A stretch of DNA of 64,000 nucleotides, taken from positions 42,453-106,452 of the forward strand of contig CACXYM010000008.1 in the NCBI GenBank assembly GCA_902771935.1. Reading direction: 5' to 3'. This DNA is from an uncultured Bacteroidales bacterium. Its GTDB lineage: Bacteria; Bacteroidota; Bacteroidia; Bacteroidales; Paludibacteraceae. Position 1 is the stretch's first letter, and every line of letters starts with the position of its first letter. Below, piece by piece: positions 1 to 64,000 of the stretch. Position numbers and translations under genes: made by a program. The notes under the pieces are model-generated. The model ran no database searches and was not told the origin of the DNA. It saw only the letters and a list, made by a program, of their open reading frames with translations.

Positions 1-1078
1 ACATATCGGCTTTGTGAACATCCTTTATCCATTTCCAGAACGATAGTTTCTTTGTAGCAACTGTCTGCCCAAAATCCCCAGGTTCACTCATTGCTGTGAA
101 ATAGGGCTTGAGCGTTCCTTCTTTAGGCACATCAATATGATTGTCCAATACCGACTTCGCCCATGTTAACGGATAATTGAGTCCTCCAAACGTAACTGCA
201 TAGTTCCAGAACGAATAACGGAAGTTTACTTCCAAGAACCATAACCTATCCTCTTGGTCTATCAAAAATTCAATTTCAAAGCACCCTGTATAATGGCACG
301 TGCGAATAATTTTCTTGATTTTTGAGATGAGTTCTTCGTCTTGCAGTGGTTTGCAGTACATATAGCACCCATAACCCTGATTGGAAAAACGAAAAAATGA
401 GATTCCTAATGGTAGATAGACCTCACGTCCACCATCGATAGATATGCCCTGTACCGCTAACTCATTCTTCTTCGTTATATATTCATTAAGTAATAACTTC
501 GGACTTTGAATCTTCGTATAGGCTTCTTTCAATTCTTCCTCGCTATGACAGATATACACATCTCCCTTCCATGCGCCCATGATAGACATCAGTGTCTTTG
601 TTATAACCGGATATTGCAATGTCTTTGGCAACACACCTGTATTTACAATCTCTTGCTGGGGAATCCTAAATCCACACTTCTCAGCAACTAAGCATATCTC
701 ATGTTTATTCATGAGTTTATTGATACGTCCCGTTGCTCCTGCATTAAAGAAATAGCACTTTCCTACCAAGTCATCATATCTACCATCCAGATATGATTCA
801 GCGGAATCATCACATGTATATACAAATGGTTTATTTCCTTCTTGACAATATTGTTCTATCAGTATCTTAACCGCTTCTTCGTATGTATATACCTTGTGAA
901 CCGTCGTTAGATATTTACTCTTTATTAACACCGGAACGTGATTATTCTCAACTAGATATATTAGAATAGGCTTCACCCCTCCTTGTGCTAAACTACGAAT
1001 CACGCCCAACGCATTTCCGGTGTCTCCGGAAATAACAATGTGCTTATGCAATCTTACCTCCATTTGTAACTCTTTCAT
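1..1078 (-). CDS. ATP-grasp ligase of the carbamoyl-phosphate-synthase-like type, C-terminus cut by the window edge
   Basis: About 359 residues are visible and the frame stays open to base 1, so the 3' end lies outside the window. The N-terminus (GDTGNALGVIRSLAQGG) looks like the pre-ATP-grasp fold. Later come a lysine-containing ATP-binding segment (PVITKTLMS, then GAWKGDVY) and the metal-binding strand FLEVNFRYSF, whose ExN pattern is typical of ATP-grasp enzymes. Such enzymes form amide bonds between a carboxylate and an amine using ATP; some relatives are D-aspartate ligases. Here it probably attaches an amino acid or similar group to the surface glycan made by the operon, but the substrate cannot be read from sequence. 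The ATG at 1078 overlaps the upstream stop by 4 bases (ATGA); a second in-frame ATG lies five codons on (1063). Confidence 0.75.
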   Translation of the reverse strand, partial: MKELQMEVRLHKHIVISGDTGNALGVIRSLAQGGVKPILIYLVENNHVPVLIKSKYLTTVHKVYTYEEAVKILIEQYCQEGNKPFVYTCDDSAESYLDGRYDDLVGKCYFFNAGATGRINKLMNKHEICLVAEKCGFRIPQQEIVNTGVLPKTLQYPVITKTLMSIMGAWKGDVYICHSEEELKEAYTKIQSPKLLLNEYITKKNELAVQGISIDGGREVYLPLGISFFRFSNQGYGCYMYCKPLQDEELISKIKKIIRTCHYTGCFEIEFLIDQEDRLWFLEVNFRYSFWNYAVTFGGLNYPLTWAKSVLDNHIDVPKEGTLKPYFTAMSEPGDFGQTVATKKLSFWKWIKDVHKADM

Positions 1079-1983
1079 ATCTTACGCTTTAACCATTTAA
1101 CAATTCTATCCGTCGCGGCTCCAATCCAACCAAACCTATAACCTCTGACATCCACTACAACTACGCCCTTATATTCATTTAAGGTATGTAAACCTATTGG
1201 ATATTTCGGATGTGGCGACTCTATATGTCTCACACTTTTCACTTTCCACTTTCCGCGTTCCACTTTTATCCGCTTGATATCAATCGCGCACCCATAACTT
1301 TTGCTACAGTCTTGTGCCGGATAATAGTACGAACGATTATACTCGAATACCCCCCCCCCCATTCGCGAATCAGGCATCTCCGAAGAAATAACCTCCCCAG
1401 GTATAAATCGTTGTTTCTTTTCTTTCCAATGGTATATATCTAGTTGATAATCATCATGCGCTGCAGTGAACATCAGTGGTTCTCCGAATGATTCCGTGAT
1501 ATATGAATCCCACACAACATCATCGCATATAGTCTGAACAAAAGTTAACTCTTCTGACTCCGGATGATACTCATACATATCCAATCGTCCAATATGTGCA
1601 CTTTCTGGATAAACATATATATGTCCTTCTTTGCGCCATATAGCAGGGAACGATAAATGAGTTGGCAATTCCAATAACTCCTTGCGTGCACTAATCTCTA
1701 ATGTCGTTCTATCTATATGCAACAATGATATTATACCTTTGCGTGTAGCGTATGGATAATCCTCAACTAATAGTAGTATCTCTTTCTCTGTCACATCCAA
1801 AACAAACGGATCTGCGAACCACCTGTCCTTCGGCATCTTCACCCAGTCTACTTGCAAATCTACATTCTTCAAACTGCAATCTTCAATAGGTGACGAGCCT
1901 TCCATCACCGCATCCATTCCTCCCCACACAAAACCTATTGCCCAACGAGTCTGAATCAGCCTATTTACCACCTTTTTTAACAT
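1075..1983 (-). CDS. Beta-propeller protein of the capsule operon with an in-frame G11 tract
   Basis: 302 residues, no signal peptide. Repeated blades are visible, for example DRWFADPFVL near residue 54, and the arrangement resembles the five-bladed GH43/GH32-like propeller domain found in some sugar-modification and glycosyltransferase proteins. The usual acidic catalytic triad cannot be assigned, so it may bind or modify a glycan instead of hydrolysing it. Residues 208-211 (GGG) are encoded by an uninterrupted run of 11 G on the coding strand. A gain or loss of one or two G would truncate the protein after about two thirds of its length. A five-unit heptamer array (1233-1267) encodes roughly residues 239-251 (KVERGKWKVKSVR). 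It sits 41 bases downstream of the TupA-like gene and overlaps the next gene by ATGA. Confidence 0.7.
   Translation of the reverse strand: MLKKVVNRLIQTRWAIGFVWGGMDAVMEGSSPIEDCSLKNVDLQVDWVKMPKDRWFADPFVLDVTEKEILLLVEDYPYATRKGIISLLHIDRTTLEISARKELLELPTHLSFPAIWRKEGHIYVYPESAHIGRLDMYEYHPESEELTFVQTICDDVVWDSYITESFGEPLMFTAAHDDYQLDIYHWKEKKQRFIPGEVISSEMPDSRMGGGVFEYNRSYYYPAQDCSKSYGCAIDIKRIKVERGKWKVKSVRHIESPHPKYPIGLHTLNEYKGVVVVDVRGYRFGWIGAATDRIVKWLKRKI
1233..1267. repeat. Heptamer array inside the beta-propeller gene
   Basis: Five contiguous 7-bp units of the type CACTTTT/CACTTTC, with one divergent unit (CGCGTTC). It lies wholly inside a coding region and reads through in frame. It belongs to the same sequence family as the arrays at 3544, 4664 and 48114. 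Confidence 0.75.
1350..1360. repeat. Homopolymer of 11 C (G11 on the coding strand)
   Basis: Bases 1350-1360 are uninterrupted C on the plus strand. They lie inside the beta-propeller gene, which is in frame at this length. It is the longest G/C homopolymer I saw in the window and a candidate slipped-strand switch. Confidence 0.9.
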
Positions 1984-2024
1984 ATACTTTTGCTATATCA
2001 TGTTATCTAGCAATCATCTATCAA

Positions 2025-2951
2025 TTATCTATGATTGGCCTTGGGCAAATGAATCTCGTCGCCCCAAATATAGTCACACTCATCCGGATGAAACGGTGCT
2101 ATACCACCGTGATGGAAGAAAGTATATTCGCCAAAATAAATGCGACCATCTACCTCATACAAATCAACCCGCACTTCCGGCAAGCCTTTAGAAAGTTTGG
2201 CAGCTAGCTCTTTCATTTGCTCAAACATCTGTGGCTTCCCAATCTCTTTACCCGACATAGGATGACGTTGTGTTATATCCAGATGATTAAAGTCTGCATC
2301 AAAATAATCAAACTTAACCTCTCCACCCGATTGACGCTCGGTCGCGATAAACAGATACTTCACTACTCCATCAAAGCAGAAAAACTTATAATCGCGTAAT
2401 TCACCAGTTGCATCTTCCAAATATTGTTCCGCAAACACACAGCGTTTTACATTCTTATACGGCCATTCACGACCTGCCTTTGAGGTATCCTTACATAGTG
2501 ATTGATTGATACGTTTGATCCATTTTGCCTTGTCTATCTTAGATTTATCCTTGCAAATAAGAACTCCATTATTTCCACTATCATGATTTGTCTTGAGCAC
2601 AAATCGATCTGGCAGTTTTTCCCACTCTATATCCTCAGCTCTATTCCACACTCCCAAAACCGGTGCCACAAACTCTTTACCGACTCGCTCACTAACTAAT
2701 TCCTTCACTCTATATTTATCCACCATCTCTGTCCACATTGGATCACGGTAATAGAGTTTCAACCATTGCAATTTCTCTGTATATCGTTGTGGATTTTCCA
2801 AATTAATAGCACGCCCATGATTGAGATAATAATCCCAGCGAATAAACGTTTCATCTGACAACCATCCTCCGAAACGTGTCAATAACGCATCTAAAAAATG
2901 CTTGGGATTATAGAATAGCGAATGTATCGCATTATATACAGGTCTTTTCAT
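2025..2951 (-). CDS. TupA-like ATP-grasp protein
   Basis: 308 residues matching the TupA-like ATP-grasp family: an N-terminal helical part with NPQRYTEKLQWLKLYY (residues 53-68), the ATP-binding segment RFVLKTNHDSGNNGVLI (about 116-132) and the C-terminal metal-binding strand GRIYFGEYTFFHHGG. TupA was named for teichuronopeptide synthesis in alkaliphilic Bacillus, where it is thought to link amino acids to a cell-wall polymer. In capsule clusters the family is assumed to add amino acids or related groups to the glycan. The reaction here is inferred from the family only. A second, divergent copy lies at 13896-14819 in the same operon. The stop codon lies in a loosely repetitive stretch. Confidence 0.8.
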   Translation of the reverse strand: MKRPVYNAIHSLFYNPKHFLDALLTRFGGWLSDETFIRWDYYLNHGRAINLENPQRYTEKLQWLKLYYRDPMWTEMVDKYRVKELVSERVGKEFVAPVLGVWNRAEDIEWEKLPDRFVLKTNHDSGNNGVLICKDKSKIDKAKWIKRINQSLCKDTSKAGREWPYKNVKRCVFAEQYLEDATGELRDYKFFCFDGVVKYLFIATERQSGGEVKFDYFDADFNHLDITQRHPMSGKEIGKPQMFEQMKELAAKLSKGLPEVRVDLYEVDGRIYFGEYTFFHHGGIAPFHPDECDYIWGDEIHLPKANHR

Positions 2952-2962
2952 GTAATAACTAG

Positions 2963-4078
2963 TTAATGAATTAAGGAATTATAGATTTTAAATAAGGTAT
3001 CTATGTGCGTATGTATAGAATATTTAGCACGAACAGCCTCCATAGCTAGTGAACAATCAGTTTGCAATTGTTTTTTCTGGGTTTTGATATCATCAAGTAG
3101 ATTAGCCATCTTATCCGCGCAATCCTCTGGATTGTCTGTTTTGTAAAAGCGTACAGATTGGTTCTCATTTGGTAGTCCCAAATTGCACACCTCGGTCATT
3201 ACCGGCCAATCATTGACGACGATTGGAAGTCCAGCAGCGACTGCCTCAATTACAGCTATGCCAAATGTATCATGTTCTGTACTATACACAAAGCCATCCA
3301 TCGTTTTTAACAGATCAGGAACATCCTCGCGTCCTCCGAAGAAATGCACATTCTTCAATTGGTTATCCTCACAATACTTCACACACTCATCGTATCTCGC
3401 AGGCTCTGCCTCATCTCTCCTCCCAATAAAATAAAAATCAAAATCCTCTTTATTATCTTTTAATTTATGAATCGCCTCGCAAACCACCATCTGCGATCTT
3501 CCCTTTATAAAATTACCCACCATGCACAATCGTATCTTCCCATCATTCTTTAAGTCTCTAACTTCCTCACTCATTTGATTGAACTTCGTGAAATCAATCC
3601 CATTATACACCACTTGCAACTTATTCTCCTTTGACAGATGCCACTTTTTCTCATAATACCGCTTCTGATACTCACTTACGCAGATTATCTTTTCGCTTGC
3701 GGCATACACTATTTTTCGCATCCACCATGAGGCATCCGCGAACATATGACCATGAAACGAGGATATTATCTTTATTCCTGTCCCGAGTAACGCAAAAGAC
3801 AACAATAGCGTATTAGATGGGGTCTGCGAATGAACCATTGTTATATGCTCCTGCAACAAAGTTCGACGGATATTCCACAAATAACGAAGGAAGCCCGGCT
3901 TCTTCCGTATCTGAATCATCGGGGCTTCAGCTTCGCGGAATGCATCTGACATATTTCCCTCATGCCGATATACACACACAAAGTTATACGGCACTTGCTT
4001 ATGCTGCCGACAGATATCCAATATGAGGCTTTCGGCTCCACCTCTATTCAACGCTCCTATAAAATATGCTACTTTCAT
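2963..4078 (-). CDS. Glycosyltransferase family 4-type (GT-B fold)
   Basis: 371 residues when started at the Met before KVAYFIGALNRGGAES. That start gives the ATGA overlap with the upstream gene; an upstream in-frame Met (4102) would add eight unconserved residues. GT4 features are the N-terminal glycine-rich loop (NRGGAES), the SSFHGHMF region, and the C-terminal nucleotide-sugar site EHDTFGIAVIEAVAAGLPIV with the E-x7-E pattern. It transfers a sugar from a nucleotide donor with retention; donor and acceptor are unknown. A heptamer array (3544-3578) encodes about residues 167-178 (MSEEVRDLKNDG), just before the second Rossmann domain begins (KIRLCMVGNF). It acts in the cytoplasm on the growing repeat unit. 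Confidence 0.85.
   Translation of the reverse strand: MKVAYFIGALNRGGAESLILDICRQHKQVPYNFVCVYRHEGNMSDAFREAEAPMIQIRKKPGFLRYLWNIRRTLLQEHITMVHSQTPSNTLLLSFALLGTGIKIISSFHGHMFADASWWMRKIVYAASEKIICVSEYQKRYYEKKWHLSKENKLQVVYNGIDFTKFNQMSEEVRDLKNDGKIRLCMVGNFIKGRSQMVVCEAIHKLKDNKEDFDFYFIGRRDEAEPARYDECVKYCEDNQLKNVHFFGGREDVPDLLKTMDGFVYSTEHDTFGIAVIEAVAAGLPIVVNDWPVMTEVCNLGLPNENQSVRFYKTDNPEDCADKMANLLDDIKTQKKQLQTDCSLAMEAVRAKYSIHTHIDTLFKIYNSLIH
3544..3578. repeat. Heptamer array inside the GT4 gene
   Basis: Five 7-bp units (CATTCTT, TAAGTCT, CTAACTT, CCTCACT, CATTTGA). It lies in the linker between the two Rossmann domains of the glycosyltransferase. Same vocabulary as 4664-4705. Confidence 0.6.
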
Positions 4079-5067
4079 TTTCTCATATGCATAAGCGCGC
4101 AATAGATACGCGGACCAAACAAATTAATCATACGAGCACGACGAGAATACGTTTTACCTTGGTTGGCTATAGTCAGCGGGAACACATTAAATTCTCGCAT
4201 TCGTTCAATATATTCATTTCGTTGTGAGTAAAAATTCAAAGCGACATCAGTCAAGATACCTGCAACCATTCGACTTCGCATATTTCTTAACCATTGACAA
4301 TCCGGATATTGCTCGATATACTTTTTATATTGACCTACAATTGTCAATCTGTCCTCTAAATTCTTACGAATTTTTATCTTATCTCCCTGTACTTTTGTTA
4401 TACTCCCTTGCCGAACCAAATAGTTATATACAACCGTTGTCGTACTATTTACTCGCTTCGCCGCAAGCATCATTCGCGGAAGCCATTCTGTGTCTTCGAA
4501 ATGAATTCCTTCGTAAAATGTATTGACAATGTCTTTACAAATAATAAATTGCCATGCATAGCACGCATATCCCATCCTTGTATTTAAATACGTTTCCCCA
4601 TTTACAACCTCACTCTTCTTGTCCATATATCTCGGAGCTTTATTCGGTTCAAACACCTCATAATCTCCCTCACTTTCTAACTTTCTCACTCCCTCATTCT
4701 TTAAACGTACATTCTGATAATCAAATCGCAACACATCTAATTGCTCACGCTCCACTTGTTCCATCAGGGTTCCCAGCACATTCGGTTCAATATAATCATC
4801 CGAATCCACAAATAGAATATACTCACCTATCGCCACCTCAATTCCGGAATTACGCGCAGCAGACAATCCACCATTCTCACGATGTACCACTCTTATATTA
4901 TCATGCTTCTTGGCATAACTATCACATATTTTGGGGCATTCGTCAGGAGAACCATCATCCACGAGGATTACCTCATAATCCTCGTAATCCTGATTCAAGA
5001 CACTATCTATGCACTTGCATAGATAATCTTCTACGTTGTAAACAGGCATGATGATACTGAGCTTCAT
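4075..5067 (-). CDS. Glycosyltransferase family 2
   Basis: 330 residues. The N-terminal GT-A fold starts with KLSIIMPVYNVEDYL, followed by VILVDDGSPDEC, GGLSAARNSG and the DxD motif in FVDSDDYIEP near residue 88, all standard for inverting GT2 enzymes. The C-terminal half is poorly conserved, as usual, and probably sets acceptor specificity. A 42-bp heptamer array (4664-4705) encodes 14 residues (near VRLKNEGVRKLESEGDYE) in the acceptor half. ATGA overlaps join it to the aminotransferase upstream and the GT4 gene downstream. Sugar specificity is not predictable. Confidence 0.88.
   Translation of the reverse strand: MKLSIIMPVYNVEDYLCKCIDSVLNQDYEDYEVILVDDGSPDECPKICDSYAKKHDNIRVVHRENGGLSAARNSGIEVAIGEYILFVDSDDYIEPNVLGTLMEQVEREQLDVLRFDYQNVRLKNEGVRKLESEGDYEVFEPNKAPRYMDKKSEVVNGETYLNTRMGYACYAWQFIICKDIVNTFYEGIHFEDTEWLPRMMLAAKRVNSTTTVVYNYLVRQGSITKVQGDKIKIRKNLEDRLTIVGQYKKYIEQYPDCQWLRNMRSRMVAGILTDVALNFYSQRNEYIERMREFNVFPLTIANQGKTYSRRARMINLFGPRIYCALMHMRK
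4664..4705. repeat. Heptamer array inside a GT2 gene
   Basis: Six 7-bp units (TCTCCCT, CACTTTC, TAACTTT, CTCACTC, CCTCATT, CTTTAAA), 42 bp in all, so the array spans exactly 14 codons. The reverse complement uses the same words (GAGTGAG, AGTTAG) as the intergenic array at 25636-25747. Confidence 0.7.
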
Positions 5068-6227
5068 TTTACATACAAAACAGAAATCAACTTACATATT
5101 TTCTCCACATCCTCTATCTCTAAATCATAATACATCGGCAGACGCACCAATGTATCGGCATATCGATCACATTCCGACAGGTCGCGACCATCATGTTTGT
5201 CTTGATAATATGCGCTACTGTGCAGACTCAAATAATGGAACACAGCCATGATGCCATTATCTTTTAAATGCTGAATTAATGCCGTTCGTTTATCTAAATC
5301 CGGCAAAATAAGATAAAACATGTGGGCATTATCGGATGCATATTCAGGGATATCTGGCAAGGAGAAATATCCTTTGTCTGCTAATGGCAGGAGGAGTTTA
5401 TAGTAAGTCTCCCAAAGGGACTTACGTTTGGACTGGATTTCGTCAAGATTTTCTAATTGTGCCCAGAGGAAGGCTGCATTGATTTCTGCGGGCAAGAAAG
5501 ACGAGCCCATATCTACCCAACCGTATTTGTTCACTTCACCACGGAAGAACTCTGCACGATTGGTCCCCTTCTCCCAGATTATTTCAGCGCGACGGATAAA
5601 GCGTTCGTCATTAACTACCAACAAACCGCCTTCACCTCCGGCAGTGATATTCTTTGTCTCGTGGAACGAAAAGGCCGCGAGGTGTCCGATGGAGCCTAAC
5701 GGCATTAGTGATTTGTAATTGGTCATTGGTGATTTATAATAACTATCGATGGCTTGGGCTGCATCTTCGACGACGAGGAGGTTATGGCGATTGGCAATCT
5801 CCATAATCTTATCCATATCACATGCGACACCGGCATAGTGAACCGGTACTATAACTTTAGTACGCGGAGTGATAAGGGATTCAATGGTTTCTGCATCAAG
5901 ATTAGGATTGCGCTTCATGGAATCCGCAAAAACGACTTTCGCTCCTTCGCGGAGGAACGCCAATGCCGTGCTGACGAACGTATAACTCGGGATAATTACT
6001 TCATCCCCTGGTTTCAAGTCGCACAACATTGCGCACATCTCCAATGCATCAGTACCTGATGTGGTTAGCAAACACTTCTTAAAACCATAGCGTTCCTCAA
6101 AGAACTGCTGACAGCGTTTAGTAAACTCTCCGTTACCGGATAGTTTTCCAGTTTGGACAGCCTCCAGCATATACTTTGTTTCCTTCCCTGTCAAGTGTGG
6201 TTTATTAAATGGAATGGCATTCATCAT
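5064..6227 (-). CDS. wecE: dTDP-4-keto-6-deoxyhexose aminotransferase (WecE/RffA type)
   Basis: 387 residues, DegT/DnrJ/EryC1/StrS family of PLP-dependent sugar aminotransferases. The PLP lysine lies in SFHETKNITAGGEGG (about Lys192); the cofactor-binding TTSGTDALE (near residue 55) and VEDAAQAID (near 153) are present. The FHETKN form and overall layout match WecE, which makes dTDP-4-amino-4,6-dideoxygalactose, and a WecD-like acetyltransferase lies 3.2 kb upstream in the same operon, so dTDP-Fuc4NAc is the likely product of the pair. Between residues 164 and 175 (SPMTNYKSLM) the protein carries extra residues encoded by a heptamer array; relatives usually pass directly from DS-F/Y-YK to a PLG-type segment here. 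Two adjacent ATGs (6227, 6224) are possible starts. Confidence 0.85.
   Translation of the reverse strand: MMNAIPFNKPHLTGKETKYMLEAVQTGKLSGNGEFTKRCQQFFEERYGFKKCLLTTSGTDALEMCAMLCDLKPGDEVIIPSYTFVSTALAFLREGAKVVFADSMKRNPNLDAETIESLITPRTKVIVPVHYAGVACDMDKIMEIANRHNLLVVEDAAQAIDSYYKSPMTNYKSLMPLGSIGHLAAFSFHETKNITAGGEGGLLVVNDERFIRRAEIIWEKGTNRAEFFRGEVNKYGWVDMGSSFLPAEINAAFLWAQLENLDEIQSKRKSLWETYYKLLLPLADKGYFSLPDIPEYASDNAHMFYLILPDLDKRTALIQHLKDNGIMAVFHYLSLHSSAYYQDKHDGRDLSECDRYADTLVRLPMYYDLEIEDVEKICKLISVLYVK
5704..5738. repeat. Heptamer array inside the wecE-like gene
   Basis: Five 7-bp units (ATTAGTG, ATTTGTA, ATTGGTC, ATTGGTG, ATTTATA). They encode an extra loop of about ten residues shortly before the PLP-lysine motif. 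Same family as 11734-11768. Confidence 0.8.
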
Positions 6228-7708
6228 TTTTCCAATATTTTAAAGTCAGCATTATAATATTCTTGTAATCCTTTATTTCTAAAATCATCCGGATTAGTCT
6301 TATCAATATTTGATATCATATAAGGGAAATATATTTCTTCCACCACTTTCTTCGACCCCACACATTTATTAATAGCAGTACGAAGATACGAATAGGTATT
6401 CTTCCATTGCGGTGCCTCATATTCATCAATATAGAGCAACTCCGTTCGTCCATTTCCCGCCTCATGCTGTACCAAAGCATTTCGTGCACAGATAAACTCG
6501 TGATAGCGTTTTACCTCCGGATACTCTCTAGCTATCTCACATACTGCGAAAATGCTCCATCCCACAAAACTGCATATTACCAATGCTGTTACCAATCTAG
6601 ATTTATTTTCAGCTATTCGATACCCCAATAGACATCCCACATAGCATAAATAAGCCGCCATAGCAAACGAGATATAACTCATACTTCGCAATGGAGGATA
6701 GTATCCTGTGCCATAGACGCATGCTGTTACTGCGATAAAGATGAAAACGGCTAATAAAATAGTTGCTATCAAAATACGTTTCCCAACTTTATCCAACACG
6801 ATGACCACCTCGTTATCGCGCAGCATTTTACCAACATACATAAATATTGGCAACAGCCCCAACCAATATATTCCCCTGGAAATTAAACGTATGTCAAAAA
6901 TCACATTAGCAATTATGGTCTTCTTGACAAAAAGAACGAAATTAAAGTCATGCATAAAGCCAACCATATCCTCTCCGTTCTGCATACGTACTTTATTACC
7001 AGGAGCAACTATCATAGCAATAAACCCTATTCCCAAAATAGCACATACTGTAAAAGCTAACCAGTGCTTACAAAATGCTTCTTTAAATGACAACAATCTG
7101 GAATCTCGCACGACATCGCGCAACCATAGCAATCCTAATACCATCAACACGAGTGGTGTATAGTTTTCTGCCGAACCACTTATGTATAGTGCGCACAATA
7201 TTGCCGCTATTGCATTAATCCATTCTTTCCATTTGGCTATATAAATCACATAGAATAGTAGTAGTGTGGCATATATTTCCAAGAAATATCCTGCGCAACA
7301 CAACCAATAGAACGTACTAATCTCAAATACAGACATGATGGCGATGTTAGTTATGAGAACAGTAATTGCTATTCGATTAGTGACATCCTTGATGTGTAGT
7401 ACATCCCTCGCATATAGATACAACACACCATATCCAAGCAAAAGATGTAGTACTGTCAAAGGGAAAAGAGTAGATGAGTGTCCAAATAGTATAAACAAAC
7501 ATCCATTAACTAAGAATGTGGAAAACCTTCCTTGCCATGTCATATACATATGGTAGGCCCATTGCCATGGAGAAACATTTGAAGTATCCACAACAAATCC
7601 GTAGTCATCCAATGACAGCGTATTATACCATCCTAGCATAAGCAAATACCCCGTGGAGATTAATGCAGCAAGGATTATTAAGATTCTCCGACAAACTTCC
7701 TTATTCAT
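6224..7708 (-). CDS. DUF6056-like polytopic membrane protein, possible GT-C glycosyltransferase
   Basis: 494 residues with about ten or more predicted membrane helices. The first extracytoplasmic loop holds LSLDDYGFV (near residue 32) and WQGRFSTFL, the acidic pair and WxGR pattern seen in DUF6056 and related membrane proteins. A conserved Asp pair after the first helix is typical of GT-C enzymes that use lipid-linked sugars, so a transferase acting at the periplasmic face is plausible. A soluble C-terminal tail follows the last helix. In this operon it lies just after the flippase-like pair and the acyltransferase, which fits a role in moving a lipid-linked sugar to the polymer. Function is inferred from fold and context only. 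Confidence 0.65.
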   Translation of the reverse strand: MNKEVCRRILIILAALISTGYLLMLGWYNTLSLDDYGFVVDTSNVSPWQWAYHMYMTWQGRFSTFLVNGCLFILFGHSSTLFPLTVLHLLLGYGVLYLYARDVLHIKDVTNRIAITVLITNIAIMSVFEISTFYWLCCAGYFLEIYATLLLFYVIYIAKWKEWINAIAAILCALYISGSAENYTPLVLMVLGLLWLRDVVRDSRLLSFKEAFCKHWLAFTVCAILGIGFIAMIVAPGNKVRMQNGEDMVGFMHDFNFVLFVKKTIIANVIFDIRLISRGIYWLGLLPIFMYVGKMLRDNEVVIVLDKVGKRILIATILLAVFIFIAVTACVYGTGYYPPLRSMSYISFAMAAYLCYVGCLLGYRIAENKSRLVTALVICSFVGWSIFAVCEIAREYPEVKRYHEFICARNALVQHEAGNGRTELLYIDEYEAPQWKNTYSYLRTAINKCVGSKKVVEEIYFPYMISNIDKTNPDDFRNKGLQEYYNADFKILEK

Positions 7709-7813
7709 TTAATTAGTATTATTTTCTGTAACTTATATATTCCCACTTTATTTTTAATCAATTCTATCGCAACACTAAGCATGAGGCAAAATATGGCGAG
7801 AAGAACGAAGTTA
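7705..7813 (-). other. Latent 3' coding extension of the acyltransferase gene (out of frame at G8)
   Basis: Read in the frame reached if the G8 tract had seven G, this stretch is open. It encodes a hydrophobic helix (NFVLLAIFCLMLSVAIELI) and a short basic tail, and ends in TGA at 7705-7707. That TGA overlaps the ATG of the DUF6056-like gene (7706-7708) as ATGA, the junction used throughout this operon. This is strong evidence that it is the original C-terminus of the acyltransferase. Confidence 0.8.
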
Positions 7814-8746
7814 CCCCCCCCGAAGCCATTCGCACTCATGCAACCTAGGCACATTAAAGAACGAATGAATCAGATACATATTCATCGAGTACTTTCCAAG
7901 GAAAGCCCCACCTCTCATGAGAGTCGAGGAATTTCTACATATAAAAATCACACTTAACACAATGGATATAGTTACTATAGCATCAACTCTCAACTCATTT
8001 AAATCAGATAATTTACTTCTTAATAAGATTGCCAATCCTAAAAATATAAGAGATATAAGAGCATATGATATTTTTGCCTTCGTATCTGCAAAAGTAATCT
8101 TATCGAGTTTTCCTTCAAATAATTTCCAGTAGATGCCAACTATAAAAGGAAATAACCAAATATTTAACTCAATGATTCGGAATGTGTATGCATCTCCTAA
8201 TAGCAAATATACCACGCTTATTACAAAAGCTAAAATAGGCACCCGCTTTATGACTTCGTATAATAGGGGAAAGATTAAGTACAGCACCAATATTAACTGA
8301 TTAAACCACCAAGTTCTTATGTATGAACATCCTCCATTGATACCTAGTATTTCGAAAAGAATTCGTTTTGGTATATTAAGTCCGGCGTACGCAATATCAA
8401 ATGTCCTCCCTAAAATAAAAACACCGAATGGGATAAACAGCAACAAAATAAACCAATAGTTGGTGTAAAATTTTATAAGTCGATTCAGCACAAAACGTAA
8501 TTTACCTTTCGTATTTGTAGTATTTTCATATCCAGCCGACAGTCCATATCCTGAACAAAAAAGGAATATGGCTACACAAATCTTTCCAAAATTACCTATC
8601 CATGCAAATATTCCGGTATAAGGTACAACTCCATCTATTGGACATCCGTATAAGTGATGACATAACATAGCGAATATCGCTATGCCCTTCAAAAAATTAG
8701 TGTCCTGCTTAGACAAAGAAAAAATATTTACATTTTGTTCATCCAC
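7811..8746 (-). CDS. Acyltransferase-3 family membrane protein, truncated by a frame change at a G8 tract
   Basis: About 311 residues from the GTG at 8746, or 320 from an ATG at 8773 that would overlap the upstream gene more deeply. The GTG overlaps the upstream TAG by one base and fits the operon style. AT3 features are an early helix with IFAMLCHHLYG, further membrane helices, and GKYSMNMYLIHSFF near the end. Members acylate sugars using a cytoplasmic acyl donor. The frame stops inside a run of eight G (…LRGG, stop). With seven G it would continue for about 35 residues with one more membrane helix and end in an ATGA overlap with the next gene, giving about 346 residues, a usual family length. 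The gene therefore looks like a switch in the truncated state, or the tract was miscounted. Confidence 0.8.
   Translation of the reverse strand: MDEQNVNIFSLSKQDTNFLKGIAIFAMLCHHLYGCPIDGVVPYTGIFAWIGNFGKICVAIFLFCSGYGLSAGYENTTNTKGKLRFVLNRLIKFYTNYWFILLLFIPFGVFILGRTFDIAYAGLNIPKRILFEILGINGGCSYIRTWWFNQLILVLYLIFPLLYEVIKRVPILAFVISVVYLLLGDAYTFRIIELNIWLFPFIVGIYWKLFEGKLDKITFADTKAKISYALISLIFLGLAILLRSKLSDLNELRVDAIVTISIVLSVIFICRNSSTLMRGGAFLGKYSMNMYLIHSFFNVPRLHECEWLRGG
7814..7821. repeat. Homopolymer of 8 C (G8 on the coding strand)
   Basis: Uninterrupted C at 7814-7821 on the plus strand. It sits at the 3' end of the acyltransferase frame; its length decides whether the last membrane helix is made. Confidence 0.9.
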
Positions 8747-9081
8747 TATACAAAAAACAATATTACTCCACAAATTATTACTCCTATCGCGATTCCTTTT
8801 CGCAGCGTTATTCTTTCTTTAAATAAGATAAAAGCCATACACGGCACAAAGAGATAACTTAATGATTCTATTGTGCTTACTTCCTTCACTTGCACTCCTT
8901 TACTCATGCACCATATATTTAGCATCAGACTCCCAGTCATAATAGCATAGCCACCTATCACCCAGGGATTGAAATACTGCCTCCAAAAACCGACATAGTT
9001 CTGTCGTGCACCTTGCTTTAGCAACATCTGTGCACCGGCTGCTGCAAAAACGGATAATATGACGAGAATATAGTATATCAT
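8746..9081 (-). CDS. Small EamA/SMR-type transporter subunit (ArnE-like)
   Basis: 111 residues forming four membrane helices, the length of small multidrug resistance proteins and of the ArnE/ArnF subunits that flip undecaprenyl-phosphate-linked aminoarabinose. Features include an early helix with GAQMLLKQGAR and a last third with FKERITLRKGIAIGVIICG, as in EamA half-domains. The next gene upstream is a second protein of the same size, so the two probably form a heterodimer. With a GtrB/ArnC-like transferase in the same operon, flipping of a lipid-linked sugar is the likely job; a drug or metabolite exporter is less likely here. Confidence 0.72.
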   Translation of the reverse strand: MIYYILVILSVFAAAGAQMLLKQGARQNYVGFWRQYFNPWVIGGYAIMTGSLMLNIWCMSKGVQVKEVSTIESLSYLFVPCMAFILFKERITLRKGIAIGVIICGVILFFV

Positions 9082-9419
9082 TCTTTAGCGTACAACGCAA
9101 TACCTACAATTATTACACAAGCACCTAATATATTCATTGTCGTAATCACTTCGCCAAAGACCGCAAATGCAAGCAACATCACGAATATCAAGCTCGTGCC
9201 TTTAAACATATAGGCGGTGCTCAGTTCAACGCGTTTCAACACTTGCTGCCAACAGATTGCATATAGTCCCATCACGCCAATTGCTGCAGCTAAACCGATG
9301 CAATACGCAAACGATAAAAACTCTTGCTGCGCGGCATACTTTGTAAATAGCGTTACACAAGCATACAGCAAGTTAATGCCTATCAATACTCCATATTTCG
9401 TTATTGCATTCACAACCAC
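9078..9419 (-). CDS. Small EamA/SMR-type transporter subunit (ArnF-like)
   Basis: 113 residues with four membrane helices. The first helix contains NLLYACVTLFTKYAAQ, the third follows VELSTAYMFKGTSLIF, and the last is GACVIIVGIALYA. It is the partner of the following gene, joined by ATGA, and overlaps the acetyltransferase gene by ten bases. Pairs of unlike four-helix proteins are typical of heterodimeric SMR-type flippases such as ArnE/ArnF. Substrate assignment comes from context only. Confidence 0.7.
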   Translation of the reverse strand: MVVNAITKYGVLIGINLLYACVTLFTKYAAQQEFLSFAYCIGLAAAIGVMGLYAICWQQVLKRVELSTAYMFKGTSLIFVMLLAFAVFGEVITTMNILGACVIIVGIALYAKE

Positions 9420-10102
9420 CAGTGATAAATCGGTGTCGTCGATTTCTTAACAAACCCGTTCTTCTCGTACCATCGGCACGCACCCTTATTCGCAGCTTGG
9501 GTCGCCACATCAATAGTCGTCACACCTTTGTGATAAAGATAATACTCTAAAGTGGACATAATCATCGTGCCGATTCCTTGATGTTGGGCATCCGTATCCA
9601 CCGCCACCAATCCAATATGCGCTTTGTAGCCCTGATAATCCACAGTTATCATTCCTTGCGCTTTTCCATCCGGGCAATACACAAAGATCTGCTTATTCGT
9701 ACCTTCTTGCGGACATGCGTTCTCAATCCACCTGCGATATAACTGTTCATAACTTCCCTTCGGTAATCGCTCATCTAATTTGAAACGCGAATAACCTCCG
9801 CTCACCAAAGTCAGTTTATACAACGATGCACTCGGTTTAGGTTGCAGATAAAGCATCACATCCTTACTCTCAACTTTATTCTCGCAGCTCTTACTATACA
9901 ATATTTTCTCATCCACCAACTCCGCACCTTTCACATCAAAGGTAAGTCCATCCATACAGAACACATATATCAATTTATACTGACTTTTCAGTTTTTCATA
10001 CTGCGTCGCCAACTCCTTGGCATCGTCCGATGTCTGTATATCAGCTCTTCCTATCCGCAGACCGAAGAACGCGCTATCCCACTCTAACGTACGAATTTCC
10101 AT
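9410..10102 (-). CDS. wecD: dTDP-4-amino-4,6-dideoxygalactose N-acetyltransferase-like GNAT protein (WecD/RffC type)
   Basis: 230 residues. The N-terminus LEWDSAFFGLRIGR is the hallmark of WecD-type enzymes. The C-terminal GNAT domain has the acetyl-CoA loop AVDTDAQHQGIGTMIM (V/I-x-x-x-x-Q-x-x-G-x-G/A) and ends with WYEKNGFVKKSTTPIYHWW. WecD acetylates the 4-amino group of dTDP-Fuc4N made by WecE to give dTDP-Fuc4NAc, the donor used in enterobacterial common antigen. The presence of a WecE-like gene in the same operon supports this. The start codon overlaps the upstream TGA by one base (TGATG). Confidence 0.8.
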   Translation of the reverse strand: MEIRTLEWDSAFFGLRIGRADIQTSDDAKELATQYEKLKSQYKLIYVFCMDGLTFDVKGAELVDEKILYSKSCENKVESKDVMLYLQPKPSASLYKLTLVSGGYSRFKLDERLPKGSYEQLYRRWIENACPQEGTNKQIFVYCPDGKAQGMITVDYQGYKAHIGLVAVDTDAQHQGIGTMIMSTLEYYLYHKGVTTIDVATQAANKGACRWYEKNGFVKKSTTPIYHWWL

Positions 10103-11034
10103 CAGTCGATATTGAGTTTTTCGTTCACGATAAATGTTGGCCTATCTTTCGCCTTTTCAAACAACTTACCCAAATATATTCCCACAACACCTATTAGCGA
10201 AATGATGATTCCGCCAAGCAACCAAAGTGAAATAATCAAGCTAGCAAAACCCATGACTTCGATTAATCCCATAAAATAACGTACAATGAACACGATACCC
10301 ACAATGAAGGCAGCCAATGTTACTAACAACCCCATTTGAACCATGAGACGCATGGGTTTATCAGAGAAGGAAATTATGGTATCGAAAGCTAATTGGAATA
10401 GACGGCTGAGGTTGTAGGTAGATTTGCCTTCTGCACGTTCATCATGCTGTATAGGCAGATAAGCGCGTTTGAAACCAACCCACTGTATTTGCGTTGGAAA
10501 ATAACGCATAGCATCTCCCATGGAGAGTACCGCATTAATCACTTTGCGGTTATAGATACCGAAATTGGCAACCGAAGCGTCTTGTCTGGTTTCCGTGAGA
10601 TATGAGAATACCTTATAAAACATTTGGGAACCCATTTTCTTAAACCAACGATGTGAACGCTGAACACGTTGTGCCAATACTGAATCATACCCTTCTTGGG
10701 CTTTTTTATAAAGGTGAGGAATCTCTTCAGGACGATCTTGGAGGTCACAATCCATGACGACAATCCACTCACCGGTTGCGTAAGAAAGACCGGCGGTAAT
10801 GGCATAATGTTGACCAAAATTACGAGAGAGGTTCAGACCTTTGACACGCGGATTCTTCTTGCACTCGGCTTCTATAGCTGTCCAAGAATTATCCGGCGAG
10901 GCATCATTGACCAGAATGATCTCATAATCATCCGTGATTGAGGTAAGTGCTTCAACATTGCGCCGCACTAATTCAGCAACCAGGTTTGCTCCTCTATATA
11001 CAGGTGACACCACTGATATTTTTGTTTGTTTCAT
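10102..11034 (-). CDS. Undecaprenyl-phosphate glycosyltransferase, GtrB/ArnC type
   Basis: 310 residues. The N-terminal GT2 domain has ISVVSPVYRGANLV, DYEIILVNDASPDNSW, LNLSRNFGQHYAITAGL and VMDCDLQDRPEEI (DxD-type site near residue 95), the layout of polyprenyl-phosphate sugar transferases. Two C-terminal membrane helices follow (about residues 228-250 and 262-290), as in GtrB and ArnC. Such enzymes move a sugar from a nucleotide donor to undecaprenyl phosphate on the inner face of the membrane. Given the WecE/WecD pair and two flippase-like genes directly downstream, Fuc4NAc or another deoxyaminosugar is a good guess for the sugar. Confidence 0.85.
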   Translation of the reverse strand: MKQTKISVVSPVYRGANLVAELVRRNVEALTSITDDYEIILVNDASPDNSWTAIEAECKKNPRVKGLNLSRNFGQHYAITAGLSYATGEWIVVMDCDLQDRPEEIPHLYKKAQEGYDSVLAQRVQRSHRWFKKMGSQMFYKVFSYLTETRQDASVANFGIYNRKVINAVLSMGDAMRYFPTQIQWVGFKRAYLPIQHDERAEGKSTYNLSRLFQLAFDTIISFSDKPMRLMVQMGLLVTLAAFIVGIVFIVRYFMGLIEVMGFASLIISLWLLGGIIISLIGVVGIYLGKLFEKAKDRPTFIVNEKLNID

Positions 11035-11921
11035 ATTCTAAATATGCGTTTATACATCCTATATATTCTCGGCCATTTCAATCGCCATTTCAGCGATCCC
11101 GTCTGCAAACTATAATCAAATATTCCTACTAACTGCTTCGCCTCTTTTCGATACCGGCTATCAAACAAATAAGGATATAACCGTTGTATCATCTCTTTAT
11201 CAAAGAACCGGCGGAACTTGATATTTTTAGCACGAGCCTCAGCAAACTTATCTACAAAATATGGGATATGCTTTTGCAATGGAGCCAGCCGATGCATAGC
11301 TCGATTCTCTGCATCTTGTATATAATATGCATAGGGCCTCATATAGGAAGCTCCTCCATGAAGCATCATTAACCGCCACCACATATCCAAATCTTCCCCA
11401 TGTGTCATGCGCGTATCAAAAAGTCCCACCTCTATTGCATCATCCTTATTTACGCACGCACTACTTCCGGTAAATGCCATCGTAGCATAATTCCATCCTG
11501 ATACGCCTCGATAATAACTATCCTTCAATATCGGTTTCTCATCTCGATTAATTTGTATGCATCCCAATCCATATATACTCTTCCCAGGATAATCTGCTAT
11601 CAACCGCGTCATCTCCTTCAAAAAATCCTTATCCCATATATCATCCCCATCCAAGAAGGCAATATAATCACCTTGAGCAACTAATATTCCGGCATTGCGA
11701 GCAGAACTCACGCCACCGTTTGGCTGCTCAAGTATTTGTAATTTGTAATTGGTAATTGGTAATTTTGAGAAATACTCTTTTACTGTTAATAACGATTTAT
11801 CCGTAGAGCCATCATTGATAACAATCAGCTCCCAGTCCTTATAGGTTTGGGCAACTACTGATTCTATCGTCGACACGATGGAATGTTCTTTATTATAGAG
11901 TGGAATTACAACGCTTATCAT
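11031..11921 (-). CDS. Glycosyltransferase family 2 with a repeat-encoded insertion
   Basis: 296 residues. GT2 motifs are ISVVIPLYNKEHSI, WELIVINDGSTDKS, PNGGVSSARNAG and the DxD-type site FLDGDDIWDK near residue 93. Residues of about 52-62 (KLPITNYKLQI) are encoded by five perfect to near-perfect heptamers at 11734-11768; in relatives only a few residues separate this helix from the ILEQPN strand. The insertion lies in a surface loop away from the DxD. The gene joins both neighbours by ATGA. Donor and acceptor sugars are unknown. Confidence 0.87.
   Translation of the reverse strand: MISVVIPLYNKEHSIVSTIESVVAQTYKDWELIVINDGSTDKSLLTVKEYFSKLPITNYKLQILEQPNGGVSSARNAGILVAQGDYIAFLDGDDIWDKDFLKEMTRLIADYPGKSIYGLGCIQINRDEKPILKDSYYRGVSGWNYATMAFTGSSACVNKDDAIEVGLFDTRMTHGEDLDMWWRLMMLHGGASYMRPYAYYIQDAENRAMHRLAPLQKHIPYFVDKFAEARAKNIKFRRFFDKEMIQRLYPYLFDSRYRKEAKQLVGIFDYSLQTGSLKWRLKWPRIYRMYKRIFRI
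11734..11768. repeat. Heptamer array inside a GT2 gene
   Basis: Five 7-bp units: ATTTGTA twice, ATTGGTA twice, then ATTTTGA. It is the cleanest heptamer array inside a gene in this window. Confidence 0.9.
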
Positions 11922-12925
11922 TTGATTCGCTTTTCAATAAAATGCATTAATCGCTGTACAAGCTGCTTACATCTTCTGCACCAGAAACGAAGTACAAATC
12001 TACATTTCTCTTTCCCATTTAAGCAATCGACAATATATAAACTACCATTCTCAACTTGCTGTATTTGCCCTAAATAACTCGCCATACCATCGTTAGCGGA
12101 AAAATAAATATGTATTTTGCCATCTACACAGACAAGACAAGCTCGATACAATTTATGTGACCAAAAGTCTGTCAATCTACCGGATACTCTCAGTACTTCT
12201 TTTCCTTCTCCAAATTGTATCCCATCCTGAGAAGTATATAGCCACAGAGAATTATTATCTACATCGTGAATAAGTAGATAGTAGATTCCATCTATCAATT
12301 GCACGTCAATATGCCATGGCTTTACCTCCTGCTGTTTCCACACCGAACCAACCACCTCAAACAGGATTCCATCTTCCGATTCTGCCAACTGTATTCCCCT
12401 CTGCAAATTTGTGAACGTATCATCCACATAATACATCCTCCACTTCTCTCCCGTCCAAACCACTGCCGGAGATATAATTTCAAGTTTACAATTGTCCAAT
12501 GTCGATTTTCCATTGTCAAATGTAATCATCTCCCTATCCGACCAATGAATACCATCTACACTTTTCTTCCTCAAAATAGTAGTCTTCGCATCATTATTTT
12601 CCATCAACCGATAATAGCAATATAGCACCCCATCCTTCATCACCAAATGCGGATCACTATGGTAACTATGATTTGCCATCTGCTCATCTGTCAAATCATC
12701 TATTGGATTAGCATCTATTGTGTTCCAATGCATTCCATCATCTGAATAGTGAATACAGGGCAATTCCCACCTATCTTTATAAGGTGCCACATGGAATGGA
12801 GGGTAAGGCGTTTGAGCCATCCAAAACCGATGACCATTCCACCCTTCCGACACATATACCACGGATGGATGCCACGGATGTTGCGGCAAACAGCTCGGAA
12901 TCTCTATGTTGATAGGAGTTTTCAT
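11918..12925 (-). CDS. GH43/GH32-like beta-propeller protein
   Basis: 335 residues, apparently cytoplasmic (no signal peptide). Repeated blade motifs resemble glycosyl-hydrolase-like five-bladed propellers: CIHYSDDGMHWNTI, LRKKSVDGIHWSD, LAESEDGILFEVV and YTSQDGIQFGEG, each an S-x-D-G-x-x-(W/F) turn. HSDPHLVMKDGVLYCYYR carries a DPH/W-type element. Such domains occur in hydrolases and in domains attached to sugar transferases; without a clear catalytic triad I call it a propeller of unknown role in glycan assembly. A heptamer array (12481-12529) encodes about residues 133-148 (MITFDNGKSTLDNCKLEI). The C-terminal 25 residues are very basic. Confidence 0.65.
   Translation of the reverse strand: MKTPINIEIPSCLPQHPWHPSVVYVSEGWNGHRFWMAQTPYPPFHVAPYKDRWELPCIHYSDDGMHWNTIDANPIDDLTDEQMANHSYHSDPHLVMKDGVLYCYYRLMENNDAKTTILRKKSVDGIHWSDREMITFDNGKSTLDNCKLEIISPAVVWTGEKWRMYYVDDTFTNLQRGIQLAESEDGILFEVVGSVWKQQEVKPWHIDVQLIDGIYYLLIHDVDNNSLWLYTSQDGIQFGEGKEVLRVSGRLTDFWSHKLYRACLVCVDGKIHIYFSANDGMASYLGQIQQVENGSLYIVDCLNGKEKCRFVLRFWCRRCKQLVQRLMHFIEKRIK
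12481..12529. repeat. Heptamer array inside the propeller gene
   Basis: Seven 7-bp units around the words ACAATTG, TCCAATG, TCCATTG and TCAAATG, 49 bp in total, inside a loop between propeller blades. Confidence 0.65.
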
Positions 12926-12927
12926 TT

Positions 12928-13899
12928 TTATGCTTTATGTAAAAATCGCAAACGCATCCGTAATAATGCTTCTATGTTTACATATCCAAAAATTTTTCCA
13001 AACATGGTATATATCCAGCGTGTTCCCGTATAAGGCATGTATAATTCACTCTTCCTTAAATATTCCATTCCGTTCGCTTTGTCGTGCCGAGCAAATGCTT
13101 CACGTGCCTTTCCGTAATAAAAATCGGCAAAGGATGGTCGATATATTTGCGGCATTGCACCATACTTATCTATTAGCAAAGACTCATTTTTTCGATAATA
13201 CACCTCATTCAACTTAACTTTATCTATCTTTCCTTTTTCAAAACGTGATGATATACGAGATTCAGACTCGTATTCACGATAATTAAAAGTATGTATTGGA
13301 TAGTAAATAAATTCTGCTCCTGCCAATGCCAAACGGAAATGTAAGTCCGTCTCTTGGTGACGTGGCAACCATTTATCAAACAAGCCGATTTCTTGTAATT
13401 GTTTTTTGCGATGCAATGGACAGGTTATCAATATTTCCCAATGGAAAAAAGTAAACGCGATGGGGTCGTTTTGCAATTGCTGAAGCATCCCAGAAGAAAA
13501 AGAATAATCCGATATTTTTTTACTATCTCTATCTATCCGACCATAATCTCCAAATGGGATTTGATTAGATTGTAATGTTTGAATCTGTTCTAACTGAATT
13601 TTCAAACAATCCTTATCAAGTATATCATCAGCATCCAAGAACTTGATATACTCCCCTTTCGCATGTTCTATACCATTATTGCGAGCTCGGCATGCTCCGC
13701 TATTCGGTTGTTCGATTAAATGGATGCGTTTATCTATTCCAACATACTCTTTTGCAATTTCTCGTGAAGTATCAGTACTACCATCATCTATAATCAGCAA
13801 TTCCCAATCTTTATATGACTGAGACAGCACAGACTCTATTGCCTCTGACAAATATGCAGAAGCGTTATAGCATGGCATTATGATAGACACTTTTGTCAT
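12928..13899 (-). CDS. Glycosyltransferase family 2
   Basis: 323 residues. KVSIIMPCYNASAYL, ELLIIDDGSTDTSREI, NSGACRARNNGIEHAKG and the DxD site KFLDADDILDKDC near residue 93 define a GT2 enzyme. The C-terminal half contains LPRHQETDLHFRLALAGAEF, the region that in related enzymes holds the catalytic base (E/D near ETD). It lies two bases upstream of the propeller gene and overlaps the TupA-like gene by ATGA. Its place between a TupA-like ligase and the propeller gene gives no clue to the sugar. Confidence 0.88.
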   Translation of the reverse strand: MTKVSIIMPCYNASAYLSEAIESVLSQSYKDWELLIIDDGSTDTSREIAKEYVGIDKRIHLIEQPNSGACRARNNGIEHAKGEYIKFLDADDILDKDCLKIQLEQIQTLQSNQIPFGDYGRIDRDSKKISDYSFSSGMLQQLQNDPIAFTFFHWEILITCPLHRKKQLQEIGLFDKWLPRHQETDLHFRLALAGAEFIYYPIHTFNYREYESESRISSRFEKGKIDKVKLNEVYYRKNESLLIDKYGAMPQIYRPSFADFYYGKAREAFARHDKANGMEYLRKSELYMPYTGTRWIYTMFGKIFGYVNIEALLRMRLRFLHKA

Positions 13900-14819
13900 T
13901 TATTAAATTCTTCTAGCATTTCCTTTAGAGCCTCATCAGTATAGAACTCTTGAACACATCCTTGTGGAGTGAATGTTATTTCTCCGAACACTATCTTCCC
14001 ATTGATCTCATATAGATCAAATCGCACATACTCAAAATCTCGACATACATCTCTGGCCATTTGAACCATTCTATTCCAGTTCTTTGGTTGAGGGATCATT
14101 CGTCTATTCATATGCCATGAGGGTAAAATACGCTCCGTCCTGTTCCATGCCATATCATAATCATCGAAGCATACCTTCCCATGTGGATCATCCATATCCC
14201 GATTATAGCCAACAAAACAAGAATATGGCTCGCCATGAAAACAATGGAACTTATAATCTATTAAGCTTGATTCACCTAAAGTCTCCAAATATTTCTCAAC
14301 CACTATCCGAGGTTTTATCAATGCATATTGCCATTCTCCTGACAGCCACCCGAATTCCGTGTCTTTTAACCATTCAGCAAATTGTTTCTTCATAGCTGGC
14401 CAATCTGCGACAGATTTATCTATACAAATCCAATTGCGCCCAGATGCATTGGTCATCTTCATGACAAACTGATTTGGTAGCGCATCATAATCGATAGCAT
14501 CTACATTATCGTAAACGCCATAAATTTCATTTAGAGTATCTTCATACCCTTTAGATGCCACATACTCCCTCACTGCATATTTATCCACACACAGCGGTAT
14601 CAATTCACGCATCTTCGGATTATGGCTATTCTCCCAAGACAACTTAAGCAATGCCTGATTAAAATCTTCCGGTTGACAAAAATTCAAACGCCGCTTTGTC
14701 CAGTGCTCATAAAACATTTTAAGATATAACCTCAAACAATATTTAGACAAAAAATATGCACATGTTTCATTGTGCAACAGATAATTTTGTACTATATTTT
14801 TGATATGAGTTTTTTTCAT
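13896..14819 (-). CDS. TupA-like ATP-grasp protein, second copy
   Basis: 307 residues, same family as 2025-2951 but clearly divergent. QPEDFNQALLKLSW corresponds to the NP-x-x-(Y/F)-x-x-K-L-x-W region, FVMKMTNASGRNWICIDKS is the ATP-binding loop, and KIVFGEITFTPQGCVQEFY is the C-terminal E-x-T metal site. Two different TupA-like enzymes plus a third ATP-grasp gene in one operon suggest that several amino-acid-like groups, or one group at several sites, are attached to the glycan. This is an inference from family and copy number. A 15-base gap separates it from the upstream GT2 gene. Confidence 0.78.
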   Translation of the reverse strand: MKKTHIKNIVQNYLLHNETCAYFLSKYCLRLYLKMFYEHWTKRRLNFCQPEDFNQALLKLSWENSHNPKMRELIPLCVDKYAVREYVASKGYEDTLNEIYGVYDNVDAIDYDALPNQFVMKMTNASGRNWICIDKSVADWPAMKKQFAEWLKDTEFGWLSGEWQYALIKPRIVVEKYLETLGESSLIDYKFHCFHGEPYSCFVGYNRDMDDPHGKVCFDDYDMAWNRTERILPSWHMNRRMIPQPKNWNRMVQMARDVCRDFEYVRFDLYEINGKIVFGEITFTPQGCVQEFYTDEALKEMLEEFNK

Positions 14820-14834
14820 TATCTCGTCAAGTTA

Positions 14835-15749
14835 TTAATACAGCCATGATGGCTTCTCTTGAATATTTTCATTTCTACTAATTCTAATTTCTTTACGTTT
14901 CGCTACACAATATCGTAGAATGTCGAGTTGTTTCTTTGCTAAAGTCCAATTCCCATTGCAGAAATACGACATCCACTTTCTTATGATATATCGATATAGT
15001 CTTCTGAGACTCAACGGCTTATTGATATCCGTCCACTCAACCAACAAGAACTGCTTTTGACGCAACTGCGATCGTTCATTGGAGAATTCCGATGCATGAT
15101 GATCGTGCACTATTTTTGTTTCCGGACAGACTCCCACTTTGAATCCGTGATAGAGTACCCTTTTTAAATAATTATCGTCTTCCGCATATTGGAAAAATAG
15201 CGGGTCGAACCCACCGACATTTTCTAATGTCTTCCTAGACAAAAGCCACGCCGCAGCATGAATATATTCAGTTTCGTATACATCTTTCAGTTGATGGAAA
15301 TATAGATCCTCTATTAGAGATTTATTGGTTGGCTGTTTACAAAAACACTCCATTACTAATCCTTGCCCTTCAATATTGATATGCATAGGACTTAATATAC
15401 CAAACTCTGGATGTTGCTCTGCTATCTCTACCAATTTTTCTAACGTATCTGGAGCATCTAACCAAGCGTCCTGATTCAATAAGAACACATAATCGCATCC
15501 GTTATCCAACGCATACTGCATACCAATGTTGTTGGCTTTTCCGAATCCCAGATTCTCATTGGTCTTTATAAGATGTACTTCTGGAAAATGAGTCTTGATG
15601 TAATTAGCATCTTCTGTACCTTGTGAGTTATCCACCGCTACAACCTGTACTGGAATCACGCTCTCTCGTATCGAACCGAAGCACTTGTCGTACCAACGCT
15701 TACCTTTGTAGGTTACAACTATAACAAATATTTTTAACTTCTCATTCAT
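14835..15749 (-). CDS. Glycosyltransferase family 2, rhamnosyltransferase-like
   Basis: 304 residues. IFVIVVTYKGKRWYDKC, VVAVDNSQGTEDA, NENLGFGKANNIGMQYA and FLLNQDAWLDAPD (metal site NQDA where many GT2 enzymes have DxD) match the WbbL/rhamnosyltransferase-like branch. The later segment GGFDPLFFQYAEDDNYLKR holds the conserved E/D-D region of the catalytic base. The branch includes, but is not limited to, L-rhamnose transfer, so the sugar is uncertain. It overlaps the upstream LTA-synthase-like gene by eight bases. Confidence 0.85.
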   Translation of the reverse strand: MNEKLKIFVIVVTYKGKRWYDKCFGSIRESVIPVQVVAVDNSQGTEDANYIKTHFPEVHLIKTNENLGFGKANNIGMQYALDNGCDYVFLLNQDAWLDAPDTLEKLVEIAEQHPEFGILSPMHINIEGQGLVMECFCKQPTNKSLIEDLYFHQLKDVYETEYIHAAAWLLSRKTLENVGGFDPLFFQYAEDDNYLKRVLYHGFKVGVCPETKIVHDHHASEFSNERSQLRQKQFLLVEWTDINKPLSLRRLYRYIIRKWMSYFCNGNWTLAKKQLDILRYCVAKRKEIRISRNENIQEKPSWLY

Positions 15750-17580
15750 CTCCTAACGAGTCCCTGTAGTTTAAGAAATAATTACTACGGATTATTCTAT
15801 CGGACAAATCGTACAATATTGATTCTTCCACATAACGATTTGCCGTCTCAGCGCTATCCAAAAGATTTACTCCAAATCCTTTCCAATAGTAGGTATCAAG
15901 CCCTAACATATGACATAATGTAGGATACATGTCCATTTGGTAGCAAGTATCATTACTAACTATCTTATGCTTTATCGTTGGTGAATATACAATAAACGGT
16001 GTATAGGATTGGTTCTGTGGTATATCGAGTTGATGCCTTTCTGCATAATCTTGGAAGCCGTATAACATAGAAGATTTAAATATCGTATGATCTCCTGTAA
16101 TAACGATGGTCGCATTCTGCAAACGATCATCCTCTTTGAAACGAGTATAAAATAGTCCAAAGCACGAGTCTGTATAATGCAATGCCCCTAAGTAATCATG
16201 CAAATATTTCGGCATCCCCTCCGGCATATCCGTTATATCTATATTATGACCTATCTCAAATGGAGAATGCATCTCCAAAGTAATAGCATGTACGATAAAT
16301 GGACTTTGTATCGTATCAAGCACTTGACCTAATACGTTAAAAATGTCATAGTCCGACCAACTCTTCTCCGGATACAATTCTTGTTGATAACCATATTTTA
16401 TAGTCATCTGTCGTTGATTCCACGTGTTATCTGCACATGGATTTATCAATATCGAGTGTTCATAATGAGATGCTATATTAGGCCATTCGTTATCTCCATA
16501 TAAATAACATGCTGCTCCTGTATTGATAGGCAGCAATCCGGAATTGAGAAGCATCTGACCATCGCCAGATACGCCATGCTTGACTTGTGATGTCATCTGA
16601 GTGCAGAACAATACATGGTCATTTTCATTTACAAAATGATAGAGATTTGGCGCAATATGCTCTGCGTAATTATCCAATAGTAGTGGCCATGATTCGAGAC
16701 TTTCAATCAATATAAACACCACATCCCCTTCACATACAATTGAATCACTTGTATAATTAATGAAAGGGGCTATCTCGTTACTTTCAACAGGTCGAATTGT
16801 TTTTTCTTCATCAGCCAGATAATAGATAACCATTGCGGGGAAATAATCCAAAATATTCCTTTCACGAATATAATACTTTTGAAAAGCCTCCTTACATTTC
16901 GCCGCAGCATATGCTTTATGAAATGGGATAAAACATTTCTCACCATATTTGCCGTACAAATGATCCGGTCCCCATGCCGTATCGGTTTCTCCATTGGCTT
17001 CATAAAATTCTACAGAACTTACAACTCTTTTGTAATCCTTCTGCCATACTCGCAAGTATTGATAATTCAGGAATAGGATAAACACTCCATATAAGGATGC
17101 GAATGGTATCCATCTTCGTTTTTCTAAGTCAGGCATAAGATAATACAGGATTGCAAACAATACGGTTAAGAATGGGATAACATATATCTCCCACGAGAAA
17201 TAGGTTAAAATTGCGCTCCAAAAACCATCCAAGTTACCTATCATCCCCATCGCCTCGACACTGATGAATAACTCATTAGCTCGGAAATAAAAGATATTCG
17301 CTATAATCCATAAATCAGCCAAGACTTGCAACATGATGAATATCCATTTTCGTTTTATCACAAACAATATTGAGGAAATGAATATTGCAGTCATCAATTT
17401 ACTTAAATAGAAATTGACAGTCATCTCTGTCTGCGTGAATATTGATGAAACTAACAACGAATGGAAACAAGCCCAATGGAAAAGGATAAGTTTCGCGAAT
17501 ATCATAACGGATGCTATGGCAAATAAGCACCAATATACTGCTAACTCCGAAAGTTTATATTTTTTAATCCAATCTATCAT
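15742..17580 (-). CDS. LTA-synthase-like membrane phosphoglycerol transferase (alkaline-phosphatase superfamily)
   Basis: 612 residues. About five membrane helices fill the first 190 residues, followed by an extracytoplasmic sulfatase-fold domain. Metal and catalytic motifs are VVFILIESLESWPL (Glu ligand), SQVKHGVSGDGQMLLNSG, where the Ser of GVSGDG aligns with the nucleophile Thr/Ser region of LtaS-type enzymes, HAITLEMHSPFE, and ITGDHTIFK near the C-terminus (Asp-His ligands). LtaS and relatives move glycerol phosphate or phosphoethanolamine from lipids to a polymer or lipid outside the membrane. In this operon, decoration of the glycan with phosphoglycerol or a similar group is likely. The exact nucleophile should be taken as tentative because the motif differs from the Gram-positive form. 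Confidence 0.75.
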   Translation of the reverse strand: MIDWIKKYKLSELAVYWCLFAIASVMIFAKLILFHWACFHSLLVSSIFTQTEMTVNFYLSKLMTAIFISSILFVIKRKWIFIMLQVLADLWIIANIFYFRANELFISVEAMGMIGNLDGFWSAILTYFSWEIYVIPFLTVLFAILYYLMPDLEKRRWIPFASLYGVFILFLNYQYLRVWQKDYKRVVSSVEFYEANGETDTAWGPDHLYGKYGEKCFIPFHKAYAAAKCKEAFQKYYIRERNILDYFPAMVIYYLADEEKTIRPVESNEIAPFINYTSDSIVCEGDVVFILIESLESWPLLLDNYAEHIAPNLYHFVNENDHVLFCTQMTSQVKHGVSGDGQMLLNSGLLPINTGAACYLYGDNEWPNIASHYEHSILINPCADNTWNQRQMTIKYGYQQELYPEKSWSDYDIFNVLGQVLDTIQSPFIVHAITLEMHSPFEIGHNIDITDMPEGMPKYLHDYLGALHYTDSCFGLFYTRFKEDDRLQNATIVITGDHTIFKSSMLYGFQDYAERHQLDIPQNQSYTPFIVYSPTIKHKIVSNDTCYQMDMYPTLCHMLGLDTYYWKGFGVNLLDSAETANRYVEESILYDLSDRIIRSNYFLNYRDSLGDE

Positions 17581-18188
17581 TCAAGCATCTTTATAATTTT
17601 TGCAGGACATCCTGCAATTACACTATCCTCTGGAAAACTATGTGTAACTACGGCATTGGCTCCTACTATCACATTATTGCCCAATGTTACACCGGGCAGA
17701 ATACACACTCCATCTCCAATCCAACAATTCTTACCTACCACGACTGGCTTACTGATTAACGTACGCAATCCTGGTGCTTTATTCAATTCTGTTTTATCGA
17801 TAGGACCATGATAATGATCCGTAATAAACACCTTGCTTGCAAACATGCATCCATCGCCTATTTCTATACGCTCTATAGCACCAACATGGCAATAATCTTG
17901 AAACGATACATTATTCCCAATTCTGATTTGAGGAGAGAATTTCTGTTCGCCATACTTATCTATTGCCTCCAACCGGAAATGCTTCGCAGCGGTAAATCCT
18001 GCTCCAATCTCTATATACTCTTCGCCCCATACTTCGTAACAATTACCCATGTATAAACTAGTGCTGCAATTCTTCATTTTGCTAGATAGATTAATCAGTC
18101 CTCTCGAATGCGCTTTCGATTCTTCCCTTTGAATATATGGCAAGAGAACCTTTGCTATCTTTCTCAATATCTTTTGCGTAATCATCAT
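17577..18188 (-). CDS. Hexapeptide-repeat O-acetyltransferase
   Basis: 203 residues of left-handed beta-helix type. Hexapeptide repeats are seen in IEIGAGFTAAKHFRLEAI, IRIGNNVSFQDYCHVGAI and IEIGDGCMFASKVFITDHYHG, and the C-terminal coil VVVGKNCWIGDGVCILPGVTLG is followed by NAVVTHSFPEDSVIAGCPAKII. The His in the FITDHYHGP loop is the typical catalytic base of xenobiotic/maltose-type acetyltransferases. It probably O- or N-acetylates a sugar of the glycan using acetyl-CoA. Two adjacent ATG codons (18188, 18185) are possible starts. It lies three bases after the Wzt-type gene and overlaps the membrane transferase gene by four. Confidence 0.82.
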   Translation of the reverse strand: MMITQKILRKIAKVLLPYIQREESKAHSRGLINLSSKMKNCSTSLYMGNCYEVWGEEYIEIGAGFTAAKHFRLEAIDKYGEQKFSPQIRIGNNVSFQDYCHVGAIERIEIGDGCMFASKVFITDHYHGPIDKTELNKAPGLRTLISKPVVVGKNCWIGDGVCILPGVTLGNNVIVGANAVVTHSFPEDSVIAGCPAKIIKMLE

Positions 18189-18191
18189 ACG

Positions 18192-19502
18192 TTATTTTAC
18201 ATCTATTGTACTACATTGTTCCAAATTAGTCAATCCCCAATAGCGATGCCAGAAGGGCATTACTTGCTGCGGATCATCATTACGGTACTTTATTTCGAAC
18301 GTGAGTATCTTTAACACTTCATCAAATTCTACACCATAGATATCTGTTTCCTCTGAATCAATTCCTGCATGGAATATTAAATAATACCTACCTTTTGCTA
18401 GATTGTGATTCTTCAGCGAAATATGAACAGTGTACTCTTGTTGATTCTTGTTTAAGGGAATTGTTGGCGATAAGAATGAACAAACTCGCCTATCTGTCAT
18501 ATCGCACACTATAGTATTGATATTGTATCCAGTCAATCCGGGTCTGTTACAACGGATTTTCAATTCAAGATTGATATCTTCGTTGAAAGTCAAATAACCC
18601 GTTTCATGACATAAACGCGCACTTAAAAACTCTATTTCTTTGGACACATGCCAAAGTCGATGATTCGGTAGCACTTCTGACGCTAAACATAAGCACTCAT
18701 TCTCCTCATTGGCTATATATCTATCAACTGCAGTATCAGCGTCTCCTAAGAAAGTCATTTCCCCCTTATCCAGAATCACACCTGTCTTGCAAAGATTGCG
18801 TATTGATGTCATATTATGACTCACGAAGAGGACGGTGCGGCCTTGACCTTGGGAGACGTCTTTCATCTTGCCGATGGCTTTCTTTTGGAACTCGGCGTCG
18901 CCGACGGCGAGGACTTCGTCCACGACCAATATCTCAGGGTCCAAGAAAGCAGCAACAGCGAAGCCTAAACGAACGGTCATACCGGAGGAATAACGCTTAA
19001 CAGGCGTATCGATATAGCGCTCGCAGCCGGAGAAGTCAATGATCTCATCCAGCTTCGACTGGATCTCCTGTTTGGTCATGCCCAAGATAGCGCCGTTCAT
19101 GAAGATATTCTCACGACCCGTCATCTCGCCGTGGAAACCGGTACCGACCTCTAAGAGGGAACCGATTCTACCGCGGGCACGGATAGTACCTGTTGTGGGA
19201 CCTGTGACACGGCTCAGGAGTTTGAGCAATGTCGATTTGCCGGCACCGTTCTTACCGATGATACCCACAACGTCGCCTTGCTCGACCTTAAAGTCAATAT
19301 CCTTCAGCGCCCAGACATAGTCAGAGTTACCTTTTGTCGCACGGTCGTTGGTTTCGCCGATCTTGAGATACGGATCCTCGTGGCCCAAAATCGACGTCTG
19401 CCACCAACGCTGGATGTCGTGGCTCAAGGTCCGGGTACTCACTAATCCCAGCCTATACTGCTTACTTACATGATTAAATTCTATTGCAATGTTATTGCTC
19501 AT
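18192..19502 (-). CDS. wzt: Polysaccharide export ABC transporter, ATP-binding subunit with C-terminal glycan-recognition domain (Wzt type)
   Basis: 436 residues from the Met before SNNIAIEFNHVSKQYRLG; a Met five codons upstream (19517) is also possible. ATPase motifs: Walker A GIIGKNGAGKSTLLKLL, signature YSSGMTVRLGFAVA, Walker B EILVVDEVLAVGDAEFQ, switch His in LFVSHNMTS. The C-terminal part (from about residue 265) is a beta-rich domain like the Wzt glycan-binding domain that recognises the finished polymer. It is the first gene of the operon and implies ABC-dependent export of a completed glycan. No Wzm-type permease is in the window, which is unusual because wzm normally sits next to wzt. 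Confidence 0.88.
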   Translation of the reverse strand: MSNNIAIEFNHVSKQYRLGLVSTRTLSHDIQRWWQTSILGHEDPYLKIGETNDRATKGNSDYVWALKDIDFKVEQGDVVGIIGKNGAGKSTLLKLLSRVTGPTTGTIRARGRIGSLLEVGTGFHGEMTGRENIFMNGAILGMTKQEIQSKLDEIIDFSGCERYIDTPVKRYSSGMTVRLGFAVAAFLDPEILVVDEVLAVGDAEFQKKAIGKMKDVSQGQGRTVLFVSHNMTSIRNLCKTGVILDKGEMTFLGDADTAVDRYIANEENECLCLASEVLPNHRLWHVSKEIEFLSARLCHETGYLTFNEDINLELKIRCNRPGLTGYNINTIVCDMTDRRVCSFLSPTIPLNKNQQEYTVHISLKNHNLAKGRYYLIFHAGIDSEETDIYGVEFDEVLKILTFEIKYRNDDPQQVMPFWHRYWGLTNLEQCSTIDVK

Positions 19503-19563
19503 ATCTAGCCTTATCAATTATTGCATTCTATATTTCCCTTTATCCTTTTCACTAATAGGGCGG

Positions 19564-19594
19564 CAAAGGTACAAAAAAAATCCCACATATGCAA
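19564..19594 (-). promoter_or_regulatory. Bacteroidetes-type promoter of the capsule operon
   Basis: On the minus strand a -7 box TACCTTTG (19571-19564) is preceded, after 20 bases, by TTG (19594-19592) as a -33 element. Transcription would start near 19557, some 50 bases before wzt. The -33 element lies inside the terminator hairpin of the upstream flavodiiron gene. Confidence 0.75.
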
Positions 19595-19605
19595 GCATAT
19601 GCGGG
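19573..19605 (-). terminator. Rho-independent terminator of the flavodiiron/rubrerythrin genes
   Basis: On the minus strand an 11-bp stem (CCCGCATATGC pairing across a 2-base loop, one mismatch) is followed by eight T. It lies 79 bases after the flavodiiron stop codon and directly abuts the -7 box of the capsule promoter. Confidence 0.75.
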
Positions 19606-19684
19606 AAAAAATGCAAAATATTTTATTTTTGCAAGATATTTGGCTTGTTTTGGATATTCTGCAAAGGGTGCAGAGGTACAGAAC

Positions 19685-20848
19685 TTACGCCAGGAGCGCA
19701 TCGGCGAGGGCGTGCAAGTCGGGCAGTTGTTCCGGCTTGATAGAACCGCGGATGGAAAGAGTTGGCTCGACAAAATCGATGTTCTGGCATGGAGCAAGGA
19801 GTTCCTTCATCACACGGATTGCTTGCGGTGCCCAAGAGCCGTTTTCTATCATCGCAACGCGACGGTTCTGGAAGCCTTTGAGACGCAGTTTATGCAGAAA
19901 CATGTGCATCGGTGGGAAGATGTCGCCATCGTACGTTGCGCAACAGAGTGCGAGCCGGTTCATGCGGAACGCATCTTCGATAGCCTCCGCCATATCGTCG
20001 CGGCTCAGGTCGGTGATAGCGATCTTGAGGTGTTGTCCATTGGCTTCGGCCTTCGTTTTGAGGATGTCCTCAAGCTGTTCCGCTACGCGACGGGTGTTGC
20101 CGTGGATAGAGGCATAGGCGATGAGCACACCATCCGTCTCGATACCGTACGTGCTCCAGATTGAATAGAGCCGCAGGGCTTCGTCTTTCTGCTCTCCGGA
20201 GAGCATATAACCGTGCAGCGGAGCGATGGTGGAGATGGGTTTGTCCGCCAGTTTCTTGAGCACATTAGCCACCGAGACACCGTACTTGCCGACGATGTTG
20301 AAATAGTACCGTCTTGCTTCGCAAGCCCAGTCGTCTTCGTCCGCATGATAGACGCCGAATTTGCCAAACGCATCGGCCGAGAAAAGTGTCTGTAACTCAG
20401 GGCAATAAGTCATGATCACCTCCGGCCAATGAATCATCGGCGCAGCAATGAAACAGAGTGTCAGTCCGCCCAAATCGAGCGTGTCGTTTTCTGCCACCAC
20501 CCGGGTCTTCGGCGCCTCGATACCGAACTGATTCATCATCGTTACGGCTTGCTTGGAGCAGATGACAGTAGCTTGTGGATAACGCGTCAGAAAGGCCGAC
20601 ATCGAACCACTATGATCGGGTTCCATATGCTGACAGACGAGGTAGTCGGGTTGACGGCCGGCAAGGGCTTTGTCGAGGTTGGTCAGCCACTGGTCGCAGC
20701 ACCGCGCATCCACGGCATCCATCACAGCTACGTGAGAGTCGCCGAGGAGCAGGTAACTATTGTAACACATCCCATCCGGGAGAGCATATTGGCTTTCGAA
20801 CAAGTCGAGTTCGGCATCATCGCAGCCGAGGTAGTGGAAGGAGGGCAT
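19685..20848 (-). CDS. Flavodiiron protein (A-type flavoprotein, oxygen/NO reductase)
   Basis: 387 residues. The N-terminal metallo-beta-lactamase-like domain has the diiron ligands in CQHMEPDHSGS (His74, Glu76, Asp78, His79), with further ligands in APMIHWPEV and FSADAFGKFG. The C-terminal flavodoxin domain begins near GVLIAYASIHGNTRRVAEQL, the FMN phosphate loop. Flavodiiron proteins reduce O2 to water or NO to N2O in anaerobes, taking electrons from rubredoxin-type partners. It follows the rubrerythrin gene and both end in the terminator at 19573-19605, so the two form an oxygen-defence pair. No C-terminal rubredoxin domain is fused to it. Confidence 0.9.
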   Translation of the reverse strand: MPSFHYLGCDDAELDLFESQYALPDGMCYNSYLLLGDSHVAVMDAVDARCCDQWLTNLDKALAGRQPDYLVCQHMEPDHSGSMSAFLTRYPQATVICSKQAVTMMNQFGIEAPKTRVVAENDTLDLGGLTLCFIAAPMIHWPEVIMTYCPELQTLFSADAFGKFGVYHADEDDWACEARRYYFNIVGKYGVSVANVLKKLADKPISTIAPLHGYMLSGEQKDEALRLYSIWSTYGIETDGVLIAYASIHGNTRRVAEQLEDILKTKAEANGQHLKIAITDLSRDDMAEAIEDAFRMNRLALCCATYDGDIFPPMHMFLHKLRLKGFQNRRVAMIENGSWAPQAIRVMKELLAPCQNIDFVEPTLSIRGSIKPEQLPDLHALADALLA

Positions 20849-20851
20849 GAC

Positions 20852-20900
20852 GTTTAATGTTTAGCGTTTAGAGTTTAGCGATTAGCGTTTAGAGTTTAAT
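20852..20900. repeat. Heptamer array between the flavodiiron and rubrerythrin genes
   Basis: Seven 7-bp units of the GTTTAGC/GTTTAGA type (49 bp). It fills the space between the two genes and contains the rubrerythrin stop codon (20896-20898). Confidence 0.92.
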
Positions 20901-21441
20901 AGTTTTGTGCCAAGAGTTGGAAGTAAGATTGCGGATGGTTGCAAACGGGGCACTCTTCTGGAGCTTCTTTGCCTACAACGATATGTCCGCAGTTGGAGCA
21001 TTGCCAGATGCAGTCACCATCACGGGAGAAAACGACCTTGTCGTTGATGTTCTTGAGCAGTTGGCGATAACGCTCTTCGTGATGTTTCTCGATAGCAGCA
21101 ACCATGGCGAACTTGGCAGCGATCTCAGTGAAGCCTTCCTCTTCCGCTTCTTTTGCCATACGAGCGTACATGTCTGTCCATTCCATGTTCTCGCCTTCGG
21201 CAGCAGCCAAGAGGTTTGTTACAGTATCGCTTACAGCACCGCCGTTGAGGTATTTGTACCAGATCTTGGCGTGTTCTTTCTCGTTGTCAGCCGTCTCTTC
21301 AAAAATCTTGCTAATCTGCACGTATCCGTCCTTCTTTGCTTTTGATGCAAAATAGGTGTACTTGTTACGTGCCATTGACTCTCCGGCAAAAGCCTCCATG
21401 AGGTTCTTTTCGGTCTTTGTTCCTTTCAAATCTTTACTCAT
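20896..21441 (-). CDS. rbr: Rubrerythrin
   Basis: 181 residues. The ferritin-like four-helix domain begins [24 protein letters not shown]-like with Glu ligands in EAFAGES and [14 protein letters not shown] (E-x-x-H), and the second half has [15 protein letters not shown]. The C-terminal rubredoxin-like domain carries two Cys pairs (CSNCGHIV and CPVCNHPQ). Rubrerythrin reduces hydrogen peroxide in anaerobes. Its partner downstream is the flavodiiron protein. The stop codon lies in a heptamer array. No Bacteroidetes-type promoter is obvious in the 27 bases separating it from prfA, so it may be transcribed from the ffh promoter. Confidence 0.93.
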
Positions 21442-21468
21442 AATGGTGTGTATTTAGGGGTTAATAAA

Positions 21469-22569
21469 TTACAGGTCAGCCGCTTTGAGGCGTTCGGCAT
21501 TTTCGGCTACGGTAAGGGCATCGATAACGCCTTGTATATCTCCGTCCATAAAGGCTTGCAGGTTATATACCGTGTAACCGATACGATGGTCGGTGATACG
21601 GCCTTGCGGGTAGTTGTAGGTACGGATCTTAGCACTGCGGTCGCCGGTGGAAACCATCGTCTTACGCCGTGCTGCGATGTCGTCAATATATTTCTGATGC
21701 TCTTTATCATAAATCTGCGTACGGAGGCGTGATAGAGCACGCTCTTTGTTCTTCGGCTGGTCACGCGTTTCGGTACACTCAATCAGTATCTCCTGCACTT
21801 CGCCAGTATTGGGATTTTTCCAGTTATAACGCAGGCGCACGCCGGATTCGACCTTATTGACATTCTGTCCGCCGGCACCTCCTGAACGGAAGGTCTCCCA
21901 CTTGATTTCGCCCTCGTTGATATGCACTTCGAACTCATCGGCTTCGGGCAGCACAGCTACCGTAGCAGCGGATGTATGCACACGTCCCTGCGTCTCTGTA
22001 ACGGGCACACGCTGAACGCGATGGACACCTGATTCGTACTTAAGTGTGCCGTATACGTTCTGGCCTGTGACATTGAAGATAATCTCCTTGTAACCGCCTA
22101 CAGCTCCTTCAGAGAAGGAGGAGACGGAGTACTTGAACCCGTGAGCTTCGAAATACTTGGTGTACATACGGAAGAGGTCTCCGGCAAAGAGAGCAGCCTC
22201 GTCTCCACCCGTTCCGCCACGAATCTCCATGACTACGTTCTTGCTATCTTCCGGGTCTTGCGGGAGTAAGAGCAGTTTGAGTTCTTCCTCCAACTTAGGA
22301 ATCTGCGGCTCGAGTTCATCAATCTCCGCGCGCGCCATCTCCTTCAGTTCGGGGTCGGACTCGTTATAAAAGAGCTGCTTGGCTTCATCGAGATTGTGCA
22401 CAGCTTTCTTGTATTTCTCAGCACCTTCGAGCACTCGTTCAAGGTCGTGATATTCGCGATTGAGACGCACATAACGTGCCTGATCCGCTATCACGGCGGG
22501 ATCGGTAATGAGGAGCGACACTTCGTGGAACTTCGCTTCCAGACCTTCTATTTTAGAGAGAATATCCAT
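21469..22569 (-). CDS. prfA: Peptide chain release factor 1
   Basis: 366 residues, normal for RF1. The GGQ motif (FRSGGAGGQNVNKVES) catalyses peptidyl-tRNA hydrolysis, and RVQRVPVTETQGRVHTSA contains the PxT-type tripeptide (here PVT) that reads UAA and UAG. The PxT form and the HRVQRVP context separate RF1 from RF2. The N-terminal helical domain is complete from MDILSKIEGLEAKFHEV. It lies in the run ffh-folD-22593 gene-prfA-rbr-flavodiiron; a heptamer array fills the 23 bases between it and the upstream gene. Confidence 0.96.
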   Translation of the reverse strand: MDILSKIEGLEAKFHEVSLLITDPAVIADQARYVRLNREYHDLERVLEGAEKYKKAVHNLDEAKQLFYNESDPELKEMARAEIDELEPQIPKLEEELKLLLLPQDPEDSKNVVMEIRGGTGGDEAALFAGDLFRMYTKYFEAHGFKYSVSSFSEGAVGGYKEIIFNVTGQNVYGTLKYESGVHRVQRVPVTETQGRVHTSAATVAVLPEADEFEVHINEGEIKWETFRSGGAGGQNVNKVESGVRLRYNWKNPNTGEVQEILIECTETRDQPKNKERALSRLRTQIYDKEHQKYIDDIAARRKTMVSTGDRSAKIRTYNYPQGRITDHRIGYTVYNLQAFMDGDIQGVIDALTVAENAERLKAADL

Positions 22570-22576
22570 TCTTAAC

Positions 22577-22604
22577 GTTTAGCGTTTAGGGTTTAGGGTT
22601 TAGG
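22577..22604. repeat. Heptamer array at the 3' end of the 22593 gene
   Basis: Four 7-bp units (GTTTAGC, then GTTTAGG three times). It includes the last codons and the TAA stop (22593-22595) of the exported-protein gene, and ends eight bases before the prfA start. Confidence 0.85.
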
Positions 22605-23219
22605 GGTCACGGTGCCGGTTTCGGCATATTCTTTGATGTTATTGACCATCATCTCTATGCGCCAGGCAGCCACTTCGTTCCACGTCTTGGTAGTGACGAA
22701 AGCGGAGAAGAACTTACCGAGCACGACGTTCAATTCAAAATGCATCAGCGTATGGTCAGGATCAATCGGCGTTGTATGGAACTGTCCGTTAGCGGCTTGC
22801 AGCAACGAACCTGAGTAGGTTATCTCCAGCCGTGCGTAACGTGTTTTGTTGACTACGCTGTCGCGGTAGATACTGCCCACTTCGCGGTTCTTGAACCAGG
22901 GCACACCAAGCACTTCGATGGTAGTAATGAGTTTGCCGGTTCGTGTTTCGGGGTCGTAGGTATTGCCTACGTATTTGATGGAAACGGCATCTTTGCCCTT
23001 TGTGTCACCTTTGTTTTCGGTACCAATAAACGCCCAGGTGAAGAGGTTGTTCATATCGGTTTGCATCTCGTAAACGAAGCGGTCGATTACTTCATTGGCA
23101 CGGTCGTAACTGCAGTCCCAGACTTGATCCATAATGACCCGGCGCGTTTGCCGTTCTTCATCCGCAAAGAGGCTGACTGTCAGTAAGATAGAAATAATGG
23201 AAAAAACTATTCGTTTCAT
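22593..23219 (-). CDS. Small exported protein of unknown function
   Basis: 208 residues. A signal peptide is clear (MKRIVFSIISILLTVSLFAD, cleavage after about residue 19, no lipobox). The mature part contains DQVWDCSYDRANEVIDRFVYEM, IKYVGNTYDPETRTGKLITT and WRIEMMVNNIKEYAE, with alternating beta strands and a long final helix as in START/SRPBCC-like folds, but I cannot place it in a family with confidence. Its start overlaps the end of folD by ATGA. The last residues (PKP) are encoded by a heptamer array, so the original C-terminus may have differed. Confidence 0.6.
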   Translation of the reverse strand: MKRIVFSIISILLTVSLFADEERQTRRVIMDQVWDCSYDRANEVIDRFVYEMQTDMNNLFTWAFIGTENKGDTKGKDAVSIKYVGNTYDPETRTGKLITTIEVLGVPWFKNREVGSIYRDSVVNKTRYARLEITYSGSLLQAANGQFHTTPIDPDHTLMHFELNVVLGKFFSAFVTTKTWNEVAAWRIEMMVNNIKEYAETGTVTPKP

Positions 23220-24115
23220 TGTAAGTAAGCTTGTAATGTATTTTGCAGGAGGCTAACGATAGTCATGGGTCCTACTCCACCCGGCACGGGTGTGATAAAA
23301 GCGCATTTGGGGGCTACAGAGGCGAAATCGACATCGCCTACGAGGCGATAACCCTTTGGTGCATTGGCATCTTCTACGCGTGTAATTCCTACGTCGATAA
23401 CGGTAACTCCTTCGCGGACCATATCGGCAGTGAGGAGACCCGGGCAACCGGCTGCCACGATGATGATATCGGCTGTTAGACAGATGGACTTGAGGTCTGT
23501 CGTTTTGCTGTGACAGATAGTGACTGTAGCATTACCTACAGCAGCTGCGCTGAGCTTCGGCAGCGAGAGATACGGGCGCTGCATGAGCAGCATTGCCATC
23601 GGTTTGCCGACGATGTTAGAACGACCGATAACGACCACATGTTTGCCCTCAGTCGGGATATGGTAGCGCGAGAGTAACTCACTGATTCCTCGAGGTGTTG
23701 CGCTGACGATAGAGGGTAAGCCTTGTACGGTACGTCCTACGTTCTCCGGCGTGAGGCCATCGACATCCTTGCGGTAATCGATTGCGGAAAGGATGGTCTG
23801 TTCGTTGATATGTGCCGGCAGCGGCAGTTGGACGATATAACCATCGATGGAGTTGTCTGCGTTGAGTTTAGCCACTTCGCGGAGCAGGTCGGCTTCGGTA
23901 ATAGTATCTTCGAAAGCGATTTTCTCGGCGTTGATACCTACGTCGGCGCAGGCTTTGAGCTTATTTGCCACATAGGTTTCGCTTGCGGGATTATGTCCGA
24001 CAATGACAATGCCGAGTTTAGGCGCACGGCGCCCGGAAGCGACTATGGCAGCCACTTGTTCGCGCAGTTCGTTCCGTATCTGCGAAGCGATATATTTTCC
24101 GTCTAAAAGGGTCAT
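23216..24115 (-). CDS. folD: Bifunctional methylenetetrahydrofolate dehydrogenase / cyclohydrolase
   Basis: 299 residues, standard FolD length. The catalytic-lysine motif is SETYVANKLKACADVG (Lys in YVxxK), and the NADP-binding loop is VVIGRSNIVGKPMAMLL. PGGVGPMTIVSLLQNT near the C-terminus is the other family signature. FolD interconverts 5,10-methylene-, methenyl- and 10-formyl-tetrahydrofolate for purine and formyl-Met synthesis in the cytoplasm. It starts two bases after the ffh stop and overlaps the next gene by four, so it is cotranscribed with ffh. Confidence 0.96.
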   Translation of the reverse strand: MTLLDGKYIASQIRNELREQVAAIVASGRRAPKLGIVIVGHNPASETYVANKLKACADVGINAEKIAFEDTITEADLLREVAKLNADNSIDGYIVQLPLPAHINEQTILSAIDYRKDVDGLTPENVGRTVQGLPSIVSATPRGISELLSRYHIPTEGKHVVVIGRSNIVGKPMAMLLMQRPYLSLPKLSAAAVGNATVTICHSKTTDLKSICLTADIIIVAAGCPGLLTADMVREGVTVIDVGITRVEDANAPKGYRLVGDVDFASVAPKCAFITPVPGGVGPMTIVSLLQNTLQAYLQ

Positions 24116-24116
24116 A

Positions 24117-25415
24117 TTATCTGCGGCGCATCTGTTGCACCTTTTTCATCATTTTGGATGTTTGTTCAAACTGTTTGAGGAAGCGGTTAACTTCGACGAT
24201 GGACGTGCCGCTACCTTTAGCAATACGGTCTTTGCGTGAACCATTGAGGCAAGCAGGGTTAGCGCGTTCGTATGGCGTCATAGAGCCAATAATAGCTTCT
24301 ACGGGCTTGAAGGCATCGTCGCTGACTTCCACATTTTTGAGGGCTTTGTCCATACCCGGAATCATGCCCATGAGGTCTTTCATCGAACCCATTTTCTTTA
24401 TCTGCTGGAGCTGACCAAGGAAGTCGTTGAAGTCGAACTGGTTATGTGCGATACGCTTGGATATACGGCGTGCTTCGGCTTCGTCATATTGCTCTTGCGC
24501 GCGCTCCACGAGGCTGACCACGTCACCCATTCCGAGGATACGATCCGCCATGCGGGCAGGATGGAACACATCAAGGGCATCCATCTTCTCGCCGGTACCG
24601 ATGAACTTAATCGGCTTTTCGACAACGGAACGGATAGAGAGCGCCGCACCGCCGCGCGCATCACCATCCAATTTGGTGAGAATAACGCCATCGAAGTCAA
24701 GGCGGTCGTTGAACTCTTTTGCCGTATTGACAGCATCTTGACCGGTCATGGCATCTACCACGAAGAGCGTCTCGGACGGGTTGATAGCAGCTTTGATAGC
24801 GGATATTTCCTGCATCATCGCTTCATCGATAGCGAGTCGGCCAGCAGTATCGACGATGACTACGTCATAACCATAGGTTCGTGCCTCTTTGATGGCAGCT
24901 TCGGCTTTTTTAACGGGATTGGGTTCGTCCAAACCGAGATAAACTTTTGCGTTCACCTGTTCGCCGAGTACGCGCAGTTGTTCGATAGCAGCGGGGCGAT
25001 AGACGTCACATGCTACAAGCATGACGCGCTTGTTCTTCTTGGTTTGCAGGAAATGAGCGAGTTTGGCGGCATGGGTTGTTTTACCCGAACCTTGGAGACC
25101 TGCCATAAGGATAACGGCCGGCGTTCCTTTGAGATTGAGTTCGGCACTCTCGGATCCCATGAGTTCAGCGAGTTCGTCATGAGTGATTTTCACCATGAGC
25201 TGTCCAGGACGCACGGCAGTAATAACGTTTTGTCCGAGTGCTTTCTCTTTGACGCGGTCGGTGAACTGCTTGGCTGTCTTGTAGTTAACGTCAGCTTCAA
25301 GCAAGGCTTTGCGGATGTCCTTGACGGTTTCCGCGATGTTGATTTCGGTGATACGTCCTTCACCTTTGAGGATCTTGAAGGACCGTTCTAATCGTTCTGA
25401 AAGGTTGTCAAACAT
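24117..25415 (-). CDS. ffh: Signal recognition particle protein Ffh
   Basis: 432 residues. The N domain starts FDNLSERLERSFKILKGEG. The GTPase domain has G1 GLQGSGKTTHAAKLA, DVYRPAAIEQL, G3 DTAGRLAIDEAMM and G4 TKLDGDARGG. The methionine-rich M domain at the C-terminus (MIPGMDKAL onward, then MMKKVQQMRRR) binds 4.5S RNA and signal sequences. Ffh directs membrane proteins to the translocon together with FtsY. It is the first gene of the run and has its own Bacteroidetes-type promoter 24 bases upstream of the start. Confidence 0.97.
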   Translation of the reverse strand: MFDNLSERLERSFKILKGEGRITEINIAETVKDIRKALLEADVNYKTAKQFTDRVKEKALGQNVITAVRPGQLMVKITHDELAELMGSESAELNLKGTPAVILMAGLQGSGKTTHAAKLAHFLQTKKNKRVMLVACDVYRPAAIEQLRVLGEQVNAKVYLGLDEPNPVKKAEAAIKEARTYGYDVVIVDTAGRLAIDEAMMQEISAIKAAINPSETLFVVDAMTGQDAVNTAKEFNDRLDFDGVILTKLDGDARGGAALSIRSVVEKPIKFIGTGEKMDALDVFHPARMADRILGMGDVVSLVERAQEQYDEAEARRISKRIAHNQFDFNDFLGQLQQIKKMGSMKDLMGMIPGMDKALKNVEVSDDAFKPVEAIIGSMTPYERANPACLNGSRKDRIAKGSGTSIVEVNRFLKQFEQTSKMMKKVQQMRRR

Positions 25416-25438
25416 AGTGTATGCACATAATTAGCGTG

Positions 25439-25470
25439 CAAAGGTACTGCTTTTTTTTGGAATACGCAAA
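25439..25470 (-). promoter_or_regulatory. Bacteroidetes-type promoter of ffh
   Basis: On the minus strand TTTG (25470-25467), a 20-base spacer and TACCTTTG (25446-25439). It is expected to drive ffh, folD and the genes that follow. Confidence 0.85.
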
Positions 25471-25516
25471 AAAAATGCAGAAATTATACTATGATCCCGA
25501 TGGGATCAGGCTTCTA

Positions 25517-25615
25517 ACATAGTAATAATATAGTAGAAACATAGTATAAATATAGTAATAACATAGTAATATCATACTAATCACATAGTTATCACATAGT
25601 AATCACATACTAAGT
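25517..25615. repeat. Array of nine 11-bp units in the ffh upstream region
   Basis: Nine contiguous imperfect 11-bp units with consensus ACATAGTAATA (AT-rich). A short perfect inverted repeat (GATCCC, three bases, GGGATC, 25494-25508) stands just before it. The gene-free stretch 25416-25809 holds only the ffh promoter, this array, an 8-bp array and a terminator. Confidence 0.88.
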
Positions 25616-25635
25616 TCTCGAATTGACGGGGGTTG

Positions 25636-25747
25636 GAGAGGGAGGGAGGGAGAGAATGAGAGAGTTAGAGAGTGAAAGAGTTAGGGAGTTAGGGAGTGAG
25701 GGAGTTAGGGAGTGAGGGAGTGAGGGAGTGAGGGAGTGAGGGAGTGA
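25636..25747. repeat. Array of about fourteen 8-bp units
   Basis: Contiguous 8-bp units with consensus GGGAGTGA/GGGAGTTA, the last five (25708-25747) identical. It runs straight into the terminator hairpin at 25749. The words are related to the coding-region array at 4664-4705. Confidence 0.9.
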
Positions 25748-25748
25748 G

Positions 25749-25780
25749 AAAAAAAAAGAGAGCCGGGTGGCTCTCTTTTT
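25749..25780 (-). terminator. Rho-independent terminator of the sugar-uptake operon
   Basis: A stem AAAAAGAGAGCC / GGCTCTCTTTTT with a 4-base loop, followed on the minus strand by a run of nine T. It lies 30 bases after the stop of the Ig-like lipoprotein gene. Confidence 0.9.
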
Positions 25781-25809
25781 GACTATTCACAGTCAAGCGA
25801 GGAATTGAA

Positions 25810-27192
25810 TTATTCAGCAGGCTCAACTTTGATGATAATATTATCGGATTTGTTACCGTCCTCTGTAGTGAGAGTAACAGTAGTTTTTCCTTCTGATAAT
25901 GCTTTAACCTTAGTTCCGCTTACTATTTGAAGAATGGATTCGTCCGCAACAGTAGCTGTAACGTTTTTGTTCGTAGCATCAGCAGGTAGTATGGTATAAG
26001 GTATATCAAACTCTTGTCCGACTTTGATTGTTTTCACCGCCTCATCGCATGTAATGCTTTGCACAGCAGTTTTAACAACGACTACAACAGAAGCGCTATA
26101 TGTTGCCACATTGAGTGTAACGTTTGTTTTACCAGCAGCAACAGCTTTGATGGTATTTGCGTCAATGATCTCGACAATAGCCGGATCATCAGACGTACCG
26201 GTTACATTCTTGTTGGTAGCGTTAGCAGGAGTGAATACACATGGGATGTCTAATTTTTCTCCTACGTTCATCCAAATACTATCTACAGCTATTTTGAAGC
26301 CACGCAGTGTAGTAGCGATCACAGTTACGTCGTAAGAGCCGGTGAATCCACCATCTTCAGTAGTAAATGTGAGTGTAGCGGTACCAGGAGCGACGGTAAG
26401 GATGGTATCAGGGCTAAGCACTTTAACGACCTTAACATCGGAGCTAGTAACACTGACGTTCCTATTGGTTGCGGTAGCAGGACGAACAGCATAAGTACTA
26501 TTGATGGCATACTTTAGCTCACCTTCCAGTTTTTGGAACGATGCAGGTGCCATTACTAAGATACTTTGTACGGGGATAGCTTCCACTTCAACGAGGATGT
26601 TTTTCTGCACTTGTCCGAGATAATCGGTAGCTGTAATAGTAGCAGAGCCCACTTTGATAGCGTTGATGATACCCCTCTCGTTGATTGTAGCTACAGAATC
26701 ATTTGACGAGGTCCAAGTAATGGATTTAAAGCTTGCGTTATCAGGCAAGACTTTAGCATTGAGTGTCATCGATTTGCCAGGAACCATTTTAATACCATTT
26801 CCCACGATATATGTAGAATCCTCCTTACTGCATGATAATAGAATATCAGTAGCTGCCACTTTGTACACTTTAATGGTACAAGTAGTAGATTTGGATGCGT
26901 CATTTCTAACTTTAGCGGTGATAGTAGCTGTACCTTCGTTAACGCCTTGAATAGAGCGCACGAACATAGACGCACTACCTCCTGCGAGAACGACGACGTT
27001 TTCGTTAGAAGAAGACCATTCGATCCACGCTTCAGAATTTGAAGGTTGCACATTAAGAACGAGTTGGGCATATTTTGTAGCTTCAACTGTCACCTCGTCC
27101 TTTTCAAAGGAGAAGCTGTTTACCTTATCAGTTTTACATCCAACAAGGCAAAGTGCCGATATTAGTAGTACTAATGAAAACTTTTTATTCAT
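25810..27192 (-). CDS. Lipoprotein with tandem bacterial Ig-like (Big_2) domains
   Basis: 460 residues. A lipoprotein signal ends in CLVGC (Cys19), so the protein is probably anchored in the outer membrane. Five Ig-like repeats of about 85 residues follow, marked by strands such as ITWTSSNDSVATINERGII, KVGSATITATD, VAPGTATLTFTTEDGG, VAAGKTNVTLNV and LSEGKTTVTLTTEDG, and by repeated NATNKNVT turns between them. Big_2 domains are binding or spacer modules on cell-surface proteins. It is the last gene of the MFS-SusC-SusD-lipoprotein operon, so it may help hold or present a glycan at the cell surface; no catalytic domain is present. Confidence 0.8.
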   Translation of the reverse strand: MNKKFSLVLLISALCLVGCKTDKVNSFSFEKDEVTVEATKYAQLVLNVQPSNSEAWIEWSSSNENVVVLAGGSASMFVRSIQGVNEGTATITAKVRNDASKSTTCTIKVYKVAATDILLSCSKEDSTYIVGNGIKMVPGKSMTLNAKVLPDNASFKSITWTSSNDSVATINERGIINAIKVGSATITATDYLGQVQKNILVEVEAIPVQSILVMAPASFQKLEGELKYAINSTYAVRPATATNRNVSVTSSDVKVVKVLSPDTILTVAPGTATLTFTTEDGGFTGSYDVTVIATTLRGFKIAVDSIWMNVGEKLDIPCVFTPANATNKNVTGTSDDPAIVEIIDANTIKAVAAGKTNVTLNVATYSASVVVVVKTAVQSITCDEAVKTIKVGQEFDIPYTILPADATNKNVTATVADESILQIVSGTKVKALSEGKTTVTLTTEDGNKSDNIIIKVEPAE

Positions 27193-27225
27193 AATTTATA
27201 TCTGTCCAATTCGTTTTTTTAAGTT

Positions 27226-27260
27226 ATCGTAGGAGCACACAGGGCGTGTGCCCCTACGAT
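27226..27260. repeat. Imperfect 15-bp inverted repeat between the two lipoprotein genes
   Basis: Arms ATCGTAGGAGCACAC and GTGTGCCCCTACGAT pair with one mismatch around a 5-base loop. No T run follows on either strand, so it is not a standard terminator. It could be a REP-like extragenic palindrome or an mRNA-stability hairpin between cotranscribed genes. Confidence 0.75.
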
Positions 27261-27270
27261 GATAGATAAA

Positions 27271-28515
27271 TTACTCGAAGATGAGTCGACGCTCGATAGC
27301 TTGCTCACCGTTCCATTTGAACTTGAAGGTAATTTTTGAGTAGGTTTTAGCAGCTTTGCAAGCGATGTTTCCACCTTCACCCTCTTGGAAGTTATCAGGA
27401 TCACCTTCGATTTCAATGCTACCCCAACCATAGCTATTTGCCCAGTCATGGCTAACACGAACTTTGAAATCACCGGCTTGCATATCAACGTTAGAAGCAG
27501 AAGCGACGTAAACGTCTCCCTCGTCAGTTCCATAAACGAGGTCAACATCGGTTGTCCAATCACCAACAGCAGTACCAATAAGGCTGTAGTATGTTGTCTC
27601 TTTGTCGAGAGGTTCTCCGGCATAGATATGGTCGAGCTCAAGCCATCCGTCAACTACGTCAACTGGTTCCAGAGACTCAGGCATAACGAGGTTATCAGTG
27701 AAGCCATCAATAATATGTCCATGGTGATCAGCGAAGCCAGGCTCACCCGGGAGTTGGAGCACGTATTTGTAAACGCAGTTAGCTTGAACGCCGTTAATAG
27801 CTTGGTAAGAACCATCAGCTTGTTTTGTCATGATGATTGGGCTTTCGTGTTGCCAATCTCCTTTACCATCAAGGTGTGTACCAGTGATACCGACTTTAGT
27901 ACCTTCGGGCAGAGCGACTGTGGTTTTCATAGTCCAAACAGCCGTACCGGGTTGATTTGGATTTATACATTCACTATTCTCCCATCCACCAATCTTAAGA
28001 GCGAGTACACCAGGTTTTGCACCAGCAGGGATATGGAATTGCGGGAGTGCGAGGTCCTTAGCACCTTCGAGCGTGGTTTTGTCCTCGAGGAGTTTTACTT
28101 GACGGCTCTTTCCTTGCCAAGAACCATCGTTAGGATACTTTTGGCAAACGGCACCTTGCAAACCGTCAGAACCGAGTTTGAAGAGAGCAGCAAAGAAATC
28201 GCTCTTGTCAGCAATACGCTCGAACTTGATAGCATCCTCAGCAGCAGCTGCAGCATCGTCAAGACCGATATAGGTATTTTCACCAGACCATTGGGAACCA
28301 TCAAGGGAACCCTTCAAGTAGATACCGTGGCACTCTTCACCATCCGGAACTTGGATTAAGATCTTCACATAACCATCAGGAACATCTTCCGATGGGGTTG
28401 GAGTTGGTGTTGGAGTTGGAGTTGGGTCGGAAGACGGTTTAGTTGGTTCATCTTTCTTACAACCAATCATAGCGATTGTTGCAACGGCCATAAAGGCAAA
28501 AAATAATTTTTTCAT
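27271..28515 (-). CDS. SusE/SusF-like outer-membrane glycan-binding lipoprotein
   Basis: 414 residues. Lipobox at IAMIGC (Cys19), then a Thr-Pro linker (TPTPTPTPTP) typical of surface-exposed Bacteroidetes lipoproteins. The body has two or more beta-sandwich modules with conserved aromatic residues, for example KGSLDGSQWSGENTYIG, KIGGWENSECI and GTHLDGKGDWQHES; the last two resemble starch-binding SusE/SusF-type or CBM-like modules that present Trp and Tyr to sugars. It directly follows susD, as susE and susF follow susD in the starch system. It probably binds the oligosaccharide at the surface before SusCD import. Confidence 0.7.
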   Translation of the reverse strand: MKKLFFAFMAVATIAMIGCKKDEPTKPSSDPTPTPTPTPTPSEDVPDGYVKILIQVPDGEECHGIYLKGSLDGSQWSGENTYIGLDDAAAAAEDAIKFERIADKSDFFAALFKLGSDGLQGAVCQKYPNDGSWQGKSRQVKLLEDKTTLEGAKDLALPQFHIPAGAKPGVLALKIGGWENSECINPNQPGTAVWTMKTTVALPEGTKVGITGTHLDGKGDWQHESPIIMTKQADGSYQAINGVQANCVYKYVLQLPGEPGFADHHGHIIDGFTDNLVMPESLEPVDVVDGWLELDHIYAGEPLDKETTYYSLIGTAVGDWTTDVDLVYGTDEGDVYVASASNVDMQAGDFKVRVSHDWANSYGWGSIEIEGDPDNFQEGEGGNIACKAAKTYSKITFKFKWNGEQAIERRLIFE

Positions 28516-28556
28516 ACTAAAGATTTTTAATTAAGTTAGTAAATTGATTTATTTTG

Positions 28557-28579
28557 ATATATAAGCGGAACTTATATAT
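28557..28579. repeat. 9-bp perfect inverted repeat after susD
   Basis: ATATATAAG and CTTATATAT separated by five bases, just after the susD stop on the transcribed strand. There is no following T run; it may be an mRNA processing or stability hairpin between susD and the next gene. Confidence 0.6.
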
Positions 28580-28581
28580 GT

Positions 28582-30255
28582 TTATTTATCGGTTGTATAA
28601 CCAGGGTTCTGCGTCCAGAGTCCGCCTGAGGTTTCAATCATCTTACGTGGGATTGGGAACCAATCATGGTGATTATCCTCATCTGCTTTTTTGAACTGCC
28701 ATTCTCCTTTAGAATACTTATTGTATCGTATAAGGTCACGACGGCGTAGCATTTCCCAAGCGAATTCACGTCCGCGTTCATCGAGTAGTTCGTCGAGGTC
28801 GAGTGAAGTATAAGCGGGAACTCCGGCACGCATGCGAATCTTTTGGAAGTCAGGATTTGCCAGGAGGGCATTACATTTGTCATTCATTCCAGCTCTTAGA
28901 GCAGCTTCATACTGGGTATAGAGGACTTCCGCATACCGCATGAGAACGAAGTCATTCTCACAGTATTTGTATGCCCCTTGTTTGTCCACCTCATATTTAA
29001 GGAGTCGTGCACCATCATTATGTGTTGCTTTTGTAAGCGATGTAACGACACTTGTGATCACAGCCGGTAGATTACCTTTATCGGTCATTTTCAAGACATC
29101 GACACCATTTTTGTCATAAACGGGTCCGAGGAACCATCCCCAACCATCGCAAGCAAGTGTACCACGAATAGAGTCACATGGTCCACGTCTGTCTACGCCA
29201 ATTTGGTAGCGGTGCAAGAAATCAGTAGGAGCGCAGAATCCGTTCCATGGTTTCTCTAACATATCCCAGCAAGTTTTGTGGCAATAGTTAAGAGTCAACA
29301 TAGTGATACGCAGTTTATTAGCCATTTTACCTGCCGCATCACGATAGTCGAAGTTAGCATTACCATCTTCCACGATGACGAAGATATTCTCGAGTGAGTT
29401 TTCGTTATGGATTTTGAAGTTAGTAAAGAAGTCATCTTCAATTTTATAGGACTTGGAGTCAATAACGACTTGGCATGCATCTACTGCTTTTTTGTAGAAA
29501 TCTTGCTCTGAAGAGATGCCTTCTATGCCACAGTTAGCAGGTGTTACGCCAAATGACGGTGCATTGAGATAGAGACGAGCAAGGAGGGTATAGGCCATAC
29601 CTTGTGTGCAACGTCCGTAGTTTTCAGCACGATTTTTTTCAGTAATAACAGGAAGGTTTGGAGCCTCAGTTTCCAAGCAGGTTACGAGTTTGTTCCAAAT
29701 TTCCCAAGTTTCACTTTGTGGTACGGAAGCGGATGAGTAGTTATCCAGATATGGGATACGTCCGAAGGCGTCAAACAAAGTGTAATAGTAGTAAGTACGG
29801 AGCACCTTGAGTTCTGCAGTAAATTGTGTATAAACAGCAGGATCCAATGTTTCTTTAATACCGTCCAGCTGACTAAGGATTTTGTTACAAAGCACAGCAC
29901 CAGCGTTGGAGTATTGCCAAACGAACTCGAAGCTGAGGTCGTTAGCTGTCCACGAGTGGTCATTGAATCCTTTCCAGTAGCCATCATCGTTCCAGTCGTT
30001 ACCAGGAACGCGCACGGGGTTAACGCACTCGTCAGAGGAGATTGTAGTAATACCCCAATATCCCCAGTGATCATGCAACCACTTTACTTCAGCGTATGCT
30101 TGTCCAACGACTTTAGCAACGTTATTCGGGTCAGACAGCATTTCGTCAGCGGTAGGTTGTCCATATACTTCTTCCTCAAGCATATCTTTACAACCGCTGA
30201 AAGAAAGCGCTGTAAGAGCGATTATGCTAATAACAAATATTTTTTTCATATTCAT
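28582..30255 (-). CDS. susD: SusD/RagB-family outer-membrane lipoprotein
   Basis: 557 residues. Lipobox at SFSGC after the signal peptide (start may be the second Met, two codons on). The SusD pattern is clear: an N-terminal helical region with TPR-like repeats, ELKVLRTYYYYTLFDAFGRIPYLD near residue 150 (the typical A/R-YYY-L-x-D-x-F/W-G-x-P segment), and the C-terminal LLDERGREFAWEMLRRRDLIRYNKY (the E-RR-REFA-EG-RR-DL-R signature), then DDNHHDWFPIPRKMIETSGGLWTQNPGY. SusD forms the lid of the SusC transporter and binds the glycan. It follows susC by 26 bases. Confidence 0.93.
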   Translation of the reverse strand: MNMKKIFVISIIALTALSFSGCKDMLEEEVYGQPTADEMLSDPNNVAKVVGQAYAEVKWLHDHWGYWGITTISSDECVNPVRVPGNDWNDDGYWKGFNDHSWTANDLSFEFVWQYSNAGAVLCNKILSQLDGIKETLDPAVYTQFTAELKVLRTYYYYTLFDAFGRIPYLDNYSSASVPQSETWEIWNKLVTCLETEAPNLPVITEKNRAENYGRCTQGMAYTLLARLYLNAPSFGVTPANCGIEGISSEQDFYKKAVDACQVVIDSKSYKIEDDFFTNFKIHNENSLENIFVIVEDGNANFDYRDAAGKMANKLRITMLTLNYCHKTCWDMLEKPWNGFCAPTDFLHRYQIGVDRRGPCDSIRGTLACDGWGWFLGPVYDKNGVDVLKMTDKGNLPAVITSVVTSLTKATHNDGARLLKYEVDKQGAYKYCENDFVLMRYAEVLYTQYEAALRAGMNDKCNALLANPDFQKIRMRAGVPAYTSLDLDELLDERGREFAWEMLRRRDLIRYNKYSKGEWQFKKADEDNHHDWFPIPRKMIETSGGLWTQNPGYTTDK

Positions 30256-30281
30256 CTAATATTTAATCAGTTATACAATTA

Positions 30282-33263
30282 TTAGAAGAGCGTTAAATTA
30301 AGGCCGAACATTACGTTACAAACCGTAGGATAGAATCCAGCTCCATCAATACCCGGACTCCAAACATCCGATGTATTTACCTCTGGATCCTGTCCTGAGT
30401 ATTTACTGATTGTAAAGACATTTTCAGCCGTAGCGTGGAGTCGCAACGATTGTACGTACTTTGATTCCGGGAACCGGAAGGTATAACCAACGGTTATGTT
30501 ATCCAATTTGAGGTATGAACCATCCTCGAGATAGTAGTCAGAGAAGACACCTTGACGATAAGCACCTGTTCCATCAGCAAGTCCTTTGACATCTTTCATA
30601 AAGACGTTCATACCTTGTGATGATTGCGGACCATACGCCCAGCGTTTTACGTTGAGGACATCGTTACCAACGACACCGCGGAAGAAGAGAGTAATATCGA
30701 GATCTCTCCAACGAATGTTGTTGTTCCAACCATAAGTCATAATAGGTTGTGCACGTCCAATTTTTTGTTTAATCGGTTCGCCATTCTTATCGCACTCATA
30801 AGTAAGCGAACCATCGGAGTTGACACTTAAGACTTTAAATCCGTAGAAAGAGCCAACGGATTCTCCTTCAATGATTTTCTGTGTATTCACACCTTGAAGA
30901 CCATTTTCACCTACGCCACCGGTTAACATCTCGGAGTAATTAAGTGGATAGGTTTCTCCGTTGAGTGTTACGTCACCGGTGAGTTTTTTCAACTTATTAT
31001 CGTTGAATGCCATTGTCCAAGTAGATGTCCACTCCCAGTCTTTTGTTTTCACCGGAACGCCGGTCAAAGCGAGCTCGAGACCCATGGAAGTAATTTCACC
31101 ACAGTTAGCAAGGAGTTTGTTATATGGGAACGGAGGAGTCGGTACGTCGTAGTCCCAAAGCAGGTCTTTGGTATCACGATAATAGAGGTCCAAGTTACCA
31201 TTCAAGCGGTTCTCAAGGGTTGCGAAGTCAATACCAAGGTTATACTCGAACTTCTTTTCCCAACGAAGATCCGGGTTGGCATTACGTGCAACCGTATATG
31301 TGGTAATCCATTCGTTATTATACCAGAAAGAACCGCCATTTGAGAGAAGTTGTTTTGACATAAGGTCGCTATTTAGGTCGTTACCGGTGATACCGAAACC
31401 GAAGCGGACTTTAAGGTCATTACACCAATCTTGATCACGCATGAAGTCCTCACCCTTGATGCGCCATCCTACGCTGGCAGCCGGGAACCATCCCCATTTG
31501 TTATTGTCACCGAAACGAGAAGAACCTTCAGCACGGATAGATGCGGACAGGAGGTATTTCTCATTGTAGTTATAGTTCACACGCAGGAATCCTGAAGCCA
31601 GCGTATGCGATGAACGATACGAACCGATATTCATAAGCGATTTATCCGTTTTACCGTCGTACATCGAATAATACTTATAACTATCGGTTGGGAAGCCAGC
31701 ATTCTCCATGTTTGATCCATCATAATAGAAGTGCTGGTACGAGAAACCAAGCACCGCAGTCAATGTGTGTCCGCCCCATTGACCAGCATAATCTACTGTA
31801 GCCTCATATAACTGATTGAGAGAAAGGCTGTTACTACGTGTAGCCTTACCAGCTTCTTGTAAATCAGTATCATAAAGTTGGGAACAATAGTAGTAGTTGT
31901 AATTATCTGCCTCTTCCAAAGCAGCGAAAGCGTTTATTTTGAGACCAGGAACCGGTTTGATATCCACTGTTGCCTTAATAGAGCCACGGAAGGAGTTACC
32001 ATTTTGATTACTCTCTTTTTGATTCATAGCAGCGATTGGGTTATATTGACCGGAACCACTAGGCAAGAAGTAGTTCGATTTCGTAGCTCCATCGTAAAGA
32101 GGATAAGTCGGGTTCAGGATAACCGCTTGCTTCATATCACCGCAGAAATAGTTGTTTTTGTAGTGAATGTAGGACAAGTCATATTGCAATTTCAGCCATC
32201 CTTGCAGAGCCTTTTGATCGGCTGCAAACTTAGCGATAACTTCTTGACGGTCATTATTTTTTGCAATACCTTCTGCATACTTATAGTTAATTGAAGCGCG
32301 GTAGCCAAAATTTTTAGTAGTACCAGAGATTGCAATATTGTGATTTGTTGTTACAGCTGCTTTTCTGAGTGTAAGATCCAACCAATCGGTACTGAATTTT
32401 TGTCCAGAGCCATCATCATAAATGGAAGGAATAACCTTTCCGCCAGACAACTCCTCTAAATTACGGTATTCTTCAGGTGTTGCAAAACCCATATTTTTAC
32501 GAGGTGCGGATACTGAAACATAGCCAGAGTATTCGACAGTAGCTTTTCCACATTCAACGCCGTCAGCCTGTTGTGCGCGCTTCGTTGTGATAAGAATCAC
32601 ACCATTGGTACCACGAGTACCATAGATAGCGGCAGCAGAACCGTCTTTGAGGACGTCCATAGAAGCGATGTCTTCAGGTGCGATGTTGGCGATATTGTCG
32701 GTAGGAATACCATCCACGATGTACAGTGGAGCCGTACCGGCACCTTTATCCAAGGTTGAGAAGCCACGGATTTGGATGGAGTATCCACCTTGTGTCGGGT
32801 CACTACTTGTTTTGGCGATGTTCAGACCTGCTACTTTACCTTGCAAAAGTCCTACAGGGCTGGATTTCACACCGGCGTTGAAGTCCTCTGCCTTCACAGA
32901 AGCTACGGAACCGGTTACCTCTTTCTTCTTCTGAGAACCGTAACCAATGGCTACAACCTCTTGAATCTCATAGGAGTCCTCTTTCAACTGAACCTTCATG
33001 CCGTTCTTGGCGGCAACGGTCTGTGCTTGGAAACCCATGTAGCTGATTTGCAATTCAGCACCTTCAGGTACGTTCAATTCGAAGTTACCGTCAAAGTCCG
33101 TTATCACACCGTTGGTTGTACCCACTTGGAGTACACTGGCGCCGATAATCGGTTCGCCGGTAGATGCTTCATAAACAGTACCCCGGATTTGAGCCTGAGC
33201 CTGTGCAGCAAACAGCACGGCAACAGTCATCAAAACGAGCGATAAAAGTTTGTGTTTCATCAT
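30282..33263 (-). CDS. susC: SusC/RagA-family TonB-dependent outer-membrane transporter
   Basis: 993 residues. A signal peptide is followed by a carboxypeptidase-regulatory-like domain (GTVYEASTGEPIIGASV, then GVITDFDGNFELNVPEG), the TonB-box/plug region VVAIGYGSQKKKEVTGSVA, the plug signature PLYIVDGIPTDNIANIAPEDI and GSAAAIYGTRGTNGVILITTK, and a long beta-barrel. All are hallmarks of SusC-type transporters that bring oligosaccharides across the outer membrane with energy from TonB-ExbBD. The substrate is not encoded in the sequence, but the cotranscribed SLC45-type MFS permease points to a disaccharide or short oligosaccharide. Two adjacent ATGs (33263, 33260) are possible starts. Confidence 0.95.
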   Translation of the reverse strand: MMKHKLLSLVLMTVAVLFAAQAQAQIRGTVYEASTGEPIIGASVLQVGTTNGVITDFDGNFELNVPEGAELQISYMGFQAQTVAAKNGMKVQLKEDSYEIQEVVAIGYGSQKKKEVTGSVASVKAEDFNAGVKSSPVGLLQGKVAGLNIAKTSSDPTQGGYSIQIRGFSTLDKGAGTAPLYIVDGIPTDNIANIAPEDIASMDVLKDGSAAAIYGTRGTNGVILITTKRAQQADGVECGKATVEYSGYVSVSAPRKNMGFATPEEYRNLEELSGGKVIPSIYDDGSGQKFSTDWLDLTLRKAAVTTNHNIAISGTTKNFGYRASINYKYAEGIAKNNDRQEVIAKFAADQKALQGWLKLQYDLSYIHYKNNYFCGDMKQAVILNPTYPLYDGATKSNYFLPSGSGQYNPIAAMNQKESNQNGNSFRGSIKATVDIKPVPGLKINAFAALEEADNYNYYYCSQLYDTDLQEAGKATRSNSLSLNQLYEATVDYAGQWGGHTLTAVLGFSYQHFYYDGSNMENAGFPTDSYKYYSMYDGKTDKSLMNIGSYRSSHTLASGFLRVNYNYNEKYLLSASIRAEGSSRFGDNNKWGWFPAASVGWRIKGEDFMRDQDWCNDLKVRFGFGITGNDLNSDLMSKQLLSNGGSFWYNNEWITTYTVARNANPDLRWEKKFEYNLGIDFATLENRLNGNLDLYYRDTKDLLWDYDVPTPPFPYNKLLANCGEITSMGLELALTGVPVKTKDWEWTSTWTMAFNDNKLKKLTGDVTLNGETYPLNYSEMLTGGVGENGLQGVNTQKIIEGESVGSFYGFKVLSVNSDGSLTYECDKNGEPIKQKIGRAQPIMTYGWNNNIRWRDLDITLFFRGVVGNDVLNVKRWAYGPQSSQGMNVFMKDVKGLADGTGAYRQGVFSDYYLEDGSYLKLDNITVGYTFRFPESKYVQSLRLHATAENVFTISKYSGQDPEVNTSDVWSPGIDGAGFYPTVCNVMFGLNLTLF

Positions 33264-33275
33264 GTAGATAATTAA

Positions 33276-33310
33276 ATTATTTGTTATTTGTTATTTGTAA
33301 TTTATTATTT
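33276..33310. repeat. Heptamer array between the MFS permease and susC genes
   Basis: Five 7-bp units (ATTATTT, GTTATTT twice, GTAATTT, ATTATTT). It overlaps the TAA stop of the permease gene (33305-33307) and ends 13 bases before the susC start. Related to the ATTTGTA family. Confidence 0.85.
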
Positions 33311-34648
33311 TCCTTCTTTAATAAACGCTACGCATATAGCACCGAGGACGAGTAGAGCACCGGCTACGACCAGCATGCCCACTTGCGCGCCTGCGCATAT
33401 GTATTTAAGGAGAAGGCCTCCGCAGAGCGCTGCAACGATTTGCGGGATGCAGATGGTGCAGTTGAAGAGTCCGAGGAGAGCTCCCATGTGTTTGCTACCG
33501 GAGATAGCGTTAGTAATGATTGTGAACGGCAGAGCGAGCATAGCTGCCCAAGCAGCACCGATAAGCAGATAGCTGAGCCAGAGCACGTATTGGTTATGCA
33601 CGAACATAACCGAAGCAAAGCCGATAGCACCGACGATAAGGGATATAGCGTATGCTCCTTTATTACCGAACCAGTGCTCAAGTTTAGGCAAGAAAGCCGC
33701 CCAAAGGAGTGAGCCGACAGCTTGTACGCAGAAGACCACGCCAACCCAGTTACCGGCCTGTTGGAAAGCCTCGTGTGCTGCAGAAGCGCCGTCCCAACCG
33801 AAGCAGTTACCGGCAATAGCGCCATTGGAGTATGTCCACATATACATGAAAGCAGCCCAGCAGAAGAACTGCACAAGACCAACGGTGATAAAGGCGCGGA
33901 CGATGCGACCGGTGTTATCTTCACCCGCTTCGGCGGTATCTTCGTTCTGCTTATTGAGTCCGTGGAACTCGGCATACTCTTTCGGATCCATCTCCTCGAC
34001 CACGAGGAAAGTATAGAGTGAGCAGAGAATAAGAATAGCGGCACCTACGTAGAAGGACCACTTAACGGAATCAGGCACAACGCCCTCAGGGGCAGTATTC
34101 GCAATACCAATCCACGTGAAGAATATCGGGAAGAGGTAACCTACGACGGATCCGGCGTTACAGAGGGCGGATTGGATGGCGTAGGCTGTACCTTTCTGCT
34201 TTTCATTAACCATATCGCCGACCATCATTTTAAAGGGCTGCATGGCGATATTAATAGAGGTATCGAGGAACATAAGGGACATGAGTCCGAACCACATGGC
34301 AGAATTAAGGCCCAACCAGACGCGTTGCTCAAAGGAGAAATCGCCTGCATTAGGCAGCAGAATCATCACAGCCACAGCGATTAAAGCACCAATAAGGAGG
34401 TAGAATTTGCGGCGTCCGAAGAACTTACCAAACCAAGTTTTGTCAGAGAGGATACCGATAATCGGTTGCACAATCATACCCATCAACGGAGGAAGAATCC
34501 AGAAGAAAGAAAGTTGGTGCGGATCGGCACCGAGTGTTGCAAAAATACGGGAAATATTAGCCGATTGTAAGGCGTATGCTATCTGCACTCCGAAGAAGCC
34601 AAAACTAAGGTTAAACAGTTGTCCGATTGACAAATCCCTTTTATCCAT
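33305..34648 (-). CDS. MFS sugar permease of the SLC45 / glycoside-pentoside-hexuronide type
   Basis: 447 residues, 12 predicted membrane helices. The N-terminus SIGQLFNLSFGFFGVQIAYAL and the loop FFGRRKFYLLIGAL are characteristic of SLC45-type sugar/proton symporters found in Bacteroidetes maltose and sucrose loci. DPHQLSFFWILPPLMGMIVQPIIG fits the family too. It is the first gene of the operon and likely takes the sugar released in the periplasm across the inner membrane, downstream of SusCD. Maltose, maltodextrin or sucrose are candidates, none proven. The promoter lies 27 bases before the start codon. Confidence 0.85.
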   Translation of the reverse strand: MDKRDLSIGQLFNLSFGFFGVQIAYALQSANISRIFATLGADPHQLSFFWILPPLMGMIVQPIIGILSDKTWFGKFFGRRKFYLLIGALIAVAVMILLPNAGDFSFEQRVWLGLNSAMWFGLMSLMFLDTSINIAMQPFKMMVGDMVNEKQKGTAYAIQSALCNAGSVVGYLFPIFFTWIGIANTAPEGVVPDSVKWSFYVGAAILILCSLYTFLVVEEMDPKEYAEFHGLNKQNEDTAEAGEDNTGRIVRAFITVGLVQFFCWAAFMYMWTYSNGAIAGNCFGWDGASAAHEAFQQAGNWVGVVFCVQAVGSLLWAAFLPKLEHWFGNKGAYAISLIVGAIGFASVMFVHNQYVLWLSYLLIGAAWAAMLALPFTIITNAISGSKHMGALLGLFNCTICIPQIVAALCGGLLLKYICAGAQVGMLVVAGALLVLGAICVAFIKEGK

Positions 34649-34674
34649 AGATACTAAATTTAAGTTTGACGCTG

Positions 34675-34705
34675 CAAAATTACTACAAAATAATTATATA
34701 TGCAA
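34675..34705 (-). promoter_or_regulatory. Promoter of the MFS-susCD operon
   Basis: On the minus strand TTG (34705-34703), a 20-base spacer and TAATTTTG (34682-34675), matching TAnnTTTG. It is divergent from the recQ promoter. Confidence 0.7.
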
Positions 34706-34743
34706 GAGAAAAATCATTTTTTTGCATTTTTTTCATAAAAAAA

Positions 34744-34774
34744 TTTGCAGATACATTTTTTTTCCTTATCTTTG
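34744..34774 (+). promoter_or_regulatory. Promoter of recQ
   Basis: TTTG (34744-34747), a 19-base spacer and TATCTTTG (34767-34774). The start codon follows 48 bases later. Confidence 0.8.
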
Positions 34775-34822
34775 CACTAATTTTTGGGAATTATGTTAAA
34801 ATAGGCTCAAACCTTAGACATT

Positions 34823-37006
34823 ATGACAAGACATGAAGAATTAATTGCTGCGCTGCAGCACCATTTTGGGTTTGACTCATTTAAGGGTAATCAGGAAGCT
34901 ATCATCAACAATGTGATGGATGGTAAGGACACGTTTGTGCTGATGCCAACCGGAGGCGGCAAGAGTTTGTGCTACCAGTTACCGTCGTTGCTGATGGATG
35001 GTATGGCGATTGTTATCTCGCCGTTGATTGCGTTGATGAAGAACCAGGTGGATGCGATGCGCAATTTCTCTGAAGAGGACGGAGTGGCTCATTTTATCAA
35101 CTCATCGCTCAGTCGTCCGGATATTGCTGCTGTGAAGGAGGATGTGCTGGCAGGCAAGACGAAGTTGCTGTATCTGGCTCCGGAATCGCTGAACAAGGAC
35201 GAGAATGTGGATTTCCTGCAGGGTGTGAAGATATCGTTCTACGCGGTGGATGAAGCGCATTGTATTTCGGAATGGGGACATGATTTTCGTCCGGAGTATC
35301 GTCATATTCGTTCGATGGTAGAGCGTATCGGTAAAGCGCCCATTATCGCGTTGACCGCAACAGCTACGCCCAAAGTGCAGCACGACATACAGAAGAACCT
35401 GGACATGTTGGACGCCACGATTTTTAAGTCGAGTTTCAATAGGCCGAACCTGTATTATGAAGTGCGTCCGAAGACGGATGATGTGGATAAGGACTTGATA
35501 CGTTTCATTCGTCAGATGGAAGGCAAGTCGGGTATTATCTATTGTTTGGCTCGTAAGGAAGTGGAAGATTTGGCGAAGACGCTGCAGGTGAACAATATCA
35601 ATGCTCTACCCTACCACGCAGGAATGGATGCGCCGACAAGAACCAAGAACCAAGATGATTTCCTGATGGAGAAATGTCAGGTGATTGTGGCGACGATAGC
35701 GTTCGGAATGGGTATTGACAAACCGGACGTACGATTTGTGGTGCACTACGATATTCCAAAGAGTCTGGAAGGTTACTACCAGGAGACCGGTCGTTCGGGT
35801 CGTGACGGCGGCGAAGGACTGTGTATCTGTTTCTACAGTCCAAAAGATATCGAACGTCTGCGCAAGTTCCAGCAAGGTCGTCCGGTAGCGGAAGTGGAGA
35901 TCGGCAACCAGTTGCTTTTTGAGACGCAGAGTTACGCCGAGTCCACCATATGCCGCCGCAAGTTGCTGCTGCACTATTTCGGCGAAGACTACACGCAAGA
36001 CAACTGCGGCATGTGCGACAACTGCCGCAAGACGTATAAGATGGTGGACGCCGCGGAGTTATTGGGTATTATATTGGAGACCGTACAACTGCTGAATGAG
36101 AAGTTCAAGGCGGAGCATATCGTAGATATACTTAAGGGTTCGCACACGGCTGCTGTGCAGAGTTACAAGCACAATGAATTGGAGAACTTCGGTGCTGCGG
36201 AAGACGAAGAAGAGTCCACGCTGCATGCTATTATCCGTCAGGCGATGTTGAGCGGTTATTTGACCAAGGATATCGAATCGTACGGCGACTTGAAACTCAC
36301 GGCGGAAGGGCGCAAGTACCTGAAGCATCCGTCTAAGTTCGAAGTACCGATTGAGGTGAAGGACGATGATGACGACACGATTATTGAAGCCGGTGCCGGT
36401 GGTTGCGCTGCCGCTGACGATGTGCTGTTCTCCATTCTAAAGGACGTGCGCCGTAAGTTGAGCAAGAAGATGGATGTGCCGCCGTTTGTTATCTTCCAAG
36501 ACCCGAGTTTGGAAGCGATGGCGACATCGTATCCAATCACGATGGAAGAGTTGCAAAATATCCCGGGTGTGGGTGCCGGCAAAGCCAAACGTTATGGCGA
36601 AGAGTTCCTGCGCGTTATCAAAGAATATGTGGACGAAAATGAGATTATCCGTCCGGAAGACCTACGCGTAAGGACAGTTGCAAAGAACTCGGCACGCAAA
36701 ATCAGTATTATTCAGGCTATTGACCGCCGCGTGGCATTGGACGACTTAGCGGAGAGTATCGGTATGTCGATGGAAGAGATGTTGGAAGAGATTGAGGCCA
36801 TCGTGTACAGCGGCACAAAACTCAACATTGGTTATTTCATTGACGAAGTAGTTGATCCGGACGAGAAAGAAGAGATTTATGACTACTTCCGCAATGCGGA
36901 AAACGACAATATCAAACTGGCTATGCAAGAGTTGGGCGAAGATGACTACGACGAGTTGCACGTGCGGTTGGTACGTATTAAGTTCCATAGCGATTTGGGG
37001 AATTAG
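34823..37006 (+). CDS. recQ: ATP-dependent DNA helicase RecQ
   Basis: 727 residues. Motif I MPTGGGKSLCYQLPSLL, motif II YAVDEAHCISEWGHDFRPEY (DEAH followed by the RecQ aromatic loop), motif III TATATPKVQHDI, motif VI GYYQETGRSGRDGGEG. The zinc-binding RQC domain follows (CRRKLLLHYFGE, then CGMCDNCRK), then a winged-helix part and an HRDC domain (FVIFQDPSLEAMA, IPGVGAGKAKRYGEEFL). A further C-terminal segment of about 100 residues extends beyond HRDC, as in other Bacteroidetes RecQ. It acts in recombination and fork repair. The stop codon and the next gene's start lie in one heptamer array. Confidence 0.96.
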   Translation: MTRHEELIAALQHHFGFDSFKGNQEAIINNVMDGKDTFVLMPTGGGKSLCYQLPSLLMDGMAIVISPLIALMKNQVDAMRNFSEEDGVAHFINSSLSRPDIAAVKEDVLAGKTKLLYLAPESLNKDENVDFLQGVKISFYAVDEAHCISEWGHDFRPEYRHIRSMVERIGKAPIIALTATATPKVQHDIQKNLDMLDATIFKSSFNRPNLYYEVRPKTDDVDKDLIRFIRQMEGKSGIIYCLARKEVEDLAKTLQVNNINALPYHAGMDAPTRTKNQDDFLMEKCQVIVATIAFGMGIDKPDVRFVVHYDIPKSLEGYYQETGRSGRDGGEGLCICFYSPKDIERLRKFQQGRPVAEVEIGNQLLFETQSYAESTICRRKLLLHYFGEDYTQDNCGMCDNCRKTYKMVDAAELLGIILETVQLLNEKFKAEHIVDILKGSHTAAVQSYKHNELENFGAAEDEEESTLHAIIRQAMLSGYLTKDIESYGDLKLTAEGRKYLKHPSKFEVPIEVKDDDDDTIIEAGAGGCAAADDVLFSILKDVRRKLSKKMDVPPFVIFQDPSLEAMATSYPITMEELQNIPGVGAGKAKRYGEEFLRVIKEYVDENEIIRPEDLRVRTVAKNSARKISIIQAIDRRVALDDLAESIGMSMEEMLEEIEAIVYSGTKLNIGYFIDEVVDPDEKEEIYDYFRNAENDNIKLAMQELGEDDYDELHVRLVRIKFHSDLGN

Positions 37007-37034
37007 AGTTTAGCGTTTAGCGTTTAGTGATTAG
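37000..37034. repeat. Heptamer array spanning the recQ stop and the rimO start
   Basis: Five 7-bp units (GAATTAG, AGTTTAG, CGTTTAG twice, TGATTAG). The recQ TAG stop (37004-37006) and the rimO GTG start (37027-37029) both fall inside it. Confidence 0.85.
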
Positions 37035-38328
37035 GGAGATAGATATCATTAGTTTGGGTTGCTCAAAGAATTTGGTGGATACGGAGCGGCTGATGAGACG
37101 GATGGAAGATGCCGGCTATGTGTGCCATTTTGACCCGGAGCAGCCGAAAGCACCGATATTGGTGATTAACACTTGCGGCTTTATCGGCGACGCCAAAGAG
37201 GAAAGCATCAACACCATTCTCGCCAATGCGCTGCGCAAGAAAGCCAAGACCCATCGTCTGGAACGGTTGTACGTAATGGGGTGCCTAAGCGAACGGTACA
37301 AGAAAGAGTTGCCGGATGAAATACCGGAAGTGGACGGCTGGTTCGGGAAGTTTGATTATATGGGGATAATAGAAGAACTAGAAAACGGAGAAGACCTAGG
37401 ATGCCAAAGTATAGAGAGACATATCACGACGCCGAGCCATTACGCTTACTTAAAGATATCAGAAGGCTGCAACCGGATGTGTTCCTACTGCGCGATACCG
37501 CTGATAACGGGCAGACATGTGTCACGGCCGATGGAAGAACTGATACGCGAGGCTGAGTGGTTGCGCGATCAAGGCGTAAAAGAACTGAATGTGATTGCGC
37601 AGGATCTGTCAAGTTACGGATTGGATTTGTACAAAGAGCACAAGTTACCGGAATTGGTGGAACGGCTTGCAGGTATTGAGGGAATACGATGGATACGGTT
37701 GCATTACGCCTACCCTACGGACTTTCCGGAAGAGTTATTAGACGTCATGGCGCGGCATGACAATGTGTGCAAGTACCTGGACATTGCGTTACAACACTGC
37801 ACGACGCACATGCTGAAGAAGATGCGGCGACATATCAATCGCGAAGAGCAGGACGCTCTGATTAAGCGTATCCGTGAGCGCGTACCGGGTATCTGTTTAC
37901 GGACAACTTTGATGGTTGGTCATCCCGGCGAGACGGAAGAAGATTTTGAAGAATTGAAACATTGGGTACGCGAGATGCGTTTTGACCGGATGGGAGCGTT
38001 CGCCTATTCGGATGAGGAAGGAACTTATGCGAGCAGACATTATCCCGACGACATATCGGACGAAGTAAAGCAGCGCCGATTGAGTGAGTTGATGGCTATC
38101 CAACAAGATATTTCAGCAGAACTGATGGCAGAGAAAGTGGGAAAGAAGTTGGAGGTGGTGATTGACCGAAAGGAAGACGACTTGTGGATAGGAAGAACAG
38201 AGTTTGATTCGCCAGAAGTGGATTGTGAAGTGCTGATTGAGGATGCGAAGGAACTACAAATTGGAGAATTTTATACAGTAATAATAACCAAAGCGGAGGA
38301 ATTTGACCTCCACGGAAAAGTATGTTAA
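37027..38328 (+). CDS. rimO: Ribosomal protein S12 methylthiotransferase RimO
   Basis: 433 residues from GTG. The N-terminal UPF0004 domain has IISLGCSKNLVDTERLM and ILVINTCGFIGDAKEESINT, with its three cluster cysteines. The radical-SAM cluster motif is SEGCNRMCSYCAIPLITG (CxxxCxxC), followed by a C-terminal TRAM domain. RimO adds a methylthio group to an aspartate of ribosomal protein S12. The GTG is the only reasonable start that keeps the conserved IDIISLGCSK beginning, and it lies within a heptamer array, so the array supplies the initiation codon. It overlaps the HU gene by seven bases. Confidence 0.95.
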   Translation: MIREIDIISLGCSKNLVDTERLMRRMEDAGYVCHFDPEQPKAPILVINTCGFIGDAKEESINTILANALRKKAKTHRLERLYVMGCLSERYKKELPDEIPEVDGWFGKFDYMGIIEELENGEDLGCQSIERHITTPSHYAYLKISEGCNRMCSYCAIPLITGRHVSRPMEELIREAEWLRDQGVKELNVIAQDLSSYGLDLYKEHKLPELVERLAGIEGIRWIRLHYAYPTDFPEELLDVMARHDNVCKYLDIALQHCTTHMLKKMRRHINREEQDALIKRIRERVPGICLRTTLMVGHPGETEEDFEELKHWVREMRFDRMGAFAYSDEEGTYASRHYPDDISDEVKQRRLSELMAIQQDISAELMAEKVGKKLEVVIDRKEDDLWIGRTEFDSPEVDCEVLIEDAKELQIGEFYTVIITKAEEFDLHGKVC

Positions 38329-38603
38329 CGAAAGATCTAATTGCCGAAATTGCAGCTCAAACAGGTATGACGAAACGTCGTACAGAAGAGTTGCTCGACG
38401 CTACCACAAGCGTTGTGGTAGAAAAATTACTGCATGGCCAATCTGTACAATTACAGGGCCTTGGCTCGTTGGAAATCAAAGAGAAAAGTGCGCGTATTGT
38501 GGTGCACCCCAAGACCGGAGAACGGACGACTGTTCCTGCTAAGAAGCAACTGGTTTTGCGTCCAACAGCAAGTATTAAAGAATTGTTAAACGGAGCAAAT
38601 TAA
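38322..38603 (+). CDS. HU/IHF-family DNA-binding protein
   Basis: 93 residues, the usual HU length. The N-terminal helices (KDLIAEIAAQTGMTKRRTEELLD) and the beta-arm region (VQLQGLGSLEIKEKSARIVV, then HPKTGERTTVPAKKQLVLRP) fit the HU fold; the arm tip lacks the usual NPxTG form but keeps PKTGE. It bends and compacts DNA. It overlaps the end of rimO and is followed after ten bases by a second, membrane-linked HU-type gene, so the two may act together. Confidence 0.9.
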   Translation: MLTKDLIAEIAAQTGMTKRRTEELLDATTSVVVEKLLHGQSVQLQGLGSLEIKEKSARIVVHPKTGERTTVPAKKQLVLRPTASIKELLNGAN

Positions 38604-38613
38604 GGAGGTAGTT

Positions 38614-39690
38614 ATGGAAAAAATTACTTGGAGTGAATTGCGCAAAGCAATTGCAGAGCGTATTAACGCTGACGAGAAAGAAGTGGCTACTTTCATGAAC
38701 GCCCTCGTGCCGACTATCACGAAAGCCTTGCGCGAAGAGCGTCAGGTAAGGATAGCAAACTTAGGAACATTTAAGTTGCAGAGTATCGCTCCTCGCAAGA
38801 GTGTGAATGTGGCAACAGGAGAGTCCTTCACCTTGCCGGGCTACGAAAAGCTGGTATTTGCTCCGGAATCTTCTATCAAGGAGTTACTGGGCAATCCGAA
38901 AGCTTCACCGGTAGACGACGAGATTACGCCGCTCAAGAAATTAGGTGCACAAGCAGACGAGATTGTGGATATCCTTGGCGATTTAGGTCAAGGACCCAAA
39001 GCGGCTGCGGAAGAGTCGAAAGTAGAAGAACCGAAAGTTGTTATTGAAGAACCGAAAGTGGAAGAACCCAAAGTGGAAGAGCCGAAGGTTGTTATCGAAG
39101 AGCCAAAGCCGGAACCACAACCCATAGTGGCTGAGCCTATTATCCTAACATCTACAAAGAAAGAGGAAAAAGAGAAGAAAGGCGGTCGCACATGGCTTGT
39201 TGTAGGCATCACGGTGCTTATTTTTGCCCTCCTATTGGCCGCAGCCTTCCTATTCGTAGGTAACCGCTTTATCAACTGGGTAGAGAATCTGCACAACAAA
39301 GCAACGCAAACGGAAGTTGTAGAGCCGGTCAATTCAGATCAGACGACGGATGTAACGGAGCCGACTAACAACGCAGAAACTATTGAACCGCAACAACCTG
39401 CCAAGGCCAAGAGTAATCTGCCTTATCCGTACGAGTTCAAAGAGTTTATCGGTACGGAGCGTTTGAGCGAAGGTAGTCGTTTGGCGTTATTGGCTCGCAA
39501 GTACTACAACGAAACAGATATGTGGGTATTCATCTACGAAGCCAACAGAAAGACTGTTCCGCATCCGTCAGATATACCTGTCGGCACGAAGATTCGTCTT
39601 CCGAAGATTCCTCGTGAATTACGCGATTTAAGCAATCCGGAGACGCGTCAATTAGTGGATGAACTGATTGTGAAATACAAAGCCCTATAG
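38614..39690 (+). CDS. HU-type domain fused to a membrane helix and a C-terminal LysM-like domain
   Basis: 358 residues. Residues 1-92 are an HU-like DNA-binding domain (ITWSELRKAIAERINADEKE, RQVRIANLGTFKLQSIAPRK). Then comes an acidic, proline-rich repeat (VEEPKVVIEEPK units, 135-170), a basic stop (KKEEKEKKGG), one membrane helix (about 194-215), a second acidic linker, and a LysM-like fold (278-330: LSEGSRLALLARKYYNET, MWVFIYEANRK, PVGTKIRLPKIP). By topology the HU end is cytoplasmic and the LysM end periplasmic, so the protein could tie the nucleoid to peptidoglycan. The parts are recognisable; the combined role is my inference. An RBS-like AGGAGG precedes the ATG. Confidence 0.8.
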   Translation: MEKITWSELRKAIAERINADEKEVATFMNALVPTITKALREERQVRIANLGTFKLQSIAPRKSVNVATGESFTLPGYEKLVFAPESSIKELLGNPKASPVDDEITPLKKLGAQADEIVDILGDLGQGPKAAAEESKVEEPKVVIEEPKVEEPKVEEPKVVIEEPKPEPQPIVAEPIILTSTKKEEKEKKGGRTWLVVGITVLIFALLLAAAFLFVGNRFINWVENLHNKATQTEVVEPVNSDQTTDVTEPTNNAETIEPQQPAKAKSNLPYPYEFKEFIGTERLSEGSRLALLARKYYNETDMWVFIYEANRKTVPHPSDIPVGTKIRLPKIPRELRDLSNPETRQLVDELIVKYKAL

Positions 39691-42434
39691 CGGACAACTA
39701 TATCCATATTAGAGGGGCTCGCACGCACAACCTAAAGAACATAACGGTAGATATACCGCAGAATAAACTGGTTGTGGTGACTGGTGTGAGCGGTAGCGGC
39801 AAGTCGTCGCTGGCTTTTGATACGCTTTATGCGGAAGGTCAGCGGAGGTATGTTGAGAGCTTGAGTGCATACGCACGCCAGTTCTTAGGTCGAATGCAAA
39901 AGCCGGATGTGGACTTTATTGAAGGTATCCCTCCGGCGATTGCCATTCAGCAGAAGGTGACCAATCGCAATCCGCGCTCAACGGTGGGTACGGTAACAGA
40001 GATATACGACTACTTGAAGCTTTTATTCGCGCGTGTGGGTCACACGTACTCGCCCGTTAGTGGAGACGAGGTGCGTAAGCACACCGTGCGCGATGTGGTG
40101 GACGCTATGATGGAACAACCTAAGGGAAGTCGCGTGTACTTATTGTCGCCTATTCTGCTCGGCAGCCGCAGCATCGAAGAGCAGATGCGTATATGGATGT
40201 CGGAAGGTTTTTCGCGCTTATGGCGCAAAGGGGATGTGATTCGCATTACAGAGACAACCCAAGACCGTATAACCGATATCGACAAGGATACGTACCTGTT
40301 GGTGGACCGCATTGTGACCGACGGCGAACAAGCTACTGCCAACCGTTTTGCAGACTCCGTACAAACGGCTTTCTTTGAAGGACACGGTTCGTGCAAGTTG
40401 CATATCCAGGCAGGCGAGGAGGAGAAAGAACTCTTTTTCTCAGAACATTTTGAGGCGGACGGTATATTATTTCAAGAGCCAAGCGAGCATCTATTCGATT
40501 TCAACAACCCGGTAGGAGCTTGTCCGGCATGCAACGGCACCGGCCAGACAATAGGTATTGATCCGGACTTGGTAGTTCCTGACAAGTCGCTGAGCATTTA
40601 CGATGGAGCTATCGTATGCTGGCACGGGGACAAGATGGGCGAATGGAACAGACAGCTCGTCATGACTGCCGACGAGTTCAATTTCCCTATTCATACGCCA
40701 TATTACGCCCTGACGCCGGAACAAAAGAAACTGCTGTGGACAGGCAATGATTATTTCAAGGGGTTGAATGCTTTCTTTAACGAGTTGGAGCATAAGCAAA
40801 ACAGCATACAGAACAAGGTTATCCTTGCACGTTTCCGCGGCAAAGCTATCTGTCCGGAATGCGAAGGCAACCGTTTGCGTCCTGCAGCCGAATACGTAAA
40901 AGTGAACGGCAAGTCCATTAGCGAAATATGCGCCATGCCGCTCAGTCAATTGAGTGTGTGGTTCGATACCTTGCAACTGAACGAACAGGAGACAGCTGCC
41001 GCCAAACAACTGCTGATAGAGATTCGCTCACGGCTGCATTTCATGGAAGATGTGGGACTGAGTTATCTGACTCTCAGCCGCTTGAGCAATTCGCTGTCAG
41101 GAGGTGAAAGCCAGCGAATCAGTTTGGCCAAATCGCTGGGCAGCAGCCTTGTGGGGTCACTCTATGTATTGGATGAACCGAGTATCGGGCTTCACCCACG
41201 AGATACAGCCAAGTTGATTCATGTGCTACAGGAGTTGCGTGACTTAGGCAACACGATTGTGGTGGTGGAACACGACGAGGACATTATTCGCGCAGCGGAT
41301 TACATCATCGAGATTGGTCCCGGTGCAGGACGTCACGGCGGAGAGATTTGCTATCAAGGCGAGCCCAAGGACCTGCATTTTACCTACCAAGTGCCGCAGT
41401 TCCGTCGTCCGTGGCATAACTACATCGAATTACACGGGGCCTGTGAAAACAACCTGAAGAATATTAACGTGAAGTTCCCGCTCAACGTGATGACTGTTAT
41501 AACCGGCGTAAGCGGAAGCGGCAAGTCGTCGTTAGTGAGCAAAGTGTTATACCCTGCCCTGAAGAAGTATTACGGCGGTGTAGCAGAGCGTACCGGTGAT
41601 TACGGCAGCATAAGCGGCAGTACCCATTTGGTGAAAGATATAGAGTTTGTGGACCAACAACCACTTAGTCGGTCATCCCGCTCCAATCCGGTTACTTACC
41701 TGAAAGCATACGACGAGATACGCAAACTATACGCTGAGCAGCAATTATCCCAACAGATGGGCTTTACGCCGGCGCATTTCTCGTTCAATACACCAGGAGG
41801 ACGGTGCGAAGAATGTCAAGGCGAAGGCACCATAACGATCGAGATGCAATTTATGGCTAACATAACCATCGAATGCGACCACTGCCACGGCAAGCGCTTC
41901 AAACAAGATGTGCTGGATGTGCAGTATCGCGGCAAATCCATTTACGATGTACTGACGATGACGGTGAATCAGGCCATAGAGTTTTTCAGCGAGGACCCGA
42001 ACTGTAAGAAGATTGTGCAACGCCTCCAACCCCTGCAGGATGTAGGCATCGGTTATGTTCAGTTAGGTCAGTCTTCCTCTACCCTATCCGGCGGTGAGAG
42101 CCAGCGCGTTAAGTTAGCGTCTTTCCTCGCACAGGAGAATGCCCATCCGACTATTTTTGTGTTTGATGAACCGACAACCGGTTTGCATCACTCCGATATA
42201 GATATCTTGCTCAAAGCTCTCAATGCACTGATTTCGAAGGGACATACAGTGATTGTTATAGAGCACAACGCAGCTGTTATCGCAGCAGCTGATCATGTAA
42301 TAGATTTAGGTCCGGAAGGCGGCGACGAAGGCGGACGTATCGTTTTTGAAGGCACACCGGAAGGGCTGATGAAATGCGAAAAGAGTTATACAGGACAATA
42401 TTTTAAACACATATTTTATGATGCTAAAAACTAA
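39687..42434 (+). CDS. uvrA: Excinuclease ABC subunit A, with no ATG/GTG/TTG at its conserved start
   Basis: About 915 residues if begun at ATA 39687, which overlaps the upstream stop. The conserved UvrA N-terminus ([20 protein letters not shown]) is in frame but has no ATG, GTG or TTG before it; the frame opens at 39663. The first usual start is GTG 39774, which would lose the first strand and lie just before Walker A ([16 protein letters not shown]), so it is unlikely. Other motifs: signature [15 protein letters not shown], second Walker [17 protein letters not shown], second signature [15 protein letters not shown], and zinc-site cysteines ([35 protein letters not shown]). UvrA finds DNA damage and loads UvrB. 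Confidence 0.9.
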
Positions 42435-44370
42435 AATGAAAGAACTTCGTCATTCCGACATGCTCTCTCACGTTTCAGGACTCGGTTATTTACCCCGTTG
42501 GGCCGTGCTGTTGCTGGATGTATTAATTTGTATGACGGCGTATTGGGTAAGTCTGCTTATAGGTAAGGGCGTGTTTGCGTATCAAGAACTGGGCAGGGAC
42601 ACCAGTCTATGGCTACAATGTGTAAGTACGTTAGGAGTTCAAATTATCTGTTTCTGGATTTTCCATACGTATTCCGGCATTTTGCGGTATTCCACGTTTG
42701 TAGACACGCTCAAGATTTTACTATCCGTTTTTCTTGCAGGCGCTATACTGCTATTGACAAATTATATCATATTTGCAGTCACCGCGCAAAAATACTTCCT
42801 TAACACGGCCATCATCATTTATATCTTTGTTGCTTTTGTACTACTCTTCTGTTTACGAGTAGGCGTCAAGACTATCTACGAGACTATTCGGCAATCGGCA
42901 GGCAATCCGAAAGTGCTTATCTACGGCACGAAAGCTGCCGGAATTGCCATTGCCAAGATGCTGCGCAGTGCAGGTAATACGCCGTATCGTCCAGTAGGCT
43001 TTATCACCGACCCGAATGACAAACAACATTTCCAACTGGTCGGAATGAAAGTTTTCCCGCTGAACGAGAAACTGATTGAATACATGCAAGCCCGCAATAT
43101 CTGCAATGTGATTGTTTCACCGATTAAGATGCAGGAGATTAACCCTGCAAAGGATTTACAACTGCTGATTGATAACAATATCCATATTCTCACCACTCCG
43201 TATTTTACTGAGTTCGAGAGTATGTCCGAGCAGAATGCCAAACGGATGGTGCGTATTGATGCCATTCAAATCGAAGATTTGCTAGAGCGTCCGTCTATCC
43301 AAATCAACACAGAGAACGTCCGCAATATCATCAGTAAGAAAGTGGTGATGGTGACGGGTGCAGCAGGTAGTATCGGCAGCGAATTGGTTCGTCAAGTGCA
43401 GAATTACAACCCGAAAGCCATTATCTTACTTGAGCAAGCGGAATCTCCGTTGCACGATCTCAAACTGGACCTGAGCAATAAGTTCCCAAACACACGATTC
43501 ATTCCTGTTATCGCCGATGTGCGTAACCGTGAACGTATCGAAGAAGTGTTTGCCGATTTTCGTCCCGATGTTGTTTATCATGCTGCTGCATACAAACATG
43601 TGCCGCTGATGGAGAGCCACCCGAACGAAGCCATCCGCGCTAATGTATTGGGAACAAAGAATATGGCCGATATGGCAGTGAAATATGGTGTGGAACGCTT
43701 TGTGATGATTTCCACGGACAAGGCCGTTAACCCGACCAATATCATGGGTGCCAGTAAGCGTATTGCGGAGATTTACGTGCAATCACTCTTCAAGCAACTC
43801 CAAAAAGATAATCCTAATTGCACGAAGTTTATCACCACTCGTTTCGGTAACGTGCTGGGCTCTAACGGAAGCGTTATTCCGTACTTCAAGAAACAGATTG
43901 CAGCCGGTGGTCCTGTTACGGTGACGCATCCGGATATCATACGTTACTTCATGACCATTCCTGAAGCATGCTGTCTGGTGATGGAAGCCTCTACGTTGGG
44001 CAACGGCGGTGAGATATTTGTGTTTGACATGGGTCATCCTGTTAAGATTCTCGACCTGGCGAAAAACATGATTCGTCTTGCCGGATATATACCCGGAGAA
44101 GAGATTCCAATTGTGTTTACCGGCTTGCGTCCGGGAGAGAAACTCTATGAGGAGTTGCTGAACCAGAAAGAAACCACTATTCCGACCAATAACGAAAAGA
44201 TTATGGTGGCACGGGTTCGCGAATTCCCATTCGAGGATGTAAGTAAGAATATTGACCAACTCATTGAACTCACAGCACATAACAAACCGTTTATGACGGT
44301 ACAGAAGATGAAAGAAATCGTTCCTGAGTTCATTAGTAAGAACTCTGTTTACGAACAATTAGACAAATGA
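42418..44370 (+). CDS. Membrane-bound nucleotide-sugar 4,6-dehydratase/epimerase (CapD/WbpM/FlaA1 type)
   Basis: 650 residues, or about 644 from the third Met (42436), which would begin just after the uvrA stop. Four N-terminal membrane helices, a CoA-binding-like Rossmann domain (PKVLIYGTKAAGIAIAKML), then the catalytic Rossmann domain with VTGAAGSIGSELVRQVQ near residue 312 and STDKAVNPTNIMGASKR, where Met replaces the usual Tyr of the S-Y-K triad, as in the WbpM/FlaA1 group. Such enzymes convert UDP-GlcNAc or related sugars to 4-keto-6-deoxy sugars or epimers, often the first step in making the initiating sugar of an O-antigen or glycoprotein glycan. The next gene is a WecA-like initiating transferase. 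Confidence 0.88.
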   Translation: MMLKTKMKELRHSDMLSHVSGLGYLPRWAVLLLDVLICMTAYWVSLLIGKGVFAYQELGRDTSLWLQCVSTLGVQIICFWIFHTYSGILRYSTFVDTLKILLSVFLAGAILLLTNYIIFAVTAQKYFLNTAIIIYIFVAFVLLFCLRVGVKTIYETIRQSAGNPKVLIYGTKAAGIAIAKMLRSAGNTPYRPVGFITDPNDKQHFQLVGMKVFPLNEKLIEYMQARNICNVIVSPIKMQEINPAKDLQLLIDNNIHILTTPYFTEFESMSEQNAKRMVRIDAIQIEDLLERPSIQINTENVRNIISKKVVMVTGAAGSIGSELVRQVQNYNPKAIILLEQAESPLHDLKLDLSNKFPNTRFIPVIADVRNRERIEEVFADFRPDVVYHAAAYKHVPLMESHPNEAIRANVLGTKNMADMAVKYGVERFVMISTDKAVNPTNIMGASKRIAEIYVQSLFKQLQKDNPNCTKFITTRFGNVLGSNGSVIPYFKKQIAAGGPVTVTHPDIIRYFMTIPEACCLVMEASTLGNGGEIFVFDMGHPVKILDLAKNMIRLAGYIPGEEIPIVFTGLRPGEKLYEELLNQKETTIPTNNEKIMVARVREFPFEDVSKNIDQLIELTAHNKPFMTVQKMKEIVPEFISKNSVYEQLDK

Positions 44371-45431
44371 TTAGCTTCTTCTATTCACATCCCTATTTAA
44401 TCGGTTTGGTCTCGTGCTTATTGGCCTTGGCCAGTATGCCGTTTGTCATCCAGATTGCGAAGAAGAAGAACTTTGTTGTGCGTCCCAACAAGCGCATGAG
44501 CCACGTGGGTGATATTCCTAATATCGGCGGGTTAGCTATTTGTTTTTCATTCCTACTGAGTTACATGGTCTTTGCCTACAATGCTTTTCAGGAAGCGCAG
44601 TTTTTGCTTATCGGCGTCTTCGCAATTGTAGCTATCGGCTTCACAGACGATATCCTTGTGCTTTCACCGTTCACGAAACTAATTGGTGAATCATTAGCCA
44701 GTATCGCACTTATTGGCTTTGCGGATATCCGTATCACCCACCTACACGGATTATTCGGTATTAACGAAATTGGTATTGTACCGAGTTATATCATTTCGCT
44801 GTTCATCATCATCACCATCATCAACTCCATCAATCTCATTGACGGTGTAGACGGATTGGCAAGTGGTTTAGGCATTATCTATTGTCTTTTCTTCGCTATC
44901 TATTTCCTGTTGGTCGGCGAAACAAACTGGGCTATACTCAGTATTTGCCTTATCGGTGCGCTGATGGTGTTTTTCTTTTACAATGTTTTCGGCAAGAAGC
45001 AGAAAATATTTATGGGTGATAGCGGCAGTTTGTTACTCGGATATATGTTAGCTGCGTTTGTCTTCCATTTCTGCGAGATCAACGCTTATCAGCAAGTGCC
45101 GGAGGCGTTCATAATGTCAGCAGCTCCGGCCGTTTGTGTTTGCGTACTCAGCATTCCGTTATTCGATATGCTCCGAGTATCACTATCACGTATCAAGCAC
45201 CATCGTTCACCATTTCAAGCAGATAAGAACCATATTCATCACTTGCTCTTACGTTGTGGTCTCACCCACTTGCAGACAACGACCGTTCTACTGGCTATTT
45301 CCCTGCTATTAATCGGTCTCGGCGTTCTCGGACGCAATTGGAACATGTGGCTTCTCGTAGCAGTAGATTTTTCCATTAGTGCCTTATTCACGATAATCAT
45401 CAAACTTATTATCGACAAAAAAGATGCTTAG
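44367..45431 (+). CDS. wecA: Undecaprenyl-phosphate sugar-1-phosphate transferase (WecA/MraY-type)
   Basis: 354 residues, about ten or eleven membrane helices. Family motifs: FTDDILVLSP (the DD pair), INLIDGVDGLASG (NxxDGxDGL), MGDSGSLLLG, and the loop-V histidines in DKNHIHHLLLRCG that favour UDP-GlcNAc-type substrates over UDP-MurNAc-pentapeptide. It transfers a sugar phosphate from UDP to undecaprenyl phosphate, starting a glycan repeat. It overlaps the dehydratase gene by ATGA and the ABC-F gene by eight bases. MraY is excluded because the histidine loop and context do not fit peptidoglycan synthesis. Confidence 0.88.
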   Translation: MISFFYSHPYLIGLVSCLLALASMPFVIQIAKKKNFVVRPNKRMSHVGDIPNIGGLAICFSFLLSYMVFAYNAFQEAQFLLIGVFAIVAIGFTDDILVLSPFTKLIGESLASIALIGFADIRITHLHGLFGINEIGIVPSYIISLFIIITIINSINLIDGVDGLASGLGIIYCLFFAIYFLLVGETNWAILSICLIGALMVFFFYNVFGKKQKIFMGDSGSLLLGYMLAAFVFHFCEINAYQQVPEAFIMSAAPAVCVCVLSIPLFDMLRVSLSRIKHHRSPFQADKNHIHHLLLRCGLTHLQTTTVLLAISLLLIGLGVLGRNWNMWLLVAVDFSISALFTIIIKLIIDKKDA

Positions 45432-47199
45432 TATCGATCACCTCAGTATAGAATTCTCGTCACGCCCCATTTTGGACGATATCTCTTTCTTAGTCAACAA
45501 GAAAGACCGTATCGCCTTAGTGGGTAAGAACGGAGCCGGGAAAACGACTCTGCTCCGACTTATAGCAGGCGAGTATCAACCTACTGCAGGTACAATTTCC
45601 AAGGACGCGGACCTCACCATCGGTTATCTGCCGCAAGTCATGCTCTTCACGGACCAACGCACACTTTGCGAAGAAGTGATGACCATTTTCCACGGCGAAG
45701 ATGAAGCACGCTTTATCGCGGAAATGGATAGAACGATTATAGGTCTAGGCTTTGAGCGCAAGGACTTTGACAGGCCGTGCAGTGAGTTTTCCGGAGGATG
45801 GAGAATGCGCATCGAGTTGGCCAAGATTCTCCTTCGTCACCCTGACTTGCTGTTGCTTGACGAGCCAACAAACCACCTCGACATAGAGTCTATCCAGTGG
45901 TTGGAGAATTTTCTCAAAACGAGCCAAAGTGCCGTTATTGTTGTCAGTCACGACCGCGCATTTATTGACAATGTCACCAATCGCACGATAGAAATTACAT
46001 TGGGGCGCATATACGACTACGACGTCAATTATTCCAAGTTCGTTGTTCTGCGTCAGGAGCGCCATGAGCAACAGGTACGCGCTTTCATGAACCAGCAGAA
46101 GATGATTCAGGAGACGGAAGATTTCATTGAGCGCTTCCGCTATAAGGCGACCAAGGCAGTACAAGTGCAATCCCGTATCAAGCAACTCAACAAACTCGAA
46201 CGGTTGGAAGTGGACATCGAAGACACATCCCGTCTCAACCTGCGGTTCCCACCTGCTCCACGGAGTGGAGACTTTCCGCTTATTATCCAAGACCTGCGCA
46301 AAGATTATGGTACGCACACCGTTATTGAGGATGTCAACCTGACGATCCGCCGAGGAGAGAAAGTGGCATTTGTGGGCAAAAACGGCGAAGGTAAGACAAC
46401 ACTTGTGCGCTGTATCATGGGGCAACTGGACTATTTCGGCACACTCAAGATTGGTCACAATGTCAAAATAGGCTACTTTGCGCAGAACCAAGCATCCCTA
46501 CTCGATGAGAATCTCACCGTCTTTGAGACCATTGACTATGTAGCGGTGGGAGATATCCGAACCAAGATTCGTGACATCCTCGGCGCATTTATGTTCGGCG
46601 GTGAAGCAAGCGACAAGAAAGTGAAAGTGCTCTCCGGTGGCGAGCGAAGCCGTCTTGCGATGATTCGCTTATTGCTTGAACCATGCAACCTGCTTATTCT
46701 CGACGAGCCGACGAACCACTTGGATATGCAGTCAAAAGACATTCTCAAGGATGCACTCAAAGACTTTAACGGCACCGTAATATGCGTCAGTCACGACCGT
46801 GATTTCCTTGACGGACTCGTTGAGAAAGTCTATGAGTTCGGCGGTGGACATGTGCGCGAACATATCGGCGGTATCTATGATTTCCTACGTACCAAGAAGA
46901 TCTCGTCTCTGCAGGAACTGGAGTTATCCAAGCCTGCCACTACTTCCAAGCCTGCTGGTACTTCCAGTTCCAAAGCCGACTACGAAGCACAAAAGGCCGA
47001 AGCCGCCGCCAAACGCAAAAAAGAGAAGCAGATAGCAGACACAGAAGCCGAGATAGCGCGACTCGAACAAGAGCAGGCCGACATGGAAACGCTACTCAAC
47101 GATCCGGCTAACCAGACACCGGATAACTTCGCCAAATACGAACATATTAAACACACTATAGAGCAGAAACTCTATGAATGGGAATTGCTCTCCGAATAG
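45424..47199 (+). CDS. ABC-F family ATPase
   Basis: 591 residues with two ATPase domains and no membrane helices. First domain: Walker A GKNGAGKTTLLRLIAG, signature FSGGWRMRIELAKIL, Walker B LLLLDEPTNHLD. Second domain: GKNGEGKTTLVRCIMG, LSGGERSRLAMIRLL, LLILDEPTNHLDMQ. Between them is the basic ABC-F linker (FMNQQKMIQETEDFIERFRY, KATKAVQVQSR), and the C-terminus is a coiled coil rich in Glu, Lys and Ala (520-585). ABC-F proteins act on the ribosome. Its position inside a glycan cluster, overlapping the WecA-like gene, seems to be shared transcription more than shared function. Confidence 0.92.
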   Translation: MLSIDHLSIEFSSRPILDDISFLVNKKDRIALVGKNGAGKTTLLRLIAGEYQPTAGTISKDADLTIGYLPQVMLFTDQRTLCEEVMTIFHGEDEARFIAEMDRTIIGLGFERKDFDRPCSEFSGGWRMRIELAKILLRHPDLLLLDEPTNHLDIESIQWLENFLKTSQSAVIVVSHDRAFIDNVTNRTIEITLGRIYDYDVNYSKFVVLRQERHEQQVRAFMNQQKMIQETEDFIERFRYKATKAVQVQSRIKQLNKLERLEVDIEDTSRLNLRFPPAPRSGDFPLIIQDLRKDYGTHTVIEDVNLTIRRGEKVAFVGKNGEGKTTLVRCIMGQLDYFGTLKIGHNVKIGYFAQNQASLLDENLTVFETIDYVAVGDIRTKIRDILGAFMFGGEASDKKVKVLSGGERSRLAMIRLLLEPCNLLILDEPTNHLDMQSKDILKDALKDFNGTVICVSHDRDFLDGLVEKVYEFGGGHVREHIGGIYDFLRTKKISSLQELELSKPATTSKPAGTSSSKADYEAQKAEAAAKRKKEKQIADTEAEIARLEQEQADMETLLNDPANQTPDNFAKYEHIKHTIEQKLYEWELLSE

Positions 47200-47200
47200 C

Positions 47201-48349
47201 ATGATAGAAGACACAATCAATTACATCAAATCCTTTCTGACTTATGGCGACGAGCAAGCGGCCAAGCAGATCGGTTACACCTCGGACCAAGCACAATGGT
47301 CCAACTATCGCGTGGTAATTCTTCCTAATGGGCATTTTGGCAAAGATATTGTCTATCCCACAATGGATGCTCTCCATACGTACAAACAGGGCAAGACCTA
47401 TATCATCGAGAACGACATCATTTACACGGTCTTCTTCTTCATCTCACGTGCGGAGGAGCTGATAGTGTCCGAACGCGATGAGCACGGTCGTTTTTTGGCG
47501 AAGCACTCTATCTTAGGCCAATACAACAACCTGCAGATACCACTGTTAGACGAGTATGCACGCGGTGTGATGAAGATATTGGAACTACCGTTACCGCAGA
47601 CCGGATATGCGCATATCTATCTTACGCATGACATTGACACGATAGCTTTCTATCGCCACTTGCGCGGGTTCATTGGAGGTTGGCTGACAGCCGGAATGGA
47701 TGCCGTATTAGATTCGATTGAAGACATCAAACTCGATCCGGCGTATTCTTTCCCATGGTTGGTAAGACAGGACAAGACTATTCAGGAGGCACAATCCATT
47801 TACTTCGTCAAACACACGCGAGGTAAGGGGTATGATTATCCACAATATAAACTCTACGGCTTAGACTGGAAACGTCTCAAAGCATACCTTAAACGCAACA
47901 AGGCTGAGTTTGGTTTACATTCCTCCTACTATGGTGACATTATCAATCCTGAACACTACACGCTTCATCGCAGCCATTTCCTTCGTTGCGACATCAACCA
48001 GATGCAACGTCTCGCTGATAGTGGCATCACCGATGATTTCACAATGGGATTTGCCGACCAAGCCGGTTTCCGCCTGCAAACCACTCGTGCCGTGAGATGG
48101 ATCAATCCCATCACGTTCACTCTTTCACCTTTAACTCTTCACCCCTTAACCGTCATGGATTGTACACTGAGTAATGAGAATTACATGCACCTAACAGAAG
48201 ACGAGGCGTACTTCCTCTGCGAACAACTTTTCTCCAAAGTGAAGATGCATCATGGTGACCTTTGTCTGTTATGGCATAATCATATACTCAACAACACCAC
48301 TTACCACAAAGCCTTATACCCGAAACTGCTTAAACTCATTCATGGCTAA
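47201..48349 (+). CDS. Polysaccharide-deacetylase-like protein (NodB-type fold)
   Basis: 382 residues from the ATG before IEDTINYIKSFLTYGD; this starts one base after the ABC-F stop, whereas a Met nine codons upstream lies inside the ABC-F gene. HIYLTHDIDTIAFYRHL (residue 143 on) resembles the NodB motif 1 Asp-Asp site, with Val replaced by Ile. GLHSSYYGD (near 240) resembles the HxxxH/S metal element, and FADQAGFR precedes a C-terminal WHNHIL. Similar proteins occur in Bacteroidetes glycan clusters. It may remove an acetyl group, but a strict HxxxH is not seen, so activity is uncertain. A heptamer array at 48114-48155 encodes about residues 305-318. It overlaps the next gene by eight bases. 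Confidence 0.7.
   Translation: MIEDTINYIKSFLTYGDEQAAKQIGYTSDQAQWSNYRVVILPNGHFGKDIVYPTMDALHTYKQGKTYIIENDIIYTVFFFISRAEELIVSERDEHGRFLAKHSILGQYNNLQIPLLDEYARGVMKILELPLPQTGYAHIYLTHDIDTIAFYRHLRGFIGGWLTAGMDAVLDSIEDIKLDPAYSFPWLVRQDKTIQEAQSIYFVKHTRGKGYDYPQYKLYGLDWKRLKAYLKRNKAEFGLHSSYYGDIINPEHYTLHRSHFLRCDINQMQRLADSGITDDFTMGFADQAGFRLQTTRAVRWINPITFTLSPLTLHPLTVMDCTLSNENYMHLTEDEAYFLCEQLFSKVKMHHGDLCLLWHNHILNNTTYHKALYPKLLKLIHG
48114..48155. repeat. Heptamer array inside the deacetylase-like gene
   Basis: Six 7-bp units (CGTTCAC, TCTTTCA, CCTTTAA, CTCTTCA, CCCCTTA, ACCGTCA), 42 bp or 14 codons. The encoded stretch is rich in Thr, Leu and Pro and separates WINPI from the following conserved part. Confidence 0.7.
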
Positions 48350-49460
48350 ACGACTACTCATATTGTCCGAACCACTCACACCACCATCCTATTCACCACG
48401 GCTTACTTCACTCATCCATTATCTGGAACACAACGGATGGAAGTGCACGCTGGAGTGTGAACCGGTGGCTGCCAATCATATAGCAGACGTACTTTTCCGC
48501 ACACGCGAGAGGCAGTTTACCAAGCGTCTTCTGCGCACCTATAAAGCGCAAGATTTCGATGGTATCTTCTGCTCTACGTTCTACTATTTTCCGCTGCTGA
48601 CGGCATATCGGATAAGCAAAGTATGGAAACTGCCGCTGATAGTGGACGTGCGCGATATTGCTGAACAATGGGGCAAAGCGTCGTACTTTACTTCGCCATT
48701 GCCAAAACTGTTTGGTTTGGAGAGAATACTCAGCGGCATGTATGTTCGTCGAAATATCCACATGCGCAATCGTGTGCTGCGTGAGGCAACGGCTGTAACC
48801 ACCGTGTCGCCGTGGCATCAGCAGTATTTGCAAACACTCACCCAAGCACCCGTTTCTCTTATTTATAATGGTTACGATGAACGCGAACTGCAACCAAAAG
48901 ATGTCAAAACAAGTACGTTCCGTATTGTCTTCATGGGTCGACTTATCTCGTTGCAACTACGTCAGCCGCAGCTACTCTTTCGGGCAGTAAGCGAACTGGA
49001 CGTACCTATACAACTTGATTTTTATTCAGAGCCTAATTGGGCAGAAGACTTACAACAACTGGCTAAACGATATCACATAGAAGATAAACTGCACTTGCAC
49101 GATTATATTACGCGGAACAAAATAGGCGAAATCATGGCGCAGGCTTCTATCCTATTGGCACTGGGTGCACCGGCATCCACGCAGCAGCATGGCATCTTGG
49201 GCACAAAAGTCTTTGAGGCTATCGGTATAGAGAAACCGTTTATGCTCATCCCTTCAGACGAAGAGAACCTCGCGCAATTAATTACGGATACCGGCATCGG
49301 TACTGCCGCATCCACGACAGAGGAGATTAAAGCCTTTATCCTTGAGCAATATGACCAATGGCAGCAAAACGGCTTCACACGACGAACCATTGCCGACAAA
49401 ACTCGTTTCTCACGTCGTGAAGCCGCGCAAGAGTTTGGAGAAATACTAAATAGACTGTAA
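48342..49460 (+). CDS. Glycosyltransferase family 4-type
   Basis: 372 residues from the ATG before AKRLLILSEPLTPPSYSPRL, chosen because the family begins with this strand; an upstream Met (48252) would add 30 residues encoded within the deacetylase gene. The N-terminal Rossmann domain has IFCSTFYYFPLLTAYRISK and LPLIVDVRDIAEQWG. The C-terminal donor domain has IVFMGRLISLQLRQPQLL and GTKVFEAIGIEKPFMLIPSD (E-containing donor site). It transfers a sugar in the cytoplasm to the lipid-linked repeat started by the WecA-like enzyme. Donor and acceptor are unknown. Confidence 0.82.
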   Translation: MAKRLLILSEPLTPPSYSPRLTSLIHYLEHNGWKCTLECEPVAANHIADVLFRTRERQFTKRLLRTYKAQDFDGIFCSTFYYFPLLTAYRISKVWKLPLIVDVRDIAEQWGKASYFTSPLPKLFGLERILSGMYVRRNIHMRNRVLREATAVTTVSPWHQQYLQTLTQAPVSLIYNGYDERELQPKDVKTSTFRIVFMGRLISLQLRQPQLLFRAVSELDVPIQLDFYSEPNWAEDLQQLAKRYHIEDKLHLHDYITRNKIGEIMAQASILLALGAPASTQQHGILGTKVFEAIGIEKPFMLIPSDEENLAQLITDTGIGTAASTTEEIKAFILEQYDQWQQNGFTRRTIADKTRFSRREAAQEFGEILNRL

Positions 49461-50210
49461 ATGATAAATGACCAAATGGTAGATATTATTGTTCCCGCAT
49501 ATAATGCCGACAAATACGTAGCCGAGTGTCTCTGTTCTGTCAAGAATCAGATTTTCGAGAACTGGCGATGTATCATTGTTGATGATGGCAGTACAGACAA
49601 CACGGCAATTATAGCGCAGGCATTTGTAGATGCGGACTCCCGTTTCATACTACTTCGCCATGCGGCCAACCGAGGTCAATCGGCAGCCCGAAATACCGCC
49701 TTGGACTACCTTGCGTCGCTCAACGCTAAAAGCTCAACGCTAAACGCTTTCATCACTTTCTTAGACGCGGACGATTGGCTTGACAAAGACTATCTTCACA
49801 CGCTCGTCAGCCATATCGGCGATAAAGATATCCTGCAGGTTGGTTATCGACGCGTCACAGACGAAGGACTTATCCTCGAGCAGAAGACTCCACGTCATTT
49901 TTACCAGTTCACTTCGCCTTGTATGCGCCTGTACCGTGCGGATTACTTACTACGCGCACCGCGTTTTATAGAAGGAATGATTTACGAGGATGTGATTTTC
50001 TCACTCCATATCTGGAGCAGCAAGCCATCCTACCGCATCCTGCCATATACCGGATACAACTACCGCTTTAATGAATCGTCCACCACCTCGCAGCCACATC
50101 CCGCGGAACAGCAAAAACTCTATGCTGCCATCCGCCAAGCCAATGCATTCTGGTGGCTTAAAGGACTCACTATACTTCGTCTTAAATTCCACTATTACCT
50201 ACGTCAATAA
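49461..50210 (+). CDS. Glycosyltransferase family 2 with a repeat-encoded insertion
   Basis: 249 residues, one base after the preceding stop. VDIIVPAYNADKYVAEC, CIIVDDGSTDNTAIIA, NRGQSAARNTALDYLAS and the DxD site FITFLDADDWLDKDY define a GT2 enzyme. Between DYLAS and FITFLDADD about 11 residues (LNAKSSTLNA) are encoded by heptamers at 49718-49752; in related enzymes a two- or three-residue turn normally joins these elements just before the DxD, so the insertion is close to the active site. The protein is short for a GT2 enzyme and ends after the acceptor domain begins. The sugar is unknown. Confidence 0.83.
   Translation: MINDQMVDIIVPAYNADKYVAECLCSVKNQIFENWRCIIVDDGSTDNTAIIAQAFVDADSRFILLRHAANRGQSAARNTALDYLASLNAKSSTLNAFITFLDADDWLDKDYLHTLVSHIGDKDILQVGYRRVTDEGLILEQKTPRHFYQFTSPCMRLYRADYLLRAPRFIEGMIYEDVIFSLHIWSSKPSYRILPYTGYNYRFNESSTTSQPHPAEQQKLYAAIRQANAFWWLKGLTILRLKFHYYLRQ
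49718..49752. repeat. Heptamer array inside a GT2 gene, next to the DxD
   Basis: Units GCTCAAC, GCTAAAA, GCTCAAC, GCTAAAC and GCTTTCA. The reverse complement gives GTTTAGC and GTTGAGC, the same family as the arrays at 20852, 22577 and 37000. Confidence 0.9.
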
Positions 50211-50220
50211 GAAAAGTACT

Positions 50221-51864
50221 ATGGTTACCTTTTGTTTTCTCGTGATTGTCGCCGCACTAATCTACTACTATATGCACCGCGATAAAAAGCCTCAAGAAAC
50301 GGAGGCTACTTCGCCGACGCCCACACCGTCAAAAAAGGAACAGGCTGAGCCTGAGCCGAAATCTAATCCTGAGCCCAAACCTTCCAATGTCATTTGGAAG
50401 GATGGTTCGCGGTTATTGTCGTTCGAACAAGATGGGCTGAGTCTGCTGTACAATGGCAAGACCTACCATTTTGGTTGTGATGGTCATGAACCTATGGCGA
50501 TCATCTTACACAAGGGTGAGGCGGTTGCGTATATCCATAATGCTTTTGACGTTGAGTATGAGTGTAAGCAGTTCTGCGAGAATTCGAACTACCGCTGTAC
50601 CACGATAACCGGCAGGAAGCACAACGCCAAGTCTTTCTGTCTATTGCTGACGACGGCTATTGACGAAGGCTACGATTGGCAGATAGATGAGTTGGAGTGT
50701 AAGGTGGATGAAATGACGCGGTTTGAGACGCGCGAGATATGGTATCGCGAAAGCGGCATTGAGTTCGGCCGTTACGGCGAGGAGGAAGGCGGCAGAGAGG
50801 AACATCACTATGAGCATGAGATACTCTATATGATTGTAGATGGGCAGAAGTACCACCTATGCGATAATGTCAATGAGGCGGACGCACTCTATTTCTTCAT
50901 TCCCGGATACTATGGCCGCAAGCAAGCCAAACTGCGTATCCACGGCACCAACGGCGCTGTCCTTGCTGCCTATGCCGATGACTGGAAAAGCGGGAAGACG
51001 TTTACGCCATTTGGTAAGCCGATGAATACGGAGCAGTTCTGCGCCATGATCGCTTATGCACTCCGGTCCGGCAAGAAAGACTTCAACCTCCGTGAACTCG
51101 AAAAAGCCTTTGACCCAAAAGACGAACCGCAAAAGGAAATGGGAATAACCATCTACGAAGATGATGACGCACGCCTCTATTTGGAAGACGAGATAGCGCG
51201 GTTGAGATACAAGGGCCGTTTGTATGACTTCGGTTATGACGGCAGGGAACCGTTTGCTACGATTGACAGTTACAGTCTTCATGTCGTCATCCGGCAGGGG
51301 GAGAATGTGGATGCCACGTGCCGTTATTTTCAGAAGAATCCGAAGGGTACGATTCAAACGATTACCGGCCGCCAATTGGATGCAGCGCATTTCTGCAAAC
51401 TGCTCTGTGCTGCTGTGGCACATGACCATGGACAGGACAGCGATATGGAGTTTTATATGGATGACCTTGAGCGCAAAGCTTTTGAACTGGAAGACTACCA
51501 AGCCCGCAGGAAGAAGATGGATGAGGAATCCGCCCAAAAGGAAGAAGGCGAGACGCTTCATATGGTTTATACCCGCGAAAGTGTCTGCGCGGCGGATGAT
51601 TATATCAACAAGAGTTTGAATATCGATTGGGCGGATTTTGCAACACTCGAAGACCTTGTGAGTTATATCAACAACTATCACGAGGACGGCGGTTTTGCTG
51701 CCATCCCTTATACCGGCGGAGATGCCAAATGGCGTATTCTGTCCGGAGATACGCCACTTGCGGAAGTGGGCGACGACGGACGGATTATCTCCTTCTGCGG
51801 CAATGACCCGCGCACTCCGCTCAGCCGACTCAACCCCACGAAACTACGTGGTGAACGACTATAA
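50221..51864 (+). CDS. Membrane-anchored protein with three degenerate repeats of about 110 residues, unknown function
   Basis: 547 residues from the ATG before VTFCFLVIVAALIYYYMHR, an N-terminal membrane anchor. A proline/glutamate linker follows (TPTPSKKEQAEPEPKS). Three divergent repeats are visible. Each has a strand pair around G-(K/Q/R)-x-Y-x-(F/L) (NGKTYHFGCDG, DGQKYHLCDNV, KGRLYDFGYDG), then a G-(R/K)-x-x-(N/D)-x-x-x-FC helix (GRKHNAKSFCLLL, GKPMNTEQFCAMI, GRQLDAAHFCKLL). A fourth C-terminal part differs. I do not recognise the family. An upstream in-frame Met (50071) lies inside the preceding GT2 gene and is rejected. It follows the glycan cluster by ten bases, so it may be part of it. 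Confidence 0.75.
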   Translation: MVTFCFLVIVAALIYYYMHRDKKPQETEATSPTPTPSKKEQAEPEPKSNPEPKPSNVIWKDGSRLLSFEQDGLSLLYNGKTYHFGCDGHEPMAIILHKGEAVAYIHNAFDVEYECKQFCENSNYRCTTITGRKHNAKSFCLLLTTAIDEGYDWQIDELECKVDEMTRFETREIWYRESGIEFGRYGEEEGGREEHHYEHEILYMIVDGQKYHLCDNVNEADALYFFIPGYYGRKQAKLRIHGTNGAVLAAYADDWKSGKTFTPFGKPMNTEQFCAMIAYALRSGKKDFNLRELEKAFDPKDEPQKEMGITIYEDDDARLYLEDEIARLRYKGRLYDFGYDGREPFATIDSYSLHVVIRQGENVDATCRYFQKNPKGTIQTITGRQLDAAHFCKLLCAAVAHDHGQDSDMEFYMDDLERKAFELEDYQARRKKMDEESAQKEEGETLHMVYTRESVCAADDYINKSLNIDWADFATLEDLVSYINNYHEDGGFAAIPYTGGDAKWRILSGDTPLAEVGDDGRIISFCGNDPRTPLSRLNPTKLRGERL

Positions 51865-51870
51865 ATATGG

Positions 51871-51993
51871 TTGATTGCCAATTTTGACTGGTTCACGGAG
51901 TTATTGAAGGCTCATTTTGGCGTATGGGGTATGACGGGACTGCTGCTGTTGCTATGCCTTATCGTAGGAATTTGCATGATAATCCTCTTTTAG
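51871..51993 (+). CDS. Possible 40-residue membrane peptide
   Basis: Starting at TTG 51871, six bases after the preceding stop and in the same frame, 40 codons encode a short polar part (IANFDWFTELLKAHFGVWG) and one strong membrane helix (TGLLLLLCLIVGICMIILF). No ATG is available at the beginning; a Met codon in the middle (51919) is also possible. Its stop touches an 11-bp repeat array. Short single-helix proteins are common in Bacteroidetes but are hard to prove, so this is tentative. Confidence 0.3.
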   Translation: MIANFDWFTELLKAHFGVWGMTGLLLLLCLIVGICMIILF

Positions 51994-52024
51994 TGCGCTG
52001 ATTTTGCGCTGACCTTACGCTGCT
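51992..52024. repeat. Three 11-bp units (GCGCTGA type)
   Basis: AGTGCGCTGAT, TTTGCGCTGAC and CTTACGCTGCT stand head to tail between the 50221 gene and a hairpin. Unit length matches the arrays at 25517 and 54066. Confidence 0.6.
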
Positions 52025-52035
52025 TATATACAACC

Positions 52036-52067
52036 AACAGAAGCGACCCGTGAAGGCCGCTTCTGTT
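52036..52067. terminator. Putative bidirectional terminator hairpin
   Basis: Arms AACAGAAGCG and CGCTTCTGTT (10 bp) around a 12-base loop, between two convergent genes. Only a short T run follows on the plus strand and none of note on the minus strand, so efficiency is uncertain. Confidence 0.45.
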
Positions 52068-52085
52068 TATAATGCGATAGAGCTT

Positions 52086-53873
52086 TTATTTCACCTCTGC
52101 ACCTTGAACGGTATAAACCTTGCCGTTCTTCTCAATCAGCAATTGTCCGTCGCGTACAAATTTCTTAGATGCTACTTGAGATTGCCCATTGACTTGGTTA
52201 ATGGCCTGTATCTGCTTGGTTGTGAAAGATTTTGTTTTGTTAAACAATTTGTCCCCACCTTCGTCTGCAGCCACAACGTTTACAAAATATTCGGTAAGCG
52301 GTTCCAGTCCTTGCACATCGTATTGCCAGCTCTTATAAGAAGCTTGTAAGTTTTGAGCATTTCCTCTCGGTCCGTCAATTCCCGGTGCTCCAAAAGAGGT
52401 AGAGAGCATTTGTCCCTCTCCGTCAAAATTATAGGTGACTCTAAAATCCGTACCATTTATTTGGAGTGTATATTTTTTCGCTGCATCAAATTTTGGCCAT
52501 TTAATGCGGGCTGTGTAGTCTGCAGCGGCAACAACGATCTCTTCTGCTCCAATTCCCGATGTTTCAGCTGTAATGGGGAAGATATTATCTGCATAAGTTG
52601 ACCATCCGGAAGTAGCTTTGTATTTAGACAGACTATTTGCAGGAACATAAATGTTTGGTATCGGTTTGCCATCTAAGACAGGAATAGCGAAGTCTTGACA
52701 AACAGGAGGAGTGTTGGCTTCGCAGATGATGGATGTAAGATTCAAGCATCTACTGAATGCAGAGGATCCTATGCTCTTAATGGTTGACGGGATCACTACA
52801 GAGCTTATGTTGCACTCAAAGAAAGCGTAATTGCCGATTTCCCTAAGGCTACTTCCCGTCATTACGGCAGTTGTTTTGCTAAATTTAGAGAAGAACGCAT
52901 ATCTTCCAATTGTTATTACCGAATTAGGAAGGTTTACGTTTCCTTTTAAATTGCAACTTGCGGCTGCCAAAATGGTATGTTCCTTATCTTTATATACCAA
53001 CTTGCCGTCCACGTAGCCGTTTAGACATTTTGCGCCCCAATTATTGCTATGAGTAAGCGGCCCATTGTATATGACATTGGAAACATAACCGAAAGCAGAT
53101 CCTTCTTCAGTGATGGTCGTAACGCTGTTCGGCACAACTAACGAAACCATACCCGAGCACTCATGGAAAGCGTTCTGTCCAATGGTTTTGACACTATTAG
53201 GTAGTGTTAATGAATCCAACTGGGAGCAATACAGGAAAGCAAGTTCTCCGATTTCTTCGAGCGTATTAGGAAGTTTCAGCGTCCCTTTAGCAAGGCGACA
53301 GCAGGCACATAATTTGGTTTTGGTCTTATCCTCATATACTAAATTTCCTTCCACATATCCATTGAGAGCCCGGGCTTCGTATGGATCGGAGCCGTCATAA
53401 ATCAGGTTGGCAACCTCGCGGAACGCACCGCTACCAATAGCTGTGACAGTAGATGGAACCGTTAAGTTGAGTATACTAACGCACGCATTAAAAGCTTCTT
53501 CTCCAATGCTTGTGACACTTTCCGGAATATTGATTTTGCTCAAGTCGTAGCAGCAGCTAAAAGCTTGTTTTCCGATAGAAGTAATGGAATTAGGGAGCGT
53601 AACAGAAGTTACGTTTTTGCAGCCATAGAACGCCCTTTCGCCGATAGATGTGACATTATACGTTGTGTTTTGATAGCTTACTTTTTCAGGGATTGTTATA
53701 CTACCTTTGTACCGGTTGTCGTAGAAATCGGCCTCAATACCTTTAAATGTGACTTCGGCAGTCTGTGTGCCCTCATCAAAGTTATACCAAATGCCTTTGA
53801 CGTCAATATCACTGGCAAAAAGTGTTCCTGCAATCGTTAGCGCAAAGAAAAGAGAGAAAAGTTTTGTTTTCAT
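52086..53873 (-). CDS. Exported BspA-like leucine-rich-repeat protein with fibronectin-type domain and conserved C-terminal tail
   Basis: 595 residues from the Met before KTKLFSLFFALTIAGTLFAS, a signal peptide; the Met 25 codons upstream (53948) precedes it with unconserved sequence and lies upstream of the promoter's -7 box. Many LRR_5 repeats follow (VTSIGERAFYGCKNVTSVTL, ITSIGKQAFSCCYDLSKINI, VTSIGEEAFNACVSILNLTV and others), then a fibronectin-like part (YTLQINGTDFRVTYNF to LEPLTEYFVNVVA). The last 27 residues (FVRDGQLLIEKNGKVY plus GAEVK) resemble the tail of the protein at 55459-57144. LRR_5 proteins of this type are surface or secreted binding proteins. It has its own Bacteroidetes-type promoter. 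Confidence 0.85.
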   Translation of the reverse strand: MKTKLFSLFFALTIAGTLFASDIDVKGIWYNFDEGTQTAEVTFKGIEADFYDNRYKGSITIPEKVSYQNTTYNVTSIGERAFYGCKNVTSVTLPNSITSIGKQAFSCCYDLSKINIPESVTSIGEEAFNACVSILNLTVPSTVTAIGSGAFREVANLIYDGSDPYEARALNGYVEGNLVYEDKTKTKLCACCRLAKGTLKLPNTLEEIGELAFLYCSQLDSLTLPNSVKTIGQNAFHECSGMVSLVVPNSVTTITEEGSAFGYVSNVIYNGPLTHSNNWGAKCLNGYVDGKLVYKDKEHTILAAASCNLKGNVNLPNSVITIGRYAFFSKFSKTTAVMTGSSLREIGNYAFFECNISSVVIPSTIKSIGSSAFSRCLNLTSIICEANTPPVCQDFAIPVLDGKPIPNIYVPANSLSKYKATSGWSTYADNIFPITAETSGIGAEEIVVAAADYTARIKWPKFDAAKKYTLQINGTDFRVTYNFDGEGQMLSTSFGAPGIDGPRGNAQNLQASYKSWQYDVQGLEPLTEYFVNVVAADEGGDKLFNKTKSFTTKQIQAINQVNGQSQVASKKFVRDGQLLIEKNGKVYTVQGAEVK

Positions 53874-53917
53874 ATTCTTGATGTTTTTAGTTAATTGTTT
53901 CTTTTTGAATTCCGCGG

Positions 53918-53949
53918 CAAAGGTACAACATTTTTTTGGGATATACAAA
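53918..53949 (-). promoter_or_regulatory. Promoter of the leucine-rich-repeat gene
   Basis: On the minus strand TTTG (53949-53946), a 20-base spacer and TACCTTTG (53925-53918), about 45 bases before the chosen start codon. Confidence 0.85.
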
Positions 53950-54065
53950 TAAAAAGTGCAATTTCGGTGAAAAACTGCCTTTTTTTTTTAGTCGAAAGGC
54001 CACTGTGCTCCGCTCGAAGTCGAAAGTCGAAAGCAGAAGAAAAAGATCCCGTGATGGTCTCGCTT

Positions 54066-54153
54066 GACTATCGGATGACCGTCGTCTGACAGTTGTTCCA
54101 CCGTCGTTCGACCGTCGGGCGACTGTCGGGCGACCGTCGAGCGACCGTCGGGA
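54066..54153. repeat. Array of eight 11-bp units (GACCGTCGGGC type)
   Basis: Eight contiguous imperfect units with consensus GACCGTCGGGC, GC-rich, in the gene-free stretch 53874-54225. Apart from the promoter at 53918-53949, this array and the next, the stretch holds a short repetitive tract (GTCGAAAG words near 53991-54040) and no recognisable gene. Confidence 0.88.
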
Positions 54154-54163
54154 ATATCAGCAC

Positions 54164-54218
54164 AAGGTTAGCGTAGCATCAATGCAAGGTTAGCGGAAGG
54201 TCAGGGTAAGGTTAACGC
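54164..54218. repeat. Array of five 11-bp units (AAGGTTAGCGG type)
   Basis: Five 11-bp units, four of them close to AAGGTTAGCGG and one divergent, ending eight bases before the stop of the 54226 gene. It keeps the 11-bp period of the array before it but uses a different word. Confidence 0.75.
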
Positions 54219-54225
54219 TGGAGTT

Positions 54226-55347
54226 CTATGGGCAGGTGGTGAGAAGGTTGGCGCAGACCCATTCTTCGTCCATCCATCCATAAACGGAGTAGAATTGCTG
54301 GCCTTCCCAACTCCAGTGACTCGGGTTGGTGCGGCACAAGACACGTCGTGTCTCTACGTCTGCATCCAGTACTTCTAGATGGCACTCTACTTTCAGCTTG
54401 TCCCACACTTTTTTGCCGTTGGGTGTACTGTATAACTTTATCGTCTCGCCGCCGTAATTGCGAGTCATGAAACCAATGGAGTCTGTTTTAATAATGGGAT
54501 ACTTCAATCCTGCAAACGGATCTTTGTATTTAGAGGCAGCGGGAACAGGTTCACCTTCTTCTTCAACAAAGATAGTCTCTTCTTCGTCCAAGCACCAGTG
54601 GTTGAGCACAATCCACCATCCGTTATGCAGCGGATAGAGACTTCCCTCAAAGGCATAACCCATATAGTCAAAACAAAGGTAGAAGGCTTTGTCTTCAGTC
54701 ACATCATCCGGCAGAATCAACATATCGCCAACCGGCACCGAAGACTGTCTCGGAGCATCATAATACGTGATATCACGAACTACTGCGTCGGTGTGGTCTG
54801 AACAGCCTGCAGTGCCGTAGAATTCCTCCATCATATTGCCGAACTTATCGTAAGTGCGACCGAAATACGTCTGTGGTTCTTCATTATTCGACCAACGGCT
54901 GTAGCAGTAAGTAGTGCCTCCATACTCCTTCTCCGCGTATTTAAATAAGGTATCCTTGGGCGCACGCGTGGGGAAAAGTGTCAATATCTTGTCGTCATTG
55001 GCATCATCCAGGCTTTCGACATTATTGAATGCTTCGAGTACGGTTACAGCGCCTTTATCGTCATAGGCATATCGGTAATGGTCCGTCATCTCGAACACGC
55101 AACCGCCGTTTCCGGCAAAAGGAGTAGCATAATTCAAGAACTCAATCAAACGCCCTTGTTGGTCAAAACGCCAGATGGTTTTGCCGTGCTGACCATAATT
55201 ATATGTTTTCACTTCCTTCACCGGCCCGTGGAGGTCAAAATACTCCAAGTGGTTCTCGGTAGGAATAGTAGTTACATAGAATAAGTCCGCTTTTGCAAAC
55301 GATACTGAGAGAGCGCTGATTAACAGCATTAGCGCACACTTTTTCAT
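54226..55347 (-). CDS. Exported protein with YD-like repeats and a C-terminal SH3-like domain
   Basis: 373 residues. A signal peptide (MKKCALMLLISALSVSFAKA) is followed by short repeats resembling YD/RHS-like strands: WRFDQQGRLIEF, YRYAYDDKGAVTVL and YGRTYDKFGNMMEEFY. The C-terminal 80 residues (IKLYSTPNGKKVWDKLK, VLDADVETRRVLCR, YGWMDEEWVCANLLTTCP) look like a bacterial SH3-type domain of the kind found in Bacteroidetes exported proteins. No catalytic motif is seen, so the role is unknown. It is transcribed from a promoter that overlaps, in the opposite direction, the promoter of the 55459 gene. Confidence 0.7.
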   Translation of the reverse strand: MKKCALMLLISALSVSFAKADLFYVTTIPTENHLEYFDLHGPVKEVKTYNYGQHGKTIWRFDQQGRLIEFLNYATPFAGNGGCVFEMTDHYRYAYDDKGAVTVLEAFNNVESLDDANDDKILTLFPTRAPKDTLFKYAEKEYGGTTYCYSRWSNNEEPQTYFGRTYDKFGNMMEEFYGTAGCSDHTDAVVRDITYYDAPRQSSVPVGDMLILPDDVTEDKAFYLCFDYMGYAFEGSLYPLHNGWWIVLNHWCLDEEETIFVEEEGEPVPAASKYKDPFAGLKYPIIKTDSIGFMTRNYGGETIKLYSTPNGKKVWDKLKVECHLEVLDADVETRRVLCRTNPSHWSWEGQQFYSVYGWMDEEWVCANLLTTCP

Positions 55348-55380
55348 GCTTTATTCGGTTAGATTGTCGATTTTTTGCTG

Positions 55381-55411
55381 CAAAAATACAAAAATATTTG
55401 TATATATCAAA
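55381..55411 (-). promoter_or_regulatory. Promoter of the 54226-55347 gene
   Basis: On the minus strand TTTG (55411-55408), a 19-base spacer and TATTTTTG (55388-55381), 33 bases before the start codon. It overlaps the divergent promoter at 55397-55428. Confidence 0.65.
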
Positions 55412-55428
55412 AAAAAGTAGTAATTTTG
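55397..55428 (+). promoter_or_regulatory. Promoter of the 55459-57144 gene
   Basis: TTTG (55397-55400), a 20-base spacer and TAATTTTG (55421-55428), 30 bases before the chosen start codon. It shares bases with the minus-strand promoter. Confidence 0.75.
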
Positions 55429-55458
55429 TCGGCTGATATGTGTGAAAATATAAAAAGT

Positions 55459-57144
55459 ATGAAAAAGATTGTATCTTTGTTTATTGCGCTGAGCATGTTT
55501 TTAGGCGCAAACGGTGCTTCCGAGCGCACCAGTAAAATCAGTGTTTACGAACACTCCGGTAAAGTTAATCAAGTGCTTCCCGGCACTCCAGTAAAGTCCG
55601 CAGTTAAACTGCATGAAGCAACGATTGCTCATATGGAGATGGCTAAAAACGGACAACGTGTAGTTCGTCCAGCCGTTAAGAAGGCTCCCCGAGCTACAGC
55701 TTCCGACATCACGATTGAAGCTGAGAACCTGCAACTGGATTACTACTATGGTATGTTCCCTTACCTCACAGGTAATAACGACGAATACACTGTGGAAGCG
55801 TACTTCTCATACTTATTAGATGTTCTATATGGCACCTACACCAACAATGACGAAGATTTGGAGATTTATATCTACGATGCAGATGATAATGAGATTGCGC
55901 TGACTTATACTACCGCCACTTACCAAAAGACCGCTAGGGGTGATCAGTTTACAGCGGTAGGTGTTGGTGACGACAATAATAACTACACGATCAACCTCAC
56001 CTTCTTTGCCCCTGAACAGGCTAACGACACCATTCATTACGAGTTCACTACAGCTCAAGGCGATGCATTCCCAGAATATGGTAATTGTTATATCGCTGCC
56101 GCCGAAGACGATAAGTTCATGTGCCAAATCGTATTTAACGGACTTGTTCCGACCAGCAGCACAGCTGAGCTTGATTTAGCCAACACGTGGGTACAAAAGG
56201 TTAACGGAACCGACACGACCTATGTAGGTGCTCCTTATATTGCTGACGTACTCATCACCGAGACTCCGACCAGCTATTCGTTCGAGCTCAGTTATTTTGC
56301 TTCGGACAGCAACCTGTACATCATGACTCTTCCTGTAGCTAAGATTGCTCCGGTGGATACGGTTGTATATACGTTTGCGGCAGACAGAACTATCAATGTG
56401 CTCTATTACGGCGAGACCCACGACTACTACATCAAAGCCACGGATGCTAATGCTATTGTGGTGCTGGATATCTACTCAGACGATGACTTTGCCGGTATTT
56501 GGAAAGCCACTGACGGTGTGTTCGACTTCCAATATACCGGTGCAGCAGTTATTACCGGTGCTGATACTACGAATTTGGTGTACCGCGATGTAGAAGTGAT
56601 TGCTATTGAAAACAAGGACGACTACGATATCACCGCAAACTTCTTTGCGAAGATGGATAACAAGGTTTATTCCTTCAAGACCAATTACGTTAAGCCGACT
56701 GCTAAAGATACCTTAGAGTACACGCTGGTAGACTATACATTTACTGACTTCCGCGATTATGATGGTACATTCGACATCATCGCCGCTCCTGCAGACTCGT
56801 CGGTTGTGTTCCACCTGGAGTTTATCTCGGAAGAGATTGAAGATACCTTCACCGAAAAAGACATGAGTGGTGATTACACTTGGGTTCAGGTCGGCAAGGA
56901 CTACTTCAACGTCGTTACAGCAATATTTGTAATTACCGGTGACGAAAACCAACTGGAAGCTGTAGGTCAATTGCTGGCCAGCAACAACACGCTATACAAA
57001 CTGACTATTGGTAGCAAGACGACTTCGGTTGAGCGCGTTGAGGGCGCTACAAACATCCAGCCGATGAAAGTTATCCGTGGTGGACAAGTGCTGATTCTCA
57101 AAGATGGACAGTACTTCAATTTGTTAGGAACAAAAGTTGACTAA
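55459..57144 (+). CDS. Exported protein with tandem beta-rich modules and a conserved C-terminal tail, unknown function
   Basis: 561 residues from the Met before KKIVSLFIALSMFLGANGAS (signal peptide); earlier in-frame Mets lie upstream of or close to the predicted transcription start. After a basic linker (VVRPAVKKAPRAT), about four modules of roughly 110 residues repeat. Boundaries are marked by NDTIHYEF, VDTVVYTF and KDTLEYTL, and each module contains an aromatic FF-A or YFA strand (LTFFAPEQ, LSYFASDSN, ANFFAKMDN). Acidic residues dominate. The last 25 residues (KVIRGGQVLILKDGQYF then GTKVD) match the tail of the leucine-rich-repeat protein. I do not recognise the module family; secretion to the cell surface is likely. 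Confidence 0.72.
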   Translation: MKKIVSLFIALSMFLGANGASERTSKISVYEHSGKVNQVLPGTPVKSAVKLHEATIAHMEMAKNGQRVVRPAVKKAPRATASDITIEAENLQLDYYYGMFPYLTGNNDEYTVEAYFSYLLDVLYGTYTNNDEDLEIYIYDADDNEIALTYTTATYQKTARGDQFTAVGVGDDNNNYTINLTFFAPEQANDTIHYEFTTAQGDAFPEYGNCYIAAAEDDKFMCQIVFNGLVPTSSTAELDLANTWVQKVNGTDTTYVGAPYIADVLITETPTSYSFELSYFASDSNLYIMTLPVAKIAPVDTVVYTFAADRTINVLYYGETHDYYIKATDANAIVVLDIYSDDDFAGIWKATDGVFDFQYTGAAVITGADTTNLVYRDVEVIAIENKDDYDITANFFAKMDNKVYSFKTNYVKPTAKDTLEYTLVDYTFTDFRDYDGTFDIIAAPADSSVVFHLEFISEEIEDTFTEKDMSGDYTWVQVGKDYFNVVTAIFVITGDENQLEAVGQLLASNNTLYKLTIGSKTTSVERVEGATNIQPMKVIRGGQVLILKDGQYFNLLGTKVD

Positions 57145-57197
57145 ATGATGATATAAACGGATGCAAACGGCATCCACAAAAGACGATTTAAAATTTT

Positions 57198-59501
57198 ATG
57201 AACATTGTAACAAAGGAGATTACTCTCCCTGATGGACGTGTCATCAAACTGGAAACCGGCAAACTGGCTAAACAAGCCGACGGTGCAGTAATGGCGACAC
57301 TTGGCAACACGATGGTGCTTGCCACAGTATGCAGCGCAAAAGACGCTGTTCCCGGAACGGACTTTATGCCGTTGACCGTGGAGTATAAAGAAAAATTTGC
57401 CAGTGCAGGTCGCTTCCCCGGTGGTTTCACACGCCGCGAAGGCAAAGCTTCCGACTATGAAATCCTCATTGCTCGACTCATTGACCGTGCACTCCGCCCT
57501 CTCTTCCCTGCTAATTACCATGCAGAGACATTTGTAAACGTAACACTTTATTCCGCAGACGGTATCGATATGCCGGAATCTATCGCCGGTCTCGCTGCTT
57601 CTGCTGCACTCGCTTGCTCGGATATACCTTTCGAGGGTCCTATCTCCGAAGTACGCGTTGCACGTGTGAACGGTGAAATGGTTATCAACCCGACGTTTGA
57701 ACAATGCGAACAAGCAGACCTCGAACTGATGGTTGCTGCTACACTCGACAACATTATGATGGTCGAAGGTGAGATGAAAGAAGTACCGGAATCTGTTATG
57801 CTCGACGCAATCCGCGCTGCTCACGAGGCAATTAAGCCGCAATGCCAAGCTCAAATCGAAATGATGAAAGCATACGGCAAAGAGGTGAAACGCGAATACT
57901 GCCACGAAGTGAATGACGACGAACTCAAACAAGCCGTTCACGATTTCAGTTACGCTCGCGCATATGCACAAGCGACTTCTGCGGATACCGATAAACATCA
58001 CCGCGAGGCTATGTTCTCACAGATCTGCGAGGACTTCAAGGCTGAGAAAGCTGATTATATTGCTGCCAAAGCCGAGGCACTCGAGATTGAAGTGGCTGAT
58101 GTAGAAGCAATGGTTGACCGCTACTATCATGATGTAGAGAAAGAAGCTATGCGTCGCGCAGTGCTTGACGAAGGCAAACGTCTGGATGGCCGTAAGACCA
58201 CAGACATTCGCCCAATCTGGTGCGAAGTAAGTCCGCTGCCGGGACCTCACGGAAGTTCTATCTTCACTCGCGGTGAGACACAGAGCTTGAGTACTGTGAC
58301 TCTCGGCACGAGCCGTGATGAGAAAATTGTGGATGAGGCGCTGATTCAAGGCTCCGAGAAATTCCTGCTGCACTATAACTTCCCGCCATTTGCTACCGGC
58401 GAAGCTAAAGCAGCCCGCGGCGTAGGCCGTCGTGAGATTGGTCACGGTAACCTTGCTTGCCGTGCGCTGAAGAACATGATTCCGGAAGACTTCCCTTACA
58501 CCGTTCGCGTGGTAAGTGATATCCTCGAGTCTAATGGTTCTTCTTCTATGGCAACTGTTTGCGCAGGTACGCTTGCTCTTATGGACGCCGGTGTTCCTAT
58601 TAAGAAACCGGTTAGCGGTATCGCAATGGGACTTATTTCAGAGAACCAAGGTAAGAACTATGCTATCCTCAGCGATATCCTTGGTGACGAAGATCACCTT
58701 GGCGATATGGACTTCAAAACCACCGGTACACGCGATGGTTTGACGGCTTGCCAAATGGATATTAAAGTGGACGGTCTGAGTTACGAGATTCTGGAGAATG
58801 CGCTTGCACAAGCACACCAAGCTCGTATGTATATCCTCGACAAGATTCTGGAAACGATGCCGGAACCGCGTGCAGACCTCAAACCTCACGCTCCGCGTAT
58901 CACTACCTTCTATATCCCGAAAGATATGATTGGTGCTGTTATCGGCCCCGGTGGTAAGATTATCCAAGGTATTCAGGCTGAAACAGGTGCTGTCATCTCT
59001 ATTGACGAAGACGAACAAGGCGGCCGCGTAGAAGTAGCATCCAACAACGGCGAACAAATGGCTGCTGCCATCGCAAAGATTAAAGCTATCGTTGCCCTGC
59101 CTGAAGTAGGTGAAGTATATGAGTCCACCGTGAAGTCCATTATGCCTTACGGCTGCTTCGTTGAGTTCATGCCGGGTAAAGAAGGTCTGCTCCACATCTC
59201 CGAGATTGACTGGAAACGCTATGAGACTATGGAAGAGACCGGCATCAAAGAGGGTGACAAGATCATGATTAAACTCATGGAAGTTGACCCGAAGACCGGT
59301 AAGTTCCGTCTCTCTGCTCGCGAACTGAAGGAGAAACCCGAAGGTTATGTAGAGCCGGAACGTCCTGCTCGTCCTGAGCGTGGCCCTCGTCCTGAACGTG
59401 GTCCGCGTCCTGAGCGTGGTGATCGTGGTCCTCGTCCGGAAAGACGTTCGCGTCCTAATGACTTTGATGGTGACGGTGCTCGTCTGGAAAAAAGACGTTA
59501 A
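57198..59501 (+). CDS. pnp: Polynucleotide phosphorylase
   Basis: 767 residues. The first RNase PH domain begins [20 protein letters not shown] with [16 protein letters not shown]; the second carries [17 protein letters not shown] and the catalytic [17 protein letters not shown] ([19 protein letters not shown]) and S1 ([20 protein letters not shown]) domains follow. The C-terminal 45 residues are a run of [11 protein letters not shown] units, an Arg/Pro/Gly-rich tail common in Bacteroidetes PNPase that may help bind RNA. The enzyme degrades RNA 3' to 5' using phosphate. It starts 53 bases after the 55459 gene with no clear terminator between them; a bidirectional terminator follows its stop. 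Confidence 0.97.
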
Positions 59502-59520
59502 ACGGTTCGTTTAGAATAAA

Positions 59521-59551
59521 AAAGCAGGTTCCTCAGCGGGAACCTGCTTTT
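59521..59551. terminator. Bidirectional rho-independent terminator
   Basis: Stem AAAGCAGGTTCC / GGAACCTGCTTT with a 6-base loop, followed by T runs on both strands. It serves pnp on the plus strand and the 59593 gene on the minus strand. Confidence 0.92.
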
Positions 59552-59592
59552 AGTTTAGGTGTTGACATAATCGAGAGATTACGTGACAATGG

Positions 59593-60165
59593 TTAGAACT
59601 GCGTGGTTGCGTCGTTACCGAACGTAACGCCTTGATCAGGATGCTCTTCGCCTTTTTTCATGATGAAGAACATGATGAGCAGAACTATCACCGCAACAAA
59701 GAAGACGACGATTTCGATGATGTACAAGCCTTTGGTCATCAGTTTGACGGGAGCCTCGGATTGTGTTTTCACGTAGTCAAAGACGTTGTGAATCGTCAAC
59801 GGCACATCGTTCTTGGAGAAATAGTCAACGTGCGTATCCAAGCTTTCTGCTACACTTTGGAACAGTTGCACAAGGGTCTCTGCGCCTACTATATCCACGG
59901 CAGCGCTTGCTTGCTCGTCGGTCTGCAGATAGACAGCCAGTTGTTTGGAGTCAGAAAGGAAAGACTTCATTGTAGCAGGGTCTAATACTTCGTTCGTATA
60001 GCCAGGCTTCACGAGGTTAATACGTTGCTCTGCTGATGCAAAGGCTTCTGTCAAGGCTTTGTCAGTTGCTCTTGGCACGCGGCCTGTAAGCGCAAGAATA
60101 ACGATAAAGGCCAGTACAAGAATAGAGCCTAAGACGGCAAATATGATTTTGGTTGTTTGTTTCAT
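59593..60165 (-). CDS. Membrane protein with two helices, unknown function
   Basis: 190 residues: an N-terminal membrane helix (IIFAVLGSILVLAFIVILALT), a helical extracytoplasmic or cytoplasmic middle (about 105 residues with TDEQASAAVDIVGAETLVQL), and a second helix near the C-terminus (IIEIVVFFVAVIVLLIMFFI), then a short charged tail. I do not recognise the family. It is the last of three genes under one promoter and is followed by the terminator shared with pnp. Confidence 0.65.
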   Translation of the reverse strand: MKQTTKIIFAVLGSILVLAFIVILALTGRVPRATDKALTEAFASAEQRINLVKPGYTNEVLDPATMKSFLSDSKQLAVYLQTDEQASAAVDIVGAETLVQLFQSVAESLDTHVDYFSKNDVPLTIHNVFDYVKTQSEAPVKLMTKGLYIIEIVVFFVAVIVLLIMFFIMKKGEEHPDQGVTFGNDATTQF

Positions 60166-60166
60166 A

Positions 60167-60592
60167 TCAGATATTGTGTATTATAATCTTTGTTGGTTTA
60201 GGCAGACAATCGGATTTTTTAATCTGCCAGAAGTGTTTTTGTAGTTTGTCGAGTTCGGCGAACTGGTCTTTTCGTCCAAGGTCTTTGAGCACAACGTGCG
60301 CCAGGAGTCTTCCGCAAGGTGCTTGCATATAGTCGTTGAATGTCTCAGGCCGTATCTGTTTCTCGTTTCGTTCAATAAGCACTTTATAGACGCGCTTCTT
60401 TTCCTGCCATGTGGAGAAGATCTTGAGCGCATAGTAGAGACACATAAGCGCAAAGATAGCTTGAATAACGACGAGTGACCAATGCCACCGATAGCATGGA
60501 ATAACAGCTATGCCCCCTCCGATAAGAATCAAGAGAAAGGCGTAGCTGTTAAGATATAAGAACCTCGGTATTGAAGAGATTCCAGGATACAT
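60167..60592 (-). CDS. Small membrane protein, unknown function
   Basis: 141 residues with two membrane helices near the N-terminus (FLYLNSYAFLLILIGGGIAV and WSLVVIQAIFALMCLYYALK), then a soluble basic C-terminal half (EKKRVYKVLIERNEKQIR, CGRLLAHVVLKDLGRKDQF). No family is recognised. Its start overlaps the upstream stop by one base (TAATG) and it ends one base before the next gene, so the three genes are translated as a unit. Confidence 0.6.
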   Translation of the reverse strand: MYPGISSIPRFLYLNSYAFLLILIGGGIAVIPCYRWHWSLVVIQAIFALMCLYYALKIFSTWQEKKRVYKVLIERNEKQIRPETFNDYMQAPCGRLLAHVVLKDLGRKDQFAELDKLQKHFWQIKKSDCLPKPTKIIIHNI

Positions 60593-61029
60593 TAATTAGC
60601 GGCCTTGATAGCAGCGTAGAAAGCGTTAACAACCTTTTGAGCTTCAGCTTCTTCGCTCACTTTAAGTTGTACGTTGGTGCGCTGTGTGAAGGACTCATAG
60701 TACAGATAGTACGTTTGGCAGAAGCAGCCACAGAGAGAACCTTCCTTGCTGTAACCGATCTCTTTAACACTGCTCGGGAGCACGTATTTAACGTTCTTTC
60801 CAGCGTTGAGTACCCAGCAAGCTTTAGCTTGAAGCACTTCGATAACGCGCTTATCAGTAATTACAAGATAGCCCTCAACTTTGTTACCAAGGAGAGCAGC
60901 AAAGAACTTACGGATTTTACCCCAAAGTTGTGCAATTGGGTTAGCACTGGAAGCCCAGAGTTCAGCTTCTAACTCCATAACCAGCTTCTCGCCATCATTC
61001 AAAACAATACCAGATTTTAATTCTGCCAT
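60592..61029 (-). CDS. Small protein, possibly PH-like
   Basis: 145 residues without membrane helix or signal peptide. A beta-rich middle with GYLVITDKRVIEVLQ (the pattern 'GxLxITxxRVIxV' seen in bacterial PH-like domains), KEIGYSKEGS and YLYYESFTQRTNVQL, and a C-terminal helix (EAEAQKVVNAFYAAIKAAN), suggests a bacterial PH-like domain, but the match is weak. It is the first gene after the promoter at 61103-61134. The other two genes of the unit encode membrane proteins, so it may act with them at the membrane. Confidence 0.55.
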   Translation of the reverse strand: MAELKSGIVLNDGEKLVMELEAELWASSANPIAQLWGKIRKFFAALLGNKVEGYLVITDKRVIEVLQAKACWVLNAGKNVKYVLPSSVKEIGYSKEGSLCGCFCQTYYLYYESFTQRTNVQLKVSEEAEAQKVVNAFYAAIKAAN

Positions 61030-61102
61030 AATAATAGTATTTAATGGTATCTCCTACTCTTTTTAGGCTTTTCGGATACCGCCTTTATTCTTGTTTCGGG
61101 CA

Positions 61103-61134
61103 CAAAGGTACAACATTTTTTTCATTGTACCAAA
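61103..61134 (-). promoter_or_regulatory. Promoter of the three-gene unit 61029-59593
   Basis: On the minus strand TTTG (61134-61131), a 20-base spacer and TACCTTTG (61110-61103), 73 bases before the first start codon. No terminator was seen between uvrB and this promoter. Confidence 0.85.
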
Positions 61135-61189
61135 TAAATGTATAAAAAAATTAAATTTTTACGTCATTATGTCGATTTTGAAGCAGTAA

Positions 61190-63125
61190 TTATGACATAG
61201 TGTCAAGTTTATCGGACATCTGCAACATTTCGTCGCGCAGTCGCGCTGCAAGCACGAAATCCAACTCTTTGGCAGCAGCAAGCATCATGCGGCGTTTCTT
61301 TTCCATTGCTTTTTCCAGCTCCTTAGCAGACATTGTTTGCCAGTCGGCCGTTTTCCATCCTTCTCGTATAGCAGCTTCGACTTTTGCTTTCTCGGCTTCG
61401 GGATCTTTGTACAATGCAGATAATGCAGAGGTGGATATATCTTTCTTTATGGCTGTAGGTGTGATGTTATGTGCTTTATTATAAGCCATTTGTTTATCAC
61501 GACGGCGGTTGGTCTCGTCAATAGTCGCTTGCATAACGTTTATCGCGCAAGAAGCCTTCCTTGTCAGCATCCAGAATAGCCACGAGACTCACTTCCGGCA
61601 AGTCTAATCCTTCGCGCAAGAGGTTCACACCTACTAACACGCTATACACGCCTTTGCGCAGATCTTCCATGATTTTGACGCGCTCAATGGTATCAATATC
61701 GGAGTGGATATATGCGGAACTAACACCATAACGCCGCAAGTAATCATCTAACTCTTCGGCCATGCGTTTTGTGAGCGTTGTAACCAAAACACGTTCGCCA
61801 CGTTTGATACGAGTGTGTATCTCGTCCATCAAGTCGTCGACTTGGTGCTTGGAAGGACGCACTTCAATTTCGGGGTCTAAGAGGCCTGTAGGACGAATAA
61901 GTTGGTCGATAACGATACCTTCGCTTTTGTCGAGTTCGTATTCCGCAGGCGTTGCGGAGAGGTAAATTGTTTGTCCCACCTTAGACTCAAACTCTTCGAA
62001 GGTAAGGGGACGGTTATCTTTGGCAGCCGGAAGGCGAAAACCATAATTGACAAGGTTTTCTTTGCGCGCCTTGTCGCCTCCATACATAGCGTGTATCTGC
62101 GGCATAGTGACATGGCTCTCATCAACGATGAGTAACATATCATCCGGGAAATAATCTATCAGGCAATAAGGTGGTGTTCCTGGTTCGCGGCCGTCGAAAT
62201 ATCGGCTGTAGTTCTCAACACCAGAACAGTAACCTAATTCTTGAATCATTTCCATGTCATATTTCACACGCTCCTCAATACGGTTGGCATACATCTCCTC
62301 GCCTATTGATTGGAAATAAGCCACTTGATTTGCAAGGTCGAGTTTGATTTGTGACATCGCCGCCTCGATACGTTCTTTACTTGTGCAGAAGATAGTGGCG
62401 GGATAGATATTGTAATAATCGTAATCAAAGGTCTCGCTGTCTGCCATGCTCCATGTGGAAATGCGATCAATCTCATTGCCGAAGAACTCTACACGTACCA
62501 CATATTCTGCGTATGCAAGCGCGATATCTACTGTATCGCCTTTAACGCGAAAACGTCCACGCGCCAAATCCAAATCATTGCGTATATACTGCGCACCCAC
62601 CAATTGTTTGAGAAAGTCGTCCATCGGTAGCATGTCACCTCGACGGATAGATATACAGTTTTGTGAGAAGTCTTGCGGCGAACCGATACCATAGAGACAA
62701 CTAACCGACGAGACTACAATCACATCCTTCCGGCCGGAAAGAAGTGCTGCTGTTGCACTAAGCCGCAGCCGGTCTATTTCTTCGTTGATAGAAAGGTCCT
62801 TTTCGATATATGTGTCGGTAGAAGGAATATACGCTTCAGGCTGATAGTAGTCGTAATAGGAAACGAAATACTCCACGGCATTCTTTGGAAAGAACGCTTT
62901 CATCTCGGAATATAATTGCGCTGCAAGTGTTTTGTTGTGCGAGAGAATAAGTGTCGGTCTGTTGAGCTGGGCAATGACGTTGGCGATAGTAAATGTCTTG
63001 CCGCTACCTGTCACGCCCAAAAGCGTCTGCGCAGGCGCACCAGCACGCACACCATCCACCAAAGCTTTGATAGCTTCGGGTTGGTCGCCTGTCGGTTGAT
63101 ATGGGCTGACTAACTGATAAGGCAT
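61190..63125 (-). pseudogene. uvrB: uvrB interrupted by a frame-shifting deletion that removes helicase motif VI
   Basis: The first 520 or so residues are normal Uvr[18 protein letters not shown], Walker [19 protein letters not shown], the beta-hairpin [20 protein letters not shown], motif [12 protein letters not shown] and motif [21 protein letters not shown]. After [12 protein letters not shown] the frame changes and stops (61518). The remainder continues in another frame ([20 protein letters not shown], then the UVR motif in ELEKAMEKKRRMMLAAAKEL) to 61190. About 28-30 residues, including the QTxGRAAR motif VI with the arginine finger, are missing at the junction near 61535-61545. UvrB needs motif VI for ATP hydrolysis, so neither piece should be active. 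It starts one base after the argS stop. Confidence 0.82.
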
Positions 63126-63126
63126 T

Positions 63127-64000
63127 TTACATTCTTTCCGGCACTTCTATACCAAGTAAGTTCATCGCGGAGCGAATGACTTTCGCTACGTTTTTAGCGA
63201 GTAAGAGGCGTAACACACGTTTGGCAGTATCCGGCTCGTTGAGGATACTCAAATCGTGATAGAAGGAGTTGAAATCGCACGCCAACGCATAAGCGTAATT
63301 GCAAATGACAGCCGGCGAGAAGTCATCTCCCGCTTGGCGAACTATTGCAGGATAATCGCAGAGGCGCTGAATGAGGGAGAGTTCCTTTGGAGCTATTTGT
63401 AAATTGTCATTTGTGATTTGCAATTTTTCTTCAGCAGCCTTGCGGAGCACGGACTGGATGCGTGCGTAGGTATATTGGATGAATGGACCGGTGTTTCCGT
63501 TGAAGTCAATTGACTCTTCGGGGTTGAAGAGCATATTCTTGCGCGGGTCGACTTTGAGGATGAAATATTTGAGTGCGCCAAGTCCTACTTTGCGGGCTAT
63601 CTCGTTAGCCTCAGCGTCTGTGATACCCTGTAAGGTATTGACTTTGTCCTTGCTTATCTCTCGCGCATCCTCAACCATTTTATCCATTAAGTCATCGGCA
63701 TCAACAACCGTTCCTTCGCGGGACTTCATCTTGCCGTTCGGCAGTTCGACCATGCCGTAAGAGAAATGCACTAACTCTTTGCCAAACGGGAAGCCAAGAC
63801 GATCAAGAAGGATAGAAAGCACTTTGAAGTGATACTCTTGCTCATTACCAACGACATAAACCATTTTGTCAATCGGATAGTCCTGGAAGCGGAGCTTGGC
63901 AGTACCGATATCTTGCGTCATATAAACGGAAGTGCCATCCGAACGGAGCAGCAATTTTTCGTCTAAGCCATCTTTGGTTAAGTCAGCCCAAACAGAACCG
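63127..64000 (-). CDS. argS: Arginyl-tRNA synthetase, N-terminus outside the window
   Basis: About 290 C-terminal residues are visible and the frame is open to the window edge. Class I features: [20 protein letters not shown], the region around [17 protein letters not shown], and the KMSKS-like [36 protein letters not shown] and the anticodon-binding domain ending in GIEVPERM fit ArgS. Between VLRKAAEE and [11 protein letters not shown] the protein has about 12 extra residues ([13 protein letters not shown]) encoded by a heptamer array at 63393-63427. The enzyme is essential, so the insertion must be tolerated if the genome sequence is right. Confidence 0.94.
63393..63427. repeat. Heptamer array inside argS
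   Basis: Five 7-bp units (CTATTTG, TAAATTG, TCATTTG, TGATTTG, CAATTTT). It encodes a loop in the alpha-helical part between the catalytic core and the anticodon-binding domain. Related to the ATTTGTA family. Confidence 0.8.

Follow-up and report, generated by a model that had tools for sequence, protein, structure and literature searches.

Arrays of 7-base units are scattered over the stretch of DNA analysed here (the window, 64,000 nucleotides from an uncultured bacterium of the Paludibacteraceae), and they raise the question of whether each array arose on the spot by replication slippage or whether the arrays were copied from place to place. Heptamer arrays have long been described, and their mechanism has never been settled. 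Between 30 and 81 sequences are readable at one gene junction and at a few protein loops, which allows gains, losses and exchanges of words to be traced at fixed sites; a mode of four units, preferred array ends and an identical order of variant units make slippage and copying directly testable against each other. Such arrays are already known from cyanobacteria, Xanthomonas, Beggiatoaceae and some Bacteroidetes including Paludibacter. The new parts are the recurrent in-frame filling of protein loops and the four-unit mode in words without runs of G.

Period-7 arrays in the window and the genome

The window holds nine period-7 segments with a score of at least 10, five of them with a score of at least 16, while Markov simulations (20+20) gave a mean of 0.20-0.25. 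Outside the multiples of 7, each of the remaining periods between 2 and 30 gave 0 to 4 segments. In a genome sample of 464 kb that includes the window, 50 segments at period 7 and 24 at period 11 score at least 10. Arrays of 7-base tandem units are longer and commoner than expected by chance, as in heptanucleotide long simple sequence repeats broadly defined, and in window and genome alike their excess over chance is large. Some of the scans of multiple genomes include runs of N, which score at every period (probably the G029 sample, L326 and L329); N was excluded from the analyses of length, lag identity, geometric simulation and end phase. L318 was picked for having matches and is unfair as a control.

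The initial annotation had counted at least thirteen arrays of exactly period 7, an observation that is largely borne out. Nine of its coordinates are clear (1233, 5704, 11734, 20852, 22577, 33276, 37000, 49718 and 63393), their best 14-base stretches being 0.79-1.00 identical at lag 7. The two at 12481 and 48114 are borderline: they reach 0.71, a value that marks the 99th percentile among random stretches, and fit lag 8 equally well. The array at 4664 has period 8 (identity 0.86 at lag 8, 0.36 at lag 7), and at 3544, where lag-7 identity is 0.36, period 7 was not seen. Two short arrays, at 35637-35655 and 54017-54033, come in addition. The features are as follows.

1233..1266, + strand: CACTTTC array inside a glycosyltransferase-like gene (1075-1983, - strand), coding for VERGKWKVKS
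5704..5738, + strand: decayed ATTTGTA/ATTGGTC array of 5 units inside a DegT-type aminotransferase gene (5064-6227, - strand)
11734..11765, + strand: ATTTGTA/ATTGGTA array inside a family-2 glycosyltransferase gene (11031-11921, - strand), coding for KLPITNYKLQ
20852..20898, + strand: GTTTAGN array that fills the gap of 47 bases between the genes at 19685-20848 (- strand) and 20896-21441 (rubrerythrin, - strand)
22572..22605, + strand: GTTTAGN array spanning the gap between 21469-22569 (- strand) and the end of 22593-23219 (- strand)
25515..25613, + strand: 11-base array of nine units, core CATAGTA, in a long intergenic gap
25638..25748, + strand: 8-base GAGTGAGG array of about 14 units, intergenic
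33277..33310, + strand: TTATTTG array occupying most of the gap between 30282-33263 (- strand) and 33305-34648 (- strand)
35637..35655, + strand: CAAGAAC, 2.7 copies inside recQ; weak, perhaps a chance match
37003..37034, + strand: GTTTAGN array at the recQ-rimO junction
37027..38328, + strand: RimO/MiaB-type methylthiotransferase, its loop 2 minimal here
49717..49748, - strand: GTTTAGC/GTTGAGC array inside a glycosyltransferase gene (49461-50210, + strand)
54017..54033, + strand: AAGTCGA, 2.4 copies, intergenic, adjoining an 11-base GC-rich array
54095..54150, + strand: 11-base array (GACCGTCGNNC), intergenic
63395..63426, + strand: ATTTGTA-type array in a loop of ArgS (gene on the - strand), coding for 11 residues

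An Rfam search of the window gave one match, unrelated to the arrays. The proposal that word families are dispersed and occur in both orientations was borne out: triplets of GTTTAGN (at most 2 mismatches) gave 34 forward and 46 reverse matches on 14 contigs of the genome. The backward control pattern gave 8 and 22 matches, which are taken to reflect another word family, GATTTGN.

Gene junctions and protein loops

Thirty-seven arrays were placed relative to genes, with gene boundaries taken from a home-made gene-calling script. Seventeen straddle a gene boundary, 9 are intergenic and 11 are fully coding, in sequence that is 90-93% coding, so the arrays do lie both between and inside genes, as had been noted initially. 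The array at the recQ-rimO junction includes the TAG that ends recQ (37004-37006), and the following ORF may start at a GTG within the array (37027); the script placed that start at 37102. Sequences of this junction were obtained for 79 of 81 loci, L121 and L128 having no recQ match beside the gene; of the 79 gaps, 3 fell short of and 3 exceeded the length that could be scored. Against shuffles that preserve base content only, a periodic array was scored in 22 of 73 sequences; these arrays comprise 18 different words, and the other 51 sequences have no such array. The word in a recQ gap is only 1.7-fold enriched in its own locus relative to other loci (p 0.034), and 11 of the 22 have no second copy there, which counts against copying. 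One of these arrays (L064) is long and homogeneous, with about 17 units of period 8.

Orthologous proteins were compared in alignments of ArgS, DapB and NadD, each comprising the window's own genome and 29 relatives out of 34, 36 and 40 genomes with a match, respectively, and in RimO. The comparison of host genes with their orthologues, called for at the outset, revealed coding stretches that vary between species. The array found in a given loop of ArgS, DapB or RimO differs from species to species, and RimO has three loops with varied repeats in relatives. NadD carries a 42-base in-frame array that is absent in 27 of the 29 relatives. In-frame insertion thus occurs in unrelated genes (NadD, RimO); in DapB and ArgS the arrays often replace loop content. 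The earlier statement that arrays inside genes add 10-15 residues in loops was right as to position, but replacement is often found instead of addition. At the ArgS loop of the window, relatives have other sequences, many of them periodic. CCTAGGNNN occurs in 2 of 30 ArgS loops, and the two genomes concerned are the richest of 41 in CCTAGGNNN (33 and 24 matches, the next having 12). On the other hand G035 and G003, which are richest in GGTTACN, have other words in their ArgS loops, which counts against copying. If copying is true, it would be a source of in-frame loop change in the housekeeping enzymes ArgS, NadD, DapB and RimO, in steps larger than point mutation.

Shared words, unit number and origin of the arrays

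Arrays of the same genome share words more often than arrays of different genomes. In samples of seven genomes, words were shared by 160 of 1523 within-genome pairs and 268 of 5498 between-genome pairs at period 7, by 12 of 103 and 7 of 362 at period 8, and by 12 of 256 and 2 of 734 at period 11; an excess as large was found in 0 of 500 label permutations at each of the three periods. Genomes with genome-specific words have similar G+C (0.44-0.49), and several unrelated words coexist in a single genome.

Among 421 period-7 arrays, half fall in the range of 3.5-5 units, and numbers drop steeply beyond it. This is unlike three simulated length distributions, all of them simple geometric models, although long arrays exist, some with far more than 4 units; an extra group at 16-20 bases in the histograms is fed by chance matches. 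Identity is 0.892 one unit away, 0.874 two units away and 0.893 three units away. Step-wise doubling (ABAB units) was rejected, as identity at lag 14 is slightly below that at lags 7 and 21. Adjacent and distant units have 7.35 versus 6.87 matches at period 8, 9.86 versus 9.34 at period 11 and 6.28 versus 6.11 at period 7; the slightly higher likeness of adjacent units, less marked at period 7, counts against copying.

The commonest family, (AGTYGAA)4AG, has a preferred start phase (28 of 58) and a preferred end phase (27 of 58), and 9 of 11 arrays in the window's own genome have exactly 4 units. Five of these own arrays are crowded into roughly 1 kb, where three belong to a local repeat, and they are therefore not independent. 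Among ten other families only two end-phase results and zero start-phase results reached an exact P <0.001. In the analysis of end phases the chi-square values depend on small counts, and orthologous copies with differing flanks may count repeatedly. The AGTYGAA string with T in the third unit occurs as exact copies at unlinked loci with unlike flanks in G029, G009, G032, G018 and L080. Of the 204 loci searched for the exact string 20 were preselected for holding the word, and 16 of the 17 exact copies come from those 20. Concentration of within-array variation in one column was not significant (21 versus 16.2 +/- 3.1), a point against copying, and a general rule of a conserved hexamer plus free bases, drawn from GTTTAGN, GGTTACN and CCTAGGNNN, was dropped since it was not significant over all arrays.

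We favour, with a probability of about 0.5, the reading that the arrays are short multi-unit elements spread by copying between places and filtered by selection. Such elements would for the most part have around four 7-base units in tandem, with units of 8, 9, 11 or 16 bases in some, and would spread through each genome by place-to-place copying, probably templated insertion or template switching in trans. At junctions, words with a stop codon would survive and could supply a stop or start codon; in proteins, stop-free readings would survive in loops where added or exchanged residues are tolerated. From a shared menu of words each species would amplify a set of its own, and the same junction or loop would therefore come to hold different words across species. 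Copying or templated insertion had been proposed initially in place of independent slippage, and the within-genome words, turnover at fixed sites, four-unit mode and recurrent variant order lend it support; the preferred ends also favour it. No insertion event was observed directly, there being no empty and filled pair of near-identical strains among the sequences compared, nor was a target duplication established at the arrays. It is doubtful that a trans-acting system of the Paludibacteraceae writes four-unit blocks of 7 bases (and of 11 bases) from a stored menu of templates, and just as speculative that such a system is a bacterial analogue of templated repeat addition that remodels enzyme loops in frame.

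Local slippage with a preference for 7-base loops could instead have made each array independently, selection sparing the harmless ones and shared words being due to slippage rates that depend on the word or to constraints from codons and stop codons. In many bacteria long simple repeats most often have a period of 7 (Mrazek 2007, cited in PMC4679880 and PMC4692102), and the long homogeneous array of L064, lengths far above four units and the likeness of neighbouring units all agree with slippage. We nevertheless consider it rather unlikely, since words are genome-specific despite similar G+C, similarity decays little with unit distance, four units are the mode, ends are preferred and the same multi-unit variant order recurs at unlinked loci. 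Near-constant unit number and the 17 of 37 arrays at gene boundaries would also suit DNA or RNA binding sites of an oligomeric protein, one unit per subunit, selected at junctions, and a regulatory role has been proposed for TAACTGA (PMC4679880). This has a small probability in our estimation, as words differ among species at the same junction, unrelated words coexist within a genome, 51 of 73 scored recQ-rimO sequences have no array and the arrays within enzymes are coding. An artefact of assembly or gene prediction in metagenome-assembled genomes is very improbable; the named relatives are metagenome assemblies by their titles and genes came from a home-made script, but the same loops and junctions are filled across assemblies from many studies, with open frames and conserved flanks.

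It is improbable that a known kind of mobile system is the driver, whether reverse transcriptase or an HUH transposase of the IS200/RAYT type that acts on hairpins. In the window's own genome RVT_1 matches once, at C8:19805-20419, some 22 kb ahead of the window, yet RVT_1 is found in only 11 of 41 genomes and in none of the array-rich G035, G014 and G017, and reverse transcriptase was rejected. IS200/Y1 transposases (PF01797) match in 16 of 41 genomes at E 0.001 and in 12 of 41 over the cut-off, and the own genome has none. RAYT-like proteins, mostly of 330-440 aa with the motif MPDHVH/MPDHIH and an unnamed C-terminal part, match in 28 of 41 genomes of the genus. Some of their genes adjoin hairpin repeats, and the 16-base family forms a GC-GNA-GC mini-hairpin with paired changes (both judged by eye). 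There is, however, no match in G017 or in the own genome, which is 95% complete, so that a gap is possible; single absences in incomplete genomes prove little. The search suggested initially, for a polymerase or recombinase shared by array-bearing genomes, gave no such gene among the three families tried, none of which tracks the arrays. Phage carriage was rejected as well: the 30-base string occurs in 21 viral contig stretches, 11 of them representing two sites repeated in related contigs, and all have C in the third unit and none has G at the left end. Plasmids gave three weak matches only (E 0.02-0.7).

Related repeat systems

STRR of heterocystous cyanobacteria and long simple sequence repeats, reportedly described by Mazel in 1990 and Mrazek in 2007, are over-represented tandem arrays of a 7-base unit, as are the arrays here. 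To our knowledge, neither recurrent in-frame loop filling nor species-wise replacement of words is known from them. Among words of these known repeats, CAACAGT and CCCCAAT gave no array here, and TTGGTCA has 9 arrays. REP/RAYT systems also comprise short dispersed repeats, and RAYT-like proteins are present in the genus; the window's genome differs in having no match to one.

The initial annotation knew of no such system in Bacteroidales that also enters coding regions; that nothing comparable had been described in Bacteroidales or in coding regions is not supported, as MacGregor (2015; PMC4679880) describes TAACTGA arrays in five Bacteroidetes, including two sets in Paludibacter. In the open-licence literature we found no report of such arrays in Paludibacteraceae beyond these two sets. 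The TAACTGA repeats of Beggiatoaceae, cyanobacteria and the five Bacteroidetes (with Paludibacter propionicigenes) are heptamer direct repeats, mostly intergenic and patchy in taxonomy, with an unsettled mechanism; some in a Beggiatoaceae genome lie inside genes or overlap the upstream stop codon (PMC4679880). Our arrays are placed similarly, many of them being intergenic or near start and stop codons. One word is involved there, whereas here there are many words, which differ among species at one and the same site, and conserved enzymes have their loops filled time and again. The word TAACTGA is almost missing here (1 array with at least 2 exact units in 2.98 Mb).

GGGNATC-type heptamers of Xanthomonas and Nostoc (Rehm 2015; PMC4692102) are likewise dispersed, over-represented in non-coding DNA and variable at some positions, and their length and sequence vary among close relatives; in Xanthomonas most have four units, the commonest number here as well. 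They were studied as G-quadruplexes, whereas runs of three G are missing from the largest families here, such as AGTYGAA, GAGAATT and GTTTAGN; the smaller family GGGGTTA (17 of 399 arrays) has such a run. Rickettsia palindromic elements (PMC10969869) are also dispersed and inserted in frame in unrelated metabolic genes; they are about 150 bases long and palindromic by name, whereas the elements here are about 30 bases long and tandem.

Frequency, placement and range of the arrays

The window (C8:42453-106452 of a 2.06 Mb genome in 46 contigs) contains 9 period-7 segments with a score of at least 10, against 0.20-0.25 expected, and a 464-kb sample of the same genome has 50, versus 24 at period 11. 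This strong excess over chance in the window, and the abundance in the sample, bear out the initial annotation; of the 13 period-7 places it listed, nine are clear and two borderline, but one has a period of 8 and one is no array. By our own gene calls (90-93% coding), 17 of 37 period-7 arrays scoring at least 12 straddle a gene boundary, 9 are intergenic and 11 lie within genes, so that arrays do occur both between and inside genes, as had been claimed; 18 of 21 period-11 arrays are intergenic. In several cases an array occupies almost the whole gap between two genes. Features in the window are:

25515-25748: single intergenic gap with an 11-base array (nine units), then an 8-base array (~14 units)
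37003..37034 (+): recQ-rimO array, including the recQ stop TAG (37004-37006) and a possible GTG start (37027) of the downstream ORF
54017-54150: GC-rich 11-base array GACCGTCGNNC with palindromic core GAC-N-GTC
61051-61085 (-): Rfam RF02914 (DUF805b RNA), 50.5 bits

The GACCGTCGNNC word has further places in the sample of this genome, and a similar word lies within rimO of one relative (L088). Matching with the genome's own RimO-like protein gave the named relatives, which are assemblies of Paludibacteraceae and of other Bacteroidales; rumen or hindgut appears in many of the names. Triplets of GTTTAGN (at most one mismatch) are found in 28 of 61 genomes, this one included, most of them from the genus and the others from five other families. 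Period-7 arrays are rare in stretches of 20 other-family genomes (269,512 bases, some all N), except in one contig, which had been picked for its hits.

Heptamer arrays have already been reported (PMC4679880, PMC4692102). As far as our searches show, what is new within the openly licensed literature searched is that words at a fixed junction or loop are replaced from species to species, that conserved enzymes have their loops filled in frame, that words lacking G runs show a four-unit mode, and that the main family has preferred ends and a variant order (the sequence of unit variants inside an array).

Word replacement at a junction and in enzyme loops

The recQ-rimO junction of the window was compared with that of 78 relatives, giving 79 sequences. 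Arrays (period 6-11, score at least 10) are present in 22 of 73 scorable gaps, versus 0.38% of 3650 shuffled gaps, and these 22 carry 18 different words. By the same score the other 51 gaps have no array; some of them show hairpin repeats by eye. In some of the 79 sequences the two genes overlap (TGATG). By eye, the gap in L109, L112 and L119 has tandem hairpins whose frame, TATAGGACG...CTATAG, is nearly constant, but whose self-complementary stems differ from copy to copy. The gap of L104, L106 and L116 contains a gene of ~125 codons, whose product presumably resembles a GxxExxY-type protein.

Examples of words in the recQ-rimO gap and the ArgS loop (G, compared genomes; L, loci, sequences or proteins of relatives)
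recQ-rimO, window: GTTTAGN
recQ-rimO, L051: AATGAAT
recQ-rimO, L059: GTGATTT
recQ-rimO, L064: AGTGAAAG (8 bases)
recQ-rimO, L075, L089, L093: GTCGTTR
recQ-rimO, L086: AATTCAC
recQ-rimO, L126: AAAGTTG
ArgS, window: 7-base array
ArgS, G061, G030: 9-base CTAGGCAAC
ArgS, G032, G021, G035: 8-base, GATCTCGA-like
ArgS, G003, G034, G002, G022: 16-base
ArgS, G006, G026: 7-base GGTTACN

ArgS was compared with 29 relatives, 76-90% identical to it over the matched part. The loop between RIQSVLRK and KELxLIQRL has contents that are unlike among these proteins and in many cases periodic; in the more distant of them a clear period is mostly absent. Since an aligned solved ArgS has a loop of similar size, the arrays here replace loop content and add no new loop. 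Added residues are seen in NadD, where the gene of the window's genome has 14 extra residues (42 bases, the length of six heptamers) that are missing in 27 of 29 relatives, the other two having other inserts. The DapB loop of the window's genome consists of AGTCGAA units. Judged by eye and best lag, period-7 arrays built from other words occur there in eight of 29 relatives (L255, L257, L260, L264, L266, L274, L275 and L277), and 19 of the remaining 21 have a shorter loop.

RimO has three hypervariable loops (81 sequences). Loop 2 is minimal in 57 and has an extra 3 to 111 bases in 24, drawn from roughly twelve distinct words or hairpin elements, of which some are common to two or three species. 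Lengths are multiples of three, necessarily so in aligned open frames. By eye, loop 2 of L067, L079, L115 and L123 holds a hairpin-like repeat encoding PTPNPSLKGKE-like peptides, and the recQ-rimO gap of L096, L115 and L123 holds a similar C-rich/G-rich hairpin.

Unit number, ends and word sharing

A survey of 154 loci from the genus and the family (2.98 Mb) gave 421 period-7 arrays, 195 of them 26-34 bases long and only 43 of 35-43 bases; an additional group at 16-20 bases is fed by chance matches. The period-7 peak persists across many words and was not reproduced by simulated geometric lengths. At period 11, 19 of 184 arrays form a secondary peak of 43-44 bases. Within period-7 arrays of ~four units, identity is 0.89, 0.87 and 0.89 when units one, two and three places apart are compared. 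Similarity thus falls off very little along the array, but adjacent units are a little more alike than distant ones, an effect larger at periods 8 and 11.

In the main family (AGTYGAA and near variants, n=58) one start phase accounts for 28 arrays and one end phase for 27; phase signals are weaker and mixed in ten smaller families, with an end-phase exact P <0.001 in two. The AGTCGAA member on the opposite strand is GCTTTCGACTTTCGACTTTYGACTTTCGACTA. Flanks share little except a left G (31/45) and a right A (28/45). In G029 the string whose third unit has T occurs at many loci, and G009, G032, G018 and L080 have the same string at other loci.

In samples of seven genomes, arrays from one genome have the same word (with up to one mismatch, in any rotation and on either strand) more often than arrays from different genomes; this is so for periods 7, 8 and 11, and 0 of 500 label permutations reached the difference. 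Of 41 genomes, the two that have CCTAGGNNN in ArgS are the richest in it (33 and 24 matches, against 12 in the next genome). For GGTTACN, the genomes that carry it in ArgS come third and fourth of 41, behind two with other ArgS words; carriers of the 16-base word take places 2, 5, 7 and ~16. A limited test, run mostly on loci of 20 kb, gave only a weakly positive result for recurrence of a word in its own locus (ratio 1.7, p 0.034).

A 16-base repeat, GCGGTCTTACAGCGNA, is dispersed in many genomes of the genus (140 matches in G024), with no match in the window's genome; by eye it has a GC-GNA-GC mini-hairpin and paired changes AGCGAAGC to AGTGAAAC. G030, G061 and others have period-9 arrays of a constant palindrome, CCTAGG, with three free bases between copies.

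Origin of the arrays

What is to be explained are the observed sites, turnover, word sharing and unit number, and the ends observed in one family. The arrays are best read as short elements of about four units, copied from locus to locus, with selection filtering the copies; the copying step between loci and its enzyme are what we infer. Slippage probably still edits arrays after they arise, as long homogeneous arrays such as that of L064 suggest. A polymerase or recombinase shared by array-bearing genomes had been proposed for checking, but in 41 genomes neither reverse transcriptases nor HUH proteins track the arrays, although the window's genome has one reverse transcriptase gene:

G000:C8:19805-20419 (-): RVT_1 match in a 365-residue open frame, ~22 kb before the window, the sole such match in this genome

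RAYT-like proteins of relatives (L246-L253), mostly 330-440 aa, carry a motif of the Y1/HUH type (MPDHVH/MPDHIH), and their C-terminal part is conserved but has no Pfam name. Up to seven matches to them occur per genome, and by eye hairpin repeats adjoin some.
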